Of a stretch of 64,000 nucleotides of DNA, positions 1-64,000 are shown in pieces. Each line of letters opens with the position of its first letter. The stretch's first letter is position 1. Both the position numbers and the translations under genes were made by a program. Under the pieces are notes generated by a model. That model was given only the letters and a program-made list of their open reading frames with translations, had not been told where the DNA came from and did no database searches. The DNA lies in NCBI RefSeq assembly GCF_002775205.1, contig NC_036456.1:18317463-18381462 (forward strand), written 5' to 3'. Origin of the DNA: Xiphophorus maculatus. Lineage: Eukaryota > Chordata > Actinopteri > Cyprinodontiformes > Poeciliidae.

Positions 1-237
1 GACGGGCAGGTTGTTAACCGTTGACGTCCTGCCGCCTGCCGGAGATTGAAGTTGCTACAGAGAAGACGAATTTGACGACGCCATTTTTCTGCTGCTATTA
101 CGGTAATTAGAAGACCGTTAGAATGGGAGTTTATTTACAAAACTACCCGATAATAAGTTGAACAATTATTTTAAAAATGCGTTAAAAGTTTAAAAACTGT
201 TTGTACGTTATCTAATTTCAGTTACGGCAGGTCAGAG
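1..237 (+). promoter_or_regulatory. upstream region and 5' UTR of majin
   Basis: This is the sequence immediately before the majin start codon at 238. It is moderately GC-rich for the first ~100 bases, with TGACG-type motifs near 23 and 75, then AT-rich. I see no TATA box at a convincing distance and no upstream ORF of note. Part of it is probably promoter and part 5' UTR, but the transcription start cannot be placed. The promoter role is inferred from position only. Confidence 0.35.
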
Positions 238-3200
238 ATGGCGCTGCGGCCCTTTTCTTTCCCATCCCCAGAAACTCGCTTCTTTACAGCTGACAGTTTA
301 ATCTACAAGTTCAAGATTAGAGGAGGAAACAGCTTCAGGCAAGGCAGATATTCATGTTTTTACATTATTCTCGCGTCCTTCGGAGGTTTGAGGGAAAATC
401 ACAACCTTTTAACATAAGAGAAAGAAACTCTGGTGTCTTTTTGTTGACTCAGAGCCAGAGCTACAAATATTCTGTCAGTTATCCATGTGTGTGTTTTCAA
501 TTTTTTTTTTATGAATGTCATCATTATTGACTTACGTGTTCACCGTATATCGAAAATATACATGCATTTTCTGATACTTAACCACTTCATTGGAAATTTT
601 AGCCATTAACTGCCTCTTTTTTTTTTTTTGTTTACCCACATGTAATTTTCAATCTTGCTAGGTTTTGAGTTGGATTTTTATTTAATTACAAATGATCAGA
701 AATTCTAAATTTGACCATTTAAATTCTTTTCATGCAAAACCCTTAAAAAATATATATCAAATGCTATTTTTTATTCTCCAATCAGATATTTTCAAATTTG
801 ATTTGTTTGTTTTTTTTCGGGTGTAGTTCTTGAGCTTGGCAGTATAAAAAAAGAGGCAGTAATATTGTTTAACTCCAGGAAAACTTTTGTTAATGCAATG
901 TTTGGATGGTGGGCTAAAAAGAATAAATGTAATGCTCACAAATTACTTGCACAAATTATGGGGCCACTGGTTGAAATGTGTTTTTATAATTTTTTAAATT
1001 TATTTTTACAAATTCTTTCTAGATTTTATGCATCATGCTTTTATGTTTTCTATTTATGTTATGTTAAGGGTGTCAATATTGACTTTTTTATGGTTTTATT
1101 GACCTGAGTCTGTTATTAAGGTTATTTGTACTTGTGATATCATTTTTTTCTATGTACTCAGTGAAGATGAGGCTTTACAAGAAGGAAGCTTTGATCAAGA
1201 AATGGAGGTAATTTCTTTGTCATTGCCAGTTAAAACAGTTTTTTTCATCTGTGTATGTTTCTTTTTCTTACCCTGTCTCATATTTTGTGCTTTCAGGAAA
1301 TTGTCAGAGCTGTCCTTGGCAACTTGGACTGCCTCCAGCCCTTCTCCACTCAACATTTCATCATTTTTCCTTGTATCCTTTCCTTTACTTTATTTGCGAA
1401 TCATTGTCTTAATATATATCACCCCCCATTTAGCCAGTGTTTGGTCTGTTAACCTGAAATTGGCTCATCAACAGTTACATGGGTCTTCCTTTGTATAAAA
1501 CTTGTGATTTTGGTCTGCTGTTTGCATCTACTACAGGAAACTACCTAAAAAATTCTATAGTCTCAAAGTCTATTTGGTATGGAATTGGATTAAAGTAGTT
1601 TCCAGAAACTGGAAAAGAAAATCAAGTATGAAAATATTTTTATTTTCAGGTTTAGTTCCTTGTTACATTGTCAACATGATAATTATGAGAGCTTCAAAAA
1701 GTAAGTTCCCCCTATCAATGTCATTATACTGGTTTTTAAATAAAAGTTGTGTTAAAAAAGTGTTCACATTAAAATTCAAAAATTCTTTATTAATCCCAAA
1801 GGTAAATTAAATAAATAAAAACTGAACTATTTAAATTAAATAGTTGCGTTCATCCAAGCAGCTTATTATTGCACTTAAAACAGTCCTTTGTGGTATGAAT
1901 ATTGCACACACTGGTACTGTCAGCCATCCATCACCTAAATGTTTCCTTGACTTTGCCTTCCAGACAAAAAGAGCTGGGGGAAAGTGTGCAAACACGATGC
2001 GAAGAAGCTGTCATTCTATCCCTTTGCTATCATCCTCTACCTGGAGAAGAACACGTTCAGAGGTGAGAATGGATGCAGCATCTGTACGATAAGCAGACAG
2101 TATCACTGCTAAAGAACTACGGTTTATTTATCTGCTAGTGGAGCTTTAATTAAGACGAAGATGAAGAAGTGATCACAAGCTTTTAGGCAAGCTGGATGTG
2201 ATAAGGAGCGAATAAAAGATTCCTCTAATGTGGAAATATTTATCTTGTTTCAGGGAATGAAAGAGAAAAGGTGAGTAATTCTTTCTTATTCCCTAAAGAC
2301 AAACAGTAAAGCCTAAGTATCACCTTTGTAAAGGTGCCTTTTTTGTGTGATATTCATGCAAAACCATTTCTGCTTTTAAGTTTTGTGTAATATTAAAGCT
2401 ATCTACCCTGATGTAAGTTTATATAAAAACGAGCTGTTAAGTTTTGTATTTTTATTTTAGATGAAGGAAATGCAGCTCATTCCCACTTTTTCTGATGAGC
2501 CAAGGCCAAAACGCAGCCGCGGGGACTCACCACTAGAGGACGCCATTATTAAACGATTAATGAAAGACATGGACGCTGAAAGCAGCAAATCAGTGACTGG
2601 GTGAGTACATGAAGTTGAGTAATATTCATATTAGAGTCACACAAGCTTGAGGTTGGATTAATATTTAGCAAATTAGCCTTTGTTAGGGTTGGTATACTAT
2701 TGATAATGCAGCCTTTTTTGGTATAATGGTAAAAGTTTCATATTTATATCTATAAAAGACATGTTTAGCTGACAATTTCTGTATCAGAAGCGTGTAAAGT
2801 CAGTTATATCAGTGCTATATTTTGTTTAGCATTCCTGCAATCATATCGGGCTTTATGCAACCTAACAAAGTTCTTCTACAGCTCAAGTTTTTTTAGTTCC
2901 TTTAGCAGATTTTGCTCTTAAAAATCAGATAATTTAAATTTGAGACAAGCCAAAAATCCTATCAGAATATTCAGAATATAACTTATTTTTTTCCAAATAT
3001 TGCCCCGTTTCCACCTGTAAACTGTGTTCTGTGGATTTCATTCCAACACAACTTGCACGCATGCAAATCTAATCGTATTTTATTTAACACTTATTTACGT
3101 TTCTGGAGTTACCTGGTTGATTGTTGCGAGTTGCTGAGTTTGCAGCAACTGCTCTGTTTTACAGAAGGAAACCTCCAGTATGAGCAGCAACCTGCTGTGA

Positions 3201-6200
3201 CAAACTGGGGTTTTATACAGCAGGAAATACACAAAGAACAGAAAAAATCAAAGAAGTCTTTAGTCTGGAATACTTTCTATTGGAAAAGAAAGGCAATTTT
3301 TATATTATAGCTCCACAATAACCACAGAACTAAGCCCCCAGTCAACCCAAACTTTTCTTGTTTTTATGAATTTTCGGCTTCTGTGAAGCACTTTGTGCTA
3401 TTGAAATAAAGTGACTTTACCAACCAGCACATACAGATACTTTTGTCTTTTCACATCATACTAGGTGAGATCACAGCAGCTCATATTGCTGTGATTACTG
3501 ATTCAAAGAGGCGTAGATTACGGTACTGATCCAGGACTGATCTCTGTGTTGCAACCCTCACTCAAGCTGTCCAAATGGATTCAGTGCTTTCAATACAAGC
3601 AAAGTCGTTGCAAATTATCCTAGAAGTTTTGTATCTATATCAGATTTCTCAGATTAGGTGGACAATGGAGGATGGTACGATGGACTGAGCTGCTGCTGTA
3701 CATTACACAAACCCTGGATTAGCCCTTACAGTTGATAGTGGTTATGGATTTATTGCTGAGTAAATATAGTTGCATGTTTCAGCAGATATGAAACCTAACA
3801 ATGAACAAAAATGCAATGACATAGAGGCAAATTTTATGCTACTTTTAGATAGGTTTACAGTGTTGGATTCTCAGTTTGTGCCATGTCAGAGATTGAAAAC
3901 CCACTCAACTATAAAAATATAATAAAAATCTAAACATTGAGTACATATTTGAGTTTATGTATTACTTAAAAGTTTCCTGCACTCTTATAACACCAGAACA
4001 GCATGCTGGTTAACCTTACATCATCAAACAGCATCTCAAAGGCTTTGGTACACTCATTCATCGTAATTATCACAGTTTTACTCACACACGAACGCGCTTC
4101 AGCCGTTCTCGCAGATATGAAAGAGACTAGAGGCAAGCGGGCGCCACATCAATCACTCTGACAGTCCGATCAGTGTGGCGTAAACGATTATTTCGATTGT
4201 GCATACACACATGAAAAAAGGTTTTTTCCTGACTTTAGATTGTATTTCACTTATATAAACAGAATCCTCTACACTTGCTGAGCAGACGCTTAGATGCACA
4301 AACTGTGTAAACATCCTAAAACACAAAAGGGCCGGGAGCATCAGCAGCATTTCTCTGGTAATCTTTGAGCTGTTCTCACAGATTAAAACCCAGAGATGAG
4401 AGTTTAAGCTACAATAACAGTATATCAGTGCGGCATCTACAGCTGTCAGTGTTCAGCTCTCAATGGTTTCTTACAAGCTGCTTCACAGCTTTGTCTTTAT
4501 GTCTGAGTATGTGTCTACATGATGGCCTGCAGCAAAGATTTGTTTTTTTTTTGTGCTTAACCAAAGGTGGAAAAAGTAGAAAATAATGCACTCAAGTAAA
4601 AATACAGCTACTTTGATATTTTTTCTTAAGTAAAGTAAAGTTACTAGTGTGAAATGTGGCTTAAATTAAAAAGTAAAAAGTACCTCACTAAAATTTTACT
4701 TTGAATAAAACTTACTTTTTATGAGCAGAAGAAAGTTCTGCTCTTGAATTTTAGAAAAGGAAAAAATAACATATTGGTCTCAGTTTTAATTAAAGGAGAA
4801 TTTTGACATGAATATTTGGGAGTTATGTTTAATTTTAAATGGACATAAATGTCCAATATTTTCTGTCATCAGCTATATAAATATAAATATGAAAGTCCTT
4901 ATTTTATCTAAGCATAATTTAATGTAAAAGTAAAATACAAATGAATAAAGTCATAATAAAATGATATGAATATTTCTGCTAAAAATCTGGTAAGTAAAGT
5001 TAATCTATAAAGCACTTTTCACAGACATTTTTGGTGATTTTATACACCAAAAACCATCCTTCAGTTATACAAAGAATGATAAAAAGCATAAGAAACTTAA
5101 TAAAATTATGTCAAAAAGCTTGAGAAAAAGAGTCTTCAGATTTTTAAATTTCTCTCTTGTTGTGTCTTGCGTCATATAAAAACATTACTTTAATTATCCT
5201 TGATATAATTCCCATATGATGACAGTATAATAAGGTATTTTACAAAGGTTAGTGTTGTGTCTATCTTGCAGGATGGTGGAGTTGGAGCATCAGCACACGG
5301 TGGAGGAGGCAGCGCAGGATCCAGCAACTACTGAAGAGGTGAAACTTTTTACTAAAGGGGATTTATTGTGCAAAATTTACATTTTGCATGATTTTGTGCT
5401 TCCATTTGGGTTTGAACTGCTTCTAAAAAATACCCAAATGCTTAAAGAAAACACCCAGCGCTATTTCTGGCAGTAAATTAATGTCTTTTGTGTCTGAAAA
5501 AATGAGCCATTTAAAAAACCTCTTGAATGTAACAACACAAATCAGAAGGCACTGCGCTGTTACCTAGCAACCCCAGCTTGGGTTGCTTTGCTCCAGCATG
5601 TTTGGTCAGCTGATTTTAATGTTGTATGCGCTGGACAATGGCAGCTGAAAAAGACAAGACAAAACCAAATCCTGCACTTGTTAGTGGTGCTGGAGGCTCC
5701 ACTTCTGCTTTTCAAAGATGTACGGTTGTGTGGTTGCACATCTGTTTGCAGCCATTTTCATATGCGAGTGAAAACATTGAATTGGGGGTCGTGGCCAGCA
5801 GTAGCTTATTAGGATTTAAAGTGACAGGACGCCCTAAGACAGCTCATTCTGAAATTAGCTCAAAATAGACAGAATTGACCAAACAAATCTCTTTATCTGA
5901 GAATCATTTTGGGCAGAAAATGTATTAAACACGTTTTGTATAGCCCTAACTTTTTCAAGGAAGCATAATACCCTTAATCTCAAATTAAAGTTATTTTAAT
6001 TTATATACTTAGAAAATATTCATCTGCCAGTTTCAGTCTCATATCTTTTTTATTTTCTTATCTAACCCATTTAGATGTAAAAATAGAAGCACACGTAGCA
6101 TCACCGTCTTCCTTACTACCTCAGGCTAGCTGCACTGACAGATGGGATAACGAGGGCGATTATGGTTAATAATGGCATTACATCAGGTTGTATGAGTAAA

Positions 6201-8714
6201 TGTGTGATTATGTGTACGTGAGCGTTTCTGCTGATTGTGCTTCAGTTTGATTAGCAACTAAGTCCCCAAATTACCCTCCTCCGCTGCCGTCATGCCCCCG
6301 GCCTTTTGTCTCGCCCGGTCCTTTGTTCTTCCACTCGTCCACTTTGACTTTTTTCTCCCCTTCCTTTGCTTAGTTTGTTCTTAACATTTGCTACAGGTAG
6401 AAAAAAACATTTTCAAACTGCCAGTGGCGGTACAAATCTTCAAGCTTTTAGAAGGGTTCAGTTTGGACAGCATGTTCTGTACAAAGTGTGCCCTTCTGTC
6501 ACGAAGCTCTTCTTGACATGTGTAATGAACATTTTCATGGAGCTTCTCGTTTATCAGTGTTCCTGGAGGTTGGTTAATGTATTTTACAGGTTTGGATAAG
6601 AACAGGAGTAGGCTTGTCACAATAGCAAATTTTGTTGGACGATAAATTGCCCCAAAAGTAAATGTGATAAACGATACTGTTGCTTTGATACCATTTTCAA
6701 GCAATGTAATGGTATATATAATGCAAGAACACACTGTCAAAGGTCAATAGACTTTGGAAGTTGAAGACGTTTTAGATATCCACAATAAATAAACAAACAA
6801 CAGTAACAACAAATAAAATTAATTACATCTCTGTAAATGAAATTGTCCTTCAAAAATGGTACTAGCTGAGACTAAAACACTAAACGGAAAACTTTTGTCA
6901 GTTTTTGGTAGAAAGAGTGAGAGAAAAGAGAAAAATGATAATGCAAATGGAAATTAATTATTTTAATTTATCACTTGATTAATTCATTTAATGCTTAATG
7001 TGCTAGGCCTACACAGGAGAATAAGAGAGTATAAGGAAATAATTTAATTTTACTTATACTTATTTATTCGTATGAGATTTGGTGATATTGAGACATAATG
7101 ATATTTGAGGTGACTGCTGTCTTGCAACCGTAAGCTAGCTGAGGTCATCATGGCTTCACCTGATGAAGTTGTAATGGAAGATGCCCCAATTACTCTTAAA
7201 TAATTAGTTCTGGGGTTTCTAGTTGGAACAATAAATAGTGATAGAGTAACGGCTAAGACAAACAATATGTTAGCACTGCAAGGACAGACACTGTACAAAG
7301 CACAGAGTGTTGCTATATGAATAATTTATTATATAACATTTACAACAACATTGAATTTCCTTTTAATATTTTGTAAAAAACCAAAAGTTGTACCACTCCC
7401 CCATTTATGTCATGTTAATCTTTTGGGTTTTTTTTAATGTAAAGTAGATAGGTGTGCCAACTGAGAATAGAATAAGGCTCAACGATCTAGGTGAAAAACT
7501 TATCACGATACAAGTGTGTCATATAAGTCGATATTGATAATTATTGATTAGTTCTTGTTTTAAATATCCAAAATATGGCAAACTGGTGGCGTGGCATTTC
7601 TTGTTTTATCCAGTTTCCTCTTGAGGTGTTGTACTCATTTTCTTCTTTCACTCTACTTTTTTTTATTTTTAAGCAGTTATGAGCCTCATTGGTTAAACCT
7701 TAAACTGCTGCTCATGTTACTCAACAAGTTGTTGCTAGGTAACCATAGAATGAGTGAGTTGCTAGGTAACCAAAGAGTGAGTGAGTTACTTGGTTCCACC
7801 ACCCTAACTTAGCTGGAGGTTGAACAGCTAATACCGTTCCTCTGCCTACATCTCCCAGAATGCTGTGCGGTTCTGGATCGGATTTTAAATTATTGGACAT
7901 TCAATTAGATTTATTTTCTTTTGATACTGAATACGTGTCTACCGGCATATAATGGTATTGATTTATTGCCCAGCCCTGTGGTTCTTCAACTGCTTAATGA
8001 GTTTGATTTCTTCCACAGCCTCAGATGATACAGTTCACAGCAGAGAAGGACAGGATGCCTGAGAAACCAGGGATTCTCAAGCAACTTATCAGGTTGGTCA
8101 ATCAATTAGACAATAAATAAAGGGCATTAGACATCAACAGCTTATGACAAGTTTCATAAGCTGCTGACTTACGTAGTTTTTTAATTCATCTTCCAACATT
8201 AGTGGAGTCTGGTAGGCAACCGATGCTCCTCCTGTAATCACACCACAGCTTTTCCAGTCTGTTTTTCCTTAACCCACAAACATTAAAAATATTTGGAGAG
8301 AAACTAAAAAGGCATGGCTGTTCAGCACACTCAGACCTATGATGGTTATATCACTGAGCTTCGTTGACTTTCATGCCCAAAGCTGAAGCAAGAGCTGAAT
8401 TGTACTGTAGAAGTCCAAGAAAGAAGTTGAGAGATTACACAGTGTTGGGGAAATCCAGCTACTATCTGCAGACTTTTTAATATTCCTCTGACAAGTCTGG
8501 TGAGACAGATGCCAGATATCCTCAGGCACATTTAGGACTGACAAGCCCATGTATGGCGTAAGCTTGCAGTTCAGGCTCAGAGGGAAACAATAGCTGCAAT
8601 ATGAAAAAAAATACTTTTTATGGCAGTGTTGACTGTTCAGTTTGTATTCTTCTCTCTCTTTCTCCTTTTTGCAGAAAGGTCTTCCCTTTCATTTTCAGAC
8701 CTCCTGAAGATTAA
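238..8714 (+). CDS. majin: MAJIN, membrane-anchored junction protein (meiotic telomere complex), 9 coding exons
   Basis: MAJIN works with TERB1 and TERB2 to attach meiotic telomeres to the inner nuclear membrane. Coding exons: 238-338, 1162-1207, 1297-1372, 1964-2062, 2254-2270, 2461-2600, 5272-5338, 8019-8092 and 8675-8714. They total 660 nt, or 219 residues, with all splice phases consistent. Recognition rests on the N-terminus (MALRPFSFPSPETRFF, then IYKFKIRGGNS), the block AVLGNLDCLQPFSTQHFIIF, and FPYKKSWGKV across the exon 3/4 junction. These align with my recollection of human MAJIN (MSLKPFTYPFPETRF, VLGNLDNLQPFATEHFIVFP). Exon 6 carries a basic PRPKRSRGDS patch. Exon 1 ends in a GC donor (CAG/GCAAGG). 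The predicted C-terminus (LIRKVFPFIFRPPED) has no full-length transmembrane helix, which is odd for this protein, so the last exon is the least certain part. The gene is convergent with gpha2. Confidence 0.9.
2601..5271 (+). other. majin intron 6 (2.7 kb)
   Basis: This intron lies between the GTGAGT donor at 2601 and the CTTGCAG acceptor ending at 5271. It is AT-rich. It holds a teleost-type repeat around 4565-4740 built from variants of AAGTAAAAGTA and CTTAAGTAAAGT, but no exon with matching splice phase and no recognised gene. The short ORFs inside have no family resemblance. Confidence 0.7.
4565..4740. repeat. interspersed AAGTAAAAGTA-type repeat
   Basis: Dense repeats of ACTCAAGTAAAAATACAGC, CTTAAGTAAAGTAAAG and AAAAAGTAAAAAGTACC motifs mark a common fish interspersed repeat. 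Its ends cannot be defined here. The assignment is from memory of similar repeats in fish introns. Confidence 0.45.
5350..5870 (+). repeat. interspersed repeat A, copy 1
   Basis: The stretch from AAAGGGGATTTATTGTGCAA through GCAGTAAATTAATGTCTTTT to CTGTTACCTAGCAACCCCAG and CATGTTTGGTCAGCTGATTT matches, with divergence, the sequence at 17890-18370. The two copies are in the same orientation about 12.5 kb apart. It begins only about 12 bases downstream of the majin exon 7 donor. Family unknown. Confidence 0.65.
6603..6740 (+). repeat. MITE-like repeat (CGATAAA-rich), copy 1
   Basis: It contains GGCTTGTCACAATAGCAAAT, TTGGACGATAAATTG and GTGATAAACGATACTGTTGC, matching the related block at 61288-61400. 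This is typical of a short non-autonomous DNA transposon spread through fish genomes. The hAT affiliation is from memory and unverified. Confidence 0.5.
7460..7985. repeat. MITE-like repeat with an internal 27 bp direct duplication
   Basis: Its borders resemble a repeat beginning CAACGATCTAGG...TATCACGATA and ending TGGTATTGATTTATTGCCCA GCCC. Inside it, GTTGCTAGGTAACCA plus GAGTGAGTGA occurs twice back to back (7731-7784) with a third partial copy. It lies in the last third of majin intron 7, close to exon 8. Confidence 0.45.
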
Positions 8715-10287
8715 ACAGGTGATTTTTAGAAGTTTACTCCTACACAGTACTTTACTCAGATTAAGTTCATTCACGCTAAGAGCTTGGCTACATTTAAAAC
8801 TAGAACACTGTCATGGAAGTGGGACCCAAAATGATTGAAGTTTCTTTAATTTTAGTGCAACAGAAAACCAAACCACACTAAAACAATGAATGACAACTTA
8901 CTTAAATAAGAAGGCAACTGAATTGGGAGAAACCATTACAGGAAATACACAACTGAAGAAGGATCAACAAAACAAGAATATTTCCTTTCAATGCATAGCT
9001 AATGAAACATTTACAAAGCAGGTCAAGCAGAATATATTTTAATTCCAATAATTACTCCACATAGAAACACACCACTAATCCATTCCCTTGTGGTGCAGAC
9101 CCAGAACTAATAACTGTGCACAATCCACCTGGGGAACGTTTTACCTGTGCACACCTGCTGGGAGAGAAAAATGGCAGAGGTGAGTATTCACAACAAATTG
9201 AACTGTTATATTTTACTTCCTTAACGTTTTAATTTTGTGTAATTATGGTTTAAACAATAATTTAATTAAATACTTAAAATTAAATGACCAATTTTACCTT
9301 TTTGCAGAACATGCTATGATGAGGCCTATTAAAGAAGCCACACCAAGAAGTCAAATAACCAAATTATAATCTGTTTATTGTTTTCCTCTGTTGTCTTTCA
9401 CTAACATTTCATTAACTATAAATATAAGAATAGTTCATTGTTACAAAAACAACATCACAACGAGTAGTAGATGAAGAATAGGCAAATATTTATTTAAAGG
9501 AAGTAGGTAGTGCATTATTTTGTTTAATTTACCATTTCCAACAGTCTTTGTTTAATTTACAGATATTATTTACAAATGGTCATTGAAGTTCAGATTCATA
9601 ATAAATACATTTTCTACATTCTTTTGGTCTCCTGTTTTGTATAATTGTTATTGCAATATGAAATATCCTCAGTATTTGACCATTTTATGTGATTTGTACT
9701 GATTTATTTGACCAAGTTAGCAGAGAGGTGAGCAAATAACAAAGTAACTAAATAACAATGCCACGGCTGTTATTTATGTTATGCTTCTTGTTCTAGGCTG
9801 GTGATGTCCAAACCTGTAGGCCGCATTTATCAAATTCAGAGAACCAATTAAAAATACATCAATATATATTTTTTACTTGTTCCGCCTTAAATTAACATGC
9901 AGTATTTTAATTAAGCAAACAACTGATTCAGATTTTAATAGAAAAGGGATTTGTAAATCATCGTACCTCTGAAATATAAAAACAATGTCGCAGATTTTCT
10001 TTTTATTTAAAGAAAAGCATACGTTTTTTTATTTATTTAAATTTTTTGTCTATAATTATGATTTGTTTAGAATGGACTAGGGAGAGACTCGGTCTTTGAA
10101 AAAGTCTGATTTTCCTTACTTTATTGAACATGTGTCCAAGTCTTTATCTTAGTAAATGTTGCTGGACGTTTGTGCTCTCACTTCCTATTGACTTAAAAAA
10201 AAGCAAATTAAGAGAAAAAACATAAAAAGACTAAAAACCTTTTGTATCCAACATTTTCCACTTTACTCTAAAAAATTGAGACTGTGC

Positions 10288-10318
10288 CTCTCTGCATCTA
10301 GAATCCAGATGCAGAGAG
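10288..10318. repeat. perfect 12 bp inverted repeat
   Basis: CTCTCTGCATCT at 10288-10299 is the exact reverse complement of AGATGCAGAGAG at 10307-10318, with a 7-base loop. No T-run follows on either strand. Function unknown. Confidence 0.8.
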
Positions 10319-10867
10319 ACATTTAGATATTAGATGTCTGTCTAATGTCAAAGGTCATGCAGAATCATTCTAATGGCCACACTTTGGACACTGCTGTTCC
10401 AGGCTTTGTAAATGTTCAGTTTTTACACTTTTGTCACTTTTTTCCAAGAAAAGATTTCTTACAGAACATGACTGACAAATGGAATAAAAGTGAAACTAGA
10501 ACACATTTTTCATCCAGTAATTAAGAAGAACTTGAGATGAATAAAACGCTAATTTTGTTGACTTCTTCAGGATTTTAGAGTTTAATCAACAGGGGTCCTG
10601 CTAAGTTTAGACAAGTCTTCTGAGACAAATTATTCAGTCATAAGCATGACTGTTCATTTGATTCAGGTGTGGACCAGGAACAACTGAAAGTGTCAGGACA
10701 GCGGCCATCTTGCTTTCGATGATCAAAGAAAAATTAGGGACAAAAATTTAAAACATTTTCAGTTCGATGAGTTAGGCATATATTGTATATTCAAAGCATG
10801 GACAGAAGTGGAAAAATTTCTGCTGAAATAGTTTTTTTGTTTTTAACTCTGTAAACTATAATCTGCT

Positions 10868-10873
10868 TTTAAT
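10868..10873 (-). terminator. candidate poly(A) signal of gpha2 (ATTAAA)
   Basis: TTTAAT on the plus strand reads ATTAAA on the minus strand, about 48 bases after the gpha2 stop codon at 10921. ATTAAA is the second most common vertebrate poly(A) hexamer. No AATAAA is seen closer. Confidence 0.45.
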
Positions 10874-10920
10874 GCGGTGAATTGTTGGAATCCAGCATTT
10901 TGTCCAGAAATGATGAAATG

Positions 10921-13024
10921 TCAGTAGCGGGATTTGCGGCACATGTCGCAACGACACGTCTTTGCCGTCAGGATCTCGATTTCGTCGTAGTGCCGACCTC
11001 GCGGGCAGTCCAGGCGAACTTTGACCTGGAAAAAACAGAATATCCACATGCTGTGAACAAAACAGTTTGGGGACCAAACCCAAACTGTTTTGGGTCCCCA
11101 AACAGTTTACAATGATGCAAGCCACTGTAAACTGGCCAGAATATCAATACAAATTATATTTTAATATCATTTGTATTTAATATTAGAATAAATATTAAAT
11201 ACAAATGACCTGTGAAGGTTCGTTAATGACCAAAAACAGCTGAAAACAGCAAAGTGTTCTTTGCTTCATAAGAATACTATGAAAAGATGAGCATTCTCTG
11301 TACAAGCTGAAGCTAACAAATGTGTTGATGGCTACTTATTATTTGCTCCATCTACTTCTGAAGTCAGAACTCAAAACCTAAAACCCAGTTTAAGTTCAAA
11401 CCGTTCCAAATTTGAAAACCAGTGGGATTGGGTAGTTGATAAATAAGGCTGATTTCGGGTGTTTTCATACCTTACAGTCCAGTAGACTTGGTTTGAACTT
11501 ATTACCTGAAATTTGTCTCTTAAATACTTAAGGCAAAGTAATTCAATTTCAATTCATTTCATTTTATGTATATAGTGTCAATTTAAAACATGTCATTGGG
11601 AGGCGTTCATCATTTTACATTTTAAAGATATTAAAAAAGTATTCATAGGTCATCATTAATATCTTCAAGGCAAAAACAGCACAAACAATTTTTTTTGCTG
11701 CACAAATGTAGCTGAGTCGTTTGACACCAAATTTGTTTGACGTAGTAAATATGAGCGTGTTGTTGGTTGACCTCTGATGACCTCTGGAAACTTTTTTATG
11801 AATATTTTTTAATCATAGCGGCACAAATGAACATTTTTACTGCACAAACGTAGCACAAACATTTGACGCCGTTTTTGTTAAACTTGGATAATGTGGGGGG
11901 GCTAGTTGACCTTTTGACCTCTAAGCTTTCATTAATATCTTCAAAGCAAAAACAGCACAAACAAATTTTTTGCAGCACTAACATAGTTGAGTTCACTGAC
12001 ATCAATTTAGTCAGATTTGTAGAAGGTAGGGGTTGGTTGACCTTTCACGACCTCTGGAAACATTTAATATTTTTAAAATGATAGCGGTACAAAAGAACAT
12101 TTTTGCTGCACAAACGTAGCACAAATGTTTGACAATTTTGTTAGACTTGAAGAAGGTACTTCTAAGGAACTTTATGATATTTCTTTTACTTTAAACTTGG
12201 AAATCTTTTAAATTGAAAACCTAAATATTTATCCTTTAACCAATCACAAAATTTAGGATAATTTTTTATTTTGTTTGTTTCTCTGTCAGGAGACAACACC
12301 CTGAGAAAGTCCAGTTCCCTTTGTAGTATACTTTTAAAATTTGTATCTTGATGGTGGTGCCCTCAAAACTTGGTATTTACAGGTCCAAAAAGTTCAAGAA
12401 CCACTGATCTAGACTGAGAAAACAAAGAAGACCGCACCTTGGCGTCCTTGCTGATAGTGCAGCAGCGTGAAGCAGAGGTGATGTTGTGTGTGAAGTTTGA
12501 GGCCACCAGAACCGAGTATCGGGACGGGAAAGCGCTGGACTCACAGTAGCCCACGCAGGCGTACACCAGATGGGTCCCTTTGCAAGTGCCGCGACGGTCG
12601 CTGCGGATCGTCACGTTGATGGCTGGAAGGAAGGAGGAACAGCATTAACTAGACTCAGCAGATCAACTTACAGAGGTTTGAGATTTTCCTTACTGTACTA
12701 GTTCCTAAAACTAGCTTTTTTATTTTTACATGTATTTATTTTGGAAATAGAAGATATACTTGTTAGTTTAACAAGTTGTGAAGATTTACAACCTCTACCT
12801 GAACTGAATTACTCTTTTTTTCCCCCCCCCCCCAACTAAGTTAACTTCTTTTTTTTTTTGCCAGACGTTGTAGTGCAAAGTTATTTGCTACTTTCTCCGT
12901 ATTGAAACTCACGGTATAGGTGGCATCCTGGGGTTTGTCTCTCTTTGCTCCATCCGAGAGGAGAGAAGAGCATCAGCAGCGACATCAGGGCCAGCAGGCA
13001 GATATGTGAGATGCTCTGCAACAT
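10921..13024 (-). CDS. gpha2: Glycoprotein hormone alpha-2 (thyrostimulin alpha subunit)
   Basis: This secreted cystine-knot subunit pairs with GPHB5 to make thyrostimulin, a TSH-receptor ligand. Coding exons on the minus strand: 13024-12913, 12622-12438 and 11025-10921. Splicing gives 402 nt, 133 residues (human 129). The order is signal peptide (MLQSISHICLLALMSLLM...), GCHLYPINVTIRSDRRGTCK, YACVGYCESSAFPSRYSVLV, HNITSASRCCTIS, and the ending TCRCDMCRKSRY, which corresponds to human TCQCDMCRLSRY by memory. All ten family cysteines are present, and both N-glycosylation sequons (NVT, NIT) are kept. Splice phases are 1 and 0. The start is the first ATG, sitting directly after a CTGTCCAG acceptor, which implies an upstream non-coding exon. 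gphb5 lies 6.7 kb upstream on the same strand. Confidence 0.96.
11060..11207. repeat. cluster of three perfect inverted repeats
   Basis: Arms: AAACAGTTTGGGGACC at 11060-11075 with its complement at 11093-11108 (16 bp); CAGTTTAC at 11103-11110 with GTAAACTG at 11127-11134 (8 bp); CATTTGTATTTAATATT at 11168-11184 with its complement at 11191-11207 (17 bp). The first two overlap and so compete. The cluster begins 32 bases upstream of the gpha2 exon 3 acceptor in the transcript direction. Confidence 0.85.
11650..12165. repeat. 276 bp-period tandem duplication in gpha2 intron
   Basis: ATTAATATCTTCAAGGCAAA at 11655 recurs as ATTAATATCTTCAAAGCAAA at 11931. Matching order of motifs follows in each unit: CAGCACAAAC, GGTTGACCT, GACCTCTGGAAAC, TAGCGG, CACAAACGTAGCACAAA. 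About two degenerate copies. Within a unit, a half-length repeat is also suggested by the recurring GCACAAA motifs. Confidence 0.7.
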
Positions 13025-14609
13025 CTGGACAGATCAGACAAAACGGTACGTTAAACATTACTGGAATCCTACAATCAATGAGCTCAATGAACTAAAGAAG
13101 CTCATGTTTTATTTGCTTATTTAATTGAGTCAAATTTTTTAATTGCTTGTTTTGTGGCTTTGTTTGTTTTACCAAAACAGGTAAATGTTTAAATTGTAAA
13201 TGAGATATTGTATCTCAATGAGACAACCTGTATAAATAAATAAATCATTTATATGGGTTCCTTGACTTTTGATTTAAACAAGTGAAGGCCTCTCTAAATT
13301 AATTAAAGTGTGTTTTGTTTTGCTTTTGGGCTGACCAAACCAAATTTACAGATTCTCACTAAGAACATTCTTTCTTTTTTTTACCTCACAATAATGTATT
13401 TAGCAGTTAGTTCATGCATCTTCTTTTTCCATGTAGGAATTCTATGTTAATATCTCATTTGTGAGTTATCCAAAGTTGTATATCTTTTTTTTTTTTTAAT
13501 GAACGCACCTCAAACTTATGTGCAAAATGCTGAAGGAAAACAGGTCAAACATGGGTTTTCCATTCCTACTTTAAAACATGACGGAAACTTTCTTAAGAAG
13601 GAAAGAAACACCCAAACTATTTGGACTATTTGTGAATATTTTCACAGGTAAAATTGCCATCTGACAGTTTTAGTCGCCGTCAGTCTGAATGGTTCATGTG
13701 TAGTCACATCTCCACCGAAAGATATTATACAAACATACAAGAGCGTGTTAGTTAGCACATTGATTTTCAACCAATTTCCTGCACATTTGTTATCACTGTG
13801 ACTGAATACAAAATATACCGGGATTTATTTGCAAATTTATTGCGAGGTAAAGCAAAAGAAAATATTTCCCCCATGTCTCCTAGGGGGCTCCATTAAAAAA
13901 TTTCTTATCCTCTTCTGCTCAATTTTCCCCTCAAATTAAAGCTTCCCCCCTCCTTCTGAGGTGATTTCCCCTCCTGCAGGAATGAATAATGTGAATAATA
14001 ACAGCCCTGTCTTTGTCTTTCCAGTCTGCCTCATCGAACAGTTACCTGCTGATACATGCACATACACAACTTCATCACGTACAACATCTCTCCCTCTCAC
14101 TGCACGGAGCATTAATGCTACACTGTGAAATAATTTTCTTCATAAACGTCAGTCCAGATGTGATATGTACACATGCTATGTGACACCCGGCCCCCTCCTG
14201 ACTCACACATTTCCACACGTGTGCAAACAAAGCTAAACTTTTCCTGGGACTTTAGTGATCCTGACCTCTGCCCTCCGCTTTGCCAGCTTTTTCCAGGTTT
14301 GTGAATCAGCGCCGTGGCGGCAGCAGAAAGACCCCCGCTGGGACTCAATTAGGACCGTAGGAACGACCACAATAACAGGTCAGCACTGAGGCTGAGTATT
14401 TACGTTTGAGGCTTTGTGTCAGCTGATGGCGAAGGGGAAAACCCTGTTTTTTCCTCTTATGTGGGGTTTCCACTCCAGAAGGTTTGTTCTGTCTCGCTTT
14501 GGGGGCATCTGTTAGGGAGGCTCCAATAATAAAGTTACAATCAAAACGTTTCCTCTGTCATAACTAATTATCTATGAATGTTTTTGTCAAAGCTTTAAAA
14601 ATTTGCACT

Positions 14610-15095
14610 GAACAGGGTTCCTAAAAGGTCTTTAATGTATCTATAGTTAAGGCCTCGAAATGTCTTAAATTAAATTAAAAATGTGAGTTGGCCTTAAATA
14701 CATTAATCACAGGCTGGACTGCTTGATCTTGTATACGTTTTTGGGGGGTTTTTCCTCGCAAGACTTTACTGTCATAAAGTTTGAGTTGTGTGCAGACATC
14801 TTATTGCATTCTGTGACTTGAAGCGGTTGATGCTACCGCTAGCTTGCTAGCTTTTTGACATCTATAGTGAGTAAATCCAAATTTTTGGCCAGTTTTGAGG
14901 ATGAAGTTAATTTATATCACTGCCTCATGTCTGTTGCCATTCCATACAAGGCCAGCTGCATTCTGTACCCCCCAAATACTTTTAGTTTTGGCACTATCTG
15001 GATTAGGAGCCTCCAACTATCCCCCATATTGACATTAAAAATGTCTTAGAAAGTCTTAAATTTGACTTTGTGAAACTTGCAAAAACGCTGCTGGA
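14610..15095. repeat. interspersed fish repeat (GTCTTAAAT-type)
   Basis: The ends carry GTTCCTAAAAGGTCTTTAAT and GTCTTAAATTTGACTTTGTG AAACTTGC, motifs I associate with a widespread teleost repeat. The family is not named with confidence. Confidence 0.4.
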
Positions 15096-15179
15096 TAGAA
15101 TGATCAATTTTGCACAGAAAAACAGCAGACGGTGCTCTTCAAAATATAAATAATTATGTATAACCTTTAATTAACAGTT

Positions 15180-15790
15180 CAAGTTACAACCACAAGCTTT
15201 GATGTGTTTTATTGAAAGTGGTTCACTAATGTAAAGTAATGAGAAAAAGATGCCTGATTCTGAAAAGCATCAGAACATCTTGGTGTTTAATCATCATCTA
15301 ATGTGGGAAGAGTGTTTCCCAATTGCAAACCTACCAAGACAGGGTCAACTGGACAACATTAATCAGAAAAGCAGCCAAGAGGCCCTTGGTGACTCTGGAG
15401 GAGCTGCAGAGATCCACAGCTCAGGGGGGGAGAATGATCCAGTCAATGTCTAGACTTAAACTTAATTTTGAATCTACTGTAATTCTGGAAAACTGATGTT
15501 CACAGATTCTCCTCATCTAATCTGACTGAGCTTGGGCTGTTTTACAAAATGAACGGACGAACATTTCAGTCTTTATATTTCCATCAGTCCAAAACTGATG
15601 GAAACATAAAGGCCCTAAAGGACTTAAAGACAGTTTTACAAAGTATCAACTCAGGGGTGCTGTATTCAAATGCTCACCACACTCTTTAGATTTTTTTATT
15701 TGTAGTCAAAAGTAAAAATCCATAAACTGAAGCTTGTCAGAGTTGAAAACATGTAATCCTTCAAGGGGTGTGTATACTTTGACAAGACTG
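15180..15790 (+). mobile_element. Tc1-like transposon relic with transposase HTH fragment
   Basis: At 15358-15426 one frame reads TLIRKAAKRPLVTLEELQRS, the helix-turn-helix block of fish Tc1 transposases as I remember it. The preceding NLPRQG motif (about 15330-15347) sits in another frame, so the fragment is frameshifted and dead. Flanks include TGTGTTTTATTGAAAGTGGT and, on the right, TTTACAAAGTATCAACTCAG and GTGTGTATACTTTGAC, typical of such elements' ends. Only the N-terminal half of the transposase is represented. Confidence 0.65.
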
Positions 15791-16930
15791 CGTTGTAGCA
15801 CATTTCCTGCAGTAAATTTTACTCTCATATCATGCTGGGCAATATGGCTTAAAAATAAAATCTTTGATTTTTTTTTCACAATAGATGTGATTTTTATTTT
15901 TTCTCACTTTCTTTTCTAAAGAAGAAATTACAAATGACAGAAAATATTTTTAAAAAATAGCTTTTATTTAAGTCTTCTCTTCTGAGTTGTACAACAGAGC
16001 ATTAAAGCCTGGCTACAATGTTTAATTATGAGAATATAGTCATAATAATAGCAGAAGAAAGACGCAATTTGACCAGAAAAATGTCTTAAGATTACATGAA
16101 AAAAGTGTTTTAATGGGAAAGAAAGCTTGTAGATGTATGAAATCTGACTTGATCAGCTCAGTCCAGCTTAATTTTTTTAATGGACTCAATTGTTTCAAAG
16201 TCCTGCTACTGATAGTAATTTCATGCTGATTTATTAAAAGATGAAGTATTTCTGTTAAGCATTAACTATTAACTGTAAAACCAATACCAAAGCATAACTT
16301 CACAAGACGCTCAACATTTCTCTTTAAAACTTTTATTTTTTGTGTTGGGGTTCTCATACCGTGCCCGACTTTATTCTTGCAATACCACTCTATTCTCATA
16401 ATTTAAAATTCATTTTGTATCCTGGACTTGTCAAACAAGATGGCTGCCCGGGACGTGCTGACATCACTCTGAATTATGGAAACTCAATGGACTCAAACAT
16501 GGAAAAAAATCAAGATTTTACCAAAAATTATTTTTCACCCATCTTTACTCTCATTCATTTTTTTTGCCAAATGAAAATAATCTTGATGTTACATATTAGC
16601 CAAGTCAAAATGTATTAAAGCAATTAAATGCACTCATCTGTTTTTGTCTAATTGCTTTTATTCTTGTTTTAAAATGATAGTAACAGGCACATTTAAAAAT
16701 AAATCCCCACAACCTGCAAAACATCAATTTAGAGCTAATCAATTTTGAGAGAACATAATAAACGTTTCTCTGTTAATGTGACTATTTTCCAATTAACTTT
16801 AGCCTTTACAGTTAAATCCTGTTCATTAAAAAATATATATTTTATCTCATGAAGGGGACTAAGAAGAAAAAATATGTTTCAGAGTCTTTCTCACTAATCA
16901 CATGGATGATGAATTAAATCTGGTTCTTAC

Positions 16931-17012
16931 CTGGACAGGTGAGAGTTCTTGTTTTCAGGTGAGTTGTCTAGCAGGTGTGGGAATGTCTGTCCTGAGCCCC
17001 ATGCAGGAATAT
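16931..17012 (-). other. predicted non-coding first exon of gpha2
   Basis: On the minus strand a strong 5' splice site, TCCAG/GTAAGAACCAG, ends at 16931. The preceding ~80 bases start about 30 bases downstream of a TATAAG motif. The only suitable downstream acceptor before gpha2 coding exon 1 is CTGTCCAG, directly before its ATG. The exon is inferred from splice and TATA signals; the 5' end is approximate. Confidence 0.45.
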
Positions 17013-17038
17013 AAGTAACACAGGTAGAAGGGACGCCA

Positions 17039-17044
17039 CTTATA
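17039..17044 (-). promoter_or_regulatory. candidate TATA box of gpha2
   Basis: GCTATAAGTGG on the minus strand would place transcription start about 30 bases downstream, near 17010, in good register with the predicted leader exon ending at 16931. This is signal-based inference only. Confidence 0.4.
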
Positions 17045-17889
17045 GCTTTTGACACACCCACGATTAGAAAGATGAGTGTGTGGGATTTCCCCCCAACCAA
17101 CTTCTCTTTCTCCTTCTCTGCAGATTTTCCTCCTACCTGCACAGCCAAATTCTCCAGAAATATTCAGATCTTTAACCTCTTTCCTTATCGTTCGAGTTAC
17201 CTTCCTCGCATGTCCGACTGGTTCACCGGTTTTAAGGCTTTTTTAGGGACCACTTATTGCAGTGACACAGAGGAAAACTAAATAGGTTTTCCATCAGTGC
17301 AGAACACACACACACGCCCACACATACACAGTTGACTTTATCTTACTGCATTTTTCTAGACTGCATTTTTCTAGATAAAGACTCGCATGTAAAAACACAC
17401 TCGTGCATAAAGAAAGTCACATAATAACTAAAGTTTGTGTGCTCAGGTGTTGGTTTATGAACACTGTGAATGAGTTAAGCAGCTAAAACACACACACAGC
17501 AAATCTGTTTTTTCCTCAGGAAGGACAGAGTCGGGTCAGGAGATCCTGCGGGTTTGGATCAGCTGCGTGTCTGTGTGGCTTCAGCACATGGTAGGTATAT
17601 TGTGGGGAAGTGTTGGCTCTGTGTCATCCTAGCAACAATACTTACTAAAATCCAGAGCCGTTTTAGACCAACGTAGCTACCAAATTAGACCAACGATGAC
17701 AGTAACTCCTAAACAGTTGAGCTATTGACCAGAAAGCTGTCTTTTTTCTGCAACTTTTGATTTGGATAGACTTTAATTTTTAAAAAAGACATAGAAAACA
17801 TAGTATGGTTTTATTATGGATTATCATGAGGTGAATGAATGAGGCATAACCAAGATTTAGCCACTCAGCTGAGGCATAGTAAAACTTTT

Positions 17890-18370
17890 AAAGGGGATAT
17901 ATTATGCAAAGTTTACACTTTTTTTATACTTACATTTGGGTCTACTACTTCTAAAATGACTCAAACACTTAAAAAATAACCCAAATACTTTTTGACAGTA
18001 AATTAATGTTTTTTGGAGTCTGGAAAATGAGCTGTTTCAACAACCTTCCAATTGTTCGATCAATCAATCAATTTTATTTGTATGTCACATTTCATTGATT
18101 GAGTTCATTGACATCATAAAAAACACAGAACACACAGTCAACAACTGAAACATTACATTTTGTCAAGTAGCATCATTACACATCAAAATGTTGACGTTTC
18201 ATTTATAATGTTTCAAAAGCAATTCTAAGCTGGTGGGAATTTAGTTAATTAAAGGCACTTTGCTTTGGCTGGTAAGTCACATTGGACAGACATTTCACTG
18301 TTACCTAGCAACACTAGCAGAGCTCCAGCACATTTGGTCAGCTGGTTTGACCACTGTACGCGTGCAACTC
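17890..18370 (+). repeat. interspersed repeat A, copy 2
   Basis: It matches 5350-5870 in order: AAAGGGGATATATTATGCAA, ACAGTAAATTAATGTTTTTT, ACTGTTACCTAGCAACACTA, CACATTTGGTCAGCTGGTTT. It is interrupted near 18056-18240 by a CAATCAATCAATTTTATTTG segment resembling a LINE/SINE tail, so one repeat probably inserted into another. Confidence 0.65.
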
Positions 18371-18423
18371 CACATACACCATGTGTTGTAACACATGTTG
18401 TCACTGACACATGAGGGTGTCAT

Positions 18424-18550
18424 AATGGTCGAATTTAGCATTAGCTTTTGCTAAGTACCATGTTGGTATAGCGTGTTAGCTGAACTAATGTTTATGATTA
18501 GTGCTTTTGGGTTAGCACAACTAACTATCTAATTAGCGGTGCCACCACTA
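18424..18550 (+). repeat. single-unit relative of the 44.3 kb minisatellite
   Basis: ATTTAGCATTAGCTTTTGCT AAGTACCATGTTGGTATAGC is followed by AACTAATGTTTATGATTAGT GCTTTTGGGTTAGCA and GCGGTGCCACCAC. The same order ends the array at 44640-44770. Here the unit occurs once, there about eight times. Confidence 0.6.
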
Positions 18551-19008
18551 CAAATCTTAATTGGTAACTTTATCCAGGGATCATCAAGGTTTTATAGACA
18601 TAGCCATAACAATCACCCTAATCTTTAGCTCCTTCTGCAAATTTTCAATAAGATTCAGGTCTGAATTCTGGTCCATATTATTTCTAGTCAGACAAACCTT
18701 GTTTGTGACTTTAAAGGATTACTTTAAACTTACATCTGTTGGAGTAATGCTCAGTTTTTTTCATTCAAACATGCAAACATCTTGTAAAGAATCATCATGC
18801 TGCCCCAAACATTTCCACTCTGATGGAAAGAGGAATGTGTGACGCCATCTTCTTTATGGCACGCTCTAACTCAAAGCTGTTAGCTGACACCGATCCATGC
18901 ATTCAGTCACAGATTCTACAGTTTCCTCCGATTACTTTCCCACCGGCAGAGAAAAGCCGAAACGATGGGTCTGAATGAGCCACAGCACCTCATCAGCAGA
19001 GAGACGGG

Positions 19009-19049
19009 ACACACACACACACACACACACACCCACACACACACACACA
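19009..19049. repeat. (CA)n microsatellite
   Basis: About 20 CA units with one CCCA interruption near 19032. Confidence 0.95.
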
Positions 19050-19674
19050 TTTACTCCAAGGTGACTCAGCGAGGTCACCGATGTTTCTGTCGCTCAGGGG
19101 CTCTGCCGCTTTCCGATGTCATGGAAACCACAGCATCTCAAGGATGTCGTTAAAGTGTCCACCTCGACTCCAAACTTGTTCATGTAATCTGTGTGTGCGT
19201 GTGGGTTATATCACATCCTTCTGCTTGTGTGAGTGTGTTTCTGTTACGTGTGTGTGTCATTTTGGGCACACAGACAAAGTAAAGAGAAGATTAGACAAAG
19301 TTTTTCTGTTTCTAAGATGACTGGCTCGTATAAAATCATGTACCCAACCATGTGGACGGGACAGACATCCACAATTGTTTTTACTTCTTTGTTTTTGTCC
19401 CATTTATGGCTTGAAAACTTGGTGTTACAGATGCAAATAATCTATTAATGAGTTAATCTGAAGTCAGTTGATCTCATCTATCAACTAATGATTAGTTGAT
19501 AAGCAGCCATTTTCTTAAAAACCTGAGTTTTCTCAAGTATCAAGAGGGCCAACCATCTTTCTATAACATAAAGTAAATTTAAGTACAGACAGTGCAACAA
19601 TATCATTCTGGTATTCATGAATGCAGTTTTTTAAAATCATTTTATTCAGCTCCTGTGCATAAGCAGCAATCATT

Positions 19675-19680
19675 TTTATT
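19675..19680 (-). terminator. candidate poly(A) signal of gphb5 (AATAAA)
   Basis: TTTATT on the plus strand is AATAAA on the minus strand, 20 bases after the gphb5 stop codon. A second copy lies at 19641-19646. Short 3' UTR inferred. Confidence 0.5.
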
Positions 19681-19699
19681 GATTAAAAACAGGCATCTA

Positions 19700-21067
19700 T
19701 CAGAAGGTCTGACACTCTGTGTCCTCCATGGAGCAGAAGGTGCAGTGGCATTGCAGAGCCATTGGGTAGTGGTAGAGAGGGGAGACGTTGGGCAGGCAGC
19801 CCGGCAGCCGGGCCGTCATGTGTCGGATGCGGCTGTAGGTGCAGACACGGTGGTGTCGGTGGATGTACGGGGGCTCGATTATCGGTCTCTGCACAAACAC
19901 AAAACACATCAAAGGGAGCTGCAAACTGGTTGTTCTTACCTATTTTATGAAATATACCTGCCATAATTTTACAGGAATATAGTAAGGTAATTTTATTTAT
20001 ATAGCACATTTTCAGCAACAAGGTAGTTCAAAGTGCTTTACATGAATTAGAAGAAAATACAAACAAAACAACAAAACCAAAAGAAAGACAAAAAGGAAAA
20101 GGACAAAGCTAAACATTGGTTCCCCATGGTTAATAAAAATAAGTAATCCATAATTTATAAACTAATTGGGGGTTTCTCTGGATCCCCTAGAGAAAAAGGA
20201 TCCTTTCTCTCGGGGAGAAAGGATTAGTAAATGCCTCTCTGAATAAGAGAGAGGCATTTACTAAGTGTTGGTTCTCCATGTTTGGTAAGATTAGTGAGGT
20301 ATAAAATTAAATGTTTGTTAACAATAAAACTAAATGTTGGTTCTAGTTGTTCTGGGTTGAGTTCTAGATTACATAAAGCTAAATGTTGGTTTTCCATTTA
20401 GCTTTCGGGGTTGCTAAGTAAAATAGTGACGGGACTAAATATAAATGCAACAGGTCCAATTCAGTTGTTGCAGTGCAGTTTAGAACAGTTGAAATTGAAT
20501 TGAAAAACTGAAATTGAAATCCAGTACTATAGAGTTTATTTCATTTATACACAATAGCAAGTTTTAGTAAATTGTACAATTATTAGTTGTAGAAAATCTC
20601 TCACAGGTCTAATGAAGCAAACAGAATATTTGATTATTATTTAATTTGTTGAATTAATTCAAAGTCATTAATTTGACAAAATTAATGAATATAAATAAAG
20701 TTATCAATATTTATTAATTGATTCTGGTGAAATATAACATGAAAACACTTATTTTAAATCATATCTTCACATTTTAGACTTTTATTCTTTCATAAATTAA
20801 ATATTTTTTACATATGTTCTCTTTTATAAATAAACAGGATTTAGAAAGTTCTGGTCGTTGTTTTACCTCCCAGGTATGACAGCGCCCCCAGCAGGCCTCC
20901 GTGGTGATGTGCAGCCCCTTACAGCCTGGCTTCTGGGCCACAAAGGAGAACTCGCGCACTGCGCAGCCCCGGAAACTCTGGAGCGGCGTTGTCATGGAGA
21001 CGCACACCACGGTTGCCGCGGCAACAAGGAGGAGGAGTACGGAGAGGGAAAGGAGACGCAGCGGCAT
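19700..21067 (-). CDS. gphb5: Glycoprotein hormone beta-5 (thyrostimulin beta subunit)
   Basis: This secreted cystine-knot subunit dimerises with GPHA2 to form thyrostimulin. Coding exons: 21067-20867 and 19888-19700. Together 390 nt, 129 residues (human 130), joined in phase 0. The first exon holds a signal peptide (MPLRLLSLSVLLLLVAAA...), then RGCAVREFSFVAQKPGCKGL and EACWGRCHTWE. The second starts RPIIEPPYIHRHHRVCTYS and ends CHCTFCSMEDTECQTF. All ten family cysteines are present, and as usual for beta-5 there is no seat-belt extension. Where human has the sequon YNET after HHRVC, this gene has YSRI; the only sequon is NVS (followed by Pro) in PGCLPNVSP. The ATG sits one base after a CATACCCAG acceptor, so a non-coding exon is expected upstream. 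The gene is on the same strand as gpha2 and upstream of it. Confidence 0.95.
19981..20420 (+). repeat. retroelement-tail-like repeat
   Basis: TTTTATTTATATAGCACATT TTC and AGTTCAAAGTGCTTTACATG are recurrent in fish retroelement 3' ends as I recall. They are followed by A-rich sequence and imperfect repeats of AAATGTTGGTTCTCCATG. Exact family and right border unknown. Confidence 0.45.
20226..20262. repeat. perfect 15 bp inverted repeat
   Basis: AGTAAATGCCTCTCT (20226-20240) pairs exactly with AGAGAGGCATTTACT (20248-20262) across a 7-base loop. A second smaller hairpin, CCTTTCTC / GAGAAAGG, lies just to its left near 20202-20224. Confidence 0.8.
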
Positions 21068-21650
21068 GCTGGGTATGTTGGAAACACATGAAAACAGTTA
21101 CAACTCACTAGTTTTGGTTAAATAAAGCGCTAAAATATTTGTATTTAGCTTTTTGTCAGGTCATAATGTAATGATTAAAACTGGACAAACTATTCCATAC
21201 CTTTTTATTATTGTTATAAAGTATGATTTTGGTCATGTAATGGTCTAATTAAAAGAGAGCACTTAAAAAGCATTTTTTAAATCTAGCCTAAGCACATAAA
21301 TGTTGAACAAAAAAAATGATTTTTCTCTCTTTTTGCATGAGAGTGAAACTTATCAAATTACAAGGTGATGTTTATTTTTTTTTAAATTACTTTCAGACCA
21401 CAAAAATGTCTTCAAGTTGTACATATAACATGGAGGGGAAATGGTGTCTGGTGCTTTCGCTTAACTGACACACAATCAAGGATTGTTTACTTATTAATGC
21501 TGTTTTATTCATTAATAATAATAAACTTTTTGACAATAAATTGTCTGTACTGCGCTTTGTAGAGAAAACTACATTAAGCCATCTTACTTATCTATTCCAG
21601 CTATGCCATTTTAATGATTATTTTTCAGCATAGTAATAAAGAAACCTCAC

Positions 21651-21750
21651 CTTTTAAGCTGAGAACTTGTTCAGGTTTCAGCTGCTTGTGTCTCTCAGTC
21701 TGGACTGTCCGGTGAATGGAACCAATCTGTCCCTCTTGTTGTTCTTAGAA
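21651..21750 (-). other. predicted non-coding first exon of gphb5
   Basis: On the minus strand AGCTTAAAAG/GTGAGGTTTC is a good donor ending the exon at 21651. It would splice to the CATACCCAG acceptor one base before the gphb5 ATG. The 5' end is a guess. A CRE-like TGATGTCA lies upstream at 21775-21782. Inferred from splice signals only. Confidence 0.35.
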
Positions 21751-21891
21751 GGCCATTAGGGTGGACGGACACTCTGACATCATAGCAATTCAATGAAATC
21801 CCATTAGATACCCCAAGTCAGAAATAATAGAGTTCCTGGAAAATACTTGTGCTTGTCTATATTTTCTTAACCTCAGTCTGCATCCATTTTT

Positions 21892-21893
<2 letters not shown>

Positions 21894-21928
<35 letters not shown>

Positions 21929-21941
21929 TGTGTGTGTGTGC

Positions 21942-22028
<87 letters not shown>
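21894..22028. repeat. long (TG)n microsatellite
   Basis: About 67 TG units with two small interruptions (GGGTG near 21922, CGCG near 21941). The ORFs on both strands across it are artefacts of the dinucleotide. Confidence 0.97.
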
Positions 22029-22029
<1 letters not shown>

Positions 22030-22989
22030 ACTTCTGGCTCGGTGTGCTGTGAGTGAAGGAGTGGCAGAACTGACCCTTCATAACAAATGCATACATAAAG
22101 TTTGTTATAACTGGGACGTTAAACTGTTCAAATCAGAGAAATGCTGATTGTTACTGAGTACAAAAAAGTTTCTATAGATTAGAAGTTGTTTTATAACAAT
22201 AAATGTTCACTATCGTCCAAGAAACAGGATCATAGAAAACTGTGCAAGGAATACCGTCAATCAGATAAATGCTCACTTTTCCAACTTCTGACTCACCATT
22301 ACACAACAAACATTACGTTTTTCCTCAAGCTGTTTATACTCAGAATAATATTATCTTCCCTGTGAAAATGCATATTCAGCACTTACCTTAAAACACACTA
22401 CCCAGTTGTTTAAACAGTTGGTAATAATAGCCAGTTAGAGTGAATATTTTACATTAATACATTTTTTCCTGTTAATTTAGCCCTGACACTGACAAAACAA
22501 GGTCACTTGTTATTAAAGGTAAAATCATGTATGAATATGTTTCAGTTAATTTTTTCATTCATCGATTTGGTTTTGACTCTAGATTAACCATATTTATGCA
22601 TTTATTTATGGTTTGTTGTGTGTTTCTGTATTGCTCTGAATTGCCCAGTGTTTGCTGGAGATGGGCACCAGCAGCCCCTGTAAGGATATGATGGATGTTT
22701 GGTTCCTCGGTGAATCAGACATCAAATAAACTCAGTGGTACTTTACGTGTGTCTGTTACCGCGCCTGCAGCAGTTCAAACTTAGTTAGTATGACCTCATC
22801 AGACTGGGCCTGCAGAACATTAGAGAACAGCACCAAATCAGACATGACACCACTATGGATGGTTGGCATCCAATTAATGACAGTAGAGTTCAGTGGAAAG
22901 ATGTTTAAAAATCCCATGGAGCTTCATAAAGCTGAGAGAAGCTAAAAGTTGTTAATTTCAAGAAAGAGATACTCAAACGGGTTTTTACC

Positions 22990-23315
22990 ATGTTTGATTT
23001 GGTAGTTCTGTTTGTGTGGGTGTGTGTCTACCAGGTTTTTATATCTTTATGGGAACCTATTTCTGTCTACAAGGTGGGGTTATGGGGACCATTGCTCCTT
23101 GTGGGGACATATTCTTGGTCCCTATGAGGCAAATTGTTGTTTTTGAGTTAGTGGTTAGGTCTGTGATGGTTAGGTTTAGGGTAAAGGTTAAGGTAAGGGT
23201 TAGGTATGTAATGGTTAGGGTTAGGATTATGGTAAGGGTTAAGCTGTAGAAATTAATGGAAGTCAATGTGAAGTCCCCACAAGTGATGAAAACACGACTG
23301 TGTGTGTGTGTGCCC
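22990..23315 (+). repeat. fish interspersed repeat with telomere-like GGTTAGGG core
   Basis: Ends are TGTGTGTCTACCAGGTTTTT and AAGTCCCCACAAGTGATGAA AACACG followed by TG repeats. The centre (about 23150-23245) is a run of GGTTAGG/TAAGGGTTA variants with GTGGGGACA boxes to the left. I remember this as a widespread teleost repeat. It is interstitial, not a telomere end. Confidence 0.6.
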
Positions 23316-26300
23316 GTGCACTAGCAAACACTTTGTGTTACAAATTTATAATTCTTCTTAATGAGACACATGTAACACACACATATACAAGCTACTATTT
23401 TTGAAAAAGCTGATAGTTTAATTATTTATTAAAAACATGTATCTTAATAAATATATATATATACTTATATTTATATTCTGTTTTTAATGTTTTAATTTAA
23501 ATAATGTTTTAACTTAGACTAAGAGTGAATCTAACTCAGGCACCTTGAACATTTTAGTTTACTCTTCTAAAGTTTTTTTTCTTTAACAAAGAAGTATAAG
23601 GGCCATGCTAATATTTTTTTAAATTATGACAGTAACATTATAATGTTACCAGAAAAAAGTCATAATAGTGTGAGAAATAACACAAGAATTAAGTTGTACA
23701 ACCAAAAGTCATGATGTTATAAGAATAAAGTAATAAAAATGTGAAAAAAGTTGAAATCTTATGAAAATAAATTCATATTACGTGAAAAGTCACAAGAAAA
23801 TAGTTATTTTATGATAACATAAATAATTATAAAAAATCAAATAAAATGAGGAATGTTGAGCATCTTGTTTATACTTTGGTGTCAGTTTTATAAATAGGAC
23901 ATACTTAATTTTTTAACACATCAATATTAAATTATCATTAGCAGCACTTTGAAACAGTTTTGCAAACTATTAAATTTATTTTGAAGAAAGAATCGAGACG
24001 AACTGATCAGATCTTGATCACTTTTTTCTAGTAATTTCACAACTTCATTCTGGTAATATCATGTCTTAATTCTACTAATATTAGCACTTTATTCTTGTAA
24101 TTAAAAAAAAACAACTCTCAGTCTGGCCCTAATACGCCATCATATTTTTTACCTTTGGTGCAGAAGAAAAAATCTGCAATGATTGCATTGATGTTCTCTG
24201 CTTTGGAAATAGCAGATTTTTCACAAATATATTAATTAAAAAAAATTAAATAAAGCAGATAAACATTTTTAGAACCTCTCTAAATTACAATATTTAAAGA
24301 TTTTTTTTCTCATAGCATTAACCGAGATAAAAGTGATGACACAAAAAAACAACACAGACTCCCAGAATGTTTTCTCAAAGTGAAATTTCATTTTGTTTTT
24401 TTAGCACATAGATGTTTTTTTTTCTCCAGTCTACATCCCCCAGTTGTTATGTTATTACGTACAGTAGTAAGCTTCTCTACATTCAAACCCCCCTCCCTCC
24501 CACTGATGTGTTGGTCCCCAAAATATACATCTTTTCCAACCTCTCTATCATCCTCTCTATTGTTTTTATCATCAACAAAACAAACACAGATCATTGGGCA
24601 GACAGTGCAAATCTAGACGTTCTGTGAAATTGCTACGTAACGCAGTTGTAGTTTTTATTAACATTATATTCTCGTTCTGTTGATCTGACTTATTGCCGTG
24701 CTTTCATGTATAAACTCTTTCCGTCTCTCCTCCTTTTGCTTAATCCTTACTGCCTGTTATCATTCAGTCCCATAGTGTCACCCCTCTGATTTAAAGCATT
24801 TTTTAAATGTAATTTGGCTCAATAAACATGGCCAAAATATAGAAATATGACAGTCAGTGAAATCAATATGAGATGTCTGCCTGTTGGGTGCGCTCTGAAA
24901 ACACTCCCCTCTCCTCTCTCACTTTTAGTCTTGGATTAGGGCTGGATTAAGGTGAATTTCTCAAATACCGAGAGCAGTGAGAGCTGGGGTTTTGTTTTCC
25001 TGGAGACAGAAACAAGCAAATCTTTTTTTTGTTTGTTTTTTTAGTTTTCAAGTCAAAACAATATAAACAATTTAAATTAAAATGTTAAAAAAAAGAGTTT
25101 ATGCCAGAAAGGTGAGACTTTTGTCTTGGCTTACATCAATTGTGTTTTTTAATAGTTGCTTTCCTGAATCAAGGCAAAGTTTGAAATCCATCTGAATGTT
25201 TCCAGGTTAGAGAAAACGTTTTTTTTAACAGTTTTATTATAACAGCAACAGCATCATTAACATTTGACATTTGACAATAACTGCTATGCAAGTTTCCCAG
25301 ATTCTGTTATGAGGTAATGATATAACTGTAAGTGTTGAGCTCACCAATGTACTTTTTGAAAAATACATTTTCCTGCCTAATATTAAAAACTTTGTAGGAA
25401 TCAAGATGATAATATTTAGCTCAACATTTGTTTCATTTTTAATGTAATTGTTGTTCTGACTCAGATAATTAAACGTCTGTTGCTTATGTTTGGATATTAT
25501 TTGGTTTTTTCTTGATGTTTTACCTCAACCAGAATCTTAAAGAGATAATAATTCTAGTTTTATTTTGAAGTGGGGTCTGTAGAGTTGCATCAGCTGTCAA
25601 CATCTTACCAGTGGATCATTCTGTGAGGTAAAATTAACAAAGCTGGAGTTTCTTAGTGAAACCTGAAGTTGAAAAAACCTGAAACTCCACTGAGAAACAA
25701 GAAATGCTATGGTGTGTTTTCACATAAAAAAGGTGTTTCATGCATTACTTTACAATTTTTTATTCTCTGACTCGATAGATGGAGAGGTTATGGAGTTTAA
25801 AAAAAACGTACTACAACTCTACCCAGAAAACTGTTAGTTATGCAACTCAATAAATTGGCTATTTGCTGTTTGGATTATGAGTTTATTGCATCTAAATCTG
25901 GGTTTAGGATCTCTGTTGCCTATGTGTTCAAGGCAAGTGCTTAACTACGCTGGATAGTAAAACAACTTTCTTTGTATTTTAAATTGCAACTAACCACTAA
26001 TATATGTAACCTGACTGAATTTGATTGAATGTAATCAGATTTATTTCAACTCTTTAGGATGAAATTAATCTAATCAAATCACCCAATTCACCAATTTGTA
26101 TCAACATTTCCTCCCAAAGTATTAACCGGTTTATGCCATCCTTCCCCCACTTCCTCCCTGTAAAAAAACTATTTTGTAGCTTTTGACCTTACCCTATATT
26201 GTTTTGAATAAACCTCAAACCACCACACAGCTGGCATATGTATATCAAAGGTGTCTGTTAATTAAAACTCAAAACATTTTAAATATCAGATTGGAATCAT

Positions 26301-27294
26301 CTTTGCTGCCACCTAGTGGTGAGTTCTGCCAAATTAGGCCTAATTTGGGAAATTTGCATGCAATTACCCATATTTATACTTATTCTGTAGGCACTATATT
26401 CTAATGATACATCTCAGCTTAATTAAGGATGAGTTTGACACAAAAACAGACAAAAAAAATATGTATATGCTCGGAAATAAATTCAGGTAGCTGGAGGTTA
26501 AACCATCAGTTTATGTTTCACTGTTGTATTTTCATGACCTTTTGAGATAAACTGTCATAAAAATGTTTAAATGTCAAATGTAATTCCATTTAATAGTTTA
26601 ATGTGATCTAAAAGCATTGTGTTACACCCTGTTTCCATATATTTTGGTTCTGATCCTCAATTGACCCGCTTATCGAAGTCACAAAAACACCTTACAGCCG
26701 ACTCAGAGCAGAACATGGAGAGTTTTTGTAAATAGTTGGATGTCAAAGACTTTAGAAAAAACTGTTTGAAACAAAATGTTCTGTGGTAGATGCCACCATG
26801 TTGTGATTTACAAAATACGGTATGAAACGACCAGAGCTGCAATGATACAAAATGTTTAAAAGGCTAAGTGACCAGGATGATATTTGCAATGAACTGGAAT
26901 AATATAAAGAGGCTGAACTGAGCTTAATTTTGGGTGATGTTGATAAAATAAAACTATTTAAAATCCTTCTTCACCCAATGGAAGTGGAAACTTTACTCCT
27001 AAAGTTGCAAATAAAATGAATTTCACAACTTTGTTGATTCAGGCTTGATCTGGTGTGTGTTTGTAAGAGTTTCTGAAGGTTTGCCACAAAGCAGCTGACA
27101 GGCAGCTCTGCGTTTTTAGCATTTAAAAAAAGAAACAATCACTTACATCATGCGGTACATTCGAGAATCAAACCCCAAATCCCTTAAAAAAGGAGAGGAG
27201 AGAGAAAACGAAACAAAGAGAAAACTGATTCTTCCTCTCAATCTCTGTCACTCTTTCTAAGCTCGTCTTCTGCTCACCGATTCTCTCACTGAAA

Positions 27295-27324
27295 ACACAC
27301 ACTCACTCACACACACACACACAC
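27295..27324. repeat. (CA)n-like microsatellite
   Basis: ACACACACTCACTCACACAC followed by further CA units. Short and interrupted. Confidence 0.85.
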
Positions 27325-28494
27325 GCATCCACAACCTGAACATCACCTCCAAATAAGGTTACATTTCCTGATCAAATAGAAAATAAATAGCATCAGAATT
27401 GATTTTTCCCCCCACAAAATGAACAAAGTCATACAAAAAGACAATAAAATAAACAACATAATTACAAAGCAAAATCATTTCTCGTCAAATTTACAAATAA
27501 TGTACCTTAAGACAATGTGAATATCACGGACGCAGCAGGAGATAAAACAAGAGTTTCTTTTATCCTGTCTGACTCCCTACAAACACACAGATTATCCTGA
27601 AAGAATGAAAATATTGCTAAAATAACTTTTTTCTGTTTTTCTCCCCTCTCTTCATCCCACTACTCTATTTTAATGATCAGACAAGAATGAACAATGATTC
27701 TGTTGATTCACAATGAAAAAAGTTTTCATCTCCACGGTCACCTTCTAGCAGCTTCAGGTCGGCCGGACTTACAGACGCTCCGGGTTCGGAAATCCAACCG
27801 GACTGCAGCGCTTTTTTTTCCTTTTAGTTTGAAACCGCTGTGGTTTGCTTCATTAGTTTTACACCTGCTTAACCAAACTACTGCGTTAAATCAACTATTG
27901 TTCCCATCAGGGGTTCATCCTAATTAGAGCAGAGCAGCAAACTGTTTTATTAGTAAGTTGGGCTGTAGCTGCATTTCCACCACTTTACCAGCTGGTGGCA
28001 GTAGAGAGACAGCTGCATTTCATCCAGGATGGGGTGAAGAAGATGGCACCTAGCTAACATGCATGTAGCGTGATTTGTATGTTTTGCACATGTGCTAAAA
28101 GAAATACCACCAGCTGGGAGGGAATTTTTATCTCTTTTTTTTCTTTTTGTATTTCACTGTAATCATAAAAATAATATATGGCGTAAAAGGAATGAGAAGA
28201 TAAAAACTATTTAATCACATTTGATAGGTTTTTCAGAGGTTGCATCGACAGCGTAAATATCTTATAGTACCCTGAGTCCAATACAATTCCACTGAATTAT
28301 AATCTACAAACTAAATTATGACACTTAGAATTCATTCAAGTGTCTTTGGCATTTCTGATGTCTTACGGACTTGGCATGATGTTAAACACATGCACACGTA
28401 GATGAGCAAACCGATAAAACTCCATCGATGCCTAAGTTATGCGCTCGTCATTCTTTCCATACACATTTTGTTTAACTTTTGTTTTGTTGAGGAG

Positions 28495-29040
28495 TACGGA
28501 ATTTTTTAACTGCCAGAACTTGGAAATAAATTCAGGAGCAGCATCTTGTTAAATCAAGAAAACGTTTTTGTTATAACAAGATTCAAATCTTATTAAAACC
28601 AAATTATCTTCTCATTTATGTATGAAGGGTTGTGACAGTAAATAGCAACATATCTTGAGATTTTTAGAAGTCATCCAGTGGAAAAGGGGTAAGGAGAGTT
28701 GTAGTGAGCCACTTTACGCCTTTTTAGCGACACGTAATCTGTCAGAAAAGCATTTTTACATGAGAAACTTTCTTCTTTTAACAAGTTTTCCATTTCCTTT
28801 TACCGAGATATAAAACTCATCTTATTATATAGCAAGTAACTTTCTCAGTGTAACATTTTTGCGTCTTATCAACAAACATTTCTTGTTTTAACAAGCTTTG
28901 CATCTTCTTATGATGACAAAGCTTTCTTGTTTTAACAAGAAATTTTCTCGTATTAACACAACAAGAAATAAAACTTCCCGTTTTAACTAGATATCGCTCC
29001 TAATTTTCTTACCAAGATCTGGCAGTTAAGTGCTTCCGTA
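28495..29040. mobile_element. TIR-bounded element carrying TTGTTATAACAAG palindromes
   Basis: Terminal repeats of 29 bases at 28495-28523 and 29012-29040 match at about 24 positions: TACGGAA, then TTAACTGCCAGA and CTTGG in inverted order at the other end. Both start with TA, so a TA target site is possible. The interior is full of short palindromes such as TTGTTATAACAAG and TTGTTTTAACAAG. There is no ORF, so it is non-autonomous. Superfamily unknown. Confidence 0.65.
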
Positions 29041-30345
29041 GGGAAGGCAGTGCAACACGTTTGCTTCTCTAAGGTCACTGCTGATCTCTTTCCGATTTGG
29101 CGTTGTGTTAATTAACACCCACCATCTTGCTCCAGACCTAAAAACCTGATAAAACTCCTGCTTTATAGAAATGGCCACACTTCCTACTGATTAATTCTGT
29201 AAGTGTATTTTATTCACATTATTTTGCTGTTACTTTTTTCTCTTCAATTATAGAAAAAGAGAAAGAATGTGCTTAGTTTTTCCCATACATATGTGTTTGT
29301 AGTAAAATCCAAATGTGGTCTATGATGGTTGCAGCACGTCACCAATGTCAAACATTTCAAAGTAAAAGAAAAACAGCTGCTGCCCGTCCAGTTCATTCCC
29401 CCTCGTTAAGGTCTGTTAAAGGGGTATTCTGCTGAATTTCAGCACTCACATTACGGCCTCACACTGCGTAAAAATTAGGATTTCCAGTCGGCCTTCCCCT
29501 TTTTATGGTTTCTGCTACACTAGTGTTTCTCCCATAATACACTACAGAAATATCCAGACGTATGTATATCTATATATATTTATATATATATAAAAACATC
29601 ATCATCAGTAGTAGTTAGAGTAAAGTAGTAGTAGTAGAGTAACAAGTAAGAAGAAGGAACAATATTGTACTTGATACCAGAGTCATCACCTTCGTCATTA
29701 AGGTGCTCCGTCGGTGGCGCCCAGAAGAGTGGGAGGAGTCAGCGCCACACCTGGCTGTTTGTGTCTGAGTAAATCTGTGTGTGTGCAGGTGTTTTGTTTG
29801 TGTGAGATTCGTCTCCACAGCTCCTTCCTCTGATATTTACAGCAAATACCTACATGCTTGTGGGTTGCATGTGTGCAGCGATCGCTTTGGGACATTTGTG
29901 TGAAATTGCTTCGCCTGTGTTTGTGCTATGCACACGAGGAGTTAGCATCTTTCGGCCAAACAGATAAAGATGAGGCCACAATACAGACTCTGTTGGTCGA
30001 ATGTCGAGACGAGTTGGACACCAAAAGAGACGCTTTCTTTTTGTCTCTAGTTTTGCAGTTTACTAAACAGGATATTAAATAACGTGACAGTCTGCACCTG
30101 TTTGGAGTTATGATCTGCAACATGTACAGCTAAAAGTGAACCAGTTTCACACAACGCTGTCGGAAAGAAGGTACAGCTTTTGCATCACAGAGATCGCACC
30201 TTTGTACAAGAAGCTGCCACCTCCATGATACAAGATAAATAAAAACAACGGATTTTATACCTTTTCTGTCTCCCAACACTTTCACCACCAACCTCAAGTC
30301 CCACCACCCTTTCCCCAGTATTCCCCCTCCTGTGTGCAGCGGCGC

Positions 30346-33300
30346 CTAGGTGGCGCTCTCCCCGGCTCCGGTGGAGGCGCCGCTGGGTTTGGGCTCGGGC
30401 TGGTCGGACTGGGCCATCTGCGTAGACGAGGGGCTCAGCGGGTCTCCTCTCTCGCCCCGCTCCTGGAGGTTGCGTTGGTTCCTGGCGGCCTCCGTTAGCA
30501 TCTGCATGCGCCGCTCCTGGTACTCCTCCAGGCCTCGCCAGAGGTCGGCACGCTCCCGCTCCCGCTTCATCTCCCTGGCCGGGCGCAGAGACAGAAACCA
30601 GCAAGGTTAAAAGAGAAGAGAAGGAGTTTATTTAGGGAAACTCATTGAAGAGCCATGAATTACTACTGTAGAGTTACACAAGTCAGTAAAGTCTTTTAAA
30701 GCCAGTTTATTTAAAAAAAATAATCCTTCATTCCACTCCTTTTTCCATTTCTTTCTTCCTTGTGTCCTTCCTTCTTTTTTCCTTCCCTTCCTTCCCTCCT
30801 TCTGTACTAATGCCATTTCTTCCTTTGTTCTTTCTTTCCTTCTTTCCATCCTTCCTTCCCTTTTTCTTTCCTTCTTTTTCCTTCCTTCGTTCTGTCCTCC
30901 CTTCTTTACTTCCTTCTTTCTGTCCTTCCTGTCTTGTGTCCCACTGCCTTTTCCTTCTGTTTTTTCTTCCTTCCTTCTCTTTTTCCTTTCCTGCTTCCTT
31001 CCTTCCTCCCATCCTTCCTTGTGTCCTACTGCCATGTTTCCTTCATTACTTCCTTCCTTCCTTCTTTTCTCTAATTCTGATTTCTCTATTTAGTATTTAG
31101 TAGAAATATCTGCCATAAAATCTAAGTAATCTTCAATATTTTCATATTCTAAAATTATTAACCAGAAAAGTCGAACATGTAAAAGTTGGACATTTTTAAT
31201 CAGTTGTGGAAATAAAATGAATTTATGAGTTTCTTTGGAAGAGCTGCTTCACCCTTCCTTCAAAGTCGGAGAAGAACTAGTTCCTCCTCCTAGGAATAAA
31301 AATGACTTAGTTATTTCCCTGAACTAATTCTTATCTCCAGTTTGAAACTATTAAATAAAAGGATTAGGATTTTGTTACCGGCTGACCTTAACCACACTAA
31401 CCTCTGGATTACCGTCTCACTGGACAGATAATGGAACAAGATCTGATTTAAAAATTACTCCTGTTTCGTTCTGTCCCTGAACACAACACGGCGGTGAGTC
31501 ATACTCACTTCTGTTTCTCCACTTTGTAGGAGGCAGTGAGGTCATCAAACAGTTTGCTGTTCATCTCCATGAAGGTCTTCAGCACGTTGTAGATCAGAGA
31601 CACGATGGTTCTGGAGGAGAACAGGAACACTTTGAAAATATTTACGTCTTAGGACAAAATGGACAAATTTGGATGAATCAAGATGATGGGATTAAAATGC
31701 AAATAGAGACTGACACCCCCAACCAACATTTAATAACTTTTGCAGCATAAAAATATGATGAATGAATGTGATCAGTTCATCTCTCAGCAGTAAGTTTAAC
31801 TTTTTAACAGTTCACTAATTCACTTTTATTCTGTGTCAACTGAACTTACATGACACAAAAGTTACACTGACAACTCACAAAGGATGAATACGCTGTTTAA
31901 TTTGAAAAATAACCTCCTGTAATATGTAAATTACCAACAGACTGAGTTCAGTAGCCACAGATTTTTTTTGTGTTACAAAAGTCTGGGTTTGTTTAAATAA
32001 ACTTTAAGTTGACCAACATGCTAAATACCCTCAAACTTTGATTTTTAACTCAAAATACAATTTATTCTTACTGAAATTATTCTTTACCTATAGAAGAGGA
32101 TTGGGGCCACTGGGGAAAAAAAATAAATTTTCAACATTTTTATATTTCTAAAAAAAATAAGAATTTTGGGAAGTCAAAATTCTGAGATTAAGAAAAAATA
32201 ATCTGAATTCTAACATTAGAGCCACAATTCTACAATGGTGTATTTAGAACATTATAGATAGAAAACATATGGAGTAAATTTCTGCCAATTTTTTTTTTTT
32301 TACTTTTTAAGATGTTTTCTAGAACATTTCTGAGATTCATCTCAAAATTTCCGAGTTTTCTGGTGGAAATTTACTCCTCTAATTTTTTTATATTTGGATC
32401 AATAGACGTGAATAGAGTTTGCATCAATAAATGCAAATACAATTCAAACTTTATTCTCAGGATATTGAAAAAGTCACAATTGTTTTGGTTTTTTTTAACT
32501 GAAAAAAAAAATATCTGAATTCTGAGTTTAAAGTTCAAATTCTGAGATTAAACTTCATAAGAATTCTGAGACAAAAACCTAAAAATTCCGAAAAGAAAAT
32601 CAGAATTTTAAGAAAAAAGTCTGAACTTAGAATCTGACATTAAAGTTAAAATTCTGAGATTAAAGCAAAGTTAGAATCTTAAAATTTTGTCCTTTTTTAT
32701 CGGAGTTCCAAGGGAAAAAAAAGTTATTTTTTTTAGTGACCCTTATTCTCATTTGTAATATACCCTTTATATTTGACGACAGATTTGACGTTAATTTGTC
32801 TCCTTTTGGCCATAAATCTACAAGCAGAACTCCAGAAAAGCGGTAAATGAAGTTGTGCTGTGTGTCTGTGTGGCCGTACTGGTTCCAGTGCTCCTTGGAG
32901 ACTCTGTAGAGCGTGGCGAACACCAGCGGCAGGATGACTTGACAGTTCTCCTCTATCAGGCTGAGGATGTACTCGTTGTTCCAGAAGTAAAGAGCGCGCT
33001 CCGCTACCTGAAACACACAGAGCAGCTTCTAGAGTAAATCTCTAGATCGTACGATTACTGTAGTTTCCTAAGCTCCCCAGAAACATTTTTTTGCTGTGTG
33101 TATGTGATTTCTGTGGGTGTTTTATTTTGTTTCTCCGGTTTGCTGCTCGTTTATCACCTGAAAGTGAGGGCTGGAGATACAGGCTGCTATCTGCTTAAAG
33201 AGAGGCTCCTGGATCCGGATGAACTGCGACGGCTCTATCACGTCCAGTATCTCCTCAATCTCCCCCAGGAACATCACCTAAAATCACCGACATGTTTTTA

Positions 33301-34971
33301 TGTTACACATACGGAGGAGGAGGCCATTTAAAAGATAAATCAGCTGCTGTCTTCTTTACCTCTTTCTGAGTGCAGGTTTTGGGCCAGTACTTGAGCAACC
33401 CCCTGATGATCTGCAGAACAAAAAGAGTGCAAATGATATATCTGCATTCATAACACTCTGGTTATCAAATTAGATATACTGTATGTATCTTTAAAAGTTA
33501 ATAATTTAGCTTTCCAGACATTCATTTTAGTTGGTATGCAGGCACAAACATTAACAGATACATTTTATTATCAATAATGATCCTGAGAGTAGGGAATAAT
33601 GTGATCACATGACTACATTTTAGGCCCCACGGGGCTAAAATATCTTGTTTTCCATACATGTTACACTTTTCTAATGTCTCACTCTGAATTAAATACTTGA
33701 TTTGTGTTTATTGAGTTGTTGTCTTACGTATTCGGTCACTGTAGCGTCTTTCTCCATGAACTGCACCACACAGTACGCTAGCTGCAACAACAGAAGCACT
33801 CCGGTTTGAAATAAAGAACAGATAATATATCCGGTCATAGATTATTGATGAGAAATAAGGAAGATTCATTTTAGTGATGATTCTGATGAAGGTTTCAGTC
33901 TTTCCAAATAAATAATGAAAAATGTGTCATGTGGAGTCCCACAAGCATTGGTCCTAGGTGCCTGATTTTTGTGGTTCATCAAGGTTGTTAAAATTTGCAT
34001 TGATGCAAATTTGCAAAACTGATGGGAATGTCTTAGTACGCACTGAAAAGTGTTTCTTTTCTCTGCATTAAACCAGAACATTAAACCAGAATGTGGGGCT
34101 CACACCTGCTTTGGCACGTTTCCTCGCAAGTTACTGATGCTAGATGTCTGCAGAATGCTTGTCACCAGCATAACAGGGGGCAGACGAGGGGTTTGTGTTC
34201 AGTGTCACCCAGTGTAGAGTCATTTTACTATCTGCTGGGCTTATTTAAGTGAAAGCAGAAGAAATAAACACAAACTCCTATATCTGAATCGATCACGCCC
34301 AGACTCTGAAGCCTGTCATGGTTGGTTTTTGAGGCTGCAACTTTTGAAAAATTTGCAGTATCAAAGTTGGACTTTTTTTTCTATTCCTTTCCCTTTGCTA
34401 AATGCAGTGCCACACATTCTCTTTGGCAACATGACAAATACATTTGGCATTTGAACTGTAGTCTGAAAAACTCTCGATCTCAGAGCAACCAGACTATATA
34501 TACTGCAAAAACACAAACTCTTACCACGTATTTTTGTCTCATTTGTAGCGCAAATGTCTCAGTGCACTTAAAATAAGACAAAACTAACTTTTAACTAATA
34601 TTTCAGCAATATATGGATATACTGTATATTGATTAAAAGGTACTTGTTCCACTGGCAGATTATTTCACTTAAGACATTTTTCCCACGTTATAAGTGAAAT
34701 AATCTGCCAGTGAAACTAGAACTTTTTCAATCATTACTAAGGAATTATTGACTTAAAACAATAATCTCCTGAATCTACTGAAAAGTTACTTTTAAATAGT
34801 TTTTTTTCTTACACATAGTTCTCATGTGATGTCACACGTGCAAGGTTTGTAACTCACAGCCATCTTGATACATCCGCAACTAATTGTCATGACAGTTGCT
34901 ATGGAGTTGCTATGACAACAGTAAAAAAGCCACAAGCTTAGAACTAGCTCTCGCCTCGTTCCTGTATAACT

Positions 34972-35007
<36 letters not shown>

Positions 35008-38000
35008 TATATATTATTCTCCTTACAGTCGTCAGAGAGACGAGGCTCTTATCCCTCAGGAACCGCTGAAGGTCGGAACGACGGGTTTTCCGACCCTGTT
35101 TGAGTGAGTAGGACTACCTCAGCGCTCGTCTGCGCTCACTTACGCAGAGGCCAGTCTCTATTATTCAGTGTGTGTGTGTGTGTTTTGCGGTTGCCCCCTC
35201 CACCCAGGCCGGTTGCTGTGGTGAGTGGGCGCATGTTTACTTCGGAACGAGTGATGTCACACACATAAAGTCCCTTCAGGCCAAATGTTAGGCAGAGTTT
35301 AGACCTCCATTCTCTCTCCTCCTTATTGTGTTGCAGGTTCAATCAAACCATTTTTGTATTTTTTTTTTTTTTTTTTGTTCGTTTGGGTTACATTTGGGTT
35401 GTGATTACTGCAGACTGAGTTTGTGGTGTCAGGTTGAGATGATGTTCTTCTTCAACGTTACAGAGGTACAGTTAAGGACGGAGAGGGATGTAAAAAGACT
35501 CGGGTGGAAACAGATATGTTAAGCTTAAGCACAAAGAAAAGCAGAAAGAAAAAGATGAAACTAAATCCTGCTGCTGAGAGGTGAAACTATTACAAGCATT
35601 AGAGAGGCATTAGAGGAACTGGTTGGGGTAAATATGTTGGAGTCTGTTGTCAGGTTGGGCTTGGTGGGGGAAGGAGTCATTGTTTGGCTACGGATTATGA
35701 CCTTTCAGTCTTTTACAGGTGCTAAAGTGAAGATTTCACCCTATTAAGCTCGCATACAGTAGAAATATTTCTGAAACGATCCGGTGTTCACTTCTAAAGA
35801 ATCCGTTTCTAAGAAGAAGGAGGCAAGAGTGGCTCAATGTTCTGTAAAGTGCGGCGTTATGAAAAAGCATTTCCTCAAAGATTTCTTCTTTTTTCACACT
35901 TTAATGTTTTAGATAAACTAATTTCACATAAGAAAAAAAAACACACAGAGTAAATTAAAAAAGGAGTTTAAAATGAAGGTTTTATTTATTAAGGGACAAA
36001 AGCACCACTAGCTAAACAGTTAGTTGCGTTAACCCTGAAGCACTAGTCCTAACTTTAGCTACACTAATGCTAGAAGCTAATGCTAATGCTCTAAATTCAG
36101 CCATATTGATACCCACCATGTGTCAATGACAACATGTGTAACGGGTACAGAAGAAATGTAACTTGCTGCACTCCTTCGCAGGTGGACAACGTAAGGAGAG
36201 GAAACTGAACTGCTGCGTAAACGGCCTTCACCCCCTTCAAAATAAGAGCATGGATATAAACGTCTACTTGAAGAATCCTTAACAGTCCATGAGCAAAACT
36301 TCAGTGCAGTGATCAAACTTTATTTAAGTGAAAGTTTATAAAACAGCAAAGTAAACTAGCGCTTTAGACTTTATCCGTAAAAATTAACTGTGCTAACTTT
36401 TTTCAAAGTCAGCAAAAATACCAATTCTCTCCAGGTTAAACCGACAAATAACATCCTTTTCACCGGCCACATCTAGGCTGATTTATGCCAGGAATATAGA
36501 AATAGCTTAAGCAGAACCTGTCCGACAACATGAAGTAGGCTAAAAGATCTCAAAATCCAAAACTCCCTGCCCAGATCTGAAGAAATTCAGTAATAGATAA
36601 CACACAAACTCTTTGATATGTCTGGAAATGGTTACAAAGCTGTTGGAAAGGGGAAAATATGTTAAGGTTTTCAACATATAGGTTTTTTTTAGTTTAGGTT
36701 GTTTTTGAAGCTTTTGTTCTGAACTCTGGCGCACAAGAGAGGAATATATACTTCACACAGTTAAGAAAACTGTAAAGTTATTTACATTTTCTGCAGGGTT
36801 GTCATATTTTGACATATCCACCCAGAAGTGGGTCAGTTGTGCTCCCGCGTCCCGCCTGGCCCCATCAAAGCCAGTTGTTTGTGTGAGTGAGTTAATAATG
36901 CATGTGTGTGAAAAGCGGGGGGAGCGGAGGAATGTAGGGCACGGCGGTGCAGAGACCCAGAATGCACAAACACAGGAGCCGCCGACGTGCCGGTGCGCCG
37001 GTGCAGAACAAACTGTACCCTCTGTAGCAGCAAATAATGTGGGACGCAAATAAAATGCACAAACAGACAGTCTGCCATCTGTGTCATCAAATATTATGAC
37101 TGCCTAATCACAAACACACACACACACACACACACCAAAAGGTGAGGCGTCTCGATTATCTGTGGCGCAATCCTGCCTCCTAGTGGAAAACCTGACACAT
37201 TGCAGGAGAGGTTCAGGCCGCTGAATTGAAAGCTGATTCTCTTACTTTGCTCTTTTGTTTGTTTATACCCTTAGCTGATATATGGGGTGTTTTTAGATAT
37301 TGCTCATTGTTGTGTGTATAACTGCAACATTTTCTCTGGAGTTTTGTAAAGCAGCACTTAGATTATTACAAGAATAGTGTAGGAGCAGATTATGAATGAA
37401 CATATATTTGTTACATGGTTCATCAGCACACTTTATGATAGGAACCTTTCTTGGTGATGGCAACTGTTGGTGAAACAGTTTTTTGACTTTACAGAGGCCA
37501 AGCCAACGCTTTAACACCAGGGTGGAGTTGACATGCTGGATACCAGGTGCTGTCAACAGGTGTTTGGTGGATGGAGTCGTAAAAAGTAGGATTTTTGGCT
37601 TCGATGCTCAGTGATGAGCTTTAATTCTGACTTTAATTCAGCTGACAGCGCATCCACTCTACCCCGGTGTACCACCCTGGTGGCTTAAAGCATCGGCTTG
37701 GCCTCTGCAAATACTGTTCAATTCGTTCATATTGTGTAAAATCACAACTACAATGTATTTTATTGGGATAGACCAACATAAAGTATCGAAATAAAGCAAA
37801 ACGTGGTTTTAGAATATAAGTTTTCTTCCAGGTTTGCCTCTATTCGTCGTTGATGCTGCCAGTGCTGTGTTGTAATGTTATCATGGTGTGTTCAGAGTGA
37901 CGCATAGTGTTAGTTTGTTTTGTTTGTAGCCCAAATTGAGCACCTTCTTCTGTGTGGTTCTCTGTCCGCTTCACAGATCCTAGCAAACTGCAAACATGAC

Positions 38001-41000
38001 TTCTGACTTGCTGAATACACAACTAATAGCTCTCATGTGTGGATCTTTTCCTGATGACTCTTTATTGGTCTCTCTGAATTGACCTTGTGTTTTTGTGTGT
38101 GCGGTTGTTTGGTGGCCTGTTGAGGTTGCACCCTCATTTACCGCTGTAAGGACAAGCAGGTGTAGCCGACGGCTGGATGTTGTCGTGCTGAGGTTAATCA
38201 CTGACCTGTGCATGGAAGATGGAGAGGGATTTTGCTGTATGTAGCGGGATGAGGACCCGCACCAGGAACTGCTTGTGTTCAGCTTTCAGCGGCAGCGCGA
38301 AGCCATTAATGATGCTAAAACACACAAAAAACAAGAATTATTATTTCTCTTATGTTCGCCTCATTTTTTTCTCACATTATTTTCTGTTCACATGGAAGGA
38401 AATAAGATATAATTGACAGTTTCTTCTTTCTATCAAAGAAAGATTGAGATAATTGGAACAACACTGATTTGATGAAGGCATATTTTGATTTCCAAATTTC
38501 ACAGAAACAGTTTAGAAAGATTTTTGTTTTGCTTAGTTAAGAGCCAGAGACCAAATTTCTACACAAACTAAAGATAAAATGTGGCATCCCTACTGACATT
38601 TGCAGTTATTCTAACAGATTTGCTCATTTTAAATAGCATCCTTATTGTTAACTGTTTTATAACAACGTTTATAGATGAATTTAAAATGTCATTTTTTACA
38701 GCTACAGCTCATGTTAGCTGTTTATTTTTACTTAACTGAAAAGCAATTTAGTCTGTATTTAACTGTTGAACATTTAACTTTTCTTTTAATTTTGTGACTC
38801 ATATAGGTTTTTAGTCGACAAAAAAAATAGGTAAATCAACTGTAAATAATCTGAAGTAGTTTTTGGGACAGTCCTCAGTTATGAGGATGAGCCATGATCT
38901 CGTGTTGCAGCATTTTTCAGTTCATTACCTCTGAAATGCTGCTGCATTGTGAATGGATTAACGATGTAATTCTCAGCAGTGACGTTGTAAAAACTGATAA
39001 AACATCGCCTACACTGCAAAAACACAAACGCTTACCAAGTATATTTAGTCTAGTTTCTTGTGCAAATATCCTACTACACTTGAAATAAGGCAAAACTAAC
39101 TTACAAGTAACTGTCAGCAAGCTGCGGGGGATTGCTTTAAGTCAACGATGTCTTAATACTGATGAAAAAGTTCTAGTTATAAGTGAAATGATTTTAACTT
39201 ATAATATGGGAAACATGTCTTGTTCCACTGGCAGATTATTTCAGTCCTAACTGGTACGTTTCCATCAATATTAGTGAATTATTTACCTGTTACATGCTGA
39301 AAGGTTACTTGTAAGTTAGTTTCTCTTATTTGAAGTGCACTAATATATTTGTGCTATAAACTGGACCAAAACACTTGTTAAGATTTAGTTTTTGCAGTGT
39401 AATTCTCCTCCAACATCCCTGTTTGTTGGGTTAATGCGTCGTAGTTTCTGACTGAACTCCAGCTCTGAGCAGCAGGAGAGTGGGAACCAAACTTGGAAAG
39501 TGTGACAGCCTCTGAGCCGTTTGGGTGTTTGTAAAGATGATTTATGTTTGTCTACCTGTCTGCTGGACTTCCTCTCTAGCTGCGTCTCAGTCTGCTTCAT
39601 GCTGCTGCCGCTCTGATGTGAATCCTGCCTTCCTCTCATCTTTTTTTCTGAATGCTTATCTGTCTTCTTCCTCTCTCTTTCTTTTGTTTTGCCTCCTCTC
39701 TCGCCCGCCGATTCCTCCCCCTATCTGTGTGTGGGAGGAGCTATAAATACCTCTGTTACCAACAACATGAATACAAGCCTCTCTCTCTCCTGCTCTTCTT
39801 CTTCTTCCCCCACCTCTGACTCACTCTTCGCTCAGTCATCCTCTTCTACAAGCATCCCTCTTCTCTCACCTTGGACTCATCCTCATCTTCCTCCTTCTCT
39901 TCTCTCCTCACAACTCACAATTCAATTTAAAGGTCAGTTTTTTGATCACTGAATCATCGCCTGTAAGGGCGGTTGTGATTTGTATTTGAAAACAGGCTCA
40001 TGTATTTTTAAAAGATGTCTTAAGCCTCTTAAATTATTTTAAACTACCAAGCAATGTGTGCCTAATAACCAATCTCAATGCTCGTAAATAGTTTTTTGTT
40101 TGTTTTCAATTTGTTTGGTATAACAGCTTTGATGTGATTGAGGTATTGACCTCAGTAAATATACTTACTAATTGTAGTTATTCATTTTAACATGGTCAAT
40201 TAAAGGAAAATTAACAAATATTATAAAAAAGATGTATTTTTTTTACATTTGCAGCTTGAATAAATCTATCGGCATACTTGTACATTTATATTTACAGCTC
40301 AATAAGTGTCCTGGTTAACATCGTTTCTGGCTCACATGCAATTTAAATTTATACTACCCAGCATCAAAGTAAAAGCAAGCGGACAACATTTTTATTAGAG
40401 CTAAATTGTTTTCTTTTTTTAAGGTTTTATCGAGTAGTCATAAATTGCAGCTAAGCTTTCTGCTGTAGAGACAAGGCCAAACAGTCTAAGGTTGGAGAAT
40501 GGAAGAGTCAAGCTAACAGGTTCAGATTTAATGGACCTTACCAAGCTCCGCCCACAACCGACCCACGTGACCGCAAGTCTCACAAACAAAGGCTCGCAGC
40601 GCCATGTTTCTATGTAAACATGACTGATTAGTGCATCATTTCTACCGGATTTTCACAATATATCAGCTACTACAACGGACAGAGGAACTAACAAGTTCAT
40701 GTCATCATCTGGGAGGAGGTTACTGGTTTCTCAGTCACAAGCTGGTTGCAAACCTGAGGCCAGCAGGTGTCAGTCAGTTATGTTAGATCTGAAATTTGGT
40801 TTGATGACGTCAATATGAGAAGCTACAGACTAATAGGAGGAACCAAAGAGCTCTGTAAAGGTAAAGACAAATCTTCTTAAGTTGGGATATAATTAATTTA
40901 ATTTCACATAATCATCGCGGTAGAAGCCATTTGTTTGTTAAAATTTTATGAAATATATATGTTCTATTTGATGTTTGTTGTGAATGACATAAACTCACAA

Positions 41001-44000
41001 AGGAACGAGGTAATTAGTCCAACGTTTAGAAACTACAGCGGCTGTAATGCACCACAGCAAAGGTAAACAAAGGTAAAATAACCCGAACAGGTGATCAACT
41101 CAAAACCACTCATACCTTTTTACTCTCTCTCTCTTTGTAGTTTAAGCACACCTGTTACCATGGCAACCGCCTGCGTTAAAAACATAACATTCAGTCTGTT
41201 ACGATATCAAGTTTCCAGGCTTGATATTTATTTCTCGACTATTAATCAGCGCTTCCCTGAACACAGCGATGGTTGATTGACTAGCTGTACTTGGTGCTAA
41301 CGTGGCTAACATGAGTAACAGTTTAGTCCAAAGCTTTTTCTGCTAAAATAAAATCTTTAGTGTATGTCAGATACAGTACATGTTGCATATTGATCTGTTT
41401 AGCTAACGTAAGACTGTGTAGCAGACAGGCTTCAAGGTGTAGAAGTTGTATCAGTTCTGCCATTATGCTGTACTTAGCTAACGGGAAGCTAACGGTGTGT
41501 TTGTGAGACGGCCACGCACATGACCACGTAGAATCAGCCAATGAAAAGCGGCCCCTCTGGTAAGGTCCATATAGTGCAACACTGACAGTGTATTGATTCT
41601 GAGTTGCAACATTTTTGTATTGCTTTACTTTTATTTTAGATCCTTAGTCCATCTGGAATTATGTCATATATTTCTACATAAATGATCATCTGATTTAAAC
41701 ATTACAATGGTTTAAAAAGGCTCATAAATTATTTATTGCATGGTTCTCAATGTTGTGGTAACAGATCCAGTATCTGTCATTCTTGACGCACTCTTGGAAA
41801 CGAAAAAGACTCATAAAAATCCGTGAATTTAACTACAAACGATTTATCAAGAACAATGCAAAAACAACAAAAAATTAAGATCCAAAGTCTTTTATTACTA
41901 TATCTTTGTCTTCTTTCAGACAAAACATGGAAGACATTGTCAAAAACTGTATTGATCTGTTCTTCTGCAATCTTTCTGCTACTCAACAGGAAGTAGGCCA
42001 TTCAAAATAAAAGAAAAACTGAATTCCACAATAAAGTTAACCTACAGTGATATTAACCTCACTTTCTGAGAATGACAAAAATTAAAGGCAAAAAGCATTG
42101 AGCAAAATATAGAATCTAAATATGACTTATTTTTCGCTCAAATGTTTTTGACATTAGAGTTTTTTTGTGTTGTAGAAATTAGTTTTAAAACTAATTGTTA
42201 GTTTCAGCTTCCTTATAACATTTACTGCAGGTAAAATATCAACTTATTTTAACAACAGCTTACTTAAAAAATCTCAAACTACACCTTTAACTAATTACCA
42301 TGTTTCCGCAAATGACTCAAATTATTTTCAGATTGTAGTGGAGTTTTAGTTTGTGTTTTTTTTTGTTTGTTTGTTTTTTTGGTCTTTGCTCAGATGTAGG
42401 GCCGTTCTTTTCAGAAATGCTAAAAATCTCAAACCCAACATTTAGCTGTTTGTGTTTTTCAGAAAGGTCAAAGGTAGAAAACAAACCAGACAGCAACACC
42501 ATGATCCTATTATTCCCTCGTCTTCCTCCCTCTCTTTATTCATCTACATCTAATTGGTTTGTGTGTGTGAGGAAATGCGACTTGTTTATCAGTTTGGCTT
42601 CATCTCGGTCTTGCTCATTTTGTTTCCTTAGAGACAATTTTAAGATGTTACACAACCACATGACTCACAACATTTTGTTGTGGATGTTTCTCACTTCCTG
42701 TCCCTATCTAAATTAATTTCTCAGTAAAATATCAGAAGATAATCAGCTAAAGAACAGCTGCCACAGTGGCTGAAACTAAAACGTCCACAGCTCAATCATG
42801 AACACAAACATCTGGTTGTTGATGATGCGTTTTCTTGTTTTAGGGCATGTTTGGGTGTTTCTGCTCATACAAACCTGCCCAGGATTTCCAGCAGCTCCGC
42901 TACTCCGTTGAAGTGCTCAGTTTCATAAATGAACCTAGATATCAAAAAAAGGGAGAAACTGTCACAACAAAATAATGAGGAGGATGAATAATTAACTTAA
43001 TTTAAGCTTCATTGATTAATTTAGTGTCATTAACCCTTCAAGACCCAGTTTCTTTTATTCTACCATATCTGTATTTTAAACCAAAAAATGTACAAATGTT
43101 GAATTTTGATCTGTTTTTTTGACACAAACATATTGTTTAGTTTTTTTAATTTTATTTAGTAGGAAATTTGCAAACAAATTCCTCCCACAGTGTCACAAAA
43201 TACCACAATTTAGAAAACTTTGGTTGAGCAAAATCTCTGAATATGACTCAGTGTGTCAGATTAACACAAAGGAAAGTTTAAAAAAAAAAGTCTTTATAAA
43301 TGTTTCGGTTGATCATTAAAATGTCTAGAACATGACATTTTTATGCAACACTTGTGCAAAATGCTAAATATTTTTATGTTATATTTAATAAACGTTCAAA
43401 AAACCACAGAAGAGGTTGAACTGTTTTGTTTTTCTTTCGTGTTTCTCTATGTCTGGGTTTGCAGGGTTAAAACATTTCAGAATCAGTTAACTGGTGTAAT
43501 TATTACATACTTCAGGAAGATTTTTTTTTCCTGGTCACAATGATTTAATTCTCAGGAGAAAACGAAGGTTTCATGCATAACATCCTGCTGATTAGTCAGT
43601 TTTCTTTTTAATAAAACACGGGACCGACTGCAGCCTTTGTTTTTCTATTCTTAGAAACATCCAAACTAAAAGTAGCCTCCAAGTTTTTCCTTTCTGTAAT
43701 AACTCTGCATTATTTAGCTGACAGTATTTAGTGTTTTTTCAGAACATTAGCCTGTTTTATATAAGGAAACTGCTGCCATTTATTATAAAATAATAATTTT
43801 TAACGTAAATTGAGGCTTAATTTTTATTTTTTAAATCCAGGTCGTACCTGAGGAAGATGTTGTTGATCTGTTTGCGGATGTACGCTCGGAGGCCCAGTAA
43901 TTTTCCATAGACGCGGTGCAGGATGGTCTTCAGGTACTCCCTCTCTCTGGGGTCCTCGCTGTCGAACAGCTCCAGGAGCTGCAAACACACGTAACGTAAT

Positions 44001-47000
44001 TACAGCCACTAAATGTGCAGCACTGCAACTTCACTGACTGCAATAATTCTACAAACGCTCTGCACTTATCTCTAGCAGCGACACTGCAGGAATATTATTG
44101 CTTTTTGCTGCACTGTGAGATTTCAACGACAAACAACAAGACTTAAAATACTACCATTTAGAAATACTTAGGATATTTTAAAGTATTTATTTATGCTAAA
44201 GAATTTACAACCCTTAAAGTTTTTAAAACTTTGTTACATTAGACACATTGAACTGTTGTGTATTTAATTGAGATTTCATGACAAAACAATTAAAAGTAGT
44301 GAGAGGTTTTTAAGTAGAAAGAATTAGCTTCTGCTAAATACCATACTGGTGTAGCACTTTAGGACTAGTTTCCGCTAATATACTGTGTTAGTGTAGCACT
44401 TTTGTATTAGCTTCTGCTAATATACTGCATTGATATAGTACTTTAGCACTAGTTTCTGCTAAAATATTGTGTTAGTGCAGCACTTTACCATTAGCTTCTG
44501 TTAAATACTGTATTTGTGCAACGTTTTAGCACTAGCTTCTGCTGATATACTATGATAGTGTAGCTCTTTAGCATTAGCTTCTGCTAAATACTGTATTGGT
44601 GTAGCGTTTTAGCACTAACTTTTGCTCATATGTTGTGTTAGTGTAGAGCATTAGCTTCAGCTAATATACCGTGTTGGTTTAGTTCTTTGGCATTAAGCAG
44701 AGCTAATGTTTAGATTAGTGCTTTAGGGTTAGCATAGCTGACCTTTTAGCTATCGGTGTCCACAACTGGCTTAATGGTTCATAAAACATTATTAGCATGA
44801 TCTGCAAAATCCCAGTAAAACACTTTGAAGTTTGTGGTTGTAACATGATGCCAGGGATGCAAATACTTTGGCTAGGCACTGAAAAAGGATCCTGTGAATC
44901 TGGATTAGACGAGGATGGGAGGGGATTACCTGCAGGACAAACTTCTGGTCGATGTAGCGTTTAGCCATGGATGGCTGGAAGTCCGGACTCTCCAGGAATC
45001 TCAGGAAAAACTCGTACACCAGCTGGGGAAGAAGGAATATGAATGAGCTTCTCATTATCTAGAAATGCTTTGACATTTTATAGTTATTTATATTAATCCA
45101 TGACAGAGAGTCCAATCTTCAGAATTATTTTCTCATAAGAAGTTAACAGATTATGAAAGACAAAATATGACAAAATATATGGAACATCCTAAAATTCTCT
45201 AATTTATTTCTAAGTATATAAAGAGATGGTTTCTGATCTGAAATATAATCCTATGTTTTAAATTATGGCTGATTAAAGTCAACCTTACTTCAGCTCTAGA
45301 GGATCCATTTCTCAGGCAATTAATCAATTTGACATAAAGTGCATTTGATGTCAGGGATCGTTTACTTTATGAACGACAAACAACATCCAGCACGTATGTT
45401 TTGATGCTCTGCTGCTAATTTTACTTTGTGACACTAAAATCTGTGGATATAAACTGAAAAAAGTCAGGATATTTTGCAGATGAACTTTGTTTTTAGGACT
45501 AAGGTATATATAAAATTCCTGCAGCAGCGAGAACATGGCGTACCTGCAGATGTGGCCATGAGGCTTCGAGAGTCGGCTCATCTTCCTCAGGGTCAAACTC
45601 TGGATTCTCGCTGGGAGGAAGCGTGCGGAAGATGTTTACTGAGATCTGGAAAAAAGAAAACATGGGAGGGAAGCAGAAATGAGAAAATCTGACTTTCATA
45701 GCATTTAGCATTTTAGGAGAATTTGACAGAGAAATCTAAAACATTTGGTTGTGGTTTAAAGACTTGATGTAGTCTGTGTCAAAATTAAGCATCCTGATTA
45801 GATAAATAAATATTTTATACATGATATGTCTCTGTGTTGCCCTGCGACAGACTGGCGACCTGTCCAGGGTGAACCCCGCCTCGCGCCCGGAACGTAGCTG
45901 GAGAGAGGCACCGGCAACCCTCCCGACCCCATTAGGGACAAAGGGTGAACAGAAAATGGATGGATGGATGGATGTCGCAGGGGGGCTGCACAGTGGCGCT
46001 GTTGGTGGCACTGTTGCCTTGCAGCAAGAAGGTCCTGAGTTCGATTCCCGGGCCGGGATCTTTCTGCATGTTCTCCCTGTGCATGCGTGAGTTCAAAGTC
46101 CAAAACATGACTGTTAGGTTAATTGGTCTCTCTAAATTCTGCCTAGGTGTGAGTGTGTGTGCTTGGTTGTTTGTCCTGTCTGTCTCTGTGCTGGCGACCT
46201 GTCCAGGGTGACCCCGCCTCTCGCCTGGAACGTTAGCTGCAGATAGACACCAGCACCTCCCGACTCCACTAGGAACATGCTTTTAGAAAATGGATGGATG
46301 GATGGATGATATGTTGCAAAGATATACAGTATATCATAATATCAGTGTGTGCAGTATACATGCATGTTTTTAAAAATGTGCCTGAATCTTTTTTAAAGCT
46401 GCATTTCTGACATACAGGGCAGTAGGTGACATCCTGGACTGCAGTGTCTTTGTTAATATGATTATTTTTGGACATCTTATTCTAACCAACAATAATAAAA
46501 TAGAACATGTTATTGCCATTAGACATCAGGTTTGTTGATGTGCATCATGGTCAAACATTCCTACAATGATCTTATCTTTCAAAATGCAATGTTTTAGTTT
46601 GTTCTGATCCATTTCGACTAATCTACAGTGTTTTTACTTTGAAAACAGACGTTTCTCCAAACAGGCACACCCACTCCTGCAGCTCTCCTGGATTTTCATC
46701 ACTTATTAATATTTTGGTCTGTTGCTCCAAACAGTTGAGTGATATTTGTGAAGACTTTTAGCCAGAAACGATCGTTTCTCCTCGCCGATGCCTTTCGTTA
46801 TCGTCCGGAAAAAATGCAGCTTTGAGCTGAGATGTTCAACTTCACCTCAGAAAAATTTAAATGTCGCCTGTTTATCTTTAGCCAAAACATTTATTTATTA
46901 CATTTTTATATGTTAAAAAATAAATATTGAATATTAATTAAATAAACATTAAGATTAAGTCATTAAACTAAAAACGGCCTAGGTTGCAAAGGAGGAAAGC

Positions 47001-50000
47001 GTTGACATTTTTTCTCTAATAACTAGTTTATCAAGTGAATTTGATTATTAGGACCAGATTTCTTCGCGGTAAGAAGCAAATGTTTTCATATTGTTCCCTA
47101 ATTTGGAGAAATACAGAGTTCAAACCGTATTAGTTTAGTTTTAACAATGATTTTAGGCAAATCAATGTATTTATTCCCTGGATAATTACAGGAATACATT
47201 GATTTAATTAAATCATTGAAGAAAAATGCTCCATATTTTATCTTTGGTGTCACTCTGGACCGAACAGATGGGCTGAATGGGCAGCAGTGCACACGCTCTG
47301 TCAGACGAAGAAGCTGTTGCATTGCAGGTAAGAATAAAAATCTATCTTCAGCCCCGTTTTCAGTTTCCAAGCAACTCCAGCTGGTGTTGGTCATCTCTAA
47401 TGCTGATACCAGCCTGTGTTCAAGGAAAAACTGATAAGTCATGCAACGACTGTTCACTAAGTCATCATTAATTCACCGGCCAGCTTAAACTGCTCATCTA
47501 AAGGCACTATTTAGATCTCTGGTTTAAAAAGAGACTGTTTTTTTTTAATCGCATTATTTTTCTCTCTCTCTTTGTGGTTTTCTGGGTTTTTAACTGCTGA
47601 ATAAGGTAATATTCTGGAGATTGCTTCCACCACCATGCGTGATCTGATCTCTAATCTGATTGTTTTTTTCTTTTAAAGTATCATATAATCTGTTTTCTAT
47701 TAACCCTGAGGCTTCATTAGTTCATGCAGAGGAGGAGGTTTGACTCTAATATCTTCTAAACAGTAGAAGCATATTTTTAGGTTACTCTATGTTTTGTTGC
47801 ACTGCACCAAATTTTAAGGTGCTGCCCATCCCTGCAACTTTTGCAAAAGAGCAATTTCTTTTTTCATGTTGCTATTATTGAGACTTTTTTTAAGCAGAAA
47901 GCAGCACATTGGATCGTTCCTCCACTTTCCTTCCACCCCATTTTCACACCTCTGGGCAGAGCTGCTGGATGCCATAAGCAGCTATATATGTGCTGCAGGC
48001 TTTTCCTGCTCCTCTGGGATCTCTGCTGTCCACTCTCTGCAGCACGCTCCACTTTATCTCTCCCTTCCATCCCTCTTCTTGTCATCATGTGTGCAGACTT
48101 TTGCTTCCCTCTTTGTTAGCTCCTGCTCTCCTCTCCATTCTTACTCTTTATCAGTTCATCCAGATGCTCTCTTTTTTTTTTTTTTTTTTTGCCATGCAGG
48201 TTAGATTAGCGCGTGGCGGTCTTTTAAAATTTGTTCTCGATCCACTTTGGACCTATTTCCACATCAGCTGGACCGTTTAATATTCTGGCACCGCTGCAAA
48301 TTGTAGTTTTGGGAATGTTGGCATTCATTAATTGAACTGAAATTTGGGAATTTCTTCTTAAAGCTGCAGTAACTTTTATAAATAAACATTTCTTTACATA
48401 TTTGTTGAAACTGTCACCATGTCGTGACAGAAAAATGAGTTCCTCTGCATTCTCCCAGTGCTAACTAGAAACAGCCAATCAAAGCCAGGAGGCGGGTCTT
48501 AGTGCTGTCAATCACTCTCTGTGGCTGCGATGAGATTGATCTTTTGACAGGTTATCTCACAACATACCGACACGACATGGGGACACTTTTAGAAAATACC
48601 AAAAAATAAATATATATACAGTATATACTTTTATAAAAATTACATATTGGAGCTTTAAATAGTTAAATAAAAGTCTGCAATATTTTTATTCAATTAATCA
48701 ATTAATTGTCAGAATAACCAATAGAATAATCAATTACTAAAATAATCGTTAGTTGAGTTACGCATCTATAGTATAATTTTTAAAAACATAAATATGTGGT
48801 GCTGCTTATGCTTTACAAGCTTTAGAGAATGTTAACTTTGTGTGCAAGAAAATGTCTCTTCCTTAAACGGATAAGTGGAAAAAATTTCCTCCAAGACACA
48901 AAGGCAGGATGTTATCCTGAATTATGTCTCTCTTGATTATCTGACATGTCGGCTGCATGATAAAGATGATTTAGTTAAAACGTTGGACTGAATATTTCCA
49001 TAATCCTTACAAGAGCCTTTGTATTGTAATATTATCAGTTATTACAGTTTTGTCCTATTCAATACTGATACTAAAAGTGCTGTTTTGTTTTCTATTTATG
49101 GATAAGGACGGGCGGGGACAAGTTTAGAGGAACACTGAATTAAAAATTACAGCTCTGGAAAAAAATTAAGAGACCACTTAGAATGACCAGTTTCTGATTT
49201 TTCTTTTTATAGGTATATGTTTGAGTAAAATGAACATTGTTCTTTTTTTATTCTACGAACTACTGACAACATGTCTCTGAGATTCCATGTGAAAATTTAA
49301 TATTTATTTTCAAAACATTTGTTTTGAGAAATGGCTAAAATAACAAAAAGATGCTGTGCTTTCAGACCTCAAATAATGAAAAGAAAACAAGTTTATACTC
49401 ATTTAGAAACAACAATACTAGTGTTTTAACTCAGGAAGAGTTCAGGAATCAATATTTGGTGGAAAAACCAGGAGGTTTTCTATGATGTTCAGTTCAATGG
49501 GCTCTTAATTTTTTTTTCCAGAGCTCTGTGAAGCATCCAAACAACAATGAAAATGATTTTCATCACTGTAACTAAAGTCAAGAAACAAATCCAGTTACAG
49601 TTACAATGATTATCTTATTACGGTTATCTTACCATCATTATTATCATTAGTTTTCTCTTTCTCTGTTTTTTTACATTTGTTTATTGGTATATAACACAAA
49701 TTAAGAAGAATTTATAGGTGCACATTGGCAAGGAGTTGGTAAATATTCTAATGCTCTACGTCCAGTTGTCATGATAATTATTATTATGATCCGTAGAGTT
49801 TATTGTCTTGTTATGAGTTAGTTTGTAACCATTTTGTCTATGTAATATAATATATTTATTGGCTCTTTAGCCCCAGTATATTGAACAGGCACATGACTAT
49901 TATAACATGGTTTTATTTTAAAAAATTTGATAATTATTGAGTCAGTAAAATTGAGATAAAGGGTGGGATTAAATAAGTTTTCACTTCTTTCTGCTCCTTT

Positions 50001-50506
50001 TCAAAGATAAAATTAGTGGTAAACAAATAATGTTGTTCTTGGATATGTATGCACATGTTTTCTCTGTCCTACTGATCGCTTGTTTTCTTGTTTTTAAAAA
50101 CCTGTTCAAAATAAATACATAAAAAAAATGGAGCTAATAACACCTGCGCATAATTATGTTTATGACCCAAATGTTTTAAGTTTTGCTTTGTCTGTGTAGT
50201 CAAAACACAAAAGGGTTGAAAAGTTTAATAAATATATATTAAAAAAAACTACTAAATTTATCCCAACTCATTCAATCACTCCAACCTTTGACCTTCCTGC
50301 TAGTCTTACCATCTTTATGGCCTCTGGGTAGAGAGGCTCGATGAGGACTCCTCTACTAGTGGCCACGCTCTCCACCAGCTCGTTAAGCGCCGCACGTTTG
50401 ATCTCCTTTCCCTTCAGGTCGGCCACGCAGTCCAGGAAGTCAAACAGCACGCAGCACTGCTGCAGCTTCTTGCAGAACAGGTCGTGTAGCTCTGCCACCG
50501 GGGCGT
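30346..50506 (-). CDS. ppp2r5b: PP2A regulatory subunit B56-beta (PPP2R5B), 5' partial, coding exons 2-13
   Basis: B56 subunits bind the PP2A core enzyme and choose substrates, mainly through a groove that reads LxxIxE motifs. Coding exons on the minus strand: 50506-50310, 45645-45544, 45022-44930, 43978-43848, 42934-42875, 38314-38206, 33781-33728, 33410-33360, 33277-33158, 33007-32880, 31610-31509 and 30574-30346. They make 458 residues plus stop, and every phase fits. The HEAT-repeat core is recognisable: [97 protein letters not shown] and [12 protein letters not shown] point to the beta isoform rather than epsilon. The acidic C-terminal tail (about 50 residues after DLWRGLEE) differs from human. 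The N-terminal exon (about 65 residues in human) is absent, presumably beyond 64000. Confidence 0.96.
30575..31508 (-). other. ppp2r5b last intron, with TTCC tract
   Basis: GTGAGT donor at 31508, GGCCAG acceptor ending at 30575. About a third of it is the pyrimidine tract listed at 30737-31075. Nothing else is recognised. Confidence 0.9.
30737..31075. repeat. (TTCC)n polypyrimidine tract (GGAA on the gene strand)
   Basis: Degenerate CTTCCTTCC repeats with CTTTC and TGTCC variants over ~340 bases. The transcript strand is polypurine (GGAAGGAA), which explains the lysine/arginine/glutamate-rich ORFs on the minus strand here. These ORFs are composition artefacts, not genes. Confidence 0.95.
31611..32879 (-). 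other. ppp2r5b intron with TTCTGAGATTAAA repeats
   Basis: GTACGG donor at 32879, CTCCTCCAG acceptor ending at 31611. From about 32160 to 32690 the sequence is built from diverged AATTCTGAGATTAAA-type units. No gene is seen. Confidence 0.85.
32160..32690. repeat. degenerate TTCTGAGATTAAA tandem repeat
   Basis: Units such as AAATTCTGAGATTAAACTTC, GAATTCTGAGACAAAAACC and AAAATTCTGAGATTAAAGCA recur. It is low complexity and AT-rich. Confidence 0.65.
34502..34800. mobile_element. palindromic MITE, copy 1
   Basis: ACTGCAAAAACACAAACTCT TACC at the left, and a large internal inverted repeat around CCACTGGCAGATTATTTCAC and its complement AGTGAAATAATCTGCCAGTG. Same family as 39011-39400 and 59601-59860. 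The right terminus is eroded. Confidence 0.7.
34969..35009. repeat. compound (TA)n(GA)n(TA)n microsatellite
   Basis: TATATATATATATATATA is followed by AGAGAGAGAGAGAGAGAG and ATATATAT. Confidence 0.9.
37113..37135. repeat. (CA)n microsatellite
   Basis: About eleven CA units. Confidence 0.9.
39011..39400. mobile_element. palindromic MITE, copy 2 (complete)
   Basis: It starts ACACTGCAAAAACACAAACG and ends GATTTAGTTTTTGCAGTGT, so the termini are inverted. The two halves mirror each other: TAGTCTAGTTTCTTGTGCAA against TTGTGCTATAAACTGGAC; GACAAAAC/TTACAAGTAAC motifs appear on both sides. It is 390 bp with no ORF. This is the most complete of three copies. Confidence 0.8.
40531..41570. mobile_element. 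1 kb element with diverged terminal inverted repeats
   Basis: ATGGACCTTACCA at 40531 is mirrored by TGGTAAGGTCCAT ending at 41570. Further inward both ends share ACGTGACC/ACGTGGTCATG-like and CTCACAAACA motifs in inverted order, giving TIRs of roughly 80-90 bases. There is no transposase ORF, so it is non-autonomous. Superfamily unknown. Confidence 0.55.
42935..43847 (-). other. ppp2r5b intron (0.9 kb)
   Basis: GTACGA donor at 43847, GATATCTAG acceptor ending at 42935. AT-rich; nothing recognised. Confidence 0.85.
43979..44929 (-). other. ppp2r5b intron with minisatellite
   Basis: GTAATCC donor at 44929, GTTTGCAG acceptor ending at 43979. It is dominated by a minisatellite (44330-44720). 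The minisatellite is bracketed by diverged Tc1-type terminal sequences at about 44205-44300 and, inverted, 44800-44885. Confidence 0.85.
44330..44720 (+). repeat. minisatellite, ~43 bp unit, about 8 diverged copies
   Basis: Unit roughly TTAGCTTCTGCTAAATACTG plus TATTGGTGTAGCACTTTAGCA C. Starts of successive copies can be read near 44328, 44367, 44410, 44453, 44495, 44538, 44577 and 44620. Copies alternate between ...AAATACTGTATTGGTG and ...TATACTGTGTTAGTG forms, suggesting a higher-order two-unit repeat of about 85 bp. Confidence 0.8.
45023..45543 (-). other. ppp2r5b intron (0.5 kb)
   Basis: GTACGCC donor at 45543, CTTCCCCAG acceptor ending at 45023. No feature recognised. Confidence 0.85.
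45830..45975 (+). mobile_element. SINE 3' fragment with GGAT tail, copy 1 (5'-truncated)
   Basis: CTGCGACAGACTGGCGACCT GTCCAGGGTG leads to AAAATGGATGGATGGATGG. This is the 3' half of the element that follows immediately, lacking the tRNA-like head. Confidence 0.7.
45980..46315 (+). mobile_element. tRNA-like SINE with GGAT tail, copy 2
   Basis: The head has CACAGTGGCGCTGTTGGTGG (A-box-like) and GAGTTCGATTCCCGG, a good match to the tRNA B-box. The body ends in the same GGCGACCTGTCCAGGGTGAC and AAAATGGATGGATGGATGG as copy 1. Polymerase III origin is inferred from the B-box. It is not a functional tRNA gene. Confidence 0.7.
48358..48658 (+). mobile_element. TTAA-flanked MITE, copy 1
   Basis: TTAA at 48358-48361 and 48655-48658 bracket an element whose ends mirror each other: AGCTGCAGTAACTTTTATAA at the left, TTTATAAAAATTACATATTGG AGCT at the right. 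The interior carries CCAATCAAAGCCAGGAGGCG and CTGTCAATCACTCTCTGTG. No ORF. The duplicate is at 53450-53745. Confidence 0.7.
49149..49529. mobile_element. non-autonomous Tc1/mariner-like element
   Basis: ACAGCTCTGGAAAAAAATTAA GAG at 49149 is mirrored by CTCTTAATTTTTTTTTCCAG AGCTCTGT ending at 49529. The interior (GTATATGTTTGAGTAAAATG, AACTCAGGAAGAGTTCAGGA) matches a common fish repeat I recall. 381 bp, no transposase. Confidence 0.75.
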
Positions 50507-51892
50507 CTGGGAGAACCATGGGTGGGAGGAAACACAGAGAGAGGAAAACGTTAAAAGCCAGAAAAGGTTATGAAAGTCGGCTAAATCCATTCCCAAAAGG
50601 AGCGCTGTGTGTTTGAAAATAAACTGTCTGACAAAGTGGGAGCGTGAGAAAAAAGAGCTCCAGCACACGAGTTGCACAGGTTTCTACTTCTCTCTCTCGG
50701 GTGATGAGGGAAGGAGAGTGAGAATGTTACTCTACAAACACAGACAGGGGATGGGATTCGTGCACAAACACGGCGAGTCCCAACATCTGTCACAAACATT
50801 CAAAACACCTGGTTCGTTGCACTGAACCAACCTGCTGGCTGCAGACACAATAAAACCATCAAAAACTCAGATTTTCACACAGACAGTGGAAACTCAGGGA
50901 TTACATATCACACACAGTGAAATCTGAGTTGATTCCAGGAGCCTGGGAGTGTGAAAGTTATCAGCTCAGCTTGTTAGGCATCACACAAAACCAAATAACT
51001 GCACACGGAGTTACAGGCAATATTACAGGACATGACAACAACAAATAAGACTCATTTGCTCTTTATCAACTGCACAACTATGACTGCATTTACTCTGTTC
51101 GATTGGGAACGAAAGCTGAAACGTTTGTTACATTTATAATGCTGGTGCGTTTTGTTTTCATTCAGCACTGTGTCAAGCGATCCCAACCCTGTGAGGAACC
51201 TGTTCCCCTCCTCGCCTGTGGTGGCGCTGCACCAAGAACCACTGAAGGGAACGCCATGGAAATCTCTGAAGAACACACTGAGCACAGTTTCCTTCTTCAT
51301 AAAATGTAAACAGAAATGGAGTAGCATCAGATTTTAACGGATGGAGGATTTCTCTTGTCTTTGACAAAACGACCACGAGCCAAGTCATGAAAAGTTGTAA
51401 TTATTTTATGCTCCAGTCATTATGAACCAACAGCTCTGAACAAATGGGGTTTTAGCTTTGATTTAAAAGAACGCAGTGTTTCAGCGTTTCTGCAGTTTTC
51501 TGGGCGTTTGTCCAGGAAACAAACGTCTGGGCAAACTAAACTGAACAAACTAAATTCAAACATTTAGTTTAGCTAAATGTTTTGCTCAGAATTCAGCAAA
51601 CAAACTTCCCAACTAAATATTTAATCTGCAAGTGAAATATTTATCTAGTGAATTAAATATTTAGTTTGGAACTATGTGACATTTATAAGTGTATGAGCAA
51701 CATGGCAAAAATATGACTTTGAAAAATTAATCTTGTTTTTTCTCAACAGACTGTTAATATTTATACAGTGTAACTTTACAAACGGCACCTCGTAGTTAGC
51801 ATTTCTGCAAGGCCAAACTAATGCTAACGTCACCATGCTAACATGCAGACAGCAACTACGGAAACCTGATGATTGTGAAGATAATAAGTTTA

Positions 51893-51950
51893 GAATAGAA
51901 TAGAATTCAACTTTATTGTCATTGCACTGTCACAAGTATTTAGTAGTTTG
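51893..51950 (+). repeat. retroelement-tail-like fragment
   Basis: AATAGAATAGAATTCAACTT TATTGTCATTGCACTGTCAC matches the 3' tail found on many fish interspersed repeats, from memory. A fragment only. Confidence 0.45.
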
Positions 51951-53449
51951 CTGGTTGGGCCTGAAGCTTGTTTGGTTCTGCCTCGGCCTGCATTTCAGAT
52001 TTATATCTTAATCCAGATTTGGGTTGCAGGAGAAAAAAGGAATCTAAATAATGACTTGTTGACACAAAGATGATAATATTTTAGCTAAATTGTTTTACCC
52101 CAATATGAAGCAGTAAAGCAGCTACTAAAAGCACAAAAGATAAAGGAAGTCCTTCTCCACAGACAGACACAGGAGGATGTATGACATTTCATACCGTCTG
52201 AGGAAATACAACCATTAAAGACACTGGTTTTAACAGGGAACAGTAAATCCTAAATAGATTATTTTCCTCTTTTTGGAACAAAACTAAACAGTTCATGAGT
52301 CGCTTACTGGGCCAACTGAGCATTGGAAGAGAGAAGAGCCGAGGTTTTTACCCGCAGACAGAATCACAGGAGGAGAGGATTAAATTTAACCCGTCTTAAC
52401 CTGCAGGTGTAGAGGGGGCCTGGAGCCCCTCCACTCCCAGACCCTCTCATCTCCTCTGGGCTCACCTGGCCATCTGTTCCCATTGCTATGGAGTCAAACA
52501 GGAAAAAAACTAAAAGTGTGAGGAGTTAGGAAATCAGTTACAGCAACGGGAATAAATGATCACTAGAAAAACTAAATCCACCCTTACTACTCCTGGATTT
52601 AGGAGGGAAATTAGTAGATAATTAAAAATATTGTATGTTTTTAATTGAATATACTTCTATTATAAGTGCAGCATTTGTAGTTCTCTGGATCTAAAGGATG
52701 TAAAGAACAACACAAAGAGATTTTGTTTTGTTTTCTTCCAAAATCAGTAATCGGTTTTAAAAACACATCTACACAAATTTCCAGAAATGTTTTTAATCCA
52801 CAGACACACAAAGGCCAGTAAGTGGCGCTAAACATGGAGTCCAGGAGATGATGCACTTAAATCCTCCACACAACGTTAGCAGTAAATACAACAAGAGAGC
52901 AAAAATGGAGAACAGAGAGTGAGAGTTTATGGCTGAAATGATTAATCGTGATGATTATTGAAATAATTGTCAACTAATGTAGTAAGTGGAGTATACAGAC
53001 TCAAGAGAAGGTTATTTACTAAAGAGAAGCGATTAACCCAAAACTGTACAGAATATCTACACATTTTTCATTTAAGATAAAAAAATCCTTTTATTTAATA
53101 AGTTTTAGGCAGAACTTCACAAGTGTTTTAGTTTTAGCATCACCTGGTTCAAATTCTGCCAAAATCTTTATTTATAAGGAACTTTTCCTGTCAAAGTATT
53201 AATTAGTTAAAAAAAAAATCAACAGATCGGTCCTACAGTGTATTGATGTTAAGAGAAGCAGAAAAGGCTGAACTTTTTACATGTTGATTTTGGAAGCATT
53301 ATTTTAGCTGCATCCTTTACTACAAAGGATCAAATGTACACTAAAGAAATGCTGTTATTGCATTTCATGGAATACAACATTTAAATATTAATTCAATTAT
53401 TTTATATGCATTTTTTTTCATATACTTCTAGAATTGCATAAAAAAGACT

Positions 53450-53745
53450 TCAAGCTACAGTAACTTTTTAAAAAATATTTATTTTACATATTTGGTGAAA
53501 CTGCCACCATGTCATGACAGTTTGTTATGCTCCTCTGTCTTCTCCCAGTGCTAACTAGAAACAACCAATCAGAGCCAGGAGGCGGGTCCTAGCGCTGTCA
53601 ATCACTCTCTGTGTGGCTGCGCAGGAGGTGGAGGAGATAGATCCTTTAACGGATTATCTGTCTCATAACATACCGTCGCAACCTGGGGACAGTTTTAACA
53701 AATATGTAAAATAAATATATATACTTTTAAAAAAGTTACTTAAGT
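53450..53745 (+). mobile_element. TTAA-type MITE, copy 2
   Basis: It matches 48358-48658 in order: AAGCTACAGTAACTTTTTAA, GAAACTGCCACCATGTCATG, CCAATCAGAGCCAGGAGGCG, CTGTCAATCACTCTCTGTG, AAATAAATATATATACTTTT. Same orientation, about 5.1 kb away. The flanking TTAA is not intact at the left. Confidence 0.7.
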
Positions 53746-53879
53746 GGTTATATGAAAAATCTGCAAAATGAGCCAATATTTTTATCCAGTTAATTGATAA
53801 ATTGTCAGAATAATCGATTACAAAAATAATCATTATTTGAGTTGCGGATCTATAAGAAAAAACATCAATATGCTGTTTA

Positions 53880-54230
53880 GCATGGTGGTGGCAGGGTGGT
53901 GATCTGGGCTTGTTCTGCAGTAATTCTCACTGAATCAAGCATTAATCGACTCTGCAGGGAGTCCATCTTAAGCCCAAACTGGGTCACGAGGATAACGACC
54001 CGGAACCCTGCAACAAAAAGAATCAATGTGTTGTCACGGCCTAGTCAAAGTCCAGACATTAACTTGATTGAAATGCTATGATGGGAGCTGTAAGGCAGAA
54101 GATAAATAAATATCTGCAAATGTAAATGAACTGAAGCGTTGATTGCAAAGGAAAAAGTGACCAAAACAGCTGCAAACATTTCCAAGCTGAAGTCAGAATC
54201 TGATCTTTGATCATCACTGTTTGACTTCAG
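53880..54230 (+). pseudogene. Tc1-like transposase relic, C-terminal (DDE) part
   Basis: GGTGGTGGCAGGGTGGTGAT CTGGGCTTG and the frame KRINVLSRPSQSPDINLIEM correspond to the Tc1 transposase segment around the second catalytic Asp (PSQSPDLNPIE). The reading frame ends in TGA at 54079, right after EML, where functional copies continue with a Trp. Dead, and only the C-terminal region survives. Confidence 0.75.
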
Positions 54231-56656
54231 TCACTGAAAGGTTCATTTATCTAACGATTTAAAGTCCAGATATTAGGTCTCTTTTATCTCTCGGTTGTCG
54301 ACATGGATTTTTTTTGTTTGCCACTCGGTGAGTCACTGAAAAGTTCCAGTTTGTTCCTGAACTGCAGCCAATTTTGAGTGACTGGACACAAAAACTGGCA
54401 GCAAAGTTCCCTCTGTTTCCCAACAAACTTACTTATTTCACCACCGACACGTCTTTACGTTAGATTGAGAACTTCACGCTCCACTTCTCTGTTTTTGTTT
54501 TAATCTTTCTTCTTCCTTTGTCTTTTCTGCTTTTTTCTCCCCAGACTGTGAAGGTGAAATGTAGGCCTCACTAAATGTGGAGTAAACGATCGTATGAAAG
54601 AAGAAAATAAAATAAAGAACTGAAAACTGCATTTGCATTGAGAGGTAAGAGAACAAATGTGGGTAAGAAGGTGAAGGACAAGAAGGCGAAAAACCCTAAA
54701 AAACTGAGGAGAAAATAGAAAAATGAGTCTCTGTTTTTTAACAACTTAATGTTTAACGACCAAGCCTCATGTTTTATCACAATGCAAATGTAGTTGTTAC
54801 TCCACTAACTGCACAACTAGGCACTCACTGTCAGTTTTACAACGGTTCAGTTTTATATTTCTCTTTGTTTCAGCTCAATTAAAGAAAATCACAGCACTCA
54901 GCAAAGGTAAACCACCTACGCCTGATTCCCAGCAGACTCAGGAAGAGAGTAGGCGTACAAAAATTAACTCCAATTCAGAAAACAAACGACTCCATTAGGT
55001 AATTTTAGAAATTGTTCTTTTCTTGCACCTTTTCTTCACAAACAGATATTGGAAACCGCTGAGACATTTTTTTTATTTTTTTTTTAGATAATTTTCAACA
55101 ATCTAAGACAAATTCATGAATTTAAAGTTGGGAACAAGCAAAACATTTCAAAAAGTTGGAGATATAATTGGAAGGTAAGTCTAGAAAATCTGCCAACATG
55201 TCAGTGAAAAAACTTAAAGATGGAGTGCAGCTCGCTGCTTTTAGCTACATTAAAGAGTTTATTTTAAATCCATCAATACTGCTTTATAAAGCTGGAGAAT
55301 CCAGATAAATAGGCAAAAGCAACAGCGTAAAAAAAATAAAATAATCTATTTTAAATTTACAGTGCCTTCCTCAATTACTGATACATTTTGTAAAAAGACT
55401 TTCAAATTACTTGTCGCTCTGGAGACTTGGCATCAGGACGCAGCTCCTGCTGCTGAAGTCTGCTTGCAACAAAACCAAGAAAAAAAATACAAACGTGGAT
55501 GAAAAAGTACGTTGAAAAAGGAGAGTGGATGAAAATCAGAGTAAAACTTTGTGCACATAGAACAATTACTGCACAACAACCCAAAAGTCACTTCCTAATT
55601 AAATACTGTGGGGATCATTAGACCTGACGATGTCAGCAGCTCTAAAATGAAACCAGTTTTGGTCTCGTCACAACATTTCAAGCCGTGTGACAAGTAATTA
55701 AAAAAGCCACCTCAGCATTGTGGTGAAATAAGGCTTACACAGGAGACCCGATGTGTTGTTTTGTTCTTATAAGGAACGCAGTGCACTGCAGTCGATAATA
55801 ATGACCTTCCTATGTGAAACACACACTGCGAACAGAACCACAGCCGGCCGGCCGATCAAGTGGACAACACTATTTTTATTTTTAACCTTGATTTTACACC
55901 TGATAGATTCTATAGACCTCACACTTACTGCAACACAGCCTATCCAATAAATTAGACTATGAGCTCTGCTGAGGCTCGTTTGTCAAATTAAAATTACTTT
56001 TACACAGGTATTACTAATGTTTTTCATTAATTAAGCCCTCATTTCTTTGTTAAGATTGTTTTTATTGGTCTTCATTTGTTTCAGTAGAAAGGGTACAGGC
56101 CTGTACTATTCATTGAACTATTCATTGAAATGAACTATTCATTGAAATAGTTCATTTCAATGAATGAACTATTGAAATGTTCATTCATTTCACAAATTCA
56201 ATTCAGTGAAACACAATATATAGACTAGTTGCTCACAGGTTGATGTTTTAATGCCTTTATTTTTGGAAATAACTGTTAAATACATGATCTCAGTCTAAGT
56301 GTTGTTAAACCAGTGTTGACATAAAAAACTATCACAAGTTTTTTTTAACATAGTAGGTACTCATTTTTGATTGACATATCGTTTAGCTGTTAGCTGTCCT
56401 GCTAGGTTGTTAAACTGATGTAGGCTAAATGCGAATGGTTACCATTTAGGTATTAAATAACAGTTAACATAGCCTACAGTTAATAATTAGCCAACTGTTA
56501 GCTAACAGTTAGCTAACAGATAGCTACACGCTAACTGTTAGCTAACTGCTGAACTGTTAACTAGTAGTGCTAACTAGCAGCTATAGATTATGCTAAATAT
56601 CATTTATAGCTCATCTATAACAGTTAATTAGCTGACAGCTAGCTATTAACTGCTAG

Positions 56657-56873
56657 CAGTTAATAGCTAAATATTAACTAAGAGGTAATATTTAATATTT
56701 AGATATTAGTTAGCTCTATCAGTTAACATTTCAGCAGTCAGTTAGCAGTTAATAGTTAGCAGTTAGTTAACAGCTAATTAACTGTTAACTAACTGCTGGA
56801 ATGTGAACTGATAGAGATAACTGATATCTAAATATTAAATATTACCTCCTAGTTAATATTTAGCTATTAACTG
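56657..56873. repeat. long imperfect inverted repeat (~80 nt arms)
   Basis: The left arm 56657-56737 and right arm 56794-56873 are reverse complements with about seven mismatches (for example TTAATAGCTAAATATTAACT against AGTTAATATTTAGCTATTAA). The loop is 56 bases. It sits inside ~500 bases of AGTTAGCTAAC/TTAACTGTTA repeats (56390-56900). Confidence 0.85.
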
Positions 56874-57881
56874 ATCATCTATTGTAGCTATCTGCTGATA
56901 TAGAGCTAGCCGTTGGCTAACAAGCATCGTAATTAAAGTTAACTGGATTTGATTAAATGGGAAACTTAAGTTCAGTTTTATCAAAATACAGATACTGAGA
57001 GCTGTGGCGTTTTATTTCTACCTAGATGCTGGATTTGTTTATTTTATTTTTTGGTTTTTGGAAAACTCTACCTTTACGTTGAAATTCTGATGTCACGGTT
57101 GCTAGGCAACAGAGCAAACTCTGAGGCAAGAGCGGGAACGAATCTGAACACCCAGATTCGTAAGATGAACGTTGTAGAGATGCAGCTCCTGAGTCTGGAC
57201 ACAACCATAGACTAATCAAAACCAGAGTAAAATATTCCACAATGACTACAGATTTATGTACATTTTACAGGAGTTTTGAAAATACAAAATAGATATTCTT
57301 AATTTAAATTTAAATTGCCATTGGAAGTGCAATTGTAAAATTAAACAATAGAGTCAAAATCCGACTGTGCCTTTTAGATAGTTGCTCATTTGAAAAAAAA
57401 GTACAACCTTCCCTTCAACAGAAATGTTCCTCTGGCAGTGAGTCACACGCTGCCTGTGTTTGTAGAGGCTGTGTAGAAATAAAGCAGTAGCGCGTTGCTA
57501 TTTACATAAACAAAGGTGGTATTTACTGCTGGTATTTTTTTGTACGCAATATTATTTCCAGTTTTGCCCACAGTCACCCCTGGAAGCATCCGTGTTGTTT
57601 GTGTTAGATTATTATTTTTTAAGTGATAACACTTTTTGTACGACACAGAGACGTTATTAAACAGAGCTGGGCTGCAGAGACAAGATGTTTTTCATTTTAA
57701 ATAAGCCTTGTTGACAATTACACAACATCTGCAGACGTAAAGCAGCAAAACGGCGAGGGAGCAATGATGTGACAGGGAAAAATGTAGAGGAGGAAGAGGA
57801 GGGTTTGGTAAAACGAGCAGTGATACATAAGAAACAGCAGCTCAAACACACACAGCTGCATAAATCTAAATATAGTCCTGC

Positions 57882-58054
57882 TGGAGAGAGAGAAGGTGGA
57901 GAATAGGGAGGAAAAAGGAGGAAGAAGAAGAAGGGAGTGGTATAGGGTTAAAGAATGACATCATCCTCTTCCTCCTCCTCTCTCATCTTTCCGTCCTTGG
58001 GTACCTCCCTTGCTCCTCTCCCTCCATCTTTCCCTCCCTCTTCTCCGTCTCTCT
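57882..58054. repeat. purine tract followed by pyrimidine tract
   Basis: 57882-57938 is almost pure GA (GGAGGAAGAAGAAGAAGGGAG). 57961-58054 is almost pure CT (CTCTTCCTCCTCCTCTCTC), so the two can pair. A TGACATCA motif sits between them at 57957. Confidence 0.75.
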
Positions 58055-58134
58055 GAGGCCTTTTTTTTTCTTAAATGAGCCGCTCTCGTCTTTAAATAAC
58101 AGTTATTCTGTTTGGGGCTGAGTGTGTGACACAC

Positions 58135-58157
58135 AGAGAGAGAGAGAGAGAGAGAGA
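58135..58157. repeat. (GA)n microsatellite
   Basis: About eleven GA units. Confidence 0.9.
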
Positions 58158-58589
58158 AAGGAGGACAGCTTCTGTTTCAGCGAAGCCGCCTCTGCACGTC
58201 TGTCAATGCACAGCTAGAGTGACGCAAACGGCATGGAGAAACGAAGGGAAGGAAAGGGGGAAAGAGGCAGATAAAGAAGACGCAGATATAAATAGGAGAA
58301 GGGAACAGCAGCTATTAGCATTGAGGCGCCGTGCAGTGTAAAAGTCAGGGCGGTATAAATATCACCTTAAGGGGTTTACGTGACGCACTTCAAGTCCATC
58401 TTTAAATAATCTAATCCCAACCCGATAACAGCGGTGCCGTCCACACCACCGTCCTGCTCACAGGACGCTAACAAACACAGAAACCTGGAGAGTTCGGTCA
58501 TTTTCACCTGCAAAGAAATTATCTTGATGCTTTAATTTAAGGGAATAGACTCTTAGTTTATAAATCACTGAACAGCTTAGCAACACAAT

Positions 58590-58925
58590 ACATTAAAGGT
58601 CCAGACCTCTCAGGTCTTCTGGTTCTGGTCTGAAGAACCAGAGCCAAACCTAGAGAAGCAGCATTCAGCTTCTATGGAGCACAAATCTGGAACAAACTGC
58701 AAAACTCTGCCTTCCATTAAATCTAGACTAAAAACCCTCCTGCTTCGAGTTGCTTTGGATTCATAATAACGAGAATATTGATCAACATATTTGATTGGTG
58801 ATTCTGTTGATGGCATTTATCATAAATAATGTTAACTGCTGGTTCATAATTGGTTACTGTGTTACGTTTTTATGGTGTTAAACACATTGAACTTACATAC
58901 AAATATAAATAAACTTGACTAGACT
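58590..58925 (+). mobile_element. LINE 3' end remnant
   Basis: The frame RTRAKPREAAFSFYGAQIWN corresponds to the C-terminal segment of a fish LINE reverse transcriptase ORF (GEAAFSFYAPHIWNKLP in my memory), and the preceding bases give a frameshifted PLRSSG-type block. Downstream, TAAACACATTGAACTTACAT and AAATATAAATAAACTTGACT look like its 3' UTR and tail. Not functional. Confidence 0.65.
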
Positions 58926-59600
58926 TGTTTGGGGGTTTTTTGCCCAAAAGCCACAAACTAGTAGACAAAAAAATATATAAAATCACACTTGAAATCAAAG
59001 ACATAAAATAAATACACAAATATCTTGCCGTAGATTTTTGATATATCTAAATCTGTTCAATGCCAACAATACCAAACTTTAAAAGTTTCATCCTTAAAAG
59101 CAAAGTTAGTATTTCTAAATTACTCAAGTAGTTAGATATCGTTTTTCTATTTCTTAGTTTGTTTACTTGTTTTTATGATTTTCTTCATTTTGTCAGTGTC
59201 ATTAGTCAGCTAACATCATCACTATGCAACATATATTAGCATAATTCCTAGTCAGGGGTAATGTAGTGCATCTAAAACAATTAATGAGCAGCAGCCTGCA
59301 GTTTGTCGTTACAGCCCAACCAACAGAAGACAGAACTGGGGTTTAAAACACGCTTTCCTTGAAAATAAGGCATTTTAATGTGTTCTAGCAGATTCTGTGA
59401 ATCAGCATGTTGGTCCGCTCATACTGCTGCGTTCAGCGGCAAGCAATGTCCGCCACAGCAGATTGTCCTCAAAAACATAAACACTTCCAGCGGGCAGTTC
59501 CTGTAATCAGCTCTGAAACTGAATCTGCTAAAAACAAACCCTGGTACGAAACCTGCAAAAACAACCCAAATACCCATGTTATGTGGAGAAGGTTAATGTT

Positions 59601-59860
59601 ACACTGCAAAAACAATGAAGCTTAACAAGTATTTTTGGTCTAGTTTCTAGTGAAAGTATCTAAGTGCACTTGAAATCAGACAAAACTAACTTACAAGTAA
59701 CTTTTTAGCAAGATATAGGAGCTTGTTTTAAGGAAATACTTCCTTAGTAATTGGTAAAAAGTACTAGTTCCCCTGGCAGATTGTTTAACATTTATGTTAA
59801 ATGTGTTGAAAGTTAAAAAATCTACCAGTTGATCTAGTCCTAGCACAATAATTTCTTAAT
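59601..59860. mobile_element. palindromic MITE, copy 3 (right end missing)
   Basis: ACACTGCAAAAACAATGAAG CTTAACAAG, TTTTTGGTCTAGTTTCTAGT and AACTAACTTACAAGTAACTT match 39011 onwards. The distal inverted terminus (TTTTTGCAGTGT) is absent. Confidence 0.7.
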
Positions 59861-61287
59861 CTGGGATTGCATCAAAAGGATTGGTTAATTAATTGTAGTG
59901 GATCACTGGGATTACAGCCACTCTAAAAACACTTATAACTGCCTATTTTATTTGTTTAAACACTAAATATACATTAATATGCATTAATACACGCAGTAGA
60001 AACCGCCTTAGCACAACGACTGCAGCTAACATCTGCAGTTGTCGTTATCTTAGGGGTTCGGCCAATCAATGCCAAGGAAAATAAATGGCACTCCTGGATT
60101 GGCTGCTTTGCAAATATCAGCCAATAGCATCATAAAACATCCCACCAATGAGGTTTAGCTTCATAAACTCCATTTTCTTTGGAATATTTTAGATATGCTC
60201 AATTTCCACAAATAATTTGAAATGCCGTTCCACAGAAAATCCACTAATAGTGAACTAGTCCAGTGTAAAGCCAGTAGAAGTGGAAGCCTGACCCTTGACC
60301 CCATGACCCTGATCATGTCCACATTCAAACACATGCTCAATGTTCATTTTTCTTCTTATGTGTGGATCCATTTCAGACATAATGCTATATTTACAATAAA
60401 TGTTTTAACTAAGAAAAATGCAAACATTTGCCAAAAGTTTAAAGAAAAAATGTTATTTTCAAATGTAAAAACAAATTTATGATTCCACATCCTGCCATTC
60501 AGTTTGTGTTTTCTTATTTAGGAATTAGAGTTAATTCTCATCAAAAATGGGGGAACTGAACTGAGCTGGACTCATAAGGTCCAAAAATGGTAATTTATAC
60601 ATCACCTTGTTCTGAAATATATATTTTATATACAACACAAACTACTGTGTACTCAAGTACCTGAATTTTAACAAATTTTGAAGACAGAAAAATGCTGAAA
60701 TCTTCCATATAATTTAATTATGATGTATATCATCATGAAAAACTTTGGTTTATATATTATTTTAATTTGTTTTAGTTGTTTGGATTCATTTATTCCTATA
60801 AAATATGTAGATTACAACCTCTGATCATAGAAAAATCCCTCTAAGCCGCCTCCTGCTGCTGGTTAATATTTATTGGAGTCACATAACCACCTTTCCTCGC
60901 AGTGTCCTTTGACAAAAAGGATGCTTCCTATGCCCTTTATTAAACCTCCAAACGTCTTTTTTAATTACTTTCGGGTTATGAGAGTAATAAAAATCTCCTC
61001 TGGAAATAATATTTTCTGGTAGGATGTAAACAGAAATGGCCGACAGTTAGTAAACAAATCTGGGCAGCTGCAGACATCTTCAGCATCCGATTAGCAGCTT
61101 TCTGCCTCGCCGCTGCGTCGCTCACAGATAAGAAAATGTGATAAAATGGAGAGAAAATAAATCACGTCTCCCTGAATTTGACTGAGGCTCAGCTGCGCTT
61201 TTCTGAGGTTGATGTGTTTCTAAATAGAGAGCTGGATTAGATTTTTCCCTTTTAGTGCTTTCAGTATATCTCTGCAGATAGACTACG

Positions 61288-61400
61288 CCTTTCATGACGA
61301 CACATTTTACTGGACGATAAGTAATTATTGCGATAAACGATAAGATTGTTGTTTTGAGACAATTTTCAAGTAACATATTGATTGATAGTGGCTTAATCGT
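61288..61400 (+). repeat. MITE-like repeat (CGATAAA-rich), copy 2
   Basis: TTACTGGACGATAAGTAATT, TATTGCGATAAACGATAAGA and TTGAGACAATTTTCAAGTAA parallel 6603-6740. A related GGTTGTGACGATAAG lies at 61698-61712, suggesting the two ends of one larger element. Confidence 0.5.
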
Positions 61401-62608
61401 GCAAGTTCTCCCTCTCAAAGACAAATAAACTTGAATTTTGTGAAGAACACGCAACACTGGAACTGGGAGATATTTTAAATATCCAAAATGAAACATGGCA
61501 ACCAAAAACAATGAATAAATAAAACAGAAATAAAAACCACACGTAACAGAAAACATAAATAAAATGTATTATGATGTTTCTGTAAACAACATTGCACTGC
61601 CGATGTAAATTATTGAGCTCATTGTGATTTATCAAGCGGTTACTTGATTATTTCTGTGTTTAATGTTTATTCTCTCTGCTTCCAGGTGAATGTTTAGGTT
61701 GTGACGATAAGTTCAGAGTTATTGCGTTGTTTGGCTTTTTATCACATCCTCTGCCAACCAATTTCCTTTGCATTTCTTTTTTTTATTTCCTCCTCCCTCT
61801 CCGCTCCTCCTCCACCTATCAGCTTAATGTTAAGTCATTTCCTCATCCACTCCACTGGACCACTTTCTTCTCTCCCCCCACTCTTTCTCTTAATTGATCT
61901 GAGAGTAGAAACGGCTCCACGCCTTCTGTAACACTAAACCGGACCGACCCGGCCGGGCCTGAAACACGCACCAGGAGTCATTCAATCGCCGCATCCAGGC
62001 TGTTGGAGAAGGTGACCGAGTAAACACTGCGTTTAAAACACAATCATCTGTACATTGATTATTATGATATGAACAAACACACTAACTAACACACTGGGTG
62101 GTGTTTGTTACATGTCTTTGTTTATTCTCTGAGTGGATTTATGAATACATTAATTTAAAAAAATAACTATATTTTAAAACTACTTGCCTTTTGTCTGGAA
62201 TAATTGAAAGTCCATTTAGATCAAGGGTGTTCAAAGTGGGGGACGGGGACCATTTGCGGCTCCTGGAATGATTTTGTGTGGCCCCCTGACCACAATATTA
62301 CAATAAATTAAATAACTTGAAGACTTTTTCACTAAAATCCACCCACAAAGATGTTGCAACACAAGGTGATCATCTTTTCCCAACTTTCCCAGCAACTAGA
62401 ACCACATCTGCTCATTGACTTGTCCTCAAAAGTACACCTTTGTGCACCAAAATCTGCTTTTTTTTTGTTTTATTGAAAGTTGGATGAGTGCAGCAGGTGT
62501 TTTCAAAGGAAGTCGGACCAAAGTCCAGTTTTTATTGCTGAGAAAAGACCAAATATTTTTCCAGGTTTCCTCAATCAATGCCTTTAATTTAACAAGGAAA
62601 AGCCCTTT

Positions 62609-62701
62609 GAATAGAATAGAATAGAATAGAATAGAATAGAATAGAATAGAATAGAATAGAATAGAATAGAATAGAATAGAATAGAATAGAATAGAATAGA
62701 A
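62609..62701. repeat. (GAATA)n pentanucleotide repeat, about 18 copies
   Basis: Uninterrupted GAATA units. The 127-residue minus-strand ORF across it owes its FYSILFYSIL region to this repeat and is not a gene. Confidence 0.97.
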
Positions 62702-64000
62702 GTTTCCCCCTGAAAACTTGGTAAGCCCAGTGGTTGGGTTCATCCAGCAGCCCGTCGTGTTTTTGAGTTCAAAAATGTTTAAAGTTGGCAGGAAATTTGA
62801 AAATATCACTTGATAATTATGTGTTGTTGAAAGATTAGAAGATTAATACCTGAACACCAGCTATAAAGTCTTAAAAATGCGAACATTTTAAAAAGACTTA
62901 AATAAATAAGCAATGTTAAACCTGGTGGGGGCAGAAGTAAAGTCTGGTGGCCCGCCAGGCTTATAAAACACTAGGGGAAACCCTGGACAGTCTACATCGG
63001 TATTTGGGTTCAATTCACCAGATAAAAACAATGTTTCACTAAAAAAAGACTCTAAATAATTACTTATCCATTAGTAAAAATGAACTGAAACTAAAAATAG
63101 ACATAAAAATAGATGAGGTCAAATTGACATTCAGCATGTTGATGGCCGACGGGTTAAAATTTGAAGTTTTGGAAAATTACTACAGAAAAAATCTGATTAC
63201 TTTTTTTTTTTTATTAAAATGCATCACGGTTAGTTTATTGTTGAGTAGGTAGAAAAAAATCACAACATATTTGATGATTTTTTGAAGTTTGAACGTCCCT
63301 GATTTAAATACAGTTTGTAATTTTTTAGATATTTTTTTCTGTTAGTATGAAAAAAAAACAACCCAAAACAGGTCAAATTTGCAAGGGAGATTATGTAGTT
63401 TATATAGATCTACGATTTACAGACTGAAGGTCTCTCTGAAAACAAGCAGACGGTTCTTCAGGTTTGTTTTTGGTCACTTTCCAACCATTCTTGCAGTGCT
63501 TTGGTGTGGGTTGCTTTAGACGGCATTTTCGACTTGTTTCCTGTTCTTATAGTTAACAAAAAGCAACTTGACCACAAGTTTACGTCCTTTCCTGAGTTTT
63601 GTTTGTGAATTACTAACTTGTTCTTCTAAATTCAGCCCTTTTTTTATCACTGACACATCTTCTAAATGTGGCTAAGACTGGAAGCTAACAGGTTTATTTT
63701 TCTCTGCTTTGCCTTCAAACGCAGCTCTTCACATCTAAACACCTTTCTTTCACGTCTTTCTGAATCCATGCATCGCAAGATAGCAGCGTTTCTTTCTTCT
63801 CCTTTGGTCTCAATGTGGATATCTGGCGGCAAGCTCTCCGTCTAATCCCCTCATTGTTGGCTGTGAAAATGGCCCAGTTCTGAGCTTGTTATGAAACACA
63901 AGCAGTGGTGTATTTTTGTACAATGCAGACAGCGGTGGAAGCATTTGAAATGCATTTCCTACCAGAAACAGAAGGCTTGCAAAAGCACACTTTGACCCGC

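Follow-up and report, generated by a model that had tools for sequence, protein, structure and literature searches.

The genes for the alpha-2 and beta-5 subunits are known to lie side by side in teleosts. The adjacency of gpa2 and gpb5a was described in 2011 (PMC3280201) and in 2019 with the coelacanth added (PMC6752823), and the teleost tandem was repeated in a 2021 review (PMC8522476). Both papers trace the gpa2/gpb5a pair back to a gpa-gpb locus of the ancestral chordate and date the split between gpb5a and gpb5b to the first vertebrate genome duplication (PMC3280201, PMC6752823). In the species compared, GpB5a was always found directly next to GpA2, whereas a different chromosome or scaffold carried GpB5b (PMC6752823); gpb5b was apparently kept too in most teleosts, in the environment of the tetrapod gpb5 (PMC3280201). 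GpB5a is reported to be retained in the coelacanth and teleosts, whereas chondrichthyes, tetrapods and the basal ray-finned fish have lost it; the zebrafish gene is described as a likely pseudogene (PMC6752823). The alpha and beta genes of the invertebrate gpa-gpb pair are likewise adjacent, at a single locus that predates the vertebrate genome duplications (PMC3280201).

Gene order and neighbours of the pair

The window is the whole stretch of Xiphophorus maculatus DNA that was analysed, 64,000 nucleotides in length. The named genes along it are, in order, majin (+), gpha2 (-), gphb5 (-) and ppp2r5b (-), with the following features:

238..342, plus strand: majin, first matched stretch, starts with ATG (Pfam PF15077 positions 1-35)
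1288..1371, plus strand: majin, second matched stretch (Pfam PF15077 positions 47-74)
10921..11025, minus strand: gpha2 coding exon 3 with stop (gene model; whole protein matches Pfam Hormone_6 and Cys_knot)
12438..12622, minus strand: gpha2 coding exon 2 (gene model, GT/AG sites)
12913..13024, minus strand: gpha2 coding exon 1, ATG and signal region (gene model)
19700..19888, minus strand: gphb5 (most likely of gpb5a type) coding exon 2 with stop (gene model; Cys_knot on the whole protein; primer match)
20867..21067, minus strand: gphb5 (most likely of gpb5a type) coding exon 1, ATG and signal region (gene model)
30346..50506, minus strand: ppp2r5b, 12 coding exons (gene model; Pfam B56; grouping with a provisional human PPP2R5B sequence)

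The locus very probably represents the GPA2 environment as it occurs in teleosts, in the order majin, gpha2, gphb5a, ppp2r5b, with the hormone genes as an ancestral pair and gpb5a as an ohnologue. The first-pass annotation had placed gpha2, gphb5 and ppp2r5b consecutively on one strand with majin flanking, and the gene models and Pfam matches bear this out; the span it gave for the cluster, 10921 to 50506, extends from the gpha2 stop as far as the beginning of the 5'-most ppp2r5b exon identified. By the gene models, the gap between the gpha2 ATG (13024) and the gphb5 stop (19700) measures about 6.7 kb, and that between the gphb5 ATG (21067) and the ppp2r5b stop (30346) about 9.3 kb. No gene was named between gpha2 and gphb5 (13025-19699) among open reading frames of at least 70 aa. 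Pfam scans of 50.5-64 kb gave no domain above the cut-off (50501-55402 in five of the six frames), and the window yielded no Rfam match to known RNAs and no tRNA (ARAGORN, bacterial code). Matches to Phage_zn_bind_2, CECR6_TMEM121, FTCD_C and three more Pfam families were all below the cut-off and were taken as chance.

The frame that holds both majin stretches carries the MAJIN domain (PF15077, 2.1e-19). At the other end of the cluster lies a PP2A B56 gene of 12 exons with a frame open throughout, encoding 457 aa (Pfam B56, 3.9e-182); neither a motif search for the N-terminal tail along the minus strand from 50000 to 64000 nor Pfam scans of 50501-64000 revealed its N-terminal exon or exons. 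The protein is 84.4% identical (340/403) to a provisional human PPP2R5B sequence. Identity to the PDB isoforms is 77.8% for alpha, 76.2% for epsilon, 72.0% for gamma and 71.6% for delta, the 14 PDB sequences listed for this comparison including no B chain. A tree joins the protein to this provisional human PPP2R5B with support 0.999; when that sequence is left out and the PDB isoforms stand alone, it joins alpha with support of only 0.727. With the provisional human sequence included, the gene groups with PPP2R5B rather than with A, C, D or E, as the first-pass annotation had named it. Its assignment to ppp2r5e was rejected on the lower identity to epsilon than to the provisional human B.

Human GPHA2, PPP2R5B and MAJIN lie together on 11q13. 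The neighbours of gpha2 are the same in both species, and no gphb5 is known at 11q13. In human, GPHA2 and PPP2R5B are on opposite strands, whereas here both genes are on one strand. Compared with the published teleost tandem (PMC3280201, PMC6752823, PMC8522476), the same two genes are adjacent, in the GPA2 environment and apart from gpb5b. Neither ppp2r5 nor majin appears in the main text of PMC6752823; the main text of PMC3280201 mentions no ppp2r gene and lacks C11orf85. The tandem arrangement and its history, which the first-pass annotation was unsure had been described, are already known from the publications of 2011 and 2019.

The two hormone genes

The gpha2 gene is intact, with three coding exons (10921-13024, minus strand), GT/AG at the internal splice sites and no internal stop. 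It encodes 133 aa with 11 cysteines, one of them in the signal region as judged by eye. The Pfam matches are modest, all narrowly above the cut-off (Hormone_6 2.9e-06, Cys_knot 8.2e-06, DAN 3.4e-05), and phmmer found no PDB sequence at E up to 0.01. Identity to a provisional human GPHA2 sequence is 62.5% (75/120). The sequons NVT at 40 and NIT at 84 align with the sites of that human sequence, and an extra one, NFT, is found at 80. The alpha cystine knot and the two conserved N-glycosylation sites of GPHA2/gpa2 are both present.

The gphb5 gene is also intact, with two coding exons (19700-21067, minus strand), GT/AG sites, no internal stop and a product of 129 aa; the zebrafish gpb5a, in contrast, is a likely pseudogene (PMC6752823). 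The Pfam Cys_knot match (2.5e-17) places the product among the cystine-knot glycoprotein hormone betas, and all eight PDB sequences found are LH-, FSH-, CG- or TSH-beta. Identity to a provisional human GPHB5 sequence is 55.5% (71/128). Against the same sequence the conserved N-glycosylation site is lost, residue 86 being Ser. A sequon NVS occurs in the exon at 19700-19888 (minus strand) at residue 101, 15 residues past the lost canonical site. The protein has 11 cysteines, one of them in the signal region (by eye), which leaves ten outside. In the alignment to FSH-beta, no Cys faces the third Cys of that hormone, and the sequence past the aligned stretch is free of Cys. The seat-belt latch of FSH-beta is formed by cysteines at these positions. 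Ten cysteines without the latch pair that the pituitary betas have mark the predicted protein as gpb5. Ten conserved cysteines are reported for gpb5 (PMC6752823).

Most probably the gene represents gpb5a, related to human GPHB5 as an ohnologue and not as its orthologue. The direct evidence for this is modest, and the identification draws mostly on the adjacency to gpha2, with one primer site and the loss of the sequon beside it. The gene lies directly beside gpha2, which is the position of gpb5a. Four tilapia primers for GpB5a and GpB5b were taken from PMC6752823, and one of the four matched: the last 22 coding bases of gphb5 correspond to the GpB5a reverse primer with one mismatch, a match given by none of 100 shuffles. 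The GpB5a forward primer, which lies over the fast-changing signal region, and both the reverse and forward primers of GpB5b had no match at up to three mismatches. Loss of the beta-5 sequon is reported for GpB5a other than that of tilapia and coelacanth (PMC6752823), so it does not exclude gpb5a here.

Origin of the tandem

The adjacency of the alpha-2 and beta-5 genes would be older than the genome duplications of vertebrates. Two beta-5 genes would have arisen in the first of these, of which gpb5a stayed beside the sole surviving gpha2 and persisted in teleosts and the coelacanth; gpb5b would sit in the environment of the tetrapod GPHB5, tetrapods having lost gpb5a. From the papers on most teleosts, we infer that gpb5b is probably present elsewhere in the X. 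maculatus genome. On this history the pair would be an ancestral tandem whose partner genes stayed together through two genome duplications in vertebrates. The locus suits the question why partner genes stay linked, and the present finding adds one more intact example of the published arrangement.

The first-pass annotation had proposed that one gphb5 lay beside gpha2 and a PPP2R5 gene, that the block was duplicated, and that one copy retained both hormone genes in this fish while each copy retained one of them in tetrapods. The ancestral adjacency and the block duplication agree with the published model (PMC3280201, PMC6752823), the adjacency being backed by most invertebrates and Ciona (PMC3280201), and in the window the adjacency is borne out, as are ppp2r5b and majin as neighbours. 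The scenario needs one correction, because two beta-5 ohnologues existed according to the literature: it overlooks gpb5b, which in teleosts is a second gpb5 gene on another chromosome (PMC3280201, PMC6752823), and its own test, the presence of a second intact gphb5 beside ppp2r5e, would go against it in most teleosts. On the published model, tetrapods did not simply divide a pair left whole in fish: they lost gpb5a, and their GPHB5 corresponds to gpb5b. As a history with a single gphb5, the proposal is highly improbable. It is extremely improbable that the tandem is not ancestral and that gphb5 was moved or copied next to gpha2 secondarily. Two observations might suggest this: chondrichthyans and basal ray-finned fish are reported to lack gpb5a, and a tree places the coelacanth GpB5a within the gpb5b clade (PMC6752823). 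Against it, the coelacanth gpb5a occupies the matching place, teleost gpb5a is the sister clade to all other gpb5 (PMC6752823), alpha/beta adjacency is usual in invertebrates (PMC3280201), and gphb5 here has an intron and is therefore no retrocopy.

Predicted hormone and repeats in the window

Because both hormone genes are intact, each presumably yields one secreted cystine-knot subunit, and the two could assemble into thyrostimulin, which binds the TSH receptor as a ligand. A working hormone from gpha2 and gphb5 is what we infer, tentatively. Recombinant GpA2 and GpB5 were reported to form a heterodimer when expressed together, and this heterodimer to activate human TSHR; views on its stability conflict (PMC6752823). 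PMC12691860 cites pituitary, ovary and skin as sites where GPA2 and GPB5 are expressed together, in passages that do not mention teleosts. Tilapia GpA2 could not be cloned and had no match in one tilapia pituitary RNA dataset, and GpB5a was suggested not to be translated or secreted outside tilapia and coelacanth (PMC6752823); both points count against a working hormone from the pair. It is rather unlikely that gpb5a is functional here, as its intact frame and a replacement sequon at residue 101 might indicate, and that the tandem makes a second, locally co-regulated thyrostimulin. If true, a working gpb5a would contradict the proposed lack, in most cases, of gpb5a translation or secretion.

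The first-pass annotation added that the arrangement would allow the two subunit genes to share enhancers. Similar stretches, 69.5% identical, lie upstream of gpha2 (16188-16341) and, inverted, of gphb5 (23831-23959). As a candidate shared element they were set aside, being inverted and one of 12 dispersed pairs in the self-comparison of the window, and are most simply regarded as a putative dispersed repeat. A GT dinucleotide repeat of 67.5 copies (21894-22028) lies about 0.8 kb upstream of the gphb5 ATG. The translation of 53881-54081 (plus strand) resembles a broken Tc1/mariner transposase remnant; a five-frame Pfam scan of this stretch gave no match. The strongest of the 12 dispersed repeat pairs (48357-48770 and 53448-53854) is 74% identical over 436 columns. 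A tandem array with a period of about 42 bases and about 9 copies (44323-44695) lies between two ppp2r5b exons.
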